In this document: one piece after another, positions 1 through 45,992 of the stretch
Layout of the letters: every line of letters starts with the position of its first letter
How positions within the stretch are numbered: the stretch's first letter is position 1
Assembly (NCBI GenBank): GCA_021200565.1
Contig: JAJQGJ010000021.1
Coordinates: 1 to 45,992, forward strand
DNA length: 45,992 nucleotides
DNA from: Oscillospiraceae bacterium
GTDB taxonomy: Bacteria; Bacillota; Clostridia; Oscillospirales; Ruminococcaceae
Direction of reading: 5' to 3'
Notes under the pieces: model-generated
Seen by the model: only the letters and a program-made list of their open reading frames with translations
What the model was told of the DNA's origin: nothing
Database searches by the model: none
Program-made: the position numbers and the translations under genes

Positions 1-54
1 AGGTTTCATACGGGTTCTCTTTAAATTACCTGTAAATACATTATACGAGGAGTG
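1..54 (+). repeat. Left copy of 54-bp terminal inverted repeat
   Basis: Bases 1-54 are identical to the reverse complement of 45938-45991; identity stops exactly at base 55. The repeat runs off the window edge, so its true length is at least 54 bp. It ends in the AGGAG ribosome binding site (48-52) used by the cardiolipin synthase gene. The only -10-like sequences (CATTAT, TACATT) are weak and lie almost on the ribosome binding site, so I read the visible part as leader rather than a proven promoter. Confidence 0.95.
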
Positions 55-60
55 AACTCT

Positions 61-1587
61 TTGCGGAAGCTCGCAAAATTTTTTCAGTCGAAGATAGTCG
101 TTGCAGGTCTTTTGGTGCTTTTACAGCTTGCCGTTATTCTGTTCTTCGTAAACTATCTTGCAAATAAGTTTGTATGGTACTATGCGCTTTCCATCGCACT
201 TGCGGTTATAGTCGCACTCGACATCACAAATGCGAACATGAACACATCATTCAAGCTGGCGTGGACGATTACCGTCCTCATCTTCCCTATCTTCGGAACT
301 CCTTTGTATCTCATCTTCTCAAAATCAAAGCAGAACCGCAGAATCGGAAAGCGGTTCAAGAGCTACCGGGAAATGATGAGGCACGCAATGCCGTCTGATG
401 AAGACAACATTTCGGAAATTGCCGAAGAGGACCCGGAAATTGCAAGAAACCTGAAATATATCGAGACTACGGCTTTTGCGCCTGTCTATAAGAATACACA
501 GACGAAATACTTTTCCATCGGCGAGGAGTATTATGCCCAGCTTATAAGAGAGCTCAACAAAGCAGAGAAGTTCATATTTATAGAATACTTCATAATTGAG
601 CCCGGAAAAATGCTGAATTCGGTCATAGATATTCTGAAAGAAAAAGTTTCCGAGGGCGTTGAAGTGAGATTCATGTATGACGACTTCGGCGCAGCTTCAA
701 AGATTCCTAAAGACTATGAGAAGTATCTCCAGTCGCTTGGGTTCAGCGTGTCGGTTTTCAACCGTATCAGACCGTCGCCGGACACATTTCTCAACTACCG
801 TGATCACAGAAAGATTGTCGTCATCGACGGAAATACTGCGTTCACCGGCGGCATAAACCTTGCAGACGAGTACATTAACGAAGTGCAACGGTTCGGGCAT
901 TGGAAGGACACCGGCATCATGATAAAGGGCGACGCTGTCACCAAGATGACCGAGACATTTTTGCAGCTCTGGCACTATTCCCGTGGCGAATCAGCTGTCG
1001 ACTATGCAGACTACCAGAGTACTCTTAAATGCGAGTCAGACGGCTATGTTCAGCCGTTTGCAGACGGACCTTCGTCTGATGACCTGACGGTTGAACTCTG
1101 CTACATGGGCATGATAAACTGTGCCACGAAGAATCTCTATGTCATGACGCCTTATCTGATTCTTGACGGTGAAATGGCGACAGCTTTGTGCCATGCTGCC
1201 AGAAGCGGCGTCGATGTGAGAATCATAACGCCAAAGATTCCCGACAAGAAGCTTGTCTTCGCCGTAACCCGCTCAAACTACCGCACGCTTCTCGATTCTG
1301 GTGTCAGAATCTACGAATACACCCCCGGCTTCGTCCATGCAAAAACCGTCTGTGCTGACGGCAAGATGTGTGTAGTCGGAACCGCAAACTTCGACTTCAG
1401 AAGCTTCTATCTCCACTTTGAGAACTGCGTCCTGACCTATAAATCCAGCTGCGTCAAGGACGCCGAGGCGGACTTCATCGAGACGATGAATAAGAGCGAG
1501 GAGATCACTGTCGAGCAGCTCAATAAGCGTGGTGCACCGTATAGACTGCTGCAGGCGGTGCTGAAGGTGTTTTCGCCGCTGATGTGA
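61..1587 (+). CDS. cls: Cardiolipin synthase (PLD superfamily, membrane bound)
   Basis: Transfers a phosphatidyl group between two phosphatidylglycerols at the membrane to form cardiolipin. The N-terminus has three hydrophobic segments (about residues 15-35, 42-58 and 70-88). Two phospholipase-D HxKxxxxD motifs follow: HRKIVVID at about 252-259 and HAKTVCAD at about 429-436 (counted from a GTG at 52). Length of roughly 510 residues is normal for the bacterial ClsA family. The frame opens at GTG 52, but AGGAG at 48-52 overlaps that codon; TTG at 61 has 8-nt spacing and is the better start. A GNAT gene follows 7 nt after the stop, probably in the same operon. Confidence 0.93.
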   Translation: MRKLAKFFQSKIVVAGLLVLLQLAVILFFVNYLANKFVWYYALSIALAVIVALDITNANMNTSFKLAWTITVLIFPIFGTPLYLIFSKSKQNRRIGKRFKSYREMMRHAMPSDEDNISEIAEEDPEIARNLKYIETTAFAPVYKNTQTKYFSIGEEYYAQLIRELNKAEKFIFIEYFIIEPGKMLNSVIDILKEKVSEGVEVRFMYDDFGAASKIPKDYEKYLQSLGFSVSVFNRIRPSPDTFLNYRDHRKIVVIDGNTAFTGGINLADEYINEVQRFGHWKDTGIMIKGDAVTKMTETFLQLWHYSRGESAVDYADYQSTLKCESDGYVQPFADGPSSDDLTVELCYMGMINCATKNLYVMTPYLILDGEMATALCHAARSGVDVRIITPKIPDKKLVFAVTRSNYRTLLDSGVRIYEYTPGFVHAKTVCADGKMCVVGTANFDFRSFYLHFENCVLTYKSSCVKDAEADFIETMNKSEEITVEQLNKRGAPYRLLQAVLKVFSPLM

Positions 1588-1594
1588 GGTATAT

Positions 1595-2038
1595 ATGAAC
1601 ATTCTTTTCAGAAAAATGGAATATGGCGACAGGGATGAAGTGCTTTCGATGATGCGGGTGTTTTACCGCTCGGCGGCTGTATATACGAACGGTTCGGAGG
1701 AGATTTTCGCAAACGATTTCGATAATTGCGTCAGTGACTGCCCGTACCTCGAAGGTTACATCTTCTTGTTGAACGGAGAAGTCTGCGGATATTCAATGAT
1801 TGCTAAGAGCTTTTCGACAGAATTCGGCAGGCCGTGCATTTGGGTGGAGGATTTGTACCTGAAAGAAGCTGAGAGAGGCTTGGGCATCGGAAGCCGGTTT
1901 TTTGACTATCTTGAAGAGCAGTATGCAGACCGGGATGTCATCTTCAGGCTGGAAGTGGAGAAAGAAAATGAGCCAGCGGTTCATTTGTATAGGAAAAAGG
2001 GATATGGCGAGCTACCTTACCTTGAGATGAAGAAATAA
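1595..2038 (+). CDS. GNAT-family N-acetyltransferase
   Basis: A 147-residue single-domain GNAT protein that would move an acetyl group from acetyl-CoA to an unknown substrate. The acetyl-CoA binding motif A is visible as ERGLGIGSRFFDYL (about residues 92-105), and the C-terminal NEPAVHLYRKKGY is the usual motif B. A GAGGT ribosome binding site overlaps the end of cls, so it is probably cotranscribed. An intrinsic terminator follows at once. The substrate cannot be read from sequence. Confidence 0.85.
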   Translation: MNILFRKMEYGDRDEVLSMMRVFYRSAAVYTNGSEEIFANDFDNCVSDCPYLEGYIFLLNGEVCGYSMIAKSFSTEFGRPCIWVEDLYLKEAERGLGIGSRFFDYLEEQYADRDVIFRLEVEKENEPAVHLYRKKGYGELPYLEMKK

Positions 2039-2041
2039 TAT

Positions 2042-2072
2042 GAGGGCGACCTTTTAACGGGTCGCTCTTTTT
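2042..2072 (+). terminator. Intrinsic terminator of the cls-GNAT unit
   Basis: GCGACC (2046-2051) pairs with GGTCGC (2060-2065), helped by flanking GAG/CTC, and is followed by five T residues. Nearly the same hairpin recurs at 4597-4623 after another GNAT gene. Confidence 0.85.
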
Positions 2073-2086
2073 GTATCTATATGTAA

Positions 2087-3868
2087 TCACTCTCTGACGT
2101 AATTCTCTGCCTGTTTGGTGAACATTTCGCAGTAGTGACCGCCCATATCCATCAGCTCGTCGTGGGTGCCGGATTCGACTATTTTGCCGTGGTCGAAGAC
2201 GTATATCTTGTCGGCATCACGGATGGTCGAGAGGCGGTGGGCGATGATGATTGTGGTCGCTTTGTTGGCGGCACTGAGGATAGCTTCGCTCATCTTATAC
2301 TCGGCAATCGGGTCAAGAGCGGAGGATGGCTCATCCAGAAGAAGCAGGCTGAAATCACGGCTCATAACTCTGGCAAGGGCGACTCTCTGGGCTTCGCCAC
2401 CGGAAAGGAGGATTCCGTCCTCATAAAACTCACGGGTGAGCTCGGCGTTATAGTCGGTCTTGTTCTTATTTGTGACCTCGTCAAGCCCAAGCTTTTCGGC
2501 GGTATCAATCATCGACTTCTCGGAAATATTTCCGTAAAGAGAGATATTGTCGGCAAGGCTCATGGCATAGATATTGGTGTTCTGGAAAGCAACACCTATC
2601 TGCTGTCTCAAGGCGTGGATGTCGTAGTCCTTGATAGATTTGCCATTGATGAGGATTTCGCCATTCTTTACGTCATAGAGCCTCAGGAGAAGCTTGACAA
2701 ATGTTGACTTCCCCGCTCCGTTTTCGCCGACTATGGCAATCTTCTCGCCGGGGTTAATCTTAAGACTCAAGCCGGAAAGCGCAAACTCCGAATTTTCATA
2801 GGAAAAGCCGACGTCTTTGAGCTCCAGGGAGAAATTGCCGGCTGTGGGCTTTGCTTTCGCTTCGTCCTGAACCTCAATTTCCGACTTCATGTTAAAGAAG
2901 TTGCGGATTTTCTCAACGTTCATCGACAGGACATTGGCGTCGCTTAAAACAAACGTGAGGTTGTGGATTCGGGTATCAAGGCGGTAGAACGAGAGCATCA
3001 GGGTCATATACATTCCGACCTCGGCGATTCTGCCGGAGATAATGCTTCTGACGATATACAGAACGACTATAAGCTCGGTGACGGAGAAAACCAACTCCTG
3101 ACAGTTATAGAGCATCTCGATTTTCCAGGCATAGGAGCCGACGACTTTTACCTTCTTCTCACCTGTTCTGCGGTGTTCGGCAAGGACTTTTTCTCCGAGA
3201 GGTGTTGACTTGACATCGGCGGCATAGTCCTTCATATAGAAAAGCCTATGGAAATAGCCGAGTCTTCGCTCAACAGGGATAAGCTCGTCTTTCTCCCGAA
3301 TCTGCATCTTGTTCGCAAGGACGTTGATTCTTGAGATAAGGAACATCTCTAAGATTTCAGCAAGGAGAATCCAAGGTCCCAGAGTTGCGATTATCGAAAC
3401 AAGAACTACAAGACTGAGGACGCACTGGAAGAAGTCGATAAGAAGCTGACGTGCGGCTTCCATTTGGTTTGAATACTCATCGACCGCCCAAGCGTAATTG
3501 TCGTAGTACTCAGGTGAGTCGATATAGCGATAATCAAGCTTCATCGCCTTGCGATAGATTTCCTGATTTGCTTCGACCTCAACAGAGGCTTTTCTCTTGT
3601 TGAAGTAAGCCCTCGCAAGCTTTCTGACGGCATTGTTCAAAAACGACGCCCCGCAGATAAGAGCGGCAACAACCGCAATAGCCGAAAATGCTCGCCCGGC
3701 GTTCAGCATGTTGATGATTATCTCCGGGAACTTAACATAAATCAGGTCGTCAATCGGCGTATAGATGGCGGAAATGCAGACCGAAAGAATGATATAGAGC
3801 TTTCCATATTTCCAGAACGGCTTACAGATCCAGACGATGTTTCCGAGGGTGGATTTTAGGTTTTTCAT
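2087..3868 (-). CDS. ABC transporter, permease-ATPase half-transporter
   Basis: A 593-residue exporter-type half-transporter. An N-terminal six-helix membrane domain (about 1-310) is followed by a nucleotide-binding domain. Walker A is GENGAGKST near residue 380, the signature is LSGGEAQRVALARV, Walker B is LLLLDEPSSALD and the switch is IIAHRLST. No second half-transporter lies beside it, so it probably works as a homodimer. The ribosome binding site is GGAAGGAA and the start is ATG. It has its own consensus promoter at 4005-4033 and a leader of about 130 nt holding repeated CTAT...ATAG half-palindromes (3880-3940). The substrate is unknown; MsbA/MdlB-like drug or lipid export is the usual role of the family. 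Confidence 0.9.
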   Translation of the reverse strand: MKNLKSTLGNIVWICKPFWKYGKLYIILSVCISAIYTPIDDLIYVKFPEIIINMLNAGRAFSAIAVVAALICGASFLNNAVRKLARAYFNKRKASVEVEANQEIYRKAMKLDYRYIDSPEYYDNYAWAVDEYSNQMEAARQLLIDFFQCVLSLVVLVSIIATLGPWILLAEILEMFLISRINVLANKMQIREKDELIPVERRLGYFHRLFYMKDYAADVKSTPLGEKVLAEHRRTGEKKVKVVGSYAWKIEMLYNCQELVFSVTELIVVLYIVRSIISGRIAEVGMYMTLMLSFYRLDTRIHNLTFVLSDANVLSMNVEKIRNFFNMKSEIEVQDEAKAKPTAGNFSLELKDVGFSYENSEFALSGLSLKINPGEKIAIVGENGAGKSTFVKLLLRLYDVKNGEILINGKSIKDYDIHALRQQIGVAFQNTNIYAMSLADNISLYGNISEKSMIDTAEKLGLDEVTNKNKTDYNAELTREFYEDGILLSGGEAQRVALARVMSRDFSLLLLDEPSSALDPIAEYKMSEAILSAANKATTIIIAHRLSTIRDADKIYVFDHGKIVESGTHDELMDMGGHYCEMFTKQAENYVRE

Positions 3869-4004
3869 TTTGATTCCTTCCTTGTATGGCTATACTCCCA
3901 TAGAGATATTCGGACTACTCCATAGAAAACCATACCGTAAAATATTTACGCAGGAACCGACACAGAATTTTTTCGCTATATTTTGCCACAATATAACAAA
4001 AATC

Positions 4005-4033
4005 AGTATAACATAGAATTTAGTGGCTGTCAA
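4005..4033 (-). promoter_or_regulatory. Sigma-A promoter of the ABC transporter
   Basis: Read on the minus strand: TTGACA (4033-4028), 17-nt spacer, TATACT (4010-4005) preceded by TGT, an extended -10. It stands back to back with the promoter at 4066-4094. Confidence 0.85.
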
Positions 4034-4065
4034 TCAATGTATAACGTCTTTTTACGGATAATTTC

Positions 4066-4094
4066 TTGCTTTTCTTGTTCTGAAATGATATACT
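4066..4094 (+). promoter_or_regulatory. Sigma-A promoter of the second GNAT gene
   Basis: TTGCTT (4066-4071), 17-nt spacer, TATACT (4089-4094). It is divergent from the ABC transporter promoter, with 32 bp between the two -35 elements. Confidence 0.75.
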
Positions 4095-4122
4095 GTCTCT
4101 TGAAAGGGCGTGAAGAGTTGCA

Positions 4123-4578
4123 ATGGCTGAAATAAGGCAGGCACAGAAAAAAGATGTATCAAGAATTGCAGAAATCCTTGTTTATTCTAAAAGATTAAAT
4201 TACCTCCCAATTTTTCAGGATGATAGCTACTCGTTTGGCGAATTGCAAGTGTTATCTGTTGCAAACGAATATCTTGAAAATAAAAATCCTCTTGAAGAAA
4301 CGTGGGTGTATGAGGATGGCTTTGTTAAAGGGCTTATCCAAATCTGCGGTCAAGAGGTTAAAACACTATATGTAGACAGCTTCTTCACAAACGAGGGAAT
4401 AGGCGGAAAGCTTTTAGATTTTGCAATAGAAAAATTTGATGTCCGATATTTGTGGGTCTTGGAGAAAAATATGCGAGCGATTGCTTTCTACAGTCGTCAC
4501 GGCTTTGAACTTACAGACATCTGGCAGTTCGAGGAAGGAACAACGGAGCGTCTACTGAGAATGGAACGCCGAGCTTAA
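4123..4578 (+). CDS. GNAT-family N-acetyltransferase
   Basis: A 151-residue GNAT protein. The strand-4 and pyrophosphate-binding region reads TLYVDSFFTNEGIGGKLLDFAIE (about 85-107, with the G-x-G-G turn), and NMRAIAFYSRHGFEL matches motif B near the C-terminus. It has its own promoter (4066-4094) and terminator (4597-4623), so it is monocistronic. It is more diverged from the GNAT gene at 1595 than a recent duplicate would be, although both are followed by the same terminator. Substrate unknown. Confidence 0.85.
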   Translation: MAEIRQAQKKDVSRIAEILVYSKRLNYLPIFQDDSYSFGELQVLSVANEYLENKNPLEETWVYEDGFVKGLIQICGQEVKTLYVDSFFTNEGIGGKLLDFAIEKFDVRYLWVLEKNMRAIAFYSRHGFELTDIWQFEEGTTERLLRMERRA

Positions 4579-4596
4579 CATAGTAATAATATCAGG

Positions 4597-4623
4597 GAGC
4601 GACCTTTTGCGGGTCGCTCTTTT
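4597..4623 (+). terminator. Intrinsic terminator after the second GNAT gene
   Basis: GAGCGACC (4597-4604) pairs perfectly with GGTCGCTC (4612-4619) around a TTTTGCG loop and is followed by a T tract. It is close in sequence to the terminator at 2042-2072. Confidence 0.9.
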
Positions 4624-4731
4624 CCCCTGCCCTGCTTTCATCCTTGAAGTTTCAACCCCTCCACTTTAGTCAAATCCTCTAAAAGATTCCTCAAAAATTG
4701 GGGTGATGATGATTTATTTTGAAATTTCTGA

Positions 4732-6162
<1,431 letters not shown>

Positions 6163-6183
6163 TTGAGCTGAAAAAGTGCAATA

Positions 6184-6215
6184 AAAGGCGGTTTTGATAC
6201 AAAACCGCCTTTTTC
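6184..6215 (+). terminator. Intrinsic terminator of gdhA
   Basis: AGGCGGTTTTG (6186-6196) pairs with CAAAACCGCCT (6200-6210) around a 3-nt ATA loop, followed by TTTTT. Confidence 0.93.
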
Positions 6216-6220
6216 TGTTG

Positions 6221-6249
6221 TTGACTTACATATTGCTTAATGCTATAAT
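6221..6249 (+). promoter_or_regulatory. Sigma-A promoter of the SDR gene
   Basis: TTGACT (6221-6226), 17-nt spacer, TATAAT (6244-6249) with extended -10 TGC at 6241-6243. Near consensus. Confidence 0.9.
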
Positions 6250-6300
6250 GATGGCGTTACGTTAGCTTTGGCTATCGAATAAAAGAAAGAGGTGTCTTTT

Positions 6301-7140
6301 ATGAGCAATGTATATGTAATTACTGGCGGTGGCAGCGGAATGGGTCTGGAAGCCGCAAAGATTGTCGGCAAAAACGGAAAAGTAATTCTCGTTGGACGTA
6401 CAGTCTCCAAGCTTGAGAATGCGATTCAGGAGCTGAAAGCATTAGGAATTGATGCCGAGGCATATCCGGCTGATGCGGGAAACCGTGAATCTGTAAAGGC
6501 ATTGGCAGAATACGCAAAGACTTTGGGTACCGTCAAGGCTGTCATCCACTCTGCCGGCGTTTCTCCTCATATGGCTGACGGCAAGAAGATTTTTGAAATC
6601 AACGCTTGTGGTACCATCAACATCGACGAGGAAATGGCTGAGGTTATGGAGGCAGGAAGCTGCATTCTGAATGTATCTTCTATGTCTGGCTACATGCTTC
6701 CCGCCGACAGAGCTCCTTATCAGATTTATCAGCTGAGTCTCTCCAATGAGGACGCTTTCAAGGCTGCCGCAAATCAGATGATTGATTCTATCCCTACGGA
6801 ACAGCAGACGGGAATGGGCTATACCGTTTCAAAGAACTTCGTACAGTGGTACACAAAGAAGATGGCTCTCCGCTACGGGAAGAAAGGAATTCGTGTTGTT
6901 TCCATCTCTCCCGGAACCTTCAAAACTCCCATGGGAGAAGTTGAGGGAGAAGAAGCCGCTTCATTCGCAAAAGCCGGTGCAATGGGAAGACTCGGTGAGC
7001 CGGAAGAAATTGCAAAGATGATGGCTTTCATGGTAAGCGACGAGTGCAGTTATCTTGATGGCGTTGACATCCTCTATGATGGAGGAGCAATCTGTGCTTT
7101 TGAAGAAATGATGGCACAGCGTGCTGCAGCAGGCAAATGA
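6301..7140 (+). CDS. Short-chain dehydrogenase/reductase (SDR)
   Basis: A 279-residue NAD(P)-dependent oxidoreductase of the classical SDR family. The cofactor motif TGGGSGMG is at the N-terminus, the catalytic serine in NVSSMSGY (about 126-127), and the catalytic YTVSK pair is Tyr174/Lys178. VVSISPGTFKTPMG is the usual loop after the active site. The start is ATG 6301 behind AAAGAGG; a GTG three codons upstream overlaps the ribosome binding site. There is an extra stretch of about 25 residues between the catalytic Ser and Tyr compared with simple SDRs. Own promoter and terminator; substrate unknown (bile acid, sterol and sugar SDRs are all possible). Confidence 0.9.
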   Translation: MSNVYVITGGGSGMGLEAAKIVGKNGKVILVGRTVSKLENAIQELKALGIDAEAYPADAGNRESVKALAEYAKTLGTVKAVIHSAGVSPHMADGKKIFEINACGTINIDEEMAEVMEAGSCILNVSSMSGYMLPADRAPYQIYQLSLSNEDAFKAAANQMIDSIPTEQQTGMGYTVSKNFVQWYTKKMALRYGKKGIRVVSISPGTFKTPMGEVEGEEAASFAKAGAMGRLGEPEEIAKMMAFMVSDECSYLDGVDILYDGGAICAFEEMMAQRAAAGK

Positions 7141-7171
7141 TGACTGGCTTGTGCTGACAGATTGAGTGCTT

Positions 7172-7206
7172 AAAGGCGGTTCTGCTTGGATGGGACCGCC
7201 TTTTTT
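7172..7206 (+). terminator. Intrinsic terminator of the SDR gene
   Basis: AAAGGCGGT (7172-7180) pairs with ACCGCCTTT (7195-7203), loop 14 nt, followed by a T tract. It is related in sequence to the gdhA terminator. Confidence 0.88.
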
Positions 7207-7212
7207 GCTATC

Positions 7213-7242
7213 TTGACTTCCCCTCCCTATTCATGCTATAAT
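7213..7242 (+). promoter_or_regulatory. Sigma-A promoter of the dtd operon
   Basis: TTGACT (7213-7218), 18-nt spacer, TATAAT (7237-7242) with extended -10 TGC. Confidence 0.85.
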
Positions 7243-7272
7243 CATTTCAGAAAATCGGGCGGAGGAAGAGTT

Positions 7273-7704
7273 ATGAAAGCGGTTATACAGAGAGTGAACC
7301 GGGCTTCGGTTACGGTGGATGGAAATATTGTCGGAAATATTGGTAGAGGCTTTCTTGTTCTTTTCGGTGCTGAGCCAACAGATACTGACGAGGATTGTGT
7401 TAAGCTCGCCGAAAAAATCTCGAAGCTTCGCATCTTTGAGGATGAGAACGGAAAAACGAATCTTTCGATAAAAGATGTCGGTGGAGATATTCTCTCGGTT
7501 TCGCAGTTTACGCTTCTTGCGGACTGCTCTCATGGGAACAGACCGAGCTTTATCGGAGCTGCAAAGCCGGATGAGGCGAACAGGCTTTACGAGAAGTTCA
7601 ACGAAGAGCTGAGAGCTCGTGGCATAAAGGTTGAAACCGGAGTTTTCGGTGCACATATGACCGTGGATCTTGAAAACGACGGTCCGTTCACGATTGTGTT
7701 GTAG
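7273..7704 (+). CDS. dtd: D-aminoacyl-tRNA deacylase
   Basis: Hydrolyses D-aminoacyl-tRNAs (and glycine misattached to tRNA-Ala), keeping D-amino acids out of translation; cytoplasmic dimer. The 143-residue length and [15 protein letters not shown] start are typical. The family SQFTL motif is at about 77-81 and the cross-subunit Gly-cisPro motif appears as NDGPFT near the C-terminus. The start is ATG 7273 behind GGAGG (7261-7265); an upstream in-frame ATG at 7186 lies in the preceding terminator and is rejected. It is cotranscribed with the ArsC-like gene 14 nt downstream. Confidence 0.95.
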
Positions 7705-7718
7705 GAGGACGTGACGGC

Positions 7719-8060
7719 ATGAACATTCAGATTTTTTATAAATCCAAATGCTTCGACTCGAAGAAAGCCGAGAGATGGTTCAAGGAGCGTGGAATCAAGG
7801 CGCAGATGATTGATCTCAACCAAAAGGGCATGAGCCGAGGTGAGTTCAACAACGTTCTCAGGGCTGTCGGGTCTTTGGATGCTCTTATTGATGACAAAAG
7901 CAAGTCGCAGGATGCAGTTTTGCTCAAATACTTAGCCAGAGATGAGGATAAGATTGAGAAACTGCTCGAAAATCCGTCGCTCATAAAGAGCCCTGTTGTC
8001 AGAAACGGAAAACAGGCTACAGTCGGTTATTGTCCCGATGTGTGGGCAAAATGGGAATAA
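7719..8060 (+). CDS. ArsC/Spx-like thioredoxin-fold protein
   Basis: A 113-residue member of the arsenate reductase/Spx/YffB family. The N-terminal strand is followed by KCFDSKKAERWF with a single active-site cysteine in a Cys-x-x-Ser arrangement (residue 11). The C-terminal IKSPVVRNGKQATVGYCPDVW matches the family's substrate-side loop. It has no second redox cysteine beside the first, so it could be a glutaredoxin-dependent reductase or an Spx/YffB-type protein; arsenate activity should not be assumed because no ars genes are nearby. AGGAGG precedes the start, in operon with dtd. Confidence 0.8.
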   Translation: MNIQIFYKSKCFDSKKAERWFKERGIKAQMIDLNQKGMSRGEFNNVLRAVGSLDALIDDKSKSQDAVLLKYLARDEDKIEKLLENPSLIKSPVVRNGKQATVGYCPDVWAKWE

Positions 8061-8067
8061 AAAAATC

Positions 8068-8095
8068 AAAGCTTCCGGAGTTCGGAAGCTTTTTT
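8068..8095. terminator. Bidirectional terminator between converging units
   Basis: AAAGCTTCCG (8068-8077) pairs with CGGAAGCTTT (8083-8092). T6 follows on the plus strand and an A-rich stretch on the other side gives a T tract on the minus strand. It serves both the dtd operon and the left end of the large minus-strand cluster. Confidence 0.92.
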
Positions 8096-8100
8096 ATCGG

Positions 8101-8409
8101 TCATTTCATGTTGATTTCAACGTCCTTGACGTTCAGCTTGAGACCCTTTGATGCCGCAAGAGAGTTTAAAGCTGCCGGGATGGCTTCTTTATATTTTTCG
8201 AGCGCCATAATGACAAGCTTGTCCTTCACGCTGTCGGGGATGAGGTCAAGAAGAGCCTTTATTGTGCTTTCGTCCGGCTCATTCAGGTTTCTGACAATCA
8301 TCGCCCATGCTGCCGTTTCCTTCTCAGCTTTGCTTTTGATAATTGGAAATGCCACTTTTATGATATTGGCATAATCAATATCGTCGATCTTCGCTTTAAT
8401 TTCTACCAT
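8101..8409 (-). CDS. Small protein of unknown function
   Basis: A 102-residue protein that I do not recognise. It looks all-helical and soluble, with many Lys/Asp/Glu residues and no Cys, signal peptide or membrane segment. The start is ATG 8409 behind AGGTGAT; a GTG three codons upstream overlaps that ribosome binding site. It is the last gene of the minus-strand cluster, 49 nt after the HD-Pnk gene, and is followed by the terminator at 8068-8095. No function can be assigned. Confidence 0.7.
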   Translation of the reverse strand: MVEIKAKIDDIDYANIIKVAFPIIKSKAEKETAAWAMIVRNLNEPDESTIKALLDLIPDSVKDKLVIMALEKYKEAIPAALNSLAASKGLKLNVKDVEINMK

Positions 8410-8458
8410 TTTTATCACCTACAAATTTATTTTTCTGCCGTCCGCAATGCGTACAGCT

Positions 8459-9631
8459 TTATACACAGTGCCACTCAACCGCTCTTGCCTCCGTTCTTGT
8501 GGGCAGTTCGAGATTTCTCATCATGTGCTCTATCTCGATTGTCGGGACTGCATCGGAACGGTTTTCGTTTCTAGAAAGATTTGTGTCCCAGGGCGTCTCT
8601 AAGAAGACGATTCGGGTTCTTGCGTGATACTGCTCAAAGAGCGAAAGCTGGTTGTGCCTTAGCATGGCTGAGAGATTCGTCGCATTCCAGACAAATGGCT
8701 GCTTACTGCGAAGATATGCTCTCGCACGTTCTCTTGCCTCCTGGACGACCTGTCCCTGCTTTTCGGTAGGAGAGATATTCATCTCTTTTCTTATATCGTC
8801 AAGCGAGATCATCGGCATGTCTGGATAATGCTCCTTGATCCAGGTGTCCTTGCCGGTTCCGGGGAGACCGGACATGAGTATCACCTCGCCCCAGGTGTCG
8901 TCATAGACATCCTGCCCTTTCCAGACATTTTTGCCGGAAAGATAGGCATATTCTGCTGCATCAGACACAAATACTCCCGGCTTATCGAAAATTCCCTCAT
9001 CCTTCGACATCATGAAACAGAGCTCCATTGAATCGAGGGATTCTCCTATCGTGTCGCAGATCCTGCCCTTGAGGTCAGCTCTGACCAGAATTGACAGAAG
9101 CTGGAGCGAGAAACCGGGAACAAGCTCGCCTTGTGCGGCTATCTGATAGAGCCTCAGCTCCGGGTTCTTTTGCTCCGCTATGTGAACCGGTACCGAATGG
9201 TAGCGAATCAGGTTGCAGATGCACTCACGGGCTTCCTGCTCTTCTTTGGTTCCAGCGAGTGAAAAGTCCTTCCATAGGATTTCTCTCGCCATTTTCGAGC
9301 CGACTATCGTGTGGCTCGGGGATTTCCAGATGCCATCCTCCATAACCGTACAAGAAATCTTGCCAAAATCATGCATAAGCGCAGCTATGAACAGTATCTC
9401 TCGCTTTTCTTTCGGAAGCTCACGGAACTCAGAGTCCTCTGCAAGCTCCTCACAGACCATTTTTGTATGGATGAGGACATTTCCCTCGGCATGCCATTCG
9501 GGGTTCTGCTCGGTTTTTGAAAGCCTTTCTAAATAGGGTGCAATAGGAGTGCTGAAAAGAGCATCCCAGTTGATATTCCAGTCTGGCGGCTTGGGGACAA
9601 CGCCACATAGTGTTTTCCAGTTGTCGTTCAT
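8459..9631 (-). CDS. HD-Pnk: HD phosphoesterase fused to 5'-polynucleotide kinase
   Basis: A 390-residue two-domain RNA end-healing enzyme. The N-terminal HD domain carries the His residues around 47-55 and ALMHDFGK (His87-Asp88). The C-terminal P-loop kinase has GLPGTGKDT (255-263) and SLDDIR (Asp278/Asp279). The same order is known in bacterial HD-Pnk (Runella slithyformis), where the HD part removes 2',3'-cyclic phosphate or 2'-phosphate and the kinase phosphorylates 5'-OH ends. These are the ends left by many RNA-cutting toxins. The start is ATG 9631 behind AGAGG; an upstream in-frame start would overlap the ligase gene. It lies 10 nt after an RNA ligase gene, which could seal the healed ends. 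Confidence 0.85.
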   Translation of the reverse strand: MNDNWKTLCGVVPKPPDWNINWDALFSTPIAPYLERLSKTEQNPEWHAEGNVLIHTKMVCEELAEDSEFRELPKEKREILFIAALMHDFGKISCTVMEDGIWKSPSHTIVGSKMAREILWKDFSLAGTKEEQEARECICNLIRYHSVPVHIAEQKNPELRLYQIAAQGELVPGFSLQLLSILVRADLKGRICDTIGESLDSMELCFMMSKDEGIFDKPGVFVSDAAEYAYLSGKNVWKGQDVYDDTWGEVILMSGLPGTGKDTWIKEHYPDMPMISLDDIRKEMNISPTEKQGQVVQEARERARAYLRSKQPFVWNATNLSAMLRHNQLSLFEQYHARTRIVFLETPWDTNLSRNENRSDAVPTIEIEHMMRNLELPTRTEARAVEWHCV

Positions 9632-9641
9632 GGGAATTCCT

Positions 9642-10433
9642 CTATTCAAACAAGCTCTCAAGCGGACAGGACAGAAGGTTCGGGACAATCGGTCTGTTTA
9701 TCCACTGAGTGTCGGGAACTGCAAGGTTCTGCAAAAATGACCGACGGACATACTTGAGCCTGCTCGCAACCTGACCGCCTTCCTCAACCTTGATATAAAG
9801 TCCCTCCATAAGATCGCTCTGGTCAGTAGAGCGGCAGATTTCATCAGGGTCAAGCCCTTGCCGGAGAGCCTCAGCTTTCAGGTTTTCGATGTGATCGCTA
9901 CTTATGTAGTTTGATTTGCCGAGGAGTTTCAGTAAATCATCTTTACTGCTGAATTCGCCAGTCTTCAGAACTGGAACCGACTTTATCGGGAGGTTTTCAG
10001 TTATCATGCGTCTTGAATCGGTGTCGAGATAGATTCCCTTTTCACGGTCAAAAATGTCGAACTCCATGAAATAGTGCGGAAGCATGTCATAAAAGATACT
10101 ATGCTTGGCATACATCCACTCGCCGTACATTATATACCGGCTGCCAAGAACGCTTCGGAACTTATTTTCATGCACGCTTGCCCACTGCTTCATCAGATTA
10201 TAGTGGCGTTCACGATAGCCGCCTGTCAGATAGTGACCACGGCTCTGCAGAAGCATCTCGCCATTATCGTCGAACGAGATTGCAGAATTTGCGCCGTCAA
10301 TCTTCTCCTCGACAACAAGGTGTCTTCCCTCAATATCCGAATACGGAATCTGGGACAAATCCTCATCCCCCGGCTGCAAACGTGAGCCCTCAAGATGAGG
10401 GGTTCTGGGGTATTTTTTTATTTCAAATGGCAT
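9642..10433 (-). CDS. RNA ligase (covalent nucleotidyltransferase family)
   Basis: A 263-residue ATP-dependent RNA ligase of the T4 Rnl/RNA_ligase type, nearly only the nucleotidyltransferase core. Motif I is EEKIDGANS with the AMP-accepting Lys44. Motif III is YGEW (103-106), followed by a MEFDIFD stretch. Motif IV is EGLYIKVE (210-217) and motif V is RLKYVR (225-230). It lacks a large specificity domain, so partners may supply RNA recognition. Ribosome binding site AAGGAG; directly upstream of the HD-Pnk gene and downstream of a NADAR-macrodomain gene. I infer an RNA break repair pair with HD-Pnk. Confidence 0.85.
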   Translation of the reverse strand: MPFEIKKYPRTPHLEGSRLQPGDEDLSQIPYSDIEGRHLVVEEKIDGANSAISFDDNGEMLLQSRGHYLTGGYRERHYNLMKQWASVHENKFRSVLGSRYIMYGEWMYAKHSIFYDMLPHYFMEFDIFDREKGIYLDTDSRRMITENLPIKSVPVLKTGEFSSKDDLLKLLGKSNYISSDHIENLKAEALRQGLDPDEICRSTDQSDLMEGLYIKVEEGGQVASRLKYVRRSFLQNLAVPDTQWINRPIVPNLLSCPLESLFE

Positions 10434-10463
10434 ATTGGTTTTCTCCTTGTTTTATTTGTTATT

Positions 10464-11450
10464 TCAGGTCAACGCTTCGCAAAAGCATTTATAGACATAC
10501 GGGTCTGCGCAGGTGAAGGCGACTTCGATGGCGTAATCTGGGTTCTCGTTCTTCCAGTTCACGACTGCCTTAGCTGCGATCCTTGTACCCTCTTCATTCG
10601 GGAAGCATTCCTTGGCGCAGCCGATTGCAGGGATAGCGATGCTGTGGATGCCCTTTTCTTTGGCTAGGTCGAGAATGTTCCTCAGGGTCAGCTCAAGAAG
10701 AAAGCTGTCTCCCGTCCCGCCATAATGCGGAGAAACTGTATGTATGACATATCTGGCGGCGAGATTATACCCATTAGTTATCTTTGCCTCAGTTATCCTG
10801 CAACCGCCAAGTGTCTGGCACTCCTTAATAAGCTCTTCTCCTGCTTCTCTATGGATAGCATCGAAAACACTCCAGCCGGCAAAAAGCGTTTCATCCGCTT
10901 CATTTACAACACATTCGAATTTGGTTCGGCTTATATCCTGCAATCTCACAGAAATGCCATTATCGAAAGACTTACAGCGGATTTCGTTCGTTTCCTCACC
11001 CTCGGGAACTCCGTTTTCCTGAAGCTCATTTCTGATCTTCATAAGGATTTTTCCGAGGTTGTTCTGCCCTTCACCTGTTGTGAGATCTACTCCCCAGATG
11101 ACATCATTCCAGGTGTTGCCCTCAACGATTTCCGAATCACCTGTCTCGACCAGATGCTTTGCAAGATATGGGTTCTGTGTGAACTTTGCCCGCACAATTC
11201 TCTCCATCACGGAAAACTTCACCTTTTCCCAATCTGCTCTCAGAGGAATCTGACTCCCCTGCTTCTTGGCTTCACCCGCAGAAAGCTCTGAAAACCTCAT
11301 ACGCTCCGCAATATCCAGGCTCTTATAAGCCTGATACGCCGCTTCAGAGCTGAAATAAGTGCTCCCATCAAGCGTCACATATGCAGGATAAAAGTTGCTT
11401 AAAAACCTATACCGACCCTGGAATTCAGCTATCTTATCGACTTTATTCAT
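10464..11450 (-). CDS. NADAR-macrodomain fusion, ADP-ribose processing
   Basis: A 328-residue fusion of two ADP-ribose hydrolase-type domains. Residues about 1-145 are a NADAR (YbiA-like) domain with GRYRFLSNFYP, SSEAAYQAYKS and GNTWNDVIWG. Residues about 165-325 are a macrodomain with CVVNEADETLFAG (a changed form of the usual N-A-A-N segment) and AIPAIGCAKECFP. NADAR domains are known to remove ADP-ribose from guanine bases (for example DarG1 antitoxins); macrodomains bind or hydrolyse ADP-ribose. No ADP-ribosyltransferase toxin is next to it. Its start overlaps the preceding stop (ATGA). It probably reverses ADP-ribosylation of nucleic acid or protein. Confidence 0.88.
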   Translation of the reverse strand: MNKVDKIAEFQGRYRFLSNFYPAYVTLDGSTYFSSEAAYQAYKSLDIAERMRFSELSAGEAKKQGSQIPLRADWEKVKFSVMERIVRAKFTQNPYLAKHLVETGDSEIVEGNTWNDVIWGVDLTTGEGQNNLGKILMKIRNELQENGVPEGEETNEIRCKSFDNGISVRLQDISRTKFECVVNEADETLFAGWSVFDAIHREAGEELIKECQTLGGCRITEAKITNGYNLAARYVIHTVSPHYGGTGDSFLLELTLRNILDLAKEKGIHSIAIPAIGCAKECFPNEEGTRIAAKAVVNWKNENPDYAIEVAFTCADPYVYKCFCEALT

Positions 11451-12028
11451 TTTATTGCCCTTTCTTCTGATTTCACCTCAAGAAAGCCAAACCACAATTC
11501 TGGTCCTTGGCGGTCACTCTTACTTTTCTCGGGATCCGGTATCTGAAAATACTGATCCAGATAAGAGTACCTATAGTATTCCTCATATCCGAATCCATCC
11601 TCATCAGGTCCGTCGAAGCCAAGATACCTGCCAATTTCAATATAGCGACCTTTGCTGAGCCCGGCTATATTATACAATTCACCAGGTTCAAATGCAAAAA
11701 GCCCGATCTCATTCAAGTCTCTTCCGGAATATTTCCCTGTCCGCCAATTATCACGCTTCCCGGGAATAAAGTTCTCATAAGGGAATGTCATATCTTCCAG
11801 AAAATCAACGCCCTGCCACCTTCCCTCACTGAAAATCTCCATCACCCGCTCCTGAGCTTGCTTGTTCCCATAAATTGCAGCTCTCAGAAGCCACATATTT
11901 GCGCCTAAGCGATATATGTCGTGCTTTGCAGAAGTAGCGGATTTTCTGAGAAGCTCAGAAAGTTCAAGCATTGCATCGGCATCTCCCGCACCACATCTTT
12001 CCGCCAATATTTCTAATTCTGTTCTCAT
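11447..12028 (-). CDS. Sel1/TPR-like repeat protein
   Basis: A 193-residue soluble protein. The N-terminal half (about 8-72) has helical repeats of Sel1 type: CGAGDADAMLELSELLR and WLLRAAIYGNKQAQERVMEIF. The C-terminal half is rich in Tyr, Gly and acidic residues (FDGPDEDGFGYEEYYRYSYL) and resembles nothing I know. Such repeats usually mediate protein contacts. Its stop overlaps the start of the NADAR-macrodomain gene by ATGA, indicating translational coupling and suggesting a shared task. Confidence 0.65.
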   Translation of the reverse strand: MRTELEILAERCGAGDADAMLELSELLRKSATSAKHDIYRLGANMWLLRAAIYGNKQAQERVMEIFSEGRWQGVDFLEDMTFPYENFIPGKRDNWRTGKYSGRDLNEIGLFAFEPGELYNIAGLSKGRYIEIGRYLGFDGPDEDGFGYEEYYRYSYLDQYFQIPDPEKSKSDRQGPELWFGFLEVKSEERAIK

Positions 12029-12054
12029 ATTTTTCCTCCTTGCAATAGCAGATG

Positions 12055-13074
12055 CTAAAACAACCGCTTTCTGAATGTGATTTTCAAGCCTTTACGTCTC
12101 ATAGATTCAAGAGGATAATTATTGCCCGACGCTTTGAGTATAGACATAAATCTCAGCCTTGACCCTCCAAACACTATTTCCTTCAGTGAATCTTGGGTTA
12201 CTAAACCCCTGCCGATATGTTCAACGCTTTCCGGAATCACTATTCTTTCAAGGGAGTCACAGCCACTAAACGCTAAATCCCCAATCCAGGTTGCGCCTTC
12301 TTTGAGGGTTACAGTTTTCAGGGATTTGCAACCTGAAAATGCAAGGTTTTCAATACGCTTGACGCCTCCGAGGAAAACAACTTCTTTCAAAGACTCGCAT
12401 CCACAAAACGCATCATTCCCAATTATTTCTACGCTTCTCGGAATAACAACTCTTTTCAGCGATTTACAATTCCAGAATGCGCCGTCACAAATTTCCTCAA
12501 CTCCCATCGGAAAAGTTATGTTTTCTAATGATGAATAGTCAGAAAACGCATTTCTCCGTATCGACCTTGCTTTGCCCGTCATGACTACGTCTGTAATATG
12601 TGAGAGGAGTGGTCTGCCTGCCCAACCAGAATTTATCACATTCACCGAAGCTGTTATGCTCTTCAAAGAGCTACAACCATCAAACGTACGTAATCCAATT
12701 TCGTATATGCTATCTGGCAGCTTGACGCTTTCCATGTGCTCATTTTCAAATGCCAAATCATCGATTGACGTTATTCCCTCTTCAATCACAAGCCTTCGGT
12801 ATTTGCCATCATATGGAACAGTTACAAAGTAGTATTCATCGAGATATTCGGAATAAAACTGTTTGATATGATACTCATTACCGTCGTCTTCCTCATCTTC
12901 ATCGTCTTCATCAACATAAATATCTTCATATCTTCGACTCCATTCGACTTTTCCGCTTCCGCCGATTATTAGAGTGTCGCCGTCAACTCGCCAATAGCAG
13001 CCTTTGCCGCAGTAGTCGCTGTCGGAGGGATCCTTGCTGCCATACCAAATGGTGCCGTTTACGTCGTATTCCAT
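12055..13074 (-). CDS. BspA-type leucine-rich repeat protein, cytoplasmic
   Basis: A 339-residue protein. The N-terminal YCGKGCYWRVDGDTLIIGGSG is the cap motif found before BspA-like (LRR_5) repeats. About eight repeats follow from residue 95, for example SLKRVVIPRSVEIIGNDAFCG, each giving one strand-turn unit of about 23 residues. An acidic stretch of Asp/Glu lies at about 52-66. There is no signal peptide, unlike most BspA-like proteins, which are surface proteins; I therefore place it in the cytoplasm as a binding partner. Ribosome binding site AAGGAG and ATG 13074. Confidence 0.85.
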   Translation of the reverse strand: MEYDVNGTIWYGSKDPSDSDYCGKGCYWRVDGDTLIIGGSGKVEWSRRYEDIYVDEDDEDEEDDGNEYHIKQFYSEYLDEYYFVTVPYDGKYRRLVIEEGITSIDDLAFENEHMESVKLPDSIYEIGLRTFDGCSSLKSITASVNVINSGWAGRPLLSHITDVVMTGKARSIRRNAFSDYSSLENITFPMGVEEICDGAFWNCKSLKRVVIPRSVEIIGNDAFCGCESLKEVVFLGGVKRIENLAFSGCKSLKTVTLKEGATWIGDLAFSGCDSLERIVIPESVEHIGRGLVTQDSLKEIVFGGSRLRFMSILKASGNNYPLESMRRKGLKITFRKRLF

Positions 13075-13084
13075 TTTTATCTCC

Positions 13085-13789
13085 TTACTTTACTGTTGCT
13101 ATCATGATAATGTGCCCATCGACGCCGTCGAAGCTGACTTTTTTGCAGCCGGCACCGATGAAATAGTCTGTTAAGCTCTCCTTTGTGAAGAGGTGGATGT
13201 GCTCGGGGTTGTCGTCAGGCTTGGATGGGACGGAGAGAACTATATACTTCTTCGCCATTTTTATGGCTGAACTGACCGCCGCTTCGGTATTGGGAATGTG
13301 CTCGAGGACTTCGAGCATTGTGACAATGTCGACGCTGTCTTCTTCTAACGGCTGCTCGCAGATGTTGGCTTCAATGGCATTCAGGTTTTCGATTCCTCCA
13401 AGGGAAATCTCATTAAGGAATTCAACCCGATGAGGCAGGATGTCGGCTGAGGTGACCTTGACCCACGGAAACTCGGTCATGAACGGCATCAGGAACACTC
13501 CCCTGCCGGAGCCGACGTCAAGAAGGCTTTCAAAGCTGACGCTTTTTAAGAATCCCATGACTTTTCTGATTCTTGGCATATCGCTGTGGGTGGTCTTGAA
13601 GCGGTATAGCTTGAGCTCTGCCTGTCGACCTGACTCTATAATCTCGGAAAATTCGGCATCGCTGAGGCTGTCAAGCGGCTCTGAAAGAAGTGGGTCCGGA
13701 AGCCCCGGAAAGCCTTTCTTCAAAGCATGTCCACGCACATAGGCTGCTGCCAGACGGTTGTAGTAACGATTATTGTCCATGGGATTCAC
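13085..13789 (-). CDS. Class I SAM-dependent methyltransferase
   Basis: A 234-residue methyltransferase. Motif I is LLDVGSGRGVFL (about 92-103); DIVTMLEVLEHIPN (about 155-168) is the motif IV region with the E-H-I-P signature of the Methyltransf_11/23 group; YIVLSVPSKPDD and EHIHLF follow. The substrate is unknown. Its position among RNA-repair genes recalls bacterial Hen1, but the zinc-binding residues of Hen1 are not evident, so I do not call it that. The leader upstream (13790-13870) holds an unusual permuted inverted repeat. Confidence 0.82.
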   Translation of the reverse strand: MNPMDNNRYYNRLAAAYVRGHALKKGFPGLPDPLLSEPLDSLSDAEFSEIIESGRQAELKLYRFKTTHSDMPRIRKVMGFLKSVSFESLLDVGSGRGVFLMPFMTEFPWVKVTSADILPHRVEFLNEISLGGIENLNAIEANICEQPLEEDSVDIVTMLEVLEHIPNTEAAVSSAIKMAKKYIVLSVPSKPDDNPEHIHLFTKESLTDYFIGAGCKKVSFDGVDGHIIMIATVK

Positions 13790-13808
13790 CTTTCCGGATT
13801 TTGATAAT

Positions 13809-13852
13809 GTGTCAGTGCCCCGGGCATCGGCTTATAGACTGACACCCGGGGC
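13809..13852 (-). repeat. Permuted inverted repeat (switch-like RNA element)
   Basis: Four blocks in the order a-b-a'-b'. GTGTCAGT (13809-13816) is complementary to ACTGACAC (13838-13845), and GCCCCGG (13817-13823) to CCGGGGC (13846-13852). The two helices interlock: only one can form easily, or both as a tight pseudoknot. The element lies in the 81-nt gap between the YbjN and methyltransferase genes. No T tract follows on either strand. Confidence 0.75.
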
Positions 13853-13870
13853 GAAAAGTGTTTGGCTTTA

Positions 13871-14344
13871 TCAGCGTACGTTTGACTCTGCAGCCTTTAC
13901 ATCCTCTTCAGGATTGCCGTAGCCCATCATGTTCTTGACAAGACCGTCGCCGTAGCGCTGCATCATCAGAACAGGGATGTCAACAATCAGCTCGATGTCT
14001 CCAAGCGATGGATCGTCACGTGCCCAGAGAACGTCTCTGTATCTGATTTCGCCGTCGCTGTAGTCGAATTCGAAGCCGCCAGTGACCAGATTGTAGTTGG
14101 CACGGGTCAGATACTCAACGACATTTGCATATGTTTCCGGCTTTGCCTTGAGAGGCGCTACTGCGAAGCACTGAGCACGATTGTCCCTGATACTGATATA
14201 TACAGTTACATTGCTCAGATTGCCTTTGACGTTCATTCTGTACTCGATGATGTCAACCTCTTCCTTCTCGGTGACACGGTACTTGAGTCCCTGCGAATCG
14301 AGATACTCTCTTACTCTTTGTGTGAAACGTGCTTTTGTTGCCAT
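13871..14344 (-). CDS. YbjN-domain protein
   Basis: A 157-residue soluble protein of the YbjN/sensory-transduction-regulator fold, which resembles the type III secretion chaperone fold and usually binds other proteins. Visible support is the alternating strand pattern VTVYISIRDNRAQCFAVAPL, the LTRANYNLVTGGFEFDYSDGEIRYRDVLW core (about 88-118) and the closing helix. Ribosome binding site AGGAGG. It lies 21 nt after the EcsC gene. Function in the cluster unknown. Confidence 0.7.
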   Translation of the reverse strand: MATKARFTQRVREYLDSQGLKYRVTEKEEVDIIEYRMNVKGNLSNVTVYISIRDNRAQCFAVAPLKAKPETYANVVEYLTRANYNLVTGGFEFDYSDGEIRYRDVLWARDDPSLGDIELIVDIPVLMMQRYGDGLVKNMMGYGNPEEDVKAAESNVR

Positions 14345-14365
14345 GATAATATCCTCCTAAATATT

Positions 14366-15181
14366 TTATTGAGATTGCTCCTGCGAAAGAAGGAGCAGTC
14401 TTCTTTTACGGTATTTGAGTTCTGCGTATCTCATGACCTTGTTGTAGTAAACAGGGTTCATGGAGCCGCCTATGATGCCGACAACCGGAAATCCTTGGAT
14501 GAATTTGAGAAGCAGCATGTCGATTGCTATTGCATCGGATGCTTTTTCTATTTCAAGCTTGATGTCAGCTGGAGTTCGTGGAGTGCTGACTTTATCGGAA
14601 ATCATTTCGTCGATTTCTTTGTTTCCTTTCGACCATTCCTCGCCTTTAAGCATCGAAACCTCCATCAGCTTTAAGATGAAGTAACGTTCCTCATCCGACT
14701 GATAGTCGAAGCCGTAGTTGAGGGCGGTTTCATAAACTCCACGGAGCAACACTCCGACAAACACCACGATGTCCGGTATTCCTACACCAAATGCGCCTAA
14801 GAGAACTCCCTCGGCAGTTGTGAATGCGACGCTTTTGAGATTGTCGCTTCCGGCACTGCCTAACAGCTCTTTCAGAGCCTTGCGATTGGCTTTTGTTCTG
14901 AATGCGTATTCCCTGACCAGGTAATCGTCTGATTTTCCTTCCTGGTTATAGGTTTTCTCGATAACTATCGATCCCTTGTCGAATATCAGCCCAAAAGCCT
15001 TTCCGAATGCCAGCTTTAGGCTTTTATACACCTTATCGGGAACCTTTGACTCGAGCTGGCTTCTGAGCCTCACGGGCTTGCTCTCAAGCTTTCTTTTCTC
15101 AAGAGCTTCCTCCCGCTTCCTTAACGTGTTCAGTTCTTTGTCGATAGCTTTCTGATAGTTTCTTCGTTTTAATTCTGCCAC
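14366..15181 (-). CDS. EcsC-family protein
   Basis: A 271-residue protein. The core carries the EcsC-family features: AFGVGIPDIVVFVGVLLRGVYETALNYGFD (about 142-171), an adjacent SDEERYFILKLMEVSML helix, then FIQGFPVVGIIGGSMNP and a basic helix KVMRYAELKYRKRRLL at the C-terminus. Two hydrophobic segments suggest membrane contact. The role of the family is poorly known. The start is GTG 15181 behind GGAGAG. It sits between the C39-like/partner modules and the YbjN gene. Confidence 0.8.
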   Translation of the reverse strand: MAELKRRNYQKAIDKELNTLRKREEALEKRKLESKPVRLRSQLESKVPDKVYKSLKLAFGKAFGLIFDKGSIVIEKTYNQEGKSDDYLVREYAFRTKANRKALKELLGSAGSDNLKSVAFTTAEGVLLGAFGVGIPDIVVFVGVLLRGVYETALNYGFDYQSDEERYFILKLMEVSMLKGEEWSKGNKEIDEMISDKVSTPRTPADIKLEIEKASDAIAIDMLLLKFIQGFPVVGIIGGSMNPVYYNKVMRYAELKYRKRRLLLLSQEQSQ

Positions 15182-15210
15182 TTTAATCTCTCCAACCTGT
15201 CCGCTACAGC

Positions 15211-15954
15211 TCAGGCGCCACGGATCGGGTCATCCGTGATGACGGCATAGGAGCCTTGCACATCGCTGTAGCACTCGTCGAACTCTTCCAATGTGACGAA
15301 CACCCTGCCGCCCTCGGGGCTCTGGGACGAGCTGTCGCAAAGATAGAAGCCCTTAAGCTCACCGGTTTCGACATCACGGACGGTGCCGGTCAGGCAGACT
15401 GCATGAGTTGCGGTTATCTCTCCTGCATCATTATAGATTTTCCATTCCCTGTCCTGCAAAAGACCGGAATTGAGCCCGAGAAGCACTCCGTGACCTCCCT
15501 CTATTGCCGCTGCAAGTCTTTCGCTTGAAGCGACCTCGGAGAACTCGCAGTGAGACGGGAATCCATAATGGTCTAAAAGCCTCAGCTGCTGACCGATTGT
15601 CGTTCCACCGCCGTGGAATTTCGGATCGTCCCTTGTACACAAGCCATTTTCCATAGCATATTCAACCACTTCAACCTCCGAGACATCCTTGCCGCCAATA
15701 TGGCAGATGTTCGAAATTGCATTCAATCCACATGTTCCAAATGCGCCGTATGGGTTATCAAAACCCTGTTGGAAATCCAGCTCGTCACCAAGGCGAATCG
15801 GGTCTCCGCAAATAATTGCCTTTTCCATACCAGGAACCTCCGAGCTTACCTCCATCGGCAGGATTTTGTTGAAATCCTCAATCTCGTCGATGTCCTGAAC
15901 ATCCTCTGGGGTAAGTCCCTCGGTTTCCATGATCTCAGCAAGTTCCATTTCCAT
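15211..15954 (-). CDS. C39-like papain-fold peptidase, paralogue 1 (catalytic residues intact)
   Basis: A 247-residue protein that I read as a papain-fold, C39-like cysteine peptidase. The triad candidates are Cys75 in GTCGLNAISN, His184 in THAVCLTG and Asp207 in YLCDSSS. The acidic N-terminal 60 residues (LTPEDVQDIDEIEDF) may be a propeptide or docking tail. There is no signal peptide, so it acts in the cytoplasm unless exported by an unknown route. It aligns with the proteins at 16531 and 18046, sharing the TGTVRD segment. Ribosome binding site AAGGAGG. Family assignment rests on motif spacing alone. Confidence 0.65.
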   Translation of the reverse strand: MEMELAEIMETEGLTPEDVQDIDEIEDFNKILPMEVSSEVPGMEKAIICGDPIRLGDELDFQQGFDNPYGAFGTCGLNAISNICHIGGKDVSEVEVVEYAMENGLCTRDDPKFHGGGTTIGQQLRLLDHYGFPSHCEFSEVASSERLAAAIEGGHGVLLGLNSGLLQDREWKIYNDAGEITATHAVCLTGTVRDVETGELKGFYLCDSSSQSPEGGRVFVTLEEFDECYSDVQGSYAVITDDPIRGA

Positions 15955-15982
15955 ATTGTCAGCCTCCTTGGTTCAAGCTTTT

Positions 15983-16504
15983 TTACACTTCCTCAAGCCA
16001 CTCAAAGAATGTATTTCCCAAAATATCATAGAATTCCTTGAGTTCAGGACGGAGCGCATCATTCATGCACTGCTTCAGTTCTTTCAGACTTGAGACTTGC
16101 TCTTCAGTCAACTCGCTCACGGGAGCAAAGAAGAAGTCACGGCAATTCACATATGCTTCCTTGAACTTCTTTCCTGCTTCCATTCTCTGCTGCAAAGGAG
16201 TTTTGACAGCCGGAATCTTCATATCAAGCGGATACTTCCCGGTGTCCATGAAGTCACAGTTTGAGCAGTACTCAAAGCGTACAACTGAACCGCTCTGGCT
16301 GTCAACGGTGAGCCAGGCAAAAGGTCTTGCCATTTTCCCGTCAAGGACATTGGAAGTCGTATAAAGAAATGCACTCTCCACCAGTCTGTCATTAAGCATT
16401 GACGGCATCCATGCACCAAGCATAGCGTTTTCGGTAAAAGGGAAAACTCCGGCTTTTCTGATTCTCTGGGACATAAGATCTAATTCCATATATTTGTTGC
16501 TCAT
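15983..16504 (-). CDS. C39-like partner protein, copy 1
   Basis: A 173-residue soluble protein of unknown function, a clear paralogue of the one at 17504. Shared blocks include RLVESAFLY, RPFAWLTVDS / RPYAWLTVDS, VRFEYC, the DT.KYP.DM segment, and SELTEEQV near the C-terminus. Each copy follows a C39-like gene, so I infer that the two products work together, perhaps as peptidase plus inhibitor, adaptor or substrate. No catalytic motif, membrane segment or signal peptide is visible. Good ribosome binding site (GAGAGGAG). Confidence 0.75.
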   Translation of the reverse strand: MSNKYMELDLMSQRIRKAGVFPFTENAMLGAWMPSMLNDRLVESAFLYTTSNVLDGKMARPFAWLTVDSQSGSVVRFEYCSNCDFMDTGKYPLDMKIPAVKTPLQQRMEAGKKFKEAYVNCRDFFFAPVSELTEEQVSSLKELKQCMNDALRPELKEFYDILGNTFFEWLEEV

Positions 16505-16530
16505 TTTAAAAGCTCCTCTCTAAGCTATAT

Positions 16531-17490
16531 TCAGGCATTTATCGGGTTACCATTGACGTGAATCGGATTATCTGTAACAACTACGCCGCTGTCGATTGCG
16601 TTTGTGTAGCAGTTCTCAAGGTTCTCAACAGAGATAAATCTGTCGCCATCGCCACGGCTGCCGTTGCAAACTCTGAGACCAAGCAGATTGCCATCGACGT
16701 CTCTGACAGTTCCGGTTACTGCAACTGCATTATCCATATATGGTGTACCATATTCGTCAACGGTTGCACTACTTTGCCATATGTCAAAGTCTACATTGGC
16801 AATAAAGCCTTCATTTGTCACGATTCCTGAAAGTTCCATTCCGACTCCGGTGTCCGGTAAAGTCATTTCGATGCTCTCTCCGTCCTGCAACGTAGAAGCA
16901 TATTCTGCAATCTCATCGCCTCTGGGCATAGTTGCACTCACAGTTTCCCAATCCAGGAACATAGCGACAGACACATCAGGGTTGAAATCATCCGCCAAGT
17001 GGTCGCAGTAATTCATTATAACTCCATGACCGTCTTCAACCCATTCGGCAATCTGCTCGACATCGGCATCAGGGCTATAGTAGGTTGTCGACTCGATTCC
17101 CTGACGGTCGAGCAAATCCTCCTGCATTTCCATGTATGCTTTGCCACTGTTTTCAATATCGTTAATATCGAAAAGACAGTTGCCGGTAAGAAGTGCTTCC
17201 GTGCATACATCTGTTTCCGTTACGTCAGTCATGCCAGCCATTCTTTCGATATTGCATACCGAAAGCAAGCCATTGCATCCAATCATGCCATATTGGTTGT
17301 CGCCGGTCAAGGTGTCGAGCCTCTCAGCCCACAGCTCAGGAACGCCGCCAACTACAACAGGATTCTCAGGATCGTCAGTCTCCACGACATGGAATCTGTC
17401 GCCTGACAAATCCAGATCCTTTTCTGTGTCGAACTCTCTGGGATGTTCAACTTCCTCTACATTTTCTAACATCTCGAACTCTTCAAACAT
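16531..17490 (-). CDS. C39-like paralogue 2, predicted inactive pseudopeptidase
   Basis: A 319-residue paralogue of the proteins at 15211 and 18046. N-terminal MFEEFEMLE and GGVPELWAE match the 18046 protein, and TGTVRDVDGNLLG matches both. At all three catalytic positions it has asparagine: GCNGLLSVCN (Asn73 for Cys), DNAVAVTG (Asn254 for His) and RVCNGS (Asn276 for Asp). It also carries an insertion of about 60 residues before the His-equivalent region (about 170-240). I infer a non-catalytic binder or decoy derived from the peptidase. Ribosome binding site AAGGAGG. Confidence 0.7.
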   Translation of the reverse strand: MFEEFEMLENVEEVEHPREFDTEKDLDLSGDRFHVVETDDPENPVVVGGVPELWAERLDTLTGDNQYGMIGCNGLLSVCNIERMAGMTDVTETDVCTEALLTGNCLFDINDIENSGKAYMEMQEDLLDRQGIESTTYYSPDADVEQIAEWVEDGHGVIMNYCDHLADDFNPDVSVAMFLDWETVSATMPRGDEIAEYASTLQDGESIEMTLPDTGVGMELSGIVTNEGFIANVDFDIWQSSATVDEYGTPYMDNAVAVTGTVRDVDGNLLGLRVCNGSRGDGDRFISVENLENCYTNAIDSGVVVTDNPIHVNGNPINA

Positions 17491-17503
17491 TGTTTTGTCC
17501 TCC

Positions 17504-18031
17504 TTAATAATTTAGTACTTTTTCAAGCCAAGTAATAAACTCCTTGGCGAGTGACTGATAGAATGGCAGCAGTTCTGAGGGGATGGCTTTGGTCATCGTC
17601 TCTCTCAGCTGTGAGATTGCTCTTACCTGCTCTTCGGTGAGCTCACTTGGTTCGGTGAATAAGAACGGGCGGACTGCTTCATAGGCGGCTCTGAAAGCCT
17701 TGCCATTTGCCATGCGTTCCTTGATAGGCTGGGGCTTGTACTCGATTTCCATGTCGATAGGATACTTTTCTGTGTCGATGAAGTCTTGAACGAAGCAGTA
17801 TTCAAATCTGACGAGCGCCCCGGTCATACTGTCGACGGTGAGCCAGGCATAAGGTCTCTGAAGCGGATTATTGGGAGCGGGAGCATCATATAAAAATGCA
17901 CTTTCAACGAGTCTCCCCTGAAGCATAGACGGTGCCAATGCACTCAACACTGTTCCGTCGGTGACGGGCAGCATATCCGACTCCATGATTGCAGTTAGTA
18001 ATGTGTCGATTTCCATGTAACTATTTTTCAT
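17504..18031 (-). CDS. C39-like partner protein, copy 2
   Basis: A 175-residue paralogue of the 15983 product; the two align end to end without large gaps. Conserved landmarks are SMLQGRLVESAFLY (about 35-48), RPYAWLTVDS, VRFEYC and SELTEEQV. It lies between two C39-like genes, with 14 nt to the next and its own AGGAGG. Soluble, no known motif. Confidence 0.75.
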   Translation of the reverse strand: MKNSYMEIDTLLTAIMESDMLPVTDGTVLSALAPSMLQGRLVESAFLYDAPAPNNPLQRPYAWLTVDSMTGALVRFEYCFVQDFIDTEKYPIDMEIEYKPQPIKERMANGKAFRAAYEAVRPFLFTEPSELTEEQVRAISQLRETMTKAIPSELLPFYQSLAKEFITWLEKVLNY

Positions 18032-18045
18032 AATCTAACCTCCTG

Positions 18046-18804
18046 TCAAGCTGTCTGAAGTAAAGGCTTGCCGTTATCGTGAATCGGGTCTGATGTTACC
18101 AGAACGCTGGAGCCAAAAGCATCTTTGAAGCCTGCGTCCATCTGATCAAGTGAGATAAATCTCATACCATCACGAGCACCGCTGTCGCAGACCGTAAAGC
18201 CAAGAAGCTCACCGTCCGGATCACGAACTGTGCCCGTCATAGTTACTGCATGATTTGAGAGCGGCTTTCCGAAAAATGTGCGAGCTCGATCTTCCATTCC
18301 GTCTATGGTCATATACACGCTATGATTCAAGACTACGCCACGTCCGTTTTCAACCCAGCTTGCCATCTGCTCATAGTCTATTTCAGTAGGCAAGTAAATA
18401 TCAGATTCTACACCGTGAACTTCAAGCAATTTTTGCTGATTGTAAACAGTAGATCCGCCGCTTTGAGACCAATGAAACGGGCGAACACGGCAAAGACGAT
18501 GATCCAAGGCATACTCTACGATGTTGTCCTCAGTCTTGTCGATTCCCGCCATCTGTAATATATTGCTTACAGTAACCAGACCGCAGCACTGTTCAATTTC
18601 GAACTCGTTGTCTCCCTGCTCGCTGTCGAGCTTCTCTGCCCACAGCTCCGGGACGCCGCCGACCAGAACCTCTGGCATATCCGGGTTGTTGGTTGTTGCC
18701 AGATGAAAGCTTGGCTTCGGAGCGTCACTCTCATCAATTTCCTGTCTTTCTGGAACGTCAGTTGACTCTGTCTTGTCAAAGAATACATCGAATTCCTCAA
18801 ACAT
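18046..18804 (-). CDS. C39-like papain-fold peptidase, paralogue 3 (catalytic residues intact)
   Basis: A 252-residue predicted cysteine peptidase. Candidate triad: Cys74 in QCCGLVTVSN (with a Gln just before, as oxyanion residue), His185 in NHAVTMTG and Asp207 in TVCDSG. The N-terminal 60 residues are acidic and shared with paralogue 2 (MFEEF...GGVPELWAE). The start is ATG 18804 behind AAGGAGG; a longer in-frame opening at 18891 would run through the promoter and is rejected. It is the first gene behind the promoter and repeat pair at 18836-18898. Confidence 0.68.
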   Translation of the reverse strand: MFEEFDVFFDKTESTDVPERQEIDESDAPKPSFHLATTNNPDMPEVLVGGVPELWAEKLDSEQGDNEFEIEQCCGLVTVSNILQMAGIDKTEDNIVEYALDHRLCRVRPFHWSQSGGSTVYNQQKLLEVHGVESDIYLPTEIDYEQMASWVENGRGVVLNHSVYMTIDGMEDRARTFFGKPLSNHAVTMTGTVRDPDGELLGFTVCDSGARDGMRFISLDQMDAGFKDAFGSSVLVTSDPIHDNGKPLLQTA

Positions 18805-18835
18805 GTTTTTTGCCTCCTTGTTATTTTGTATCTTC

Positions 18836-18841
18836 ATTATA
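18836..18841 (-). promoter_or_regulatory. Extended -10 of the internal promoter for the C39/EcsC/RNA-repair genes
   Basis: Minus-strand TGT-TATAAT with no good -35. The leader to the ATG is about 30 nt. Sequence and spacing match the promoter at 28219-28224, including a GATTTC just upstream of the TG. Confidence 0.75.
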
Positions 18842-18870
18842 ACATGAAATCCGCACGTTTTTCGCATCAG

Positions 18871-18898
18871 GCATTTTCTGCTTGAAATCAAGCATTTT
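18871..18898 (-). promoter_or_regulatory. AAAATGC direct repeat pair, candidate LytTR site
   Basis: Minus-strand AAAATGC at 18898-18892 and 18877-18871, exactly 21 bp apart, each followed by YTGAT (TGCTTGAT, TGCCTGAT). The nearer copy ends 29 bp from the -10. The far copy also sits inside a 9-bp inverted repeat TGAAATCAA/TTGATTTCA (18883-18891 and 18899-18907) that overlaps the stop codon of the HerA-like gene. Paired sites about two helical turns apart are typical of LytTR regulators, and one is encoded at 23840-24586. Confidence 0.65.
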
Positions 18899-18904
18899 TT
18901 GATT

Positions 18905-21900
18905 TCAGTAGATACTGTGCTGCCCCTTGTAGCCTGTCCATGCTGCCGAAAGGGCTCCGCTGGTCTTCGGAGAGTTGGTCAGAAGCATGTCAGAAAGCTT
19001 GACGCAGAGTTCTATTGGAAGGTCAAACTTCTCGCCCAAGGTTTCAAGAAGCCAATCAAAGCGGGCTGGCGTCTTTTCCATGCTGTTAAGCTCTTTTAAG
19101 ATGCTGCTGCCGTCTGCGGCGGAATAGACTACTCTTGCAAGCTTGCCGGAAGAATAGGAATTCTTGCTGTCGATGAGGCAGTCGTTCAGGAAGTCCCAGA
19201 CGACGTCGTCAAGCTTTGCGTGCATTCTTCTGTCGCTTGTTATGTCACGGCAGAGCTTAAGGTCGTCAGCCGTCAGAGGCTCTTCTGACAGAAGCATCCT
19301 TAAAACCTCGCTTTTAACCTTTTCAACGGGAATACTGAACCTGGGCTTCGGCTTTTTTGGAGTGTATTCAAGCGGCTTGAAATTATCGGGAGAGAAGAAG
19401 TCGGTCTTGCAGAGAACAGCTTCGTTCCAGCCGCCCTGATAGATGACTGCTTCGCCTATCTGGAGTCTTGCGATGTGGTCAAGCTGCGACTGGTTGAGTG
19501 CCATTGCGGCTCCGACGCTCTTGCGGTCTGCTTCATAGGGAAGCTTGAAGACAACCTTGGTATAGGTGTTTCTGATGGTAGCCTGATCCATCATAGCCGG
19601 CGCCTGGTCGGCGATTACGAAGCCTTCGCCATAGGTTCTTATCTCGGCGATGGCGTTTGTGATCATTTCGGTTGATGCTTCCTGGACGTTTGCTCCCTCG
19701 GAATAGCCGTGAGCGTCGGCACGCAGCAGGTGATGAGCCTCTTCGAGGAAGGTTACATGTCTTAAAGGGCTGTCCATCAGGTTCTCGCTTGAGCGGTATT
19801 CGCTGAGACGCATGACGAGAATTCCCATGATCAGAGCCTTCGATTCTGCTCCGCCTACACGGCTGAGGTCGATGATGACGTTTTCCCCGAAAAGCTCCTC
19901 GGAGGTCATTTCGTCGGCGGTGAAAATCTGCCTGAAAATGCCGTTTGTCAGAGACTTTACTCTTGTGATAAGTGAGCCGCTGTAGTCGCCCTTGGAACGG
20001 TCTGAATAGGCTGAGGATTCGATAATCTTCGGCAGCGCTCTTAGCAGGTCGTCGAAGGTCGGGAATCTTGAATCCTCCGCTCTTTCGCCTGTTTCGAGGT
20101 CGAAGCCACATTCCTCATAGCACATTTCGACGGCATCCTTGAGCATTGCAGGCATTGCGGCATAGAGAGGCCAGCATGCGCTGAATATTCCGATAAGGCG
20201 TTCGATATGCTCGGAGACGTGAACTTCATCCGGGAATGAGAAGGGATTGAGCCTCAGAACCTCGGAAAATCTCGGGTTTGTGCCGTAGCAGTGGAAGTCG
20301 TCTCTTCCGCCGAATACCTGGCTGTACTGTCCCTTTGCGGGCTCGATGACAAGAACCTTCTTGCCGTGTTTTACAAGTTCATCGACCAACAGGTAGCAGA
20401 AGTTCGATTTGCCCATGCCGGTCATGCCGCTTACAAACATGTGTCTCACCATGCTGTCGAGGGTGAATCTCACTTCGTTTGAACGGCACTTGCCCATATG
20501 CACGAGGCGTCCGACAGAGAAGCTTTCCTTCTTGCTGTCGCAGGAAAGGCTCGGAGCATAGGAGGCGTACTCGCCCATTTCCATGCCGTTTACCACTCTC
20601 TGAGGAAGCTTCAGAACTGCCGCCATATCCACTGTGCTTACAGGCTGGGCGCCGGTGACCATGGGATAGTTTTCCTGATCCTTGAATCTGAAAACAGGAT
20701 GGTGCATTCTGCTAAGATACTGAGACAAAACCTCGGTGTCCTCTTTTCTGTCCCACACGTTCACAGGAAGAGCGGTATACTGAGCCTTGGTGCAGCTGAG
20801 CTCCGCTCTGAACTGATTTGCAGCGGAAAGAACAGTTTCACGGGTGCTTGCGATGAAGTATACACAGGTGTCATATGCTCCGGTTGCTTCAAGGCGTGTC
20901 AAGTTCTTGATTTTCGCATCTATTCTTGAGAGAAGATCAACGACGGTCTGGTTTATTACAGACATGCTTCTTGAGCTTGATGAGGTTCTGCCGACTGTGT
21001 TCGTCTCGGTCCAGGATGTCGCCTCAGAGATGGAGGTGCCCTTCTGCTTGCTCTCGCTCAATGTGTCGCTTTCCTGGTTTGTTGTGCGGTGCTCTTCGCC
21101 CTTGACCGGGAAGAAGCCGTTGATCATAGTGTTTAATGTGTTCCCGATTGTTGTGCCAACGTTTATATAGAACGGGTTCATAGAACCGCCATTTCCGCTT
21201 GCAGCCTGTGCCGCACCTGTGACTACACCGGCTACTGTGCTAGCTGCCTGGCTGACACCTGATGCTGCTATAGCTCCACCGGGTCCTGGAAAGGCAACCA
21301 TCGTCGCAATACCTGCCGCCAGACCGATGGCTGACGTAATGGCAGCCTGCTTCTGTCTTGGAGGCTCGGGAGCGACGGTTTTTCCGTCGGTATGGCTGTT
21401 TGAGATTGAGATTGACTCATTTATCGATTCAGTTTTCGATGTGCCGTATGCCTGGGAGGTGCTGTCGTTGTCGCCCTCGCTTATGGAAAACTCCATCCGC
21501 TGATACTGGCTCAGCTGGGTATAGATTTCCTCATAGCCTCTTCTGATGGCGGCAATCTCCTGAGGCTGCATATATCTTGAAAGAACCATCGACGTGAAAG
21601 GCTTTCCATACATTCCGTCAAGAAGTCTCTCTATGCCAGCAGAGAATTGCTGGTCGCCTGAGTTTGAAGAGTCGAAATCCGCCAGAGAAACGCTTGCGAC
21701 ACAGATTCTGTCGTCATCTATAAGGTCTTTCAGGAGCTCCTCCTGCTGCGGGACTCTCATATTTCTGAAGGACAGACCAGGGACTGTTCCGCTCATTGTT
21801 CCGCCGAAGAAGCGCTTTGCCGAGCTTAGCTGCTGCTCATCATCCATGCTGACGCCGAGGTAGAAATCGGCTTTCTCACTCCGTGCATCAACTATGTAGC

Positions 21901-22267
21901 AAAGAGAGGAGCCAGACCAGCAAAGGGATGCATAGAGGTCTGAAATCTGTGCCTTGAGCTCGTCTCTGGATGTGTAAAACAGCTTGTCAAGCTTCATCAG
22001 TCTTAAGTTGGTGCCGGGTGCAATTTCCAATAGCTCTTTCCGGGGAGTCGCAACCTCAGCGGAGCTCAATGCGGATAGATAGCTTTGCTGCACAAAGGAA
22101 TCCGCCATATTGAGCCCTTCCTCTTCAAGCTGCCAGGAGGTTGGCTGGGTTTCAATGGTGCTGGCTTGCTGCTGCGGATTGGTTTCACCGCTGTCGCCAT
22201 GACCCTTTATTTCGTTTTCAGCATTTTCATTCTGCTGCCCGTTCATCATGTTCTCATTTTCATCCAT
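18905..22267 (-). CDS. HerA-like (FtsK/HerA superfamily) ATPase
   Basis: A protein of about 1120 residues with a HerA/VirB4-like motor in its C-terminal half. Walker A is SGMTGMGKSN near residue 610 and Walker B is VTFLEEAHHLL. An AIAEIRTYGEGFVIADQAP segment is the sensor region, and NTYTKVVFKL with the following D-R-K-S-V is typical of HerA. The N-terminal half is unlike helicases: residues about 315-390 form a Gly/Ala-rich hydrophobic stretch (AIGLAAGIATMVAFPGPGG) that may touch the membrane, flanked by Ser/Thr-rich segments. HerA motors pump DNA or, in secretion systems, energise substrate transfer; no NurA-like nuclease is beside it. The start overlaps the upstream stop; ATG 22267 has the best spacing to GGGGTG. 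Confidence 0.85.
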   Translation of the reverse strand: MDENENMMNGQQNENAENEIKGHGDSGETNPQQQASTIETQPTSWQLEEEGLNMADSFVQQSYLSALSSAEVATPRKELLEIAPGTNLRLMKLDKLFYTSRDELKAQISDLYASLCWSGSSLCYIVDARSEKADFYLGVSMDDEQQLSSAKRFFGGTMSGTVPGLSFRNMRVPQQEELLKDLIDDDRICVASVSLADFDSSNSGDQQFSAGIERLLDGMYGKPFTSMVLSRYMQPQEIAAIRRGYEEIYTQLSQYQRMEFSISEGDNDSTSQAYGTSKTESINESISISNSHTDGKTVAPEPPRQKQAAITSAIGLAAGIATMVAFPGPGGAIAASGVSQAASTVAGVVTGAAQAASGNGGSMNPFYINVGTTIGNTLNTMINGFFPVKGEEHRTTNQESDTLSESKQKGTSISEATSWTETNTVGRTSSSSRSMSVINQTVVDLLSRIDAKIKNLTRLEATGAYDTCVYFIASTRETVLSAANQFRAELSCTKAQYTALPVNVWDRKEDTEVLSQYLSRMHHPVFRFKDQENYPMVTGAQPVSTVDMAAVLKLPQRVVNGMEMGEYASYAPSLSCDSKKESFSVGRLVHMGKCRSNEVRFTLDSMVRHMFVSGMTGMGKSNFCYLLVDELVKHGKKVLVIEPAKGQYSQVFGGRDDFHCYGTNPRFSEVLRLNPFSFPDEVHVSEHIERLIGIFSACWPLYAAMPAMLKDAVEMCYEECGFDLETGERAEDSRFPTFDDLLRALPKIIESSAYSDRSKGDYSGSLITRVKSLTNGIFRQIFTADEMTSEELFGENVIIDLSRVGGAESKALIMGILVMRLSEYRSSENLMDSPLRHVTFLEEAHHLLRADAHGYSEGANVQEASTEMITNAIAEIRTYGEGFVIADQAPAMMDQATIRNTYTKVVFKLPYEADRKSVGAAMALNQSQLDHIARLQIGEAVIYQGGWNEAVLCKTDFFSPDNFKPLEYTPKKPKPRFSIPVEKVKSEVLRMLLSEEPLTADDLKLCRDITSDRRMHAKLDDVVWDFLNDCLIDSKNSYSSGKLARVVYSAADGSSILKELNSMEKTPARFDWLLETLGEKFDLPIELCVKLSDMLLTNSPKTSGALSAAWTGYKGQHSIY

Positions 22268-22895
22268 CAGAATCATCACCCCACATCAGTTCTTTGACCT
22301 GCTTTTTGCATTTTCTGATTGTATTAGCATACATCTCGTTGTCTCCATACTTTTCTATCTGCATGTCTGACAGCTTGATGAAAAGCTTCGACGCCTCATA
22401 AAGCTCCTCGAAGGTTGCTGCTGCATTGAATTTTGCTTTATATGCATTTTCTATGGCAGCGTCCTCCTGATCAGCTATTTCCATGAATTTGTGAGCCTGC
22501 TCGTATAAATCCGAGAGAATACCTTTGCACTCATCCAGCTCCCGGGCTTTTTCGTGCCTGAGCCTGAATCCATCGTGACGGAAGCCCATGTCGTCGGTTT
22601 CGTCCTTCTGGGCGTTGAGAGCTTTCGAAATCTGTTCGAAGGTTGCGTCCGGGGATATGACGGTTATTTCGAGATCATCGTCGTCAACCTCGTCCATCAT
22701 CTCCATCAGGAGCCCACGCCAGACCTGGTAGCCTTTGCGGTAAGGATACAGCCATTCGTCAATCTTGGTTGTCTTAAGCCTGTTTGCCAGGGAGTTTGTC
22801 TGGGTGTTCCCCGCTTTGGATTTTCCCGAGCTTCCCTCATAGTAGAGGTCAGCCGTCCCGACTACCGGGAAAAAGTCAATTTCGATCTTTTTCAT
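22260..22895 (-). CDS. Unknown helical protein upstream of the HerA-like ATPase
   Basis: A 211-residue soluble protein that I do not recognise. The first 60 residues look like mixed strands and loops (IEIDFFPVVGTADLYYEGSSGKS). The rest is highly charged and helical, with a likely coiled coil at about 115-205 (HEKARELDECKGILSDLYEQAH). It overlaps the HerA-like gene by 8 nt and the preceding gene by TAATG, so the three are translationally coupled. A motor-associated adaptor is plausible but unproven. Confidence 0.65.
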   Translation of the reverse strand: MKKIEIDFFPVVGTADLYYEGSSGKSKAGNTQTNSLANRLKTTKIDEWLYPYRKGYQVWRGLLMEMMDEVDDDDLEITVISPDATFEQISKALNAQKDETDDMGFRHDGFRLRHEKARELDECKGILSDLYEQAHKFMEIADQEDAAIENAYKAKFNAAATFEELYEASKLFIKLSDMQIEKYGDNEMYANTIRKCKKQVKELMWGDDSDG

Positions 22896-23293
22896 TATAT
22901 CTGTATCCTCCTTAAAAGGTTTTCAATTTCTGCTTTATTTTCTTCTAAGCTTGCAAAGACACAGTCGTCATTCTGACTTAAATACCGGTCCATTTCATCA
23001 TAGTATTTCAGAAACAGTTTTCTGCATTCCGAACTGTCATTACCGGAAAGCACAAAAGATGTGACCGGGTTGCCTCTTTCCATTTTCACAAGCTCAAAGC
23101 CAGGGCAGCTGAGCTCTATTGATGCAACAGGCATCATCAGCCTGAATGCGCCGCTTTCTTTTTTCATGTTGCAGAAAGGGACAATTATCCGCCCGTCTGA
23201 ATATCCGGGAAGCCACATCACATCGCTGTCATTGACCCATGCCATGACGAGAGGATCGGTTCTGAGATTTCTCAGCCTTTGGAGCAAAGTCAT
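22895..23293 (-). CDS. Small protein of unknown function
   Basis: A 132-residue protein with an N-terminal strand-rich part (DSDVMWLPGYSDGRIIVPFCNMKKE, FRLMMPVASIELSCPGFELV) and a C-terminal helix pair. The pattern recalls SseB-like folds, but I see no diagnostic motif. Start and stop overlap both neighbours by TAATG. No signal peptide or membrane segment. Confidence 0.6.
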   Translation of the reverse strand: MTLLQRLRNLRTDPLVMAWVNDSDVMWLPGYSDGRIIVPFCNMKKESGAFRLMMPVASIELSCPGFELVKMERGNPVTSFVLSGNDSSECRKLFLKYYDEMDRYLSQNDDCVFASLEENKAEIENLLRRIQI

Positions 23294-23850
23294 TACTTAT
23301 ATACCTCCACCAACCGGCATCCCATTTCCTTAAGCTCAAGATCGCCTGCAATTATCGGAACCTTCCACATGAGCTGCACCGAATCCTTTCCAGCGGCAGA
23401 GATTGGAAGAAGTCCGATTCCGCCCACGGCAACCGGCGTTTCAATGGTATCGGTCAGCTGCTCAAGAGTCGCATTATCGCCTAAGATCATTGCACAGCCG
23501 CCGTTTGAGATGCAGCCTGCCGCACGCCCCTGCTCTATCGGACGGTTGAGAACGGTGCAGGCTTCCTCCATCTGTCGGAAGCTGTCGTAAAACGACATTG
23601 AGCCGTCGAATGTGCGACCTGTCAGGAATTCCATCGCCGCACTCATCACATCAAGGTTTGTCGGCTCTTCAAGAGCATCAAGATTTTCGAAGGCTCTTGA
23701 GTATGCCCTGGTGTCTTCCTCAATCTCTTCGGCTTCGCTGAGCATCCACACTGTTACGCCGTCTTCAGTTGTTTCGAGAATTTCAGGGTCCTCGATTCTG
23801 TCTTCATTTATTTCCAAGGATTCGTCCAAACCCTCAAAATCAATCGTCAT
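23293..23850 (-). CDS. Acidic protein of unknown function
   Basis: A 185-residue protein, strongly acidic in its first 55 residues (LDESLEINEDRIEDPEILE). A Gly-rich C-terminal half follows (GRAAGCISNGGCAMILGDN, VAVGGIGLLPISAAGKD). No known family recognised. It overlaps the LytTR gene by 11 nt and the next gene by TAATG, so it is made together with them. Ribosome binding site TGGAGG. Confidence 0.6.
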   Translation of the reverse strand: MTIDFEGLDESLEINEDRIEDPEILETTEDGVTVWMLSEAEEIEEDTRAYSRAFENLDALEEPTNLDVMSAAMEFLTGRTFDGSMSFYDSFRQMEEACTVLNRPIEQGRAAGCISNGGCAMILGDNATLEQLTDTIETPVAVGGIGLLPISAAGKDSVQLMWKVPIIAGDLELKEMGCRLVEVYK

Positions 23851-24586
23851 TTGTTACCTCCAGTTCCGGGTGACATTCCAAAAATTTCGGGAATGCTGCC
23901 CTGCTGCAATACGCTTCGTTGCCGGAATAGAACAGAAGCCTCCTGGTGTTTCTGAAAACCTTTGCAATGTGCTTCACGTTCACAAGATAGCTCTGGTGAA
24001 CCCTTTCGAAATTTCCGGTGCAGTTCTCTTGTATATCATTCAGCTTGCCGATGAATGCTTCTGTTTCTCCATCGTAACGGTGGATGATCACCCGATGAAG
24101 GTCGCTCTCGAAGTAGTCGATGTTGGTGTAGCGCATCCTGATCATCTGCTTCTGGTTCTCGTGGATGAACACCCCGGAGCCGTCAAGATGCTCGTTCTCG
24201 ATCCAGATTTCATCCTCAAGATATTTCTCCGCACTGGCAAGAGCGCGCCTGCATTCCTCGTTTTTCCACATGGTGAAATGCGCAATCGGACAGCTTGAAA
24301 AAGCGTCGTGAAAATCGGCGTCCTTATCAGGCATGTAGATCAGCACGCAGCGATGATTTATACTCCTTATGTGCCGTCCAAGAGAATAGCCCTGGCTGCC
24401 TGATGGCAGGAGCACTATATCCGGGCGAAAGCCCTCCGACTGCATTGCATGGATAAGAAGATTCACGCTCGCATATGCGAACATAGTCCAGGTCTGCCTT
24501 TCTGACGGGAGATTTCTTTTGATGAATGAAGCTATTTTCCTATTCTGTTCCTCGTCCGGAACGATGACCGCAATCTTTATGACCAT
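23840..24586 (-). CDS. LytTR-family regulator with degenerate receiver domain
   Basis: A 248-residue DNA-binding regulator. The C-terminal LytTR domain (about 145-240) shows IRMRYTNIDYFESDLHRVIIH, FERVHQSYLVNVKHIAKVF and the R-R-L-L-F-Y-S-G-N closing strand. The N-terminal domain (1-120) has receiver-like alternation, but the phosphoacceptor is lost: the position after D-I-V-L-L is Pro instead of Asp. There is no histidine kinase gene nearby. It therefore probably responds to a protein or ligand, or acts constitutively. Likely targets are the paired AAAATGC sites at 18871-18898 and 28255-28282. It is separated from the upstream GTPase gene by a hairpin (24609-24631). Confidence 0.85.
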   Translation of the reverse strand: MVIKIAVIVPDEEQNRKIASFIKRNLPSERQTWTMFAYASVNLLIHAMQSEGFRPDIVLLPSGSQGYSLGRHIRSINHRCVLIYMPDKDADFHDAFSSCPIAHFTMWKNEECRRALASAEKYLEDEIWIENEHLDGSGVFIHENQKQMIRMRYTNIDYFESDLHRVIIHRYDGETEAFIGKLNDIQENCTGNFERVHQSYLVNVKHIAKVFRNTRRLLFYSGNEAYCSRAAFPKFLECHPELEVTNDD

Positions 24587-24608
24587 TCAGCTAAACCTTT
24601 CTGAAAAG

Positions 24609-24631
24609 CCGGAAAGGGCTTCCCTTTTCGG
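24609..24631 (-). terminator. Intercistronic hairpin between GTPase and LytTR genes
   Basis: CCGGAAAGGG (24609-24618) pairs with CCCTTTTCGG (24622-24631) with one G-T pair and a 3-nt loop. On the minus strand it is followed by CTTTTCAG, a weak T tract, so it could partly terminate transcription or stabilise the upstream mRNA. Confidence 0.55.
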
Positions 24632-24647
24632 GGCAGCCCATAGCCGG

Positions 24648-26654
24648 TCAGGCATTCATATATCTCGAGATAACTTCCTCGGCAGCTACGCCGAGCTTGT
24701 CAATCTCCCTGATAGTCTCTTCCATCTTCTTCTTTTCCGCCGTGCGCTGCTCGCTGGTCAAGAGGGCACTGTTCTTCTTGTCCTTAATCTCCCGCTCCAC
24801 CACGTCGATGTCATCACTGAAGGCTTTTTCAAGAGACGCACTGAAGTCGGCAATCAGCTTTACAGTCTGAGTGACAATAGCATCTACAACCTCTTTGCTG
24901 TTTTCAGGCTTTTTGTAGAATTCCTTAACGCCTTCCAGAGTTTTCTTCTTGATATTTTTTGTCTGGCTATCGCCGCCAGTAATCAACGGAACGATTAAAG
25001 ACGCAATTATAGCTCCCATAGCAACCGGCAAGGTTACCGGGAAAACTAATATTGCAAGGCTTGTAACGAGCTGTGAACATAACATCCTCTTTCCGGTGCC
25101 GCTCCCGTAGATTGGCGTCAGTATTGCTCCTAACCATCCGCTGGCAATGCCGGCAAGAATATCGGACACCGAGTTGCCAAAGACCTTCTTCTTTTCAATA
25201 TCAGGCTCCTTGAGATCATCAGCTATGCCGCTCAGATCATTCTGGTAGCTTTCAAAGTCCTGCTGCATCTTGCTGGCTGCGCCCTTGACAAGTTCGTATA
25301 CACCCGGCATGAGAACATCCTTACACCACTCGCCCAGTTTTGCTTCACATTCCTGAGACAGAAACTTTGTTGCCTCATCCGTTAAGGATTTCGCAGCTTT
25401 ATGCACTTTCACGGGGTTGAGGTGAGCCATTCCAGTCGGAATAACCGTCTGAGGCTCGAAGCCATCCATGGTGAGGGTGTCGGGCATCTGCTTGATGAAT
25501 TCTTCCGCTTTCCTGCGGACATAGGGCTCTATGGAGGTGAGCTCGCTCTTGAAGTCAGAAAGAATTCTGGCTTTGCGGATTCTCAGCTCTTCAAGCTTGG
25601 TTTCGGCAATTTCAACCCTAACCTTCAAGGTCTCGTTGTCCTTGTCGCTGTCGAAGATAATGCCCTCGGCTGCGCTGCGCATTTCCTGATTAAGCGTCTT
25701 TAATTTTCCGATGATGCTGTCAATGTGGGCAACGGCACGGTTTTCGATAAGGTAGGATTCAAGATAGCTCTCAAGGTCCTTGTAGCCGGACTCCTGGAGA
25801 AGCCTTTCATCGCCATCCATCTTAGCCTTGAGACCGTCGACGGATGAGAGGAAGAAGATGCCTTCTCTGCCGAGATTAGTGAATCTTGAATTGTTTGCGA
25901 CGTTAACCTCTATGTATTCCTCTCTGTCTTCATATGATTTGAACGACTTGCAGGCTTCGTCAAAGTGGGTTATGCAGATAATCGGCTGGTAGCTGAGGCT
26001 GTTGAGTATAAGGAGCTCTCTTGTGTCAACGGCTCTCTGTCCGGTGGCGTTCTCGAGGTAAATAATTGCGCTTGCAGTCGGCATGTAGTCATGAACGATG
26101 CCGTCATGGCAATAGGGGTCATCAAGACCGGGAGAATCGATGAGCACAACTCCGCCCTCAAGAATCGGCAGAGGCCAGTAAATCTCAATTTTAGCGAAAG
26201 GAGACTCGAGCTTTTCAACTCCCTCTTCATTCTGCTTGCGGGTGTTGATGCCTTTTCTGTTGTTTATCGTGCCGTATTTGGCGATTTCTTCATCACTGGG
26301 CTCAATTTCAAAGGGCTCATCTCCGCCGTTCCAGCGACCCGGCTTCGGATAAACGATTACCTTCTTCTCGGCACCATATCTGACCTCGGTGATTACGCTT
26401 GTGGCAGGGAGCATCCTGGTGGGAAGAATTCCTTGTCCTAAAATAGCATTCAGGAAAGCGGATTTTCCTGCAGAGAAGACACCCATGACCAGAACCTTGA
26501 ATTCGTTTGAGTCAAGCTTTTCGAGCTGGCTGTTCATCGTTTCCTGCCACTTTGAGTCTTCGGGTCTTATTGCGAGGGCAATCTTGCGCTGCTCCTCTAT
26601 AAGCTTCTTTACGGTGTCTACAGACTCCTTAAACCCTTTGATTGTTGTAATCAT
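24648..26654 (-). CDS. Dynamin-like GTPase with membrane-inserting tail
   Basis: A 668-residue bacterial dynamin-family GTPase. G1 is GVFSAGKS (58-65), G3 is DSPGLD (173-178) and the G4-equivalent is THFD (229-232); the conserved ILPTRMLPATSVITEVRYG follows G1. A long helical region comes next, then two hydrophobic segments (about 515-535 and 550-590, LAILVFPVTLPVAMGAIIASLIVPL) that resemble a membrane paddle, and a final helical bundle with a C-terminal basic-acidic coiled coil. Such proteins bend, fuse or repair membranes. It follows the pseudo-GTPase gene by 26 nt with its own AAAGGAG, which suggests a heteromeric pair. Confidence 0.9.
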   Translation of the reverse strand: MITTIKGFKESVDTVKKLIEEQRKIALAIRPEDSKWQETMNSQLEKLDSNEFKVLVMGVFSAGKSAFLNAILGQGILPTRMLPATSVITEVRYGAEKKVIVYPKPGRWNGGDEPFEIEPSDEEIAKYGTINNRKGINTRKQNEEGVEKLESPFAKIEIYWPLPILEGGVVLIDSPGLDDPYCHDGIVHDYMPTASAIIYLENATGQRAVDTRELLILNSLSYQPIICITHFDEACKSFKSYEDREEYIEVNVANNSRFTNLGREGIFFLSSVDGLKAKMDGDERLLQESGYKDLESYLESYLIENRAVAHIDSIIGKLKTLNQEMRSAAEGIIFDSDKDNETLKVRVEIAETKLEELRIRKARILSDFKSELTSIEPYVRRKAEEFIKQMPDTLTMDGFEPQTVIPTGMAHLNPVKVHKAAKSLTDEATKFLSQECEAKLGEWCKDVLMPGVYELVKGAASKMQQDFESYQNDLSGIADDLKEPDIEKKKVFGNSVSDILAGIASGWLGAILTPIYGSGTGKRMLCSQLVTSLAILVFPVTLPVAMGAIIASLIVPLITGGDSQTKNIKKKTLEGVKEFYKKPENSKEVVDAIVTQTVKLIADFSASLEKAFSDDIDVVEREIKDKKNSALLTSEQRTAEKKKMEETIREIDKLGVAAEEVISRYMNA

Positions 26655-26680
26655 TTCAAATCGCTCCTTTACAGACTTTG

Positions 26681-28168
26681 TTACTTTTCAATACTATATT
26701 CATCCAGCAGGTCACACAACTTCTTAATCGTATCGGACAGCTGATTTATTACACTCACGTTGACCTCTGTGCCGCTTAAAAACTCCTCTTCAAACAAGGC
26801 TACAGCATTTCGCTTGCAGGTCTGAAGATCCTTATGGAATGCGTTCTTCAGCTCTCCTGCTGTGCGGCTGTTCGATTCCTCAAGCTTTTTCGTTACGACC
26901 TTTTTGTCGTGATCTCTCTTTATCTTCAGAACCGGGAACGAAAGGAGAACTGTAAGTCCTGGTCCCAGGATCAGCGAGGAAACAAGTCCTACATCAATAA
27001 GTAATATTGTGCAGTACCATAGGCTTCTTGGCGCATCGACCGAGACCGCGGTAGTGCCGGTTGTTTTGCCGACAGAACCAGCAGTATTGCCGTCCGGCAG
27101 ATTGTATCCAAGGCGAAGCTCGCTCATTTTTGCCATCAGGCTTGCTTCCATAAGCTTCACCTGATTCCCGGCGAATGTCTCCCATCTTGTCTTTGTGTTC
27201 TCGGCAAGAATGTCGATGGTGTTCTGGGTGATCGACTCGCCGGACGAAAGCGCCTTTTTATAGCTCTGACTTATTGAGCTCAGCAGCCCTGCAATCTCTT
27301 TGTCAAGAGACTTCTCGAAATCAGCGATCCAGCAGTCCATCTCAGACGCCACCTCCTGGCAACGTTCTGTAATCTGACGGTTAGCGTGGAGCTTCTGCCT
27401 CTCTGCGTTGAGCCTTTCACGATACTCATTTATCTTCGACCAGAGAGCGGCTTTCATTTCGGCTGAAACCCATCTCTTGCAGTCATCTTCGAATTTTTCC
27501 TTGCGGTAGTCTTTAAGGGCTTCGGGTGTCTCCTCGTCACTCTTCCACCTGGAAAGGATCTTTGACGAAATCTGCTCAATGGCCACATAGGAAACGCTGT
27601 TGTCCCAGAGAACCAGCTGCTCGCTGGTCATATTGAGGTTCTCTGTTCTCTTGAGGCATACCTTGATGAATTCGTCGTTTTCATCCTCGGGGATCTTCTC
27701 AAGCCCTTCGATGACGATCATCGAATCCCACGCTCTTGTTGAGGTGATGAGATCTATCATCGAGCGTCTGAAGGCAGTGGCTGCGTCCATTCCGAAAATC
27801 ATGAAGTCCATGTCATCAAGAACCTTGCTCGGGTGCAGATCATCATAGAAGGCTTTGTCCCAGATGATGGCATAGAAGCGGATTGGTACACCCTCCCAGC
27901 GTTCGTTCTTTACGTGAATAGTTCTGTACTTCTCATCATCGGAGCCGTCAAATGTGATGCAAACAATTTCCTGGTTTGCGACTATCAGCTTGTCCGGCAG
28001 AATATCCTCTCCGGCAATCAGGTTTGCAAGCCGGTTGAGGCTTGAAATAATTGCGACCTTGAGATACGGAGCGTTCTCCGGCTCGGAAATATTCTTAAGC
28101 TTTTCCTGAAGCTCAGTGAGCTTATACTGTTCGGCAACCGACAATGTGCGCTCGATAAAATCATTCAT
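26681..28168 (-). CDS. Dynamin-like pseudo-GTPase (P-loop lost)
   Basis: A 495-residue protein with the layout of a small bacterial dynamin but no nucleotide-binding loop. YLKVAIISSLNRLANLIAGEDILP (residues 35-58) aligns with the family's usual LKVAVIGEFSSGKS...NALLGEDILP, yet the glycines, lysine and serine are gone. DMDFMIFGMDAAT corresponds to the strand after G3. A helical stalk and a hydrophobic hairpin near 395-425 (TILLIDVGLVSSLILGPGLTVLLSF) follow. The start is ATG 28168 behind AGGAGG. It is first behind the internal promoter at 28219 and lies between two active dynamin-like genes. Probably a non-catalytic partner. Confidence 0.75.
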   Translation of the reverse strand: MNDFIERTLSVAEQYKLTELQEKLKNISEPENAPYLKVAIISSLNRLANLIAGEDILPDKLIVANQEIVCITFDGSDDEKYRTIHVKNERWEGVPIRFYAIIWDKAFYDDLHPSKVLDDMDFMIFGMDAATAFRRSMIDLITSTRAWDSMIVIEGLEKIPEDENDEFIKVCLKRTENLNMTSEQLVLWDNSVSYVAIEQISSKILSRWKSDEETPEALKDYRKEKFEDDCKRWVSAEMKAALWSKINEYRERLNAERQKLHANRQITERCQEVASEMDCWIADFEKSLDKEIAGLLSSISQSYKKALSSGESITQNTIDILAENTKTRWETFAGNQVKLMEASLMAKMSELRLGYNLPDGNTAGSVGKTTGTTAVSVDAPRSLWYCTILLIDVGLVSSLILGPGLTVLLSFPVLKIKRDHDKKVVTKKLEESNSRTAGELKNAFHKDLQTCKRNAVALFEEEFLSGTEVNVSVINQLSDTIKKLCDLLDEYSIEK

Positions 28169-28218
28169 TAATATATACCTCCTCAAAGATTTCGGGTTGA
28201 TTTTTATCTTGTGTTAAG

Positions 28219-28224
28219 AGTATA
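28219..28224 (-). promoter_or_regulatory. Extended -10 of the internal promoter for the pseudo-GTPase to HerA genes
   Basis: Minus-strand TGA-TATACT with a GATTTC just upstream and no clear -35. The leader to ATG 28168 is about 45 nt. It has the same layout as the promoter at 18836-18841. Confidence 0.72.
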
Positions 28225-28254
28225 TCACGAAATCTCCGACTGTTTTGGAATATC

Positions 28255-28282
28255 GCATTTTCTGTCTGAAATCATGCATTTT
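28255..28282 (-). promoter_or_regulatory. AAAATGC direct repeat pair, candidate LytTR site
   Basis: Minus-strand GAAAATGC copies with cores at 28282-28276 and 28261-28255, 21 bp apart; the nearer copy is 30 bp from the -10. The block TGCnTGATTTCA..CAGAAAATGC is shared with the site at 18871-18898. The distal copy overlaps the last codons and stop of the upstream dynamin-like gene. Confidence 0.65.
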
Positions 28283-30092
28283 CCGGAAACTGCTCCCAAT
28301 GCTGCCACTCCTGCATCTCCATAAGGAAGTATTCAAGCTTTGAAATATCGCTTTCGCACTTTTCCCAGAGTTGTCTGTATCCACTGGCGACATTTTCATA
28401 GAGTGCATGATACTGAGGCACGGATTCTTTGAAAGCGTCGAGGCAGATGTCTCTTCTTTTTTGCGAATACTCTACAAGACAGCTTGTAGCATCGGTGAGA
28501 ATCCACCTCTCTTCCTCGGCTAACGACTTGCTGAGCACGTCCATGACGGAAGCACGGGCTTCTTCGAGTCTTGCAAGGCTTGGAGTAAATTTAAGTTGTG
28601 GCTTCGGCATCCGCTTGGTTTTCGTGTGGATACCTCTTAACAGTTCATCGGAGTTAGTCTTGAGGTTTACCGCTGGTGCTTCTATAGACCCGCAGAGCGG
28701 TGAGCTCTCCAAGATCGCCTGGCTAATGTCCTGCATTCTTTTGCATGCCGAAGAATAGAGCTCAGTAAATATGTCGTTTATTTCTTCCATTTCCCGGATG
28801 AGTGCGTTTTCAAAAGAGGAAAAAGCTTCGTTTATCCGCCCTTCCATACTTTGCCCTGAGGCATAGGAGCGGATTTTCCTTACAGACTTAAGCTCCTGAA
28901 GATCAGAGGCAACTGAGTTTTTACAATTCTTTGAAGCTGTGTACCAGCTGTAGCTGAGCTCCTTTGAGTAGCACTTTTCTTCGATAGTCCGCTCCATATC
29001 CGCACGCAGAACGATTGCTATGCTCTCCAGCTTTTCGGGCTTGTTTTCTTCGAGAGCTTTCTTTTGAACTATCATCTCTTTGCGGCGGTCTGTAACGGTG
29101 GCACGTGTGCTCTTCATGACCTTATTGATACAGCTTAGAAGCATTTTGTTCATGAGGGCTTCGTGGGAATTCTTAAGGTGCTCGCTTAGTCCTGTCATCA
29201 TGAGCTGAAACTTTTCCTGCCACTCTCCGCCATCGGAAATGCCGGTTGCGGAAACCATATAGACAGGTGCGTCGACAGAAAACCTTGACTCGATCATGTC
29301 GTGGACATAATCCTGAATCTCTTCACGCTCATACGGAGGTATCAGATCGGCTTTATTTATGACTATGAAGCTGTGCTCCATGAAGCCCTCGGCATTGGCT
29401 CTTAAAAATCTCTCGAGAGTTGACGTGTAGACGTCGTGGGGATCCAAAACCAGCATCAGTCCGTCGGCATCATCCATTAAGACGCTTTCGGTGACTGACA
29501 TGTGGCGCTCGCCAGCTTCTCCGGTTGCGTCAATGCCCGGCGTGTCGATAAGTCTTGTTTTTTCTCCCAGAGTGTAATCAGGGATCATGACAAGCACCTT
29601 CGACAGAAACCGGGTGATATGCTCTTCTGCGGTTAATAATGCGATAACGTCCTGCGTGTTAAAGCAGAAATCAGGAGCTACAGTGTAGTCGCAGTCTGAT
29701 TTTAAGTATTCAAACAGCTTGCGCACCGATTCTCCTTCAAGAAGAAGTGGGTTTCCGGGAAGACCCTGAAGCCAGAAGGTTTTTCCGTCCAAAGTCTCAA
29801 CCGTCATAACGAGAACAGGCTGTTCCGAACAGTAGATATATGTGGGGACAGCCGTGCACGCAAGGAGGTTTGTTTTCAGTAGGTCGATGCCTAATATTCC
29901 GTTAATCAGGGTGCTCTTGCCGGCACTGAATTCTCCGATGACCGACAGATTGAGGTATGAAAGGTTCATCCTTCTGACTATCTCGTCATAAGAACGCCTG
30001 ATTTCCTCAGACGCTTTATCGTCCAGCACCGACGAGCTGATGACTCCATCAACTATTCTGAGTCCCTGATTGACATGCTCTATTATGTTCAT
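28272..30092 (-). CDS. Dynamin-like GTPase
   Basis: A 606-residue GTPase of the bacterial dynamin family. G1 is GEFSAGKST (53-61), a Thr-rich switch ACTAVPTYI lies at about 78-86, G3 is DTPGID (183-188) and G4 is NKAD (246-249). The rest is helical and charged, with no evident transmembrane segment, unlike the GTPase at 24648. The start overlaps the previous stop (ATGA). It is the last gene before the internal promoter at 28219. Two active and one inactive dynamin-like proteins in one cluster point to heteromeric assembly on membranes. Confidence 0.9.
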   Translation of the reverse strand: MNIIEHVNQGLRIVDGVISSSVLDDKASEEIRRSYDEIVRRMNLSYLNLSVIGEFSAGKSTLINGILGIDLLKTNLLACTAVPTYIYCSEQPVLVMTVETLDGKTFWLQGLPGNPLLLEGESVRKLFEYLKSDCDYTVAPDFCFNTQDVIALLTAEEHITRFLSKVLVMIPDYTLGEKTRLIDTPGIDATGEAGERHMSVTESVLMDDADGLMLVLDPHDVYTSTLERFLRANAEGFMEHSFIVINKADLIPPYEREEIQDYVHDMIESRFSVDAPVYMVSATGISDGGEWQEKFQLMMTGLSEHLKNSHEALMNKMLLSCINKVMKSTRATVTDRRKEMIVQKKALEENKPEKLESIAIVLRADMERTIEEKCYSKELSYSWYTASKNCKNSVASDLQELKSVRKIRSYASGQSMEGRINEAFSSFENALIREMEEINDIFTELYSSACKRMQDISQAILESSPLCGSIEAPAVNLKTNSDELLRGIHTKTKRMPKPQLKFTPSLARLEEARASVMDVLSKSLAEEERWILTDATSCLVEYSQKRRDICLDAFKESVPQYHALYENVASGYRQLWEKCESDISKLEYFLMEMQEWQHWEQFPENA

Positions 30093-30565
30093 GACTGGTC
30101 AACTATGCCATCAAGAACCATTTCTTCTATATTTTCGGGAGCTTCATTTTCCCCCTCTGGATCTCCGAGTCGCTTGTCTTTATCCTTTTTGAGCTCCTCA
30201 ACAATCTTCTTCATTTTCTCCATAGCAGCCTCGTTTTCGGAATCGTCCTTGGCGAGTCTTAAGATGTAGAACTTCGCAGTTTCGGGCTCATGCTTGAGCC
30301 AGTCGAGTGCGATGAGGGCGTTGACAGGCTGCATTTTGACCTCGTCTACAAGATACTTGGCAGTTACACCTTCGACTGTCGCTTTAGGAAGTCCCTTGCC
30401 GTTAATCCAGCTTATCACCCAGCCTCTGCTTTCGTCATCCATCTCTCTTACGGAGCGGAAGAGCGTGCGGATGTCTTCATCGGTATAACCGAAATCACTC
30501 ATCTTGAGGGTGTTATAAAACTTCTTGTATCTCAGTTCAGCTCTTACTTTTCTTCCCATTGTCAT
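30089..30565 (-). CDS. Unknown helical protein coupled to the dynamin-like gene
   Basis: A 158-residue soluble protein that I do not recognise. It is mostly helical, with RYKKFYNTLKMSDFGYTDEDIRTLF near the start and a charged helix near the end (AAMEKMKKIVEELKKDKDKR) that could form a coiled coil. Start and stop both overlap the neighbours by ATGA, so it is translationally coupled to the zincin and to the dynamin-like GTPase. A structural adaptor is possible. Confidence 0.65.
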   Translation of the reverse strand: MTMGRKVRAELRYKKFYNTLKMSDFGYTDEDIRTLFRSVREMDDESRGWVISWINGKGLPKATVEGVTAKYLVDEVKMQPVNALIALDWLKHEPETAKFYILRLAKDDSENEAAMEKMKKIVEELKKDKDKRLGDPEGENEAPENIEEMVLDGIVDQS

Positions 30566-31233
30566 ACCATCCCTTCTAATGCCATTGCTGCGAAGCTCGC
30601 TGCGTCATTCTCAACCGGTTGTTTTGCATATGCCTTGATGTCTACCTTAGGATTGATGTAGTGCTGCATATTGTCAGCCCACGCTTTGCGGCGCTCGTCG
30701 CTTATATCCCAGAAGCCGGGAGTGTTGATAGCCTTGTCCTGCACTGCGTGGCGAAGCTCATGGACTATTGTGTCTAAGAATTCCTTGACAATATATTCGA
30801 ACTTCTCGTGGCTCTTATCCACCATCAGGTATGCGACATTGAAGACAGCTTTCTTGGTTTCGAAGTTATAGGCTCCCCACATGCTGCCTTCCATTATCTC
30901 GACATCAACATCTATGTCGAGGTCATAGGCTTTCACCAGATCCTTGACAAAATCGGAGGTTGCCTGTACACGCTCCATGTTTGACATGTTGCCGATAGCT
31001 TCGGCTGGCTTGTCCGTGAAATGATTTCTGATGATTTCTCTGGTTTCGCCGATTTTTTCCTTGTCGGTTTCGCTCATTTCAGCCCTTGCTTGCTGGGGAA
31101 GCTCAGGCTGCTTCTTCTTGTCGCCAAACCATTTCTTGTATAAATCTCTAAGCCACGGAACCAGGTATGTTGCAGCAAGTATTGCTATCAATTCCGTCGT
31201 TATTTTTATCGTCCCGATTGTTAACAATTCCAT
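30562..31233 (-). CDS. Membrane-anchored zinc metallopeptidase (zincin)
   Basis: A 223-residue protein with one N-terminal membrane helix (about 8-28, ITTELIAILAATYLVPWL), a basic linker and a compact metallopeptidase domain. The zinc motif HELRH is His158-Glu159-x-x-His162. A downstream KQPVENDAASFA (Glu208) looks like the third zinc ligand, as in the many small zincins with a Q-P-x-E-x-D-A segment. By the positive-inside rule the domain should face the cytoplasm. The ribosome binding site overlaps the stop of the AAA+ gene, and the pair may work as unfoldase plus protease. Confidence 0.8.
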   Translation of the reverse strand: MELLTIGTIKITTELIAILAATYLVPWLRDLYKKWFGDKKKQPELPQQARAEMSETDKEKIGETREIIRNHFTDKPAEAIGNMSNMERVQATSDFVKDLVKAYDLDIDVDVEIMEGSMWGAYNFETKKAVFNVAYLMVDKSHEKFEYIVKEFLDTIVHELRHAVQDKAINTPGFWDISDERRKAWADNMQHYINPKVDIKAYAKQPVENDAASFAAMALEGMV

Positions 31234-31238
31234 AAAAA

Positions 31239-33179
31239 TTATCTCCTTATCATTTGATTTCTTTCCTGCTGTTCGACCATTGGTGCGATTTCGTTTATGC
31301 GCTTTTTGAGCATATCATACACAGCCTGGTCATATGAGCTCTGGAATGTGCGGTTGCCTGTGAGAAGCGATTTCTCCTCCATGGATTTGTCCCACTCTTC
31401 CTTTTCGCTTTCACTCATCATGGCTGTATTCTTCTGACGGAGGCGTGTATATTCATCGAGGTGCTCCGGGTGATAGTCGGAGCTTTCGAACAGTACCATG
31501 TCTGCAGTTGGGGTAAAGCCCTTTCTCAGCATCCGGCAGTAGGACACAGCGATGCTATCGAGGTTTTCTGTGCCGTCGCCATAGAGGCTGCTCTCGTTTA
31601 TTGCACGTGTGAGCTCCTCCTCCCAAAGCTTAGAAGTGATTCTTCCCCTGTCTTTCAGGCTCCTGAGGGCTACGTTGACAACCTTCTGAATGTCGGAGCC
31701 TATTGCAATTCGTGGGTGCTCCGGGTCTTTTGACATCGTCTTCTGGATGATACGCCCAAGAAGTCTTTCGTCCATACAGCCCGGCTCGAAAAGTGAAACC
31801 TCATCATCGTGAATCCTCTTAGCTCCAGCAATGGTGTGACATGCACGCTTCATCGAGCTCTGAAAAATCTTGACGCATTCGCCCTCTGTGGGAAGGTAGA
31901 CGGCATAGAGTGCGTCGAATCTTCCGCTTCGGAAAAATTCCTTCGGCAGAGCGCCGATGTCGTTTGCGGTGGCGAAGAGGAAGCAGGGCTTCTTGTTGTC
32001 CTGCATCCAGCCGAGCATGTAGCCAAACATTCGCTTGAATGCCGGCGAGTCGTTGTCACCGCTGGAGCCGGCAAAGCCTTTTTCGAGCTCGTCTATGAAG
32101 AGAACGCATGGCGACATCGATTCGGCAAGCTTGAGAGCTTCTCTCATTCTCTGCTCAGATACGCCCTGGTACTTGTCCATAAGGCTTCCTATGTCCATCT
32201 TGAGAAGTGGGAGGTCGAGCTGGCGTGCTGCAAACTTTGCGGCTTCCGACTTTCCGCAGCCTGGTATTCCGCAGAGGAGAACACCTTTCGGAGGCGGTGT
32301 TCCGACTTCACGCTTATAGTCGTTTGAGTTCTTGAGAGCTGGCTTCTGGCTCATCAGCCAGGATTTGAAGCCCTCCATTCCTCCGATGTCGCCGTCCTTG
32401 CTGCACTCTTCGAGGATGCCGCCCTCCATCTTCTGGGCTTTACGTTCAGCGATCATCTTTTCAACGGTATCAGCTTCGTCAAGAGAAGAGGTTGCCTGAA
32501 TCTTTCTGAGGGTCAGCACTATCTCCTCTTCAGAGAAGCCCATGAAGTTTGTGCAGAGTGCGGACAGGTAGGATTTGTTTTCGACGAGCTTCTGGTTTGC
32601 TCCGGTTTCCATGAGTATGATGCTCCGGATTTCCTCTTCATCGGGATAGCCAACATCGATGACTTCCGTGTAGTTTGCAAGCATCGGCGAAAGATAAACC
32701 TCGGAGCTGTAGAGAATCACGACACTGCTCTGGAGAAATTTAAAGTTTTCGTTGTTTTCATCCTCGTGCGCAAGAACGTATTTCTCTAATTCCTGATATA
32801 TTCTTCTCTGTTCATCATCCTGCCGGTTCCACATCTTGTAGGTCCATATCTTCGGAACCTCCATGGTTCCCATTGTTAGAGATGTCGGGTAACTGTTCTT
32901 TGCGTAGTTGAGGCAGTCATCAGCAGGAAAAACGTTCGGAGTTCTGCGCTCCTTGATTGCAAGAAGCCTTTCTCCCTCACGACGTTCCGACAGAGGTCTT
33001 CTTACATACATTCCGCTTGAATCGCCGTTGAGAAGAACTACAAGCGGCATTTCCTCGTCTTCTACAATCTTTTCGATAAGTATGTCGGAATCTGTCTTGA
33101 TATAGAGGATCGGAATTCCTCCCATCATGGCAGCCCGTGCTTTTTTCATGATTTGTTTTAAAACGCCATCAGCAGCCAA
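31239..33179 (-). CDS. Ycf46-like AAA+ ATPase
   Basis: A 646-residue AAA+ protein. The N-terminal 250 residues start with GIPILYIKTDSD and resemble the inactive N-domain of Ycf46-type ATPases. The active module has GIPGCGKSEAAK near 300, Walker B CVLFIDELEKGFAG, sensor FLFATANDIGALP and the arginine-finger segment FRSGRFD. It would remodel a protein partner by ATP-driven threading or conformational change. The start is TTG 33179 with AGGAGG 8 nt upstream, overlapping the end of the Hsp70-like gene. The next gene encodes a zincin. Confidence 0.9.
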   Translation of the reverse strand: MAADGVLKQIMKKARAAMMGGIPILYIKTDSDILIEKIVEDEEMPLVVLLNGDSSGMYVRRPLSERREGERLLAIKERRTPNVFPADDCLNYAKNSYPTSLTMGTMEVPKIWTYKMWNRQDDEQRRIYQELEKYVLAHEDENNENFKFLQSSVVILYSSEVYLSPMLANYTEVIDVGYPDEEEIRSIILMETGANQKLVENKSYLSALCTNFMGFSEEEIVLTLRKIQATSSLDEADTVEKMIAERKAQKMEGGILEECSKDGDIGGMEGFKSWLMSQKPALKNSNDYKREVGTPPPKGVLLCGIPGCGKSEAAKFAARQLDLPLLKMDIGSLMDKYQGVSEQRMREALKLAESMSPCVLFIDELEKGFAGSSGDNDSPAFKRMFGYMLGWMQDNKKPCFLFATANDIGALPKEFFRSGRFDALYAVYLPTEGECVKIFQSSMKRACHTIAGAKRIHDDEVSLFEPGCMDERLLGRIIQKTMSKDPEHPRIAIGSDIQKVVNVALRSLKDRGRITSKLWEEELTRAINESSLYGDGTENLDSIAVSYCRMLRKGFTPTADMVLFESSDYHPEHLDEYTRLRQKNTAMMSESEKEEWDKSMEEKSLLTGNRTFQSSYDQAVYDMLKKRINEIAPMVEQQERNQMIRR

Positions 33180-33192
33180 ATTCTCAGCCTCC

Positions 33193-35322
33193 TCAGTTTT
33201 CGGTCTTGTCTTCGAAATAGGTCATCATGACAATGTCAAATGCTCTGTCGACAATCTCCTCGGAACGCTTTTCGAAGCCCTCGGTCAACTTGCTGACATT
33301 AACAGATAAGCTTTCTATTGTCTTGCTTTTAATTTTATCATCTTTCATGGTTTTCGGCAAGTCTCTTGCAACCTTCTGACGGGTGTTTTTGTCTCTCTTT
33401 TTGTCAAGATCTTCGTCTTTTATAAACAGGTCGGAAAATGCAGCCAAAATCAAACCAATCAGGAATCCCCAGCCGGGAATTATAGCGGCACTGGCAATAA
33501 CGATAGCCGCTTTCACGATATATCCCATCGTCTTTCTCATCAGCGGCGACATATCGATATTCTTCACGAATGAAGCTGTATCGATAACGCCGTCCTTGAA
33601 GATGGCATCGGATGATGCTTCCTTGAGTATATCCTTAGGGAGCATCAGGGCTGCTGCGATCTCTTCGGAATAGAGGATCTTAATCTGCTTGTTGATAGCT
33701 TTCTCATAAACTCCGGAAAGCTCGTTTTTGAGTTCACTAATTTTTCTGTCGCAGATGTCAGAAAGCGTCTTCTGGAAAGCTTTGTCTTCAAGCTTAGCCT
33801 GAATGCCGGTCTGAAGAGTGCGGGCTGTTTCGGTGTCATTATTCTTGTTTGCCCACTCGATGGCGGATTCCTGAACCTTCTTTGTTATCTCTTCATAAAT
33901 CGCATCGATGATTCCGGTTCTGAACTTTTTGACCGATTCGGTGAGCTGCGTTTTGACTTCGGCTTTTGCTGCCATGCGGCATGCAGGAACCTTCTCATCT
34001 GTCGCTGCAACCCAGGCAAGTCCCGTGGATACAGAGTGTGCGGGATTATTGTCACGCAATATCCTGACCCCCGGGAAAACTTCCTGGCAAAGCGGCTCAA
34101 TGAAGTTCATCTTTGATGCGCCGCCGGTCAGAACTATCGTCTCAAGAGGTGCTTTGCGGCTGTCTATCGAGTTCTTTGCCTCCTGGAAGAAGCTGCGGCA
34201 GGAGCCTTCCCACGAATCTGTGATAAACTGCTTGTTCTTAAGGTTGCCGGTTGCTACTTCAATCTTGTCTTCTGAGACTACCTGTGTCATGAGCTCGCTG
34301 CCTACTCTGAGAATCGCATCAACGCTCTCACCGGATGAACGGTCTTCAAAGCTGCAGATCATCGCATGAGCCTTTGTTCCATATTCGCCGTTGTAGTAGG
34401 TTTCCTTTGCGTCACGGAGCTCGTCTTCAACCTTGACAATGGATTCTTCATCAGGCGTCAAGGACGTGTCCTCCGCCATCGCTTTTTTCAGAGCACGAAT
34501 CATCATGTTGCGCTCGATGTTGTAGGCTCCGAGAGTCCAGCTGAACTCGATCATAGTCTTGCCGAGCTGCATGTATGTAAAGTCTGCTGTTGAGGAGCCG
34601 AAGTCAAACACTGCGACTCCGTTCACTGCGGAAACTCTTCCAGACTTATCTTCGCTTCCGAAATTAGAATACATAGCGGCTCTCGATTCGGGAACTATCT
34701 TGACCGACTGCACTCCGGTTGCATTCTTGACCAGATTGGCGTAGCGGTTTCTCATCTGCTCATCTGTCCAAGCTTCGGTTGTCGGACAGCCGATGAGAAG
34801 CTCGAGATTCGGTCTGTCCTGAGGAGTAAGCTCTCCGCTGTAGGTGAGGATATTTTCAAGCAATGCGTGGAAGTAGCATGCCATCGCCATACCGTGAGTG
34901 AAGCCGGTTTCTTCTACAAGAAGTGAGTCGCTGCAAAGCTCATCGAAGTGCTGAGGAGACACCTTGAAATACATGAACCGTTCGCCGTCCTCGACATAGT
35001 AAGGCAGATGGTTTCCTATATTTATGGTTCCGAGTTCCTTCAACTGGTTATAGCTTGGCTTATGGTTGTCCCGGAGCATACGCATCTGTCTGGACGAAAG
35101 CACCATCTGTGTCAGAACTATCTGCTCTCTGTCAGAGGATGCCGCAAGCCTGCGGATCTCATACTTCTCACTCGGCTTCTGACCGATATGCGGTGCGGCA
35201 TTCGGATATGCCTGCTTGAGACGCTCCACGGTTGGAGTCTGAGCACTCTGCACGGTTGTGTGCAAAAGATAGCACGCCGCCGTTTCACAGTGTCCGAAAT
35301 CAATTCCTACAATCTTACTCAT
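33193..35322 (-). CDS. Hsp70/actin-fold ATPase with C-terminal membrane segment
   Basis: A 709-residue protein. The N-terminal 430 residues form an Hsp70/actin-type nucleotide-binding domain: phosphate-1 IVGIDFGHCETAA (4-16), phosphate-2 VAVFDFGSSTADF (about 235-247) and adenosine motif IVLTGGASKM (about 395-405). There is no DnaK substrate-binding domain. Instead a helical region leads to a hydrophobic hairpin at about 610-640 (AAIVIASAAIIPGWGFLIG) and a charged helical tail, a layout like a dynamin stalk and paddle. Ribosome binding site AGGAGG. I infer an ATP-switched, membrane-associated scaffold. Confidence 0.88.
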   Translation of the reverse strand: MSKIVGIDFGHCETAACYLLHTTVQSAQTPTVERLKQAYPNAAPHIGQKPSEKYEIRRLAASSDREQIVLTQMVLSSRQMRMLRDNHKPSYNQLKELGTINIGNHLPYYVEDGERFMYFKVSPQHFDELCSDSLLVEETGFTHGMAMACYFHALLENILTYSGELTPQDRPNLELLIGCPTTEAWTDEQMRNRYANLVKNATGVQSVKIVPESRAAMYSNFGSEDKSGRVSAVNGVAVFDFGSSTADFTYMQLGKTMIEFSWTLGAYNIERNMMIRALKKAMAEDTSLTPDEESIVKVEDELRDAKETYYNGEYGTKAHAMICSFEDRSSGESVDAILRVGSELMTQVVSEDKIEVATGNLKNKQFITDSWEGSCRSFFQEAKNSIDSRKAPLETIVLTGGASKMNFIEPLCQEVFPGVRILRDNNPAHSVSTGLAWVAATDEKVPACRMAAKAEVKTQLTESVKKFRTGIIDAIYEEITKKVQESAIEWANKNNDTETARTLQTGIQAKLEDKAFQKTLSDICDRKISELKNELSGVYEKAINKQIKILYSEEIAAALMLPKDILKEASSDAIFKDGVIDTASFVKNIDMSPLMRKTMGYIVKAAIVIASAAIIPGWGFLIGLILAAFSDLFIKDEDLDKKRDKNTRQKVARDLPKTMKDDKIKSKTIESLSVNVSKLTEGFEKRSEEIVDRAFDIVMMTYFEDKTEN

Positions 35323-35368
35323 ATTATCCTCCTGTATTTTAAAAGTCCTTTTTTCAGATCATTCAAGC

Positions 35369-36340
35369 TTAACTACGCTTATAGGTAGCGAGAAGCTTTT
35401 CCCTTATTTCAGTCATTTCCCTTTGATAGAATTCCTTAATTTCTATGGAATTCATGCCGCTGAGTGGGCTGTTGTCCACATCGGGATCGAATTTTTCTGT
35501 CCACTCGGGCGTAATCAGCTCGCAAAGCGTTGCGTAGAGGCTGCTGCCGTTTTCGATGTCGCTTGAATAACGCTGGCTGCGCTCCTCGAGAGAGCCTTCA
35601 AGAAGCGAGAGGTTTTCCTTTGCCTGCTCCAATGATTTGCCGTCAAGAGAGGTTTTCCACTCGCTGCACTCGAGCATCAGCTTGCGGACAGAGCTAATGT
35701 CAGACGAGATGATTTTGTCCTCCGGCTGGTATTTCTCCGCATATTGCTCGAATCCACCCAGGATGCCAGGGATCATGCTTATGAGCCCGATGTCCTGGCA
35801 CTCTTCAAGAAGAAATGCACATACAAGGTCCGTCACGGAAACGGGTGCGTCGCTTGCTGATTCATACTCTGAAAGTGCTTCCCACTCGGTTTTCAGCTTT
35901 TTTGTGAAGCTTCCGAGGAAGAATATATAGTTGTTATAGCCCTTTAAAGCTACTATTTCCTGGTCGTCTGTCGGATTGATTCCATTCACAAACTCGTCAA
36001 GCCGAAGTAAATAATCTAAGATTTTGTCCTTCTGATAGTACATTCTGAGGACGTACTCAGAACGCTCGAAGGCTTTTCTTTCGCCTCTGCAGGCGAGCCA
36101 CTTCTCATAACAGGGAGTGAGCTCATCGGCGAATTTCATCCTTCTCTGGGTGTTGGGATTTTTAAAGCTTCTCCTTGAGCCTCCGATTTCTTCGATGAAA
36201 AAATTCATAATCCGCAGCTCTTTGGCACAGCTTTCCCATTTCAGGGTCGGAATGTTGCTTTCACTGGAGGTCCTTCCACTTACATAACTCATCAGGTCGC
36301 TTCTTTCTGCTCTTTTTGTCGGAAAACCGTCTGATTTCAT
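35369..36340 (-). CDS. Unknown helical protein
   Basis: A 323-residue soluble protein without a family that I recognise. It is almost all helical and charged, with landmarks such as KNPNTQRRMKFADELTPCYEKW and ERSQRYSSDIENGSSLYATL, and a Lys/Glu-rich C-terminal helix. The start is ATG 36340 behind GGAGGGTGAT, which overlaps the stop of the upstream gene; a longer in-frame opening at 36436 lies inside that gene. It is followed by the Hsp70-like gene and may be its partner. Confidence 0.65.
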   Translation of the reverse strand: MKSDGFPTKRAERSDLMSYVSGRTSSESNIPTLKWESCAKELRIMNFFIEEIGGSRRSFKNPNTQRRMKFADELTPCYEKWLACRGERKAFERSEYVLRMYYQKDKILDYLLRLDEFVNGINPTDDQEIVALKGYNNYIFFLGSFTKKLKTEWEALSEYESASDAPVSVTDLVCAFLLEECQDIGLISMIPGILGGFEQYAEKYQPEDKIISSDISSVRKLMLECSEWKTSLDGKSLEQAKENLSLLEGSLEERSQRYSSDIENGSSLYATLCELITPEWTEKFDPDVDNSPLSGMNSIEIKEFYQREMTEIREKLLATYKRS

Positions 36341-36348
36341 AAAATATA

Positions 36349-37632
36349 TCACCCTCCGAAATGAATACTGCATCTTTGTGCGCTTCCATAGTGCCGGATT
36401 TCGCTGTTGCCGGAAAGGCTTACAGCCACCTCGCATGAATCCTTGGTGACCTTACTATTCACTGGCGCGCTTCGTGGGCTCAGGGACACAATACGACTTT
36501 TAGCTGCCTTGGGATCCTTCTCGGTGACAACCGAGCCTTCCTCCGTGAGCAGCTCATAACCATTTTCTCCTATACGTACCTCGACAACCGGTATCATGAC
36601 CATGTCGAGCTTAAGCTTTGACATATAATCCTTCAGTGCCCGATAGTAGGAAGCGTTGACTCTTCCATAGGACACTCCGATGAAGCCGTTTTCCCCGGAG
36701 CCTGCCGCAAAGCAGGAGAAGTCCTCATTGAGCGTCCACTTGTCGGCATCTGGCGAGAGTACGGAAATTTCGCTCTTTGCGTAATTCTCACGGATCAGGG
36801 CAAGGTCGTCGCTGATGCTGACGGATGGCAGGAACTTTATTATCCTTCCGGCTGTCACGTTGCAATAACGGTATTCCTTTTCGGAAAGATCGAAACACTG
36901 AACCAGGCTGCCGTCTGCATCGCTATAGAGCTCAAGCTTCACCGACTCATAGCGGTTGCCGCCTGAACGGGCTTCGATGCGCATTGTGGCGATTTTATCC
37001 TGCTCCATGAGAGTGTCGGACGAATAGTACCAGAAGCGATAGGGCTTTTCACGTGTCTTTAAGTAGAGAGTGCCGCCGCTTCCGGATATAAGCCGGATTT
37101 CCTCCTCTGTTTCTTCTTCACTTTGCTCCTGATGCTCAAATGAAACCTCAAGTGCGTCCATCTCGGATATTTCGCAGATTGCGAGAAGAGAAAGCATCGT
37201 CTTTATGTCGTTCTCTGAATCTGAGAAATGTCCTGATTCTTTTATGTGGGCGAGCTTTGAGCCAAGCTTTAAAGAGCTGTACTCGGCAGCTATCATTGCC
37301 GTATTCTTTTCAAATGCAAGCTCGCTGTCCTTGAACTTCTCCAACGCCGATGTGGCGTCGGAGAAGCCCGAAAGTTCATCAGCTGTGATGAGCAGGTCGA
37401 GCCAGAACTGCTTGTCGAGATATTTGAGAGTTACTTTCCCATCGACATCCTCAGCAGTCTGCTCATCCAAATCTTCCGGCTTATGATAAAGAGACGGAAG
37501 TGGCAAACAATGCACTTTTGCGAACTCTATAAATGTACTGCGTTCTTTGTATATCTCCCACACGGAAAAGCGTCTTCTCAGGTCGATGAAGTTAAGAACG
37601 CCTTCGCCGTTTAGCTTAAAAATCTTTACCAT
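36349..37632 (-). CDS. Unknown multidomain protein
   Basis: A 427-residue soluble protein that I do not recognise. The first 160 residues look helical. From about 185 the pattern changes to strands (GGTLYLKTREKPYRFWYYSS, SVKLELYSDADGSLVQCFDL), suggesting a beta-sandwich or similar domain. An acidic Glu-rich linker (EEETEEE) separates the halves. It lies 33 nt after the membrane-protein gene and 8 nt before the next gene. Possible structural or sensor role; no catalytic motif seen. Confidence 0.62.
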   Translation of the reverse strand: MVKIFKLNGEGVLNFIDLRRRFSVWEIYKERSTFIEFAKVHCLPLPSLYHKPEDLDEQTAEDVDGKVTLKYLDKQFWLDLLITADELSGFSDATSALEKFKDSELAFEKNTAMIAAEYSSLKLGSKLAHIKESGHFSDSENDIKTMLSLLAICEISEMDALEVSFEHQEQSEEETEEEIRLISGSGGTLYLKTREKPYRFWYYSSDTLMEQDKIATMRIEARSGGNRYESVKLELYSDADGSLVQCFDLSEKEYRYCNVTAGRIIKFLPSVSISDDLALIRENYAKSEISVLSPDADKWTLNEDFSCFAAGSGENGFIGVSYGRVNASYYRALKDYMSKLKLDMVMIPVVEVRIGENGYELLTEEGSVVTEKDPKAAKSRIVSLSPRSAPVNSKVTKDSCEVAVSLSGNSEIRHYGSAQRCSIHFGG

Positions 37633-37665
37633 AAGCCTCTCCGATTCTAAGTATTAGTTGTTGCC

Positions 37666-38859
37666 TCAGGCAAGCACTGCTTCGCCAGGAGTCTCAACTG
37701 TGGCATCTTCGTCAACTTCTTCGCTGCCTACGATAATGACATCCTCGTCGGTCTCAGCGGTCTTCTGCTTCCTCGAATGCTTCTTTGCATACTCGATAGC
37801 CGGAAGGATAATGTGGTCACGTCCAAAGGTGACAATTACGCCAAGGGCTAAACCAACGTTCTTAAGACCAGCCTTTATGGCGTTAAATGCCTTGCCGTTG
37901 ACCTTTTCCCAGCCGTTATACGCTACTGAAATCAGCTTCCACAAGCCGTAGAAGAAGACTGAACATACAACCCAATCAAAGAGCGGCGGGCACATTAATC
38001 CACAGATTCCTGCGAGCAATATGTAAACAGGGAATCCGACAGCGAAAGTCAGGAACGCCATAGCAGTTCCGATAACAACGATTCCAAGAGCACGGAAGAG
38101 CTCTGCAGCCAAACGCTCAGTTATGCTGCCCTTGCCGACTGCATCGAGGATGCGTGCTTCCTCAACCTGTGCGCAGACCATTGTCGCAACCTGCTCGGGA
38201 GTCATATCTGCGGCATCCTTGCCGTATTCGCCGCTCTTGAGCTTGGTGTAAACCAGCATCGACATGATTCCACGGAACTCGATTTCCTTGGAGCCAAGGC
38301 TGATAAGAAGCTCTGTTACTTCGTCTGTATCTTCTGCGCCGGCGACTTCGTCGGTGGAGTTCATCATTCCAACAAGAAGTATGTTGGAATTGAGCATGGC
38401 TTCCTTTGCCTCCGCCATAAGCTGGAGCTCATATTCCTGGGTTGCTTCTGCTTCGGAAACTGAAAGAGCCTCAACCTGGCTGACGATTTCGTTCTTCTTC
38501 TCTTCTGTGATTGTTCCCTCACCGAGTGCCAATGTGATAGCACTGAGAGTTGCGGTGAACCTGAGCCAGTAGGTGCAGCGTTCAGCAGGAGTCTTGTCGG
38601 TGTTGGCCTTCTTCTGGAAGCTCTCGATGAAGCCGTCAACATTGTTCTTTGCATGCTCATAGCTGCTGTCGAATTCCTTGATGCTTTCAAGAATTGCATC
38701 CGCCATAACTTCGCCCTGCTTGATGGTCTTATCTTCAAGATTCTTGACATAGATTTCTGCCATTACGTCTCTGGTGGACTTGCCCTCCGAAAGGCTGTCT
38801 AAGATTTCCTGAGTCTCGTTCATGATTTTCTTCTGCTGATCTTTTGTTAACTTTGTCAT
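37666..38859 (-). CDS. Membrane protein with helical cytoplasmic domain
   Basis: A 397-residue protein that I do not recognise. A long acidic helical domain (1-250) is followed by two or three membrane helices at about 255-320 (FRALGIVVIGTAMAFLTFAVGFPVYILLAGICGL, WVVCSVFFYGLWKLI). A basic stretch and an acidic C-terminal tail (AETDEDVIIVGSEEVDEDA) follow. The start is ATG 38859 behind GGAGG. It may be the membrane anchor of the system. Its promoter region carries nested palindromes (38950-39000). Confidence 0.7.
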   Translation of the reverse strand: MTKLTKDQQKKIMNETQEILDSLSEGKSTRDVMAEIYVKNLEDKTIKQGEVMADAILESIKEFDSSYEHAKNNVDGFIESFQKKANTDKTPAERCTYWLRFTATLSAITLALGEGTITEEKKNEIVSQVEALSVSEAEATQEYELQLMAEAKEAMLNSNILLVGMMNSTDEVAGAEDTDEVTELLISLGSKEIEFRGIMSMLVYTKLKSGEYGKDAADMTPEQVATMVCAQVEEARILDAVGKGSITERLAAELFRALGIVVIGTAMAFLTFAVGFPVYILLAGICGLMCPPLFDWVVCSVFFYGLWKLISVAYNGWEKVNGKAFNAIKAGLKNVGLALGVIVTFGRDHIILPAIEYAKKHSRKQKTAETDEDVIIVGSEEVDEDATVETPGEAVLA

Positions 38860-38931
38860 TTTTAATAACCTCCAAGTTCTATTGTCTGAAAAGTGTTTTG
38901 TGATTTGTGTTCTGTACATTTCCTTTGTACA

Positions 38932-38959
38932 ATTCTATTTTACCTCGTATTTTTCAGAA
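38932..38959 (-). promoter_or_regulatory. Possible promoter of the membrane-protein gene
   Basis: Minus-strand TTCTGA (38959-38954), 16-nt spacer, TAGAAT (38937-38932). The -35 is poor, as expected for an activated or repressed promoter, and it is overlapped by the palindrome cluster at 38950-39000. Just downstream, TGTACA occurs twice (38913-38918 and 38926-38931). Confidence 0.5.
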
Positions 38960-39000
38960 TTGTTCTGTCGGCGACAGAATTTTTGAAAAAATCTGAAAAA
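38950..39000 (-). promoter_or_regulatory. Nested palindromic operator-like element
   Basis: Inner perfect inverted repeat TTCTGTCG-G-CGACAGAA (38963-38979) inside outer arms TTTTTCAGA (38950-38958) and TCTGAAAAA (38992-39000). It lies between the XRE-like gene and the next cluster gene, over a putative -35, so it may bind the XRE-like dimer. It could also fold as an RNA hairpin, but no T tract follows. Confidence 0.6.
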
Positions 39001-39017
39001 TTATTTGAAGCGCTTCC

Positions 39018-39575
39018 CTATTCCTTCATGTCATAGATATTCTCAAATTGGCGTTTTCCGTTCTTGCCGTACTCTTCGAGAACCTCATACACGTCATAGA
39101 TGTCATAACACTTGATGTCGATGAGAGCAAGGATTACAAGATCTCTCGGGTCGGAGGGATTAAGGCTGTTCGAGCCCATCATCATAAGACTATTGGCTTC
39201 GTTTTCCGACAGTCTCAGTGCAATCACGAGCTTCAATAGCGTTTCCTTCTTTGGAACGATGCTTCCGTAGCGAATGCTGGTCCAGGTTGATTTATCGATG
39301 AACGCATCTCTGCAAAAGGCTGCACCGTTGACCTCGCCGTTCTTTTTCATATACTTGTCGTTATGCAGTCTTCGGATAAATATAACGATAAGCGAGTAAA
39401 GAGGGCTGTCGTCGCCTTCTCCTGGCTGCGGCATCTGATTTATTCGGTTTTCAACTGCCAGCGCAACATCTGAGCTGACCTTCTGCAGGGTTGCATCTTC
39501 TATATGCTGCTTGCTGCGACAGATACGCCTGTTTATGCTTTCCTCTACTTCTACTAACAGCTTACTGTCTACCAT
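39018..39575 (-). CDS. XRE-like helix-turn-helix regulator
   Basis: A 185-residue protein. The central and C-terminal part (FIDKSTWTSIRYGSIVPKKETLLKLVIALRLSENEANSLM, about 105-145) has the helix spacing of an XRE-type DNA-binding domain, followed by a short helical tail. The N-terminal 90 residues are helical and may dimerise or sense. It is the first gene of the large cluster, behind a strong promoter and a structured leader with an intrinsic-terminator-like hairpin, so its own expression may be set by attenuation. AGGAGG (39586-39591) precedes ATG 39575. Confidence 0.7.
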   Translation of the reverse strand: MVDSKLLVEVEESINRRICRSKQHIEDATLQKVSSDVALAVENRINQMPQPGEGDDSPLYSLIVIFIRRLHNDKYMKKNGEVNGAAFCRDAFIDKSTWTSIRYGSIVPKKETLLKLVIALRLSENEANSLMMMGSNSLNPSDPRDLVILALIDIKCYDIYDVYEVLEEYGKNGKRQFENIYDMKE

Positions 39576-39602
39576 GACAGATAATCCTCCTTACTTAGTA
39601 TT

Positions 39603-39757
39603 AAAAAGCCTCCCCGGGTTTTGCACCAGGGAGGCGGGTTAATCAAAATTCTCCGCAGCACAAAGACAGTGACGGAGTTAAAATATAGTTCTGCCGGAGG
39701 CAGAACCCCCCACACAAAGCAGCAACAGACCAAAAGTCAAAATCCTTGCCACTTTAA
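39603..39757 (-). ncRNA. Structured leader or small RNA upstream of the XRE-like gene
   Basis: From the promoter at 39763-39791 the minus transcript first forms hairpin GTTCTGCC-TCC-GGCAGAAC (39706-39688), then a CTCCG/CGGAG stem, then GCCTCCC...GGGAGGC (39635-39608) followed by TTTTT (39607-39603). The last is a good intrinsic terminator placed 12 nt before the ribosome binding site of the XRE-like gene. It is either a separate RNA of about 155 nt or an attenuator. A 24-codon GTG-initiated frame (39752-39678) without a ribosome binding site lies inside. I could not match it to a known RNA family. Confidence 0.6.
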
Positions 39758-39762
39758 TGGAT

Positions 39763-39791
39763 ATGATACCATAAATTTTAAGGGGTGTCAA
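39763..39791 (-). promoter_or_regulatory. Strong sigma-A promoter at the head of the cluster
   Basis: Minus-strand TTGACA (39791-39786), 17-nt spacer, TATCAT (39768-39763) preceded by TGG. The -35 begins 7 nt after the end of the DUF2752-like gene. Confidence 0.88.
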
Positions 39792-39797
39792 GCTTTT

Positions 39798-40220
39798 TTA
39801 AGACCATATACCCAGGTAAATCAAAATATTCTTCACTGCAAAGTTAATCAAAATAAGTGCGATTGAGATGTAGAAGTATATGGGTCGGAGCCTGAAATAG
39901 GCTATTCTGCCTTTTGAGATAATTGAGACGGTATAACTCACCATGAATATTGCTGCAATTATTGCAACGTATGGGACGAATGGATGGTAGATGAAACTTT
40001 GGATTATGTTGATGTGAAGAAGGCTTATCACCGCCCTTGTTCCTCCGCAGCCGGGGCAATAGTAGCCGGTGAGCTGATTGAAGAGGCAGGGATGAATGAA
40101 ATCCAAGGGGCTGACTCCTGAAAAACCGCATATTAAACACACTGCCGCAGACAGCAACAAAGCTGCCAGCGACAGGATGTAAAAAATCTTCTGATACTTC
40201 GGGGCAAACGGTGTCATCAT
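39798..40220 (-). CDS. DUF2752-family membrane protein
   Basis: A 140-residue integral membrane protein with about four helices. The CLFNQLTGYYCPGCGGTRAV segment, with the C-P-G-C-G-G-T-R core, is the signature of the DUF2752 family; the function of that family is unknown. The start is taken as ATG 40220, which overlaps the upstream stop (TGATG) and indicates translational coupling; a longer in-frame opening to 40418 lies inside the upstream gene. It ends just before the promoter of the large cluster. Confidence 0.82.
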   Translation of the reverse strand: MMTPFAPKYQKIFYILSLAALLLSAAVCLICGFSGVSPLDFIHPCLFNQLTGYYCPGCGGTRAVISLLHINIIQSFIYHPFVPYVAIIAAIFMVSYTVSIISKGRIAYFRLRPIYFYISIALILINFAVKNILIYLGIWS

Positions 40221-40639
40221 CAGTACCAGTAGCCATAGCCAAACATCGACATGAAGCCGTATGCGACAGTTACCAGGACAGCAGCAAATATTGCCACAGC
40301 AGAGCAGGTGATTCCGGCGATTGCCATGCCACGACCGCCCTTGTGCTTGATGAGGACATAGATGCCCAAAGCACAGCTGACAAGTGCCAATATGAACGAA
40401 AGAGTCGAGGCACAGCACGAGAGAACGAGCGAACAGATGCCGGTTACCATTGAAGCGATAGCCAAGCCATTATCAGAGCAGAGCATATCATTCATCTGTG
40501 GATTCTGACGATAGCCGCCATTATTCTGATTCTTGGGCTCTTCATCCTGGACGACATATTCATTATGGACCTTAGTCCCACAAGCTGAGCAGAAAGCTGA
40601 GCCGTCGGGGATTTCATTTCCGCAATTTGTACATTTCAT
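40220..40639 (-). CDS. Zinc-ribbon membrane protein (DUF4190-like)
   Basis: A 139-residue protein with an N-terminal zinc ribbon (CTNCGNEIPDGSAFCSACGTK, four cysteines), a polar Asn/Gln linker and two membrane helices (about 60-90 and 102-128) of DUF4190 type with glycine-rich turns. It is common in Firmicutes next to DUF2752 genes; function unknown. The promoter is at 40694-40722. Confidence 0.82.
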   Translation of the reverse strand: MKCTNCGNEIPDGSAFCSACGTKVHNEYVVQDEEPKNQNNGGYRQNPQMNDMLCSDNGLAIASMVTGICSLVLSCCASTLSFILALVSCALGIYVLIKHKGGRGMAIAGITCSAVAIFAAVLVTVAYGFMSMFGYGYWY

Positions 40640-40693
40640 ATTACCAAATCTCCTTTATTGTGAAATTAAGATACAAAAATCGCTTATAGGATT

Positions 40694-40722
40694 ATTATAC
40701 ACTTAAACCTCGGTTCTGTCAA
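40694..40722 (-). promoter_or_regulatory. Consensus sigma-A promoter of the zinc-ribbon/DUF2752 pair
   Basis: Minus-strand TTGACA (40722-40717), 17-nt spacer, TATAAT (40699-40694). Perfect hexamers. Confidence 0.93.
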
Positions 40723-40751
40723 TACTCATAATCCGGGTTTTGTGATATGGT

Positions 40752-40809
40752 TCACCCTCCGGTGCTGGAAGGGCTTGCGAGCCGGAGGGTGAGTGCGTGG
40801 GTTCACGCA
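40752..40809. repeat. Tandem strong hairpins upstream of sipL
   Basis: TCACCCTCCGG (40752-40762) pairs perfectly with CCGGAGGGTGA (40782-40792) over a 19-nt loop, followed at once by TGCGTG-GGTT-CACGCA (40794-40809). They lie in a gene-free stretch (40723-41048) between divergent genes. On the plus strand a T-rich tract follows (about 40820-40840). They could be a regulatory RNA, a terminator for an unseen transcript, or a repetitive extragenic element. The rest of this stretch shows no convincing sporulation promoter. Confidence 0.6.
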
Positions 40810-41048
40810 TGTATAGATATTTCTCCTTTTTCTGTCTTTGATTACTGTGATTCCTTCTTAAAATAACATTTTCTGCTTATAAAACACATTGAGAATGCGA
40901 ATTATTGCACTCCTCCAAAAAATTTCTGAGAAATTTTAAGCGTGGCATGAAACTGAAACAAGCTGAATATGATATAGCAAACGTACGAGTTACGCACTTT
41001 GCAATTTGCGGGTTCCGTTTACAACCAGTGCCCGCTCAGGAGGAGATT

Positions 41049-42581
41049 ATGGATTACAAGGTTACAAAAGAAAACTTCACCGTGCCGGGGCGTTTAGGCG
41101 GAGGAGTCAGCCAGCAGTCGGTGGAGCTTGACTACATACTGCCAGATTATTATCCCGAGATTTTCAAGGTACTCAATGTCAGAATACTTCCCAGCATTCC
41201 GGCAAGAACGCTCAACGGCACAAGGCTTGAGTATGAGATGATGGCGAAGATAAGACTGAACTATGTTTCCGAGTCGGGAGAGATGTGCGCAGCGGAACAG
41301 GTGCTCACTTACAACCGCTCGGCGGAGCTGTCAGTGGCGGCAAAGTCGCCGAAAATAAGCATTACTCCCTATACCGAGAGCGCAAGCTGCCGGGTTTCGG
41401 GAAAGAGAAGAGCAGACATAAGAGGCATCATTTCCGTTTCGGTTGCAGCTACTGCTGATGAAGCAAGACAGGCAGTTTCGGAGGCTATTGGAGATGGACT
41501 GCAGCTTAAGAAGTCATTAGTTACCTATCCGTCAAAGAGAATTGCAGTTACTAAGAGAATCACAGTTGTCGACGACGTGGATCTGGGACAGTCGAAACCG
41601 GCAGTGAAGACGGTAATCCGTGCTGATGCCGCAGTTATCTCCGCCGACAAGAAAATACTTTCAGGAAAGCTCCTGACAAAGGGAGAGGCAGAGGTTTCGC
41701 TTCTCTATGTTCCGGAGAATAGCTCCAATAAGGCTGAAAGCATTCGCTTTGCGGTTCCATTCTCGCAGATTTCGGATGTTGAGGGCTTGGATGAGAGATA
41801 TGATGTGATGATTTCGGCAAATGTCTCAGATTGCGAGATAAAGCCGTCCGGGAAGAGCGGCGCCAATTCGGTCAGCTGCGAGCTCAACATCGAGATAAAC
41901 TGCCTTGCGATGAGGTTTGAAAGCGTTCTTATCGCCACCGATGCCTACTCGACGATGTATGAATCGAGCCTTGAAATGAGCGAAGAAGACATCGAGTGCG
42001 TACCGACTGAGATTTCGGAAAACTTAAGAACCAAGGCGTCTCTTACGTACTATGACGGCGAAATAGCTTCCGTAATGTGCGCCGGTGCGGAGGTTGGGAA
42101 GCTTGATGCGGTGACAGACTCTGACGGAAGCGTTTCCATACGAGGCAGGATAACATATTTTGCCTATGCCGAGAACGAATCCGGAAAGCCTATCTATCTC
42201 GAGGGAACGGATGAATTCGAGAAGAAACTCCCGGATGGGGCGACAAATTGCTCTATCGACGCCCATGCGACAGTTGCACAGTCGGCTTATAAGCTGACTT
42301 CATCGAACGCTATGGAGATTACAGCCGACATAAGGCTTAAAGGCTATCTCTTCGGGAGCCGCTCGCACAGATTCATAAGTGGCATTACCGTTGATGAGGC
42401 GAACCCGCTCGACAGGGATTGCGACATCGCAATGAAGCTCTACTACGCCGAAAAGGGCGAGGAGCCATGGGACATCGCAAAGAGAACCCACACTTCGCTT
42501 ACGGCTATTACAGATGAAAACGATCTTACAGAAGAGACGCTGAGCGAACCGAAAATGATACTCATACCGATTGTAGATTAG
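41049..42581 (+). CDS. sipL: SipL-like spore coat morphogenesis protein
   Basis: A 510-residue protein of the clostridial SipL type, which binds SpoIVA at the forespore surface and is needed for coat attachment. N-terminal and central DUF3794 (SPOCS) domains are visible, for example VELDYILPDYYPEIFKVLNVR (about 28-48) and the middle part with VSCELNIEINCLAMRFESV. The C-terminus is a LysM-like domain (LYYAEKGEEPWDIAKRTHTS, ending MILIPIVD). The start is ATG 41049 behind AGGAGGAG; a frame opening at 40905 has no ribosome binding site. It overlaps the ribosome binding site of spoIVA, so the interacting pair is cotranscribed. Confidence 0.9.
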   Translation: MDYKVTKENFTVPGRLGGGVSQQSVELDYILPDYYPEIFKVLNVRILPSIPARTLNGTRLEYEMMAKIRLNYVSESGEMCAAEQVLTYNRSAELSVAAKSPKISITPYTESASCRVSGKRRADIRGIISVSVAATADEARQAVSEAIGDGLQLKKSLVTYPSKRIAVTKRITVVDDVDLGQSKPAVKTVIRADAAVISADKKILSGKLLTKGEAEVSLLYVPENSSNKAESIRFAVPFSQISDVEGLDERYDVMISANVSDCEIKPSGKSGANSVSCELNIEINCLAMRFESVLIATDAYSTMYESSLEMSEEDIECVPTEISENLRTKASLTYYDGEIASVMCAGAEVGKLDAVTDSDGSVSIRGRITYFAYAENESGKPIYLEGTDEFEKKLPDGATNCSIDAHATVAQSAYKLTSSNAMEITADIRLKGYLFGSRSHRFISGITVDEANPLDRDCDIAMKLYYAEKGEEPWDIAKRTHTSLTAITDENDLTEETLSEPKMILIPIVD

Positions 42582-42590
42582 GAGAATATG

Positions 42591-44069
42591 ATGACTACCG
42601 ATAAACTTTATCAAAGTATTTCTGAAAGAACCGGCGGCGACATCTACATCGGTGTCGTCGGTCCGGTGAGAAGCGGAAAATCAACATTCATACGGCGGTT
42701 TATGGAGAGTCTGGTTATCCCGAACATAAAAGAGGGATACCTTAAAGACAGAACTGTCGACGAGCTTCCGCAGGCTTCTGCTGGAAAGATGATCATGACA
42801 ACCGAACCAAAATTCATTCCGGAGGAGGCTGTGCAGGTGACGCTTGGAGACGTAGCAAGCGTGAGTCTGAGAATGATTGACTGCGTCGGGTATGTGATTC
42901 CTAGCGCCTTAGGGTATATCGAGAACGACTCGCCGAGAATGGTCCGTACACCTTGGTTTGAGTCGGAGATTCCATTCAATATGGCGGCGGAGATCGGGAC
43001 ACAGAAAGTGATTACTGAGCACTCGACAGTCGGGATCGTCATCACCTCCGACGGCAGCGTATCTGATCTTCCGAGGGACGAATATGAGGAATGTGAAGAG
43101 AGGGTTATAGGCGAGCTGAGCGGTCTTGGAAAGCCGTTTGTAGTCCTTATGAACACTCAGAATGAGCAAAGCGCTGATGCAAGGGCTCTATGCTCTGAGA
43201 TGAGTGAAAAATATGGCGTTCCAGTGATGCCTGTAAACGCTCTGACGATGACGAAAGACGACATTGAGAATATCCTCACCGAGCTTTTGTATGCGTTTCC
43301 GGTCAAGGAGATAGGTGTTGTGATGCCAAAGTGGGTCAGCTCCCTTGAAAAAGGGCACTGGCTCAAGACGGAGCTTTACGATTCGATAAGAAAAGCCGCT
43401 CCGGAGCTTCGGTATATCAGGGACATAAAGAAGCTTTCGGAAGCGGTTGGGTGCTGCGAGGATGTATTGAACTCTGAAATCACGAAAGTAGATCTTGGCA
43501 ACGGAACCGCCAGGCTCAGCGTGACGCTTGACAATCGGCTTTTCTATAGGATTCTGAGTGAAGAGACCGGCTTGGAGCTCAGCTCTGAGGATGAACTGAT
43601 GCCAAAAATCCTTGAGCTTGTGAACTTCAGACGCAGGCTTGAGAAGTTCTCGGAGGCACTTAACGAGGTGGAGAGGACCGGATACGGAATCGTGATGCCG
43701 ACAGAAAGCGAACTCACTGCATTCGAGCCGGAGATTATCAGGCAGGGTGGGAAGTATGGCGTCCGGTTCACTGCAAGTGCGCCGTCGATTCACCTCATCA
43801 AGGCTGACATCGCAGCTGAAGTTGCGCCCATTGTCGGGACGGAGAAGCAGTCGGAGGAGCTGATACAGTACCTGATGAGCGACTATGAAACCGACCCACT
43901 TAAGATTTGGGAGACGAACATTTTCGGAAAGTCGGTATCGGAGCTTGTCGAGGAAGGGCTCGAGCAGAAGCTGGCGAGGCTTCCTGACGATGCAAGAGAA
44001 AAACTCCGGGAGGCTGTTGAGCGGATAGTCAACGAGGGCTGTTCGGGATTGATATGTCTTCTGGTCTGA
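42591..44069 (+). CDS. spoIVA: Stage IV sporulation protein A (coat-basement ATPase)
   Basis: SpoIVA polymerises on the forespore membrane by ATP hydrolysis and forms the basement of the spore coat. The protein is 492 residues from ATG 42591, the same length as the Bacillus subtilis protein. Walker A is GPVRSGKST near residue 24. MIDCVGYVIPSALGY and the long N-terminal TRAFAC-like ATPase domain are typical, as is the C-terminal GCSGLICLLV. The second of two adjacent ATGs is preferred because AGGAG (42580-42584) is 6 nt away. It is directly downstream of sipL. Confidence 0.97.
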   Translation: MTTDKLYQSISERTGGDIYIGVVGPVRSGKSTFIRRFMESLVIPNIKEGYLKDRTVDELPQASAGKMIMTTEPKFIPEEAVQVTLGDVASVSLRMIDCVGYVIPSALGYIENDSPRMVRTPWFESEIPFNMAAEIGTQKVITEHSTVGIVITSDGSVSDLPRDEYEECEERVIGELSGLGKPFVVLMNTQNEQSADARALCSEMSEKYGVPVMPVNALTMTKDDIENILTELLYAFPVKEIGVVMPKWVSSLEKGHWLKTELYDSIRKAAPELRYIRDIKKLSEAVGCCEDVLNSEITKVDLGNGTARLSVTLDNRLFYRILSEETGLELSSEDELMPKILELVNFRRRLEKFSEALNEVERTGYGIVMPTESELTAFEPEIIRQGGKYGVRFTASAPSIHLIKADIAAEVAPIVGTEKQSEELIQYLMSDYETDPLKIWETNIFGKSVSELVEEGLEQKLARLPDDAREKLREAVERIVNEGCSGLICLLV

Positions 44070-44080
44070 GCATAAAAATA

Positions 44081-44102
44081 CCCACCGAGTGAAATCGGTG
44101 GG
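44081..44102. terminator. Bidirectional terminator between spoIVA and the converging gene
   Basis: CCCACCGA (44081-44088) pairs with TCGGTGGG (44095-44102) around a GTGAAA loop. The T tract is better on the minus strand (TATTTTTATG) than on the plus strand (ATTT). Confidence 0.85.
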
Positions 44103-44109
44103 ATTTGCT

Positions 44110-45342
44110 TTATTCCTCTATCATTGCCATATCGTAGCCCATGAGTTCTATTGCTGACAGCAGATCGTCGGTTATCTCGCAGCCGGTTATCTTCGGGATT
44201 ACTGTCACTCCGGTTCCCTCCAGGGATTCTTCTATAAGATTGAAAACCGTTCTGAAAAGGTAGGCAGTGTTGAGTCCCTCAAATGAGACCTCCGTGCCGT
44301 CGGCTCTTGATATTCTGGTGCCGATGCTACTGGGGTTGAAGTTTACGTAGATGATGCTCGTGCATAGGGAATCCGCATCTGTAAGAATCTCGGCGTCGCC
44401 GGAAATTATATCCTCGGCGTCAACCTCAATATAGAATTCCTTTGCTGAGCCGAAGCTGTTGTAGACCGTTTCGGCAAATGACATAAGTGTTTCATAGCGT
44501 GTTGAAGAAGCGACATCGGTGCCAGAGAAGTAGTTACGGATGTCGGAGTTTCTGAATGGCGGGAATTCTATCTCGCCTGCTACGAGCCCTATGAAGCCGG
44601 CATCGGAAATCTCCGAAACAAGGCTTTCGATATATTCCGTTGCAGTAGTGCTGTAGGGCGAAATCCAGGGCTTGCCGCCGTTTGCGGTGTTGTCGTCATA
44701 CCAGCGGGTATCGGTGCCTGTTATCATATAGGCAAGAGTTTTATCGTAGGTTGAGGCGATGTTATCAGACAATGTCGAAATTCTTGCATAGGCAGAAAGC
44801 CCAAGGTCGTTGATGGTTGAGACTAATTCGCCTAAGTCAGATATTCCGCCTGTTATCACTGCGCCTGATTCGGTGGCGGTGGTGTTGGCTGATGAATAGG
44901 TTACCGCTCCGCCCTCGGCAACAAGCTCGATGCAGACGCCGCTGTAGCCATTCGATGCGGCATTGTCGACCTCGGAATAGACATAGCTTTCAAAATCGGC
45001 AATGTCGCCGCTGTAAGAGATGTAGTAGATGTTGGTGCTGATTGCTACTGTCGGCTCAGGCTCTGCGGTTGTGGCTTCGGTAGTGCCGGAAGTCGCAGCT
45101 GTGGTTGTGGCGTCGGTTTCAGCCTCTTTGGAAGCATCGGTTGAAGCTTCTGTTGAAGCCGTCGGGGAGTTTCTCTCTCCTGCAAAAAATTCGACAATCG
45201 GCTTTCCAACACTGTATCCTACAAAAACGAGTGCCGCAAGAAGTATTATCATGAAGATGATGCCTAAAACTGAATTGCCCTTTTTGCGCTTCTGCTTGAA
45301 CATCGGCTTTTGCTTGTGTTTTACTTTGTATTGCTTTGCCAT
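44110..45342 (-). CDS. Membrane-anchored glycoside-hydrolase-like protein
   Basis: A 410-residue protein with a Lys-rich cytoplasmic N-terminus (KQYKVKHKQKPMFKQKRKKG) and one membrane helix (about 25-48). A Ser/Thr/Ala/Glu-rich extracytoplasmic linker (about 58-98) follows. The C-terminal domain of about 300 residues has a barrel-like pattern (IYYISYSG, SAYARISTLSDN, WISPYS, GFIGLVAGEIEFPPF) resembling DUF4015/putative glycosyl hydrolase proteins. It probably acts at the cell wall or spore envelope. Catalytic acids cannot be fixed by eye. It follows the RnfA-like gene by 9 nt in one operon. Confidence 0.68.
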   Translation of the reverse strand: MAKQYKVKHKQKPMFKQKRKKGNSVLGIIFMIILLAALVFVGYSVGKPIVEFFAGERNSPTASTEASTDASKEAETDATTTAATSGTTEATTAEPEPTVAISTNIYYISYSGDIADFESYVYSEVDNAASNGYSGVCIELVAEGGAVTYSSANTTATESGAVITGGISDLGELVSTINDLGLSAYARISTLSDNIASTYDKTLAYMITGTDTRWYDDNTANGGKPWISPYSTTATEYIESLVSEISDAGFIGLVAGEIEFPPFRNSDIRNYFSGTDVASSTRYETLMSFAETVYNSFGSAKEFYIEVDAEDIISGDAEILTDADSLCTSIIYVNFNPSSIGTRISRADGTEVSFEGLNTAYLFRTVFNLIEESLEGTGVTVIPKITGCEITDDLLSAIELMGYDMAMIEE

Positions 45343-45351
45343 TGGATTCTC

Positions 45352-45930
45352 CTATCTTCCCAGTGCGTAGACCACCATGGAGACGATACCTATATACAGT
45401 ACATATATCGGAAAGCCTGAGAACGAGGCGGGAACCTCATCCGAATTGAGCTTTTCGTAATTGACAGATAGAATGTATGCGGCGAGAGTGAAGCCTAAGC
45501 CCACTTCGAGCCCGAAAAGAACTCTTTCGCCCAATGTGCCGCCGTTCAGTGTGTTATTGAAGAGTACGCTTAAAACGGTGCAGTTGAATGCAGATAAATG
45601 GATATATTTTTTGAAGCGTTTGAACGCTTTTTTGGATGCGAACCAGATGATTAAGAGTGTCAGGATATAAACGAGCCCTAATGATATTATATACAGCGTC
45701 GGCATGAATCTTGCCGAAACAGTGTTTTTCAGCATCAAGCCTTCAAATGCATATGCTATGATGCCCGAAAGTACGGAAAATTCGGTTATAAACAGACCGC
45801 AGAAGAAAATCTGACCGTCACGCTTGGAAAGGCTTATAAGAGTGCTCGTTCCGAATGCAGTTGTGAATATTACGTTTTCGACGATAATGGCAAGCATTGC
45901 GGCTCCGATTGTCTCAAAGAAGACTACCAT
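45352..45930 (-). CDS. RnfA-like integral membrane protein (Rnf/Nqr family)
   Basis: A 192-residue protein with about six membrane helices. AFNCTVLSVLFNNT (the N-C-T-V-L core) and FGLEVGLGFTLAAYILSVNYEKLNSDEVPASFSGFPIYVLYIGIVSMV match the second half of RnfA/NqrE, including the D-V/E-V-P-x-x-F-x-G-x-P/A-I segment. No other rnf gene is present within the window, so it is an orphan or belongs to a complex broken by the window edge. The start is ATG 45930, 9 nt after the AGGAG that lies in the right copy of the 54-bp repeat. Confidence 0.75.
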   Translation of the reverse strand: MVVFFETIGAAMLAIIVENVIFTTAFGTSTLISLSKRDGQIFFCGLFITEFSVLSGIIAYAFEGLMLKNTVSARFMPTLYIISLGLVYILTLLIIWFASKKAFKRFKKYIHLSAFNCTVLSVLFNNTLNGGTLGERVLFGLEVGLGFTLAAYILSVNYEKLNSDEVPASFSGFPIYVLYIGIVSMVVYALGR

Positions 45931-45937
45931 TTTCGAG

Positions 45938-45991
45938 CACTCCTCGTATAATGTATTTACAGGTAATTTAAAGAGAACCCGTATGAAACCT
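45938..45991 (-). repeat. Right copy of 54-bp terminal inverted repeat
   Basis: Exact reverse complement of 1-54. On the minus strand it supplies the AGGAG ribosome binding site of the RnfA-like gene, so both outermost genes are read inwards from identical leaders. One further base (45992) has no visible counterpart at the left edge. Confidence 0.95.
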
Positions 45992-45992
45992 C

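Follow-up and report, generated by a model that had tools for sequence, protein, structure and literature searches.

The window analysed here, a stretch of 45,992 nucleotides from an Oscillospiraceae bacterium, contains 30 minus-strand open reading frames (g01 to g30, positions 8101-39575) that form a cluster in which nine of the 29 junctions overlap and 24 of the 29 gaps measure 40 base pairs or less. Gene calls throughout were made with a simple longest-ORF script. The calls, overlaps and short gaps bear out the original prediction of a packed, one-strand cluster of 30 genes spanning about 31 kb. The cluster occupies an inserted island (8061..39797, no strand assigned), with a limit near position 39797, an ArsC-like gene on one side and a DUF2752 gene on the other; in all nine informative congeners (those in which both flanking genes could be read) the two flanking genes adjoin one another and the island is missing. 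By eye, the flank alignment showed no att-like repeat at either end of the island, and the window contained no tRNA and no RNA family at gathering score.

Read in the direction of transcription, the cluster begins with an Hsp70/AAA module, the first gene of which, g30 (39018..39575; 185 amino acids), encodes a putative regulator with homologues in two related genomes (G806, 49% identity; G808, 50%) that both head the same gene run. Its place is thus conserved; its earlier designation as XRE-like is unproven because no Pfam match was obtained at 0.1. Next come g29 (37666..38919; 417 amino acids, or 397 from an inner start), the sequence of which ends in hydrophobic C-terminal segments and which has homologues near Hsp70/AAA genes in G801 (54%), G806 (35%) and G808 (25%), and two genes with no assigned function, g28 (36349..37632; 427 amino acids; G801 64%, G806 30%, G808 22%) and g27 (35369..36436; 355 amino acids; G801 52%, G806 26%). 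The product of g26 (33193..35322) is an Hsp70/actin-like ATPase with a C-terminal extension; its matches to the DnaK model (5.7e-5) and to a LeoBC model are both weak, so that the Hsp70-like label given to it earlier is weak by profile search; its relatives keep the Gly- and Asp-rich ATPase motifs. Beside it, g25 (31239..33179) encodes an AAA ATPase (Pfam AAA, 1.3e-25), which we take to be Ycf46-like, and the homologues of which adjoin the Hsp70-like gene in G801 (82%), G806 (52%) and G808 (40%).

The succeeding pair comprises g24 (30562..31233), a putative metallopeptidase with an HExxH motif in its sequence (HELRHAV; G801 71%, G806 45%, G808 35%), and its partner g23 (30089..30565; 158 amino acids), which adjoins g24 in the same three genomes. 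Two dynamin-like GTPases, g22 (28272..30092; Pfam Dynamin_N, 7.7e-17) and g20 (24648..26654; Dynamin_N, 1.9e-24), then enclose g21 (26681..28186), a dynamin-like pseudo-GTPase from which, as from its G801 homologue, the P-loop is missing. A LytTR regulator follows (g19, 23840..24586; Pfam LytTR, 2.5e-14), together with two genes of no assigned function that keep the same order in G801 (g18, 23293..23850, 59%; g17, 22895..23293, 54%) and a small protein immediately before HerA (g16, 22260..22895) that finds a match at 1e-3 in 10 of 80 HerA loci.

The HerA/FtsK-like ATPase itself, g15 (18905..22279; Pfam DUF87, 9e-13), carries a Ser-rich and glycine-rich hydrophobic insert. Behind it lie three papain/C39-like proteins and two small partners, in agreement with the paralogues that had been predicted: g14 (18046..18891), with Cys, His and Asp present at alignment columns 75, 184 and 207; g13 (17504..18031; 175 amino acids), a small partner; g12 (16531..17490), a paralogue in which the residues in those three columns have all become Asn; g11 (15983..16504), a second small partner with 47% identity to g13; and g10 (15211..15954), the most conserved paralogue, in which the triad is again present. 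The C39 label is only weakly reflected in Pfam (0.038 for g14), and what sustains it is the firm predicted fold of g10; a papain-like fold by prediction and Cys-His-Asp triads in g10 and g14 together point to a papain-like cysteine protease.

The remaining genes comprise an EcsC family member (g09, 14366..15181; Pfam 3.9e-34; G806 46%, G811 34%), a YbjN family member with no match in the related loci compared (g08, 13871..14344; Pfam 2.2e-9), a methyltransferase assigned by Pfam (g07, 13085..13789; G806 58%, G803 50%), a BspA-type leucine-rich repeat protein (g06, 12055..13074; Pfam LRR_5, 1.4e-61), with similar matches in G803, G806, G808 and locus L164, and a gene of no assigned function (g05, 11447..12028; G808 32%). 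At the far end, g04 (10464..11450) combines NADAR and Macro domains by Pfam and has homologues in G811 (49% over 320 residues) and, over about 140 residues, in G803 (52%) and G806 (56%); g03 (9642..10433; Pfam 1.6e-36) is an RNA ligase whose G806 homologue (64%) adjoins that of g02; g02 (8459..9688) joins an HD phosphohydrolase to a P-loop kinase (Pfam HD, AAA_33; G806 50%, G803 46%), its HD-Pnk type label being taken from the original prediction; and g01 (8101..8418; 105 amino acids), with no assigned function, has homologues after C39 and partner genes in L137, L138, L141 and L144. Domain calls agree with the family names first proposed for the dynamin, AAA, HerA, EcsC, LytTR, NADAR-Macro, RNA ligase, HD-plus-kinase, BspA-type LRR and YbjN genes.

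Similar sets were found in other genera: a Lachnospiraceae metagenome-assembled genome (MO.3_6) carries g29-g21 and g20-g15 on two contigs, both in window order, and a single contig of an Oscillospiraceae one (BRZ_KQ bin155) bears homologues of 20 of the 30 island genes. Gene order is as in the window in G801 and is rearranged in G806 and G808. A gene-neighbourhood test with HerA as the main anchor, chosen because too few useful loci came from the Hsp70-like and AAA genes, found that most genes recur together, which supports the predicted linkage: the island is largely one linked set rather than a chance pile-up. As a sole anchor the Hsp70-like gene proved too rare (a single further genome among 196 of the family, and likewise a single one among 290 of the class), and the AAA gene matched 298 of 299 genomes, probably because FtsH-like ATPases respond; the eight best AAA relatives shared no other window gene nearby.

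At least 576 HerA relatives of g15 were found, and the best 80 of these, examined as loci, span Bacillota, Pseudomonadota, Spirochaetota, Fusobacteriota and Bacteroidota. In a HerA tree built by a quick method, with the window on a long branch and one row (L135) incomplete, the window falls in a separate clade (clade B; 13 of 86 rows, support 100), and the loci accordingly comprise 12 from clade B and 68 from a sister branch (clade A). Among named organisms, Lachnoclostridium sp. An196 has a clade-B core, and Lactococcus cremoris with pB26B represents clade A. ATPase motifs are present in g15 in the family alignment. That g15 is simply a member of the ‘serine-rich’ HerA family (NF033849; 1.1e-21, 76 bits against a cut-off of 650) or of the HerA anti-phage system (NF042943; 47.7 bits against a cut-off of 800) was rejected, since neither curated cut-off was reached. 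As to a phage origin, two short unannotated contigs from a phage collection bear a HerA relative.

Dynamin genes lie nearby in 75 of 77 assessable HerA loci among the best 80 of at least 576 relatives, short loci having been admitted to this count only when they have a match. At 1e-8, a homologue of g20 was found in 11 of 12 clade-B loci versus none of 68 in clade A, and one of g22 in 8 of the 12; presumed counterparts of g21 in seven other clade-B loci, identified by place or by weak match, keep the P-loop. The LytTR regulator g19 has a homologue at the same threshold in 8 of 12 clade-B loci versus 0 of 68 in clade A, although clade B was first marked by window-gene matches and only later seen as a single HerA clade, which makes the Fisher tests on C39 and LytTR circular in part. 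In Lactococcus and Treponema the gene annotation places a WYL-type regulator next to the module (with a PADLOC WYL call for Lactococcus), and of 58 clade-A loci 17 contain a WYL candidate by a crude pattern.

Of 72 genes that directly follow HerA, about 57 encode polymorphic-toxin nucleases, a figure made up of 50 from a motif recount and seven NS_2 genes presumed to belong to the 22 rows that the recount missed. These 72 first genes (35 Colicin-DNase/WHH, 13 LHH, seven NS_2 and others) were drawn from 66 of the 68 clade-A loci (all but L159 and L162), with two more from clade B and four from plasmids; the second ORF was taken for L170, and the ORF for L205 lies about 0.9 kb away. Many of 67 second genes (62 clade-A, one clade-B, four plasmids) match an immunity-type family, DUF6985 being counted as such by place only. 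In clade B the slot is often filled by papain-like proteases, or by an HExxH protein, with small partners; homologues of g24 immediately follow HerA in L193, L146 and L164 (two clade-B loci and one clade-A locus), with g23 homologues in the slot too. These three loci weaken the grouping of g24 and g23 with the Hsp70/AAA module, and g24 is likely a second payload type by this positional evidence. The window carries both kinds, papain-like and HExxH, each with partners. A predicted-fold search with a window slot protein returned papain-like matches that include toxins; g13, g11 and g23 have no Pfam family match, and g13 gave only weak fold matches.

The Hsp70-like gene was found in 4 of the 12 genomes of clade B, in none of 49 clade-A (toxin-type) genomes and in 1 of 390 other genomes of the class, in a comparison that mixes a single-protein query at 1e-3 for clade B with a profile at 1e-12 elsewhere, the profile itself including clade-B sequences and the clade-A search covering 49 of the 50 loci given out of 68. 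The profile recovered its own genome and G394 and can therefore detect relatives. No Hsp70-like relative was confirmed in viral contigs; a single plasmid match occurs in Calothrix, where the neighbours are unrelated by annotation. The RNA-repair genes are, on linkage, the loosest part of the set: within fetched flanks, g02, g03 and g04 have homologues in 2 of 12 clade-B loci versus 0 of 68 in clade A (p 0.02), and also on the extended G806 contig. Neighbours of the conflict-island type include NADAR, RtcB, RNA ligase, DUF1810 and ADP-ribosylglycohydrolase.

As had been predicted, no described system with the full set was found in the open-access literature, among the matches listed. The LeoA/LeoBC system has dynamin genes in common with the island, the matches to its PADLOC models being weak (E-values only about 5e-6 to 3e-14 in a library that gives no cut-off, the large E. 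coli dynamin giving no match); HerA, the payload slot and the regulators are extra here. The HerA anti-phage systems and mad8 (PADLOC, NCBIfam) share a HerA-superfamily ATPase, but the similarity is confined to the ATPase region (residues about 580-960), and the Ser-rich insert and the dynamin and payload neighbours are unlike theirs. The GTPase/HSP70 conflict systems likewise place GTPase genes and Hsp70 in one conflict locus, with tubulin, GrpE, GAP1-N2 or DO-GTPase partners, and are set apart here by description only and not by GTPase kinship; the word ‘dynamin’ does not occur in that article and HerA appears only in a reference (Kaur et al. 2020, PMC7159879). In payloads the sister loci resemble polymorphic toxin systems: they carry the same toxin families (WHH, LHH, NS_2, GH-E) and immunity families (SUKH, SUFU), swappable on a constant chassis. 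A dynamin and HerA-like chassis is not among the trafficking modes given in the excerpts of their description (Zhang et al. 2012, PMC3482391). The window differs further in its papain-like and HExxH payloads and in partners of no recognised immunity family. Type VII secretion, in the same excerpted source (PMC3482391), offers a HerA/FtsK-type pump, LHH/WHH-type toxins and SUKH immunity; no WXG/LXG family appeared among the Pfam matches of the scanned window genes or of the first and second genes.

A HerA-like ATPase and dynamin GTPases form the core of a conserved assembly, with a slot after HerA that mostly holds a swappable nuclease toxin gene and an immunity-type gene in the sister branch and papain-like or HExxH proteins with partners in the window branch, a statement in which considerable confidence can be placed. 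Since its motor and membrane-shaping genes are common to toxin/antidote clusters, the island has the look of a machine for attack or defence that has not been described before; the original prediction had inferred membrane sensing or remodelling with repair of damaged RNA after attack, and the HerA-dynamin core shared with toxin/immunity loci changes that likely function. The whole would be a modular dynamin-HerA conflict system with a swappable payload, a mechanism to which we would give a little under an even chance. HerA, with its Ser-rich and hydrophobic insert, would act as a pump anchored in the membrane, binding the payload and unfolding or translocating it; the dynamins would reshape or fuse membrane and so allow its release; the partner protein may protect the producer; and LytTR, whose part may be taken by WYL-type regulators in the sister branch, may keep the machinery silent until it is called upon. 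The Hsp70-like/AAA module could serve in payload folding or complex turnover, and the ADP-ribose and RNA-repair genes could curb collateral damage. Release towards competing bacteria is the most likely end point, and self-killing on infection nearly as likely. If this is true, membrane-fission and membrane-fusion GTPases join the machines that deploy bacterial polymorphic toxins, and many bacterial dynamins and orphan HerA ATPases gain a testable role; the reach is broad, with five phyla among the best 80 of at least 576 HerA relatives, and the window shows this chassis to include a protease branch, one equipped with an Hsp70/AAA module of its own.

A bolder reading, given somewhat under even odds, is an undescribed class of bacterial antagonism or defence machine in which the dynamin GTPases and the HerA motor form an export or release apparatus for interchangeable protein payloads (nucleases with SUKH-type immunity in one large branch, papain-like and HExxH proteases with small partners in that of the window), joined in some genomes by the Hsp70-like/AAA module. 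A serious competitor of the conflict-system mechanism, seen as somewhat less probable, is intracellular defence against phages or plasmids. On infection the dynamins would detect or reshape damaged membrane, and HerA would act on invader DNA or set free a toxin kept in check until then; the payload would kill or stall the infected cell, with RNA-repair and ADP-ribose genes coming to its rescue. Matches of the dynamin and HerA proteins to the PADLOC defence models LeoA, LeoBC, HerA and mad8, the WYL-type regulators and candidates described above, the conflict-island neighbours, and the phage resistance that Bacillus subtilis DynA is reported to confer (PMC8844932) all suit such a role; the payload families are nevertheless those of secreted polymorphic toxins with adjoining immunity-type genes, several unlike payloads share one chassis, and both the pseudo-protease and the Hsp70 module are left unexplained.

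That independent defence or stress units came to lie side by side through chance insertion at a hotspot is unlikely: sets recur across genera at 22-82% identity with six- and nine-gene runs in window order, and it is mainly clade-B genomes that carry the Hsp70-like gene, even though the island is missing from the congeners, its RNA-repair end is loosely linked, gene order differs in G806 and G808, and HerA and the Hsp70/AAA module are on separate contigs in G808 and G809, as they are in G801, where the two contigs may or may not adjoin. Most improbable is a role in a mobile element, be it in DNA transfer, entry exclusion or competition between plasmids, through a HerA/CedD-like DNA pump, to which a CedD-model match of g15 (7e-22, far below cut-off) and clade-A modules on conjugative-typed plasmids in Lactococcus and E. 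coli would point; the scan of window proteins brought up nothing recognisable as a relaxase, an integrase or the product of a conjugation gene, and toxin/immunity-type genes occupy the slot after HerA.

An N-terminal payload motif, viewed as a possible trafficking region shared by different toxins, offers a lead: an LDKPI-like sequence, chosen after viewing the same data, appears enriched among first genes, where it occurs in 20 of 68, compared with none of 70 second genes, 6 of the 667 others and a mean of 0.6 in shuffles.

Within this complete contig (45,992 bases, from a 2.18-Mb genome), the tightly packed, one-strand gene cluster of the original prediction was borne out: 30 minus-strand open reading frames, numbered from g01 (at 8101) to g30 (at 39018), lie between an ArsC-like gene (end 8060) and a DUF2752 gene (ending at 39798), with gaps of 40 base pairs or less at 24 of 29 junctions and overlaps at nine. 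Given this orientation, g30 would be transcribed first and g01 last. A scan of window genes placed sporulation genes (SipL-domain and SpoIVA) on one flank; a tRNA search of the window found none, and no integrase was recognised among its scanned proteins.

An alignment scan of a species-genome collection with the HerA-like ATPase (g15) yielded at least 576 relatives at 1e-3, and all 30 island proteins were compared with the loci of the best 80 and with extended contigs. In the Lachnospiraceae MAG MO.3_6 (G801), homologues at 51-82% identity retain window order on two contigs, one carrying g29 through g21 (including the Hsp70-like g26, AAA g25, HExxH protein g24 and dynamin-like g22) and another g20 (dynamin-like) through g15; the contig ends suggest that the two adjoin. 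Homologues of 20 of the 30 occupy one 55-kb contig of the Oscillospiraceae MAG BRZ_KQ bin155 (G806) in a different order (g19, g20, g16, HerA, g22, two g10-like, g30, g28, g27, g26, g25, g24, g23, g29, g09, g07, g03, g02, g06, g04), interspersed with genes for ADP-ribosylglycohydrolase, RtcB, BtpA, DUF1810 and a LigT-type phosphoesterase. A third genome (G808) carries g30-g28-(unmatched gene)-g25-g26-g24-g23-g29 on one contig and g19, g20, g16, HerA, g22, g14, g13 and g10 on another, while a fourth (G809) has an Hsp70-like/AAA pair and its HerA locus on different contigs. Judging by these shared runs, the chassis (g22-g15), the payload genes (g14-g10, C39-like proteins and partners, probably joined by g24-g23) and the Hsp70/AAA module (g30-g25) tend to be found together. 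The predicted conserved linkage, examined with HerA as the main anchor, is borne out for most of the genes, with window order kept in G801 and changed in G806 and G808; the ADP-ribose/RNA-repair set (g09-g02) is attached more loosely.

Among 77 of the best 80 of at least 576 loci (those whose upstream sequence reaches 4.5 kb or more, or that gave a dynamin match), two or more dynamin genes lie within eight genes of HerA in 69, one in six and none in two, one of the latter having a shortened gene that resembles, by eye, the start of the large dynamin. Plasmid relatives in Lactococcus, E. coli and Treponema are preceded by two dynamin genes; for the plasmid loci of Exiguobacterium and Ruminococcus albus, gene calling gave no dynamin. 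After HerA, an HNH-type nuclease follows on the Lactococcus, E. coli, Treponema and Exiguobacterium plasmids, its next gene being annotated SMI1/KNR4 in the last three and hypothetical in Lactococcus. In the R. albus plasmid pRUMAL01 (L111), the protein after HerA is 515 residues long, has hydrophobic stretches rich in glycine, and may be a different payload type.

A Pfam scan of 72 first genes after HerA matched mainly Colicin-DNase (35), WHH (35), LHH (13) and Endonuclea_NS_2 (7), with GH-E and Col-Pyo_DNase (2 each), papain-fold Gln_amidase (1) and single matches to peptidase M15, SprT-like, NERD and PGK (marginal); a crude motif recount without overlap assigned 50 of 72 to WHH, LHH or GH-E types. 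The 67 next genes matched SMI1_KNR4 (30), SUKH_6 (30), SUKH_5 (26), DUF6985 (15), SUFU (2), PoNi (1) and a few others. Zhang et al. (2012, PMC3482391) describe WHH, LHH and GH-E domains as largely confined to polymorphic toxin systems; judged by domain content, the pair is the signature of a putative polymorphic toxin and its immunity protein. An LDKPI-like motif near the payload N-terminus, in 20 of 68 clade-A first genes, is a possible loading signal.

In a tree built by a quick method from 86 HerA proteins, the window and 12 loci form one clade (clade B, support 100) against 73 toxin-type rows (clade A). At 1e-8, the LytTR protein g19 was matched in 8 of 12 clade-B versus 0 of 68 clade-A loci, the C39-like proteins in 7 versus 0, and their small partners g11/g13 in 4 versus 0; g24 and g25 each also match one clade-A locus. 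The Hsp70-like gene was found in 4 of 12 clade-B genomes, none of 49 clade-A genomes searched, and one of 390 others in a class sample. That one (G394) has a HerA relative of low identity with in-frame stops and no other window genes on the contig; G056, a weak hit from the bacterial family, also has a HerA relative. Relatives of the AAA protein g25 were seen in a run of genes that looks phage-like by eye (L088) and close to HerA genes of clade A, once on a plasmid (L114) and once in a genome (L145). Beside clade-B loci (L146, L142 and the G806 contig, L221/L222; by Pfam, L142 by eye) lie HD_4 hydrolase, calcineurin-type phosphoesterase, vWA, BtpA, DUF1810, ADP-ribosylglycohydrolase and RtcB genes, which may form a common stress cassette. 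Within the window, a papain-like paralogue (16531-17490) in which Asn replaces each of the three catalytic residues sits between two that retain them.

That the chassis is shared speaks for a machine combining motor and membrane, and that the payload is swappable speaks for a role in conflict; that the dynamin-HerA machine delivers its payloads is put forward tentatively, at somewhat short of even chances. Intracellular defence, a possibility of slightly lower standing, fits the WYL regulators, the LeoA/HerA similarity and the RNA repair genes, and because these features are no less real than the ones favouring delivery, the two readings are close. No description of a dynamin-HerA payload system was found in open-access full-text literature, broad result lists being covered in part. 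Compared with PADLOC-DB, the dynamins score only weakly against LeoA/LeoBC, and HerA matches its generic families and mad8. Within that open-access comparison the novelty would lie in the chassis, polymorphic toxins as such being of a known kind.

SipL is present in 30 of 31 genus genomes (own genome counted), and neighbouring DNA was taken from 14 other SipL-bearing congeners. The ArsC-like and DUF2752 genes abut in all nine where both were readable, and none of the 30 island proteins matched the fetched pieces of these nine at 1e-4; of the remaining five, one had a contig that broke off too soon and four lacked flanking synteny, one of these four matching g25 weakly through a generic AAA similarity. 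Either the island was inserted here, or the relatives have lost it. Besides g15, the window's own genome encodes a more distant HerA relative (32%) on a separate contig (G000:C2:12562-13770; L110, L133). In several congeners (L008-L017), the SipL-domain match has an N-terminus broken by stops or split, with the remainder intact; the start of the window's SipL reading frame may be variable or mis-called.
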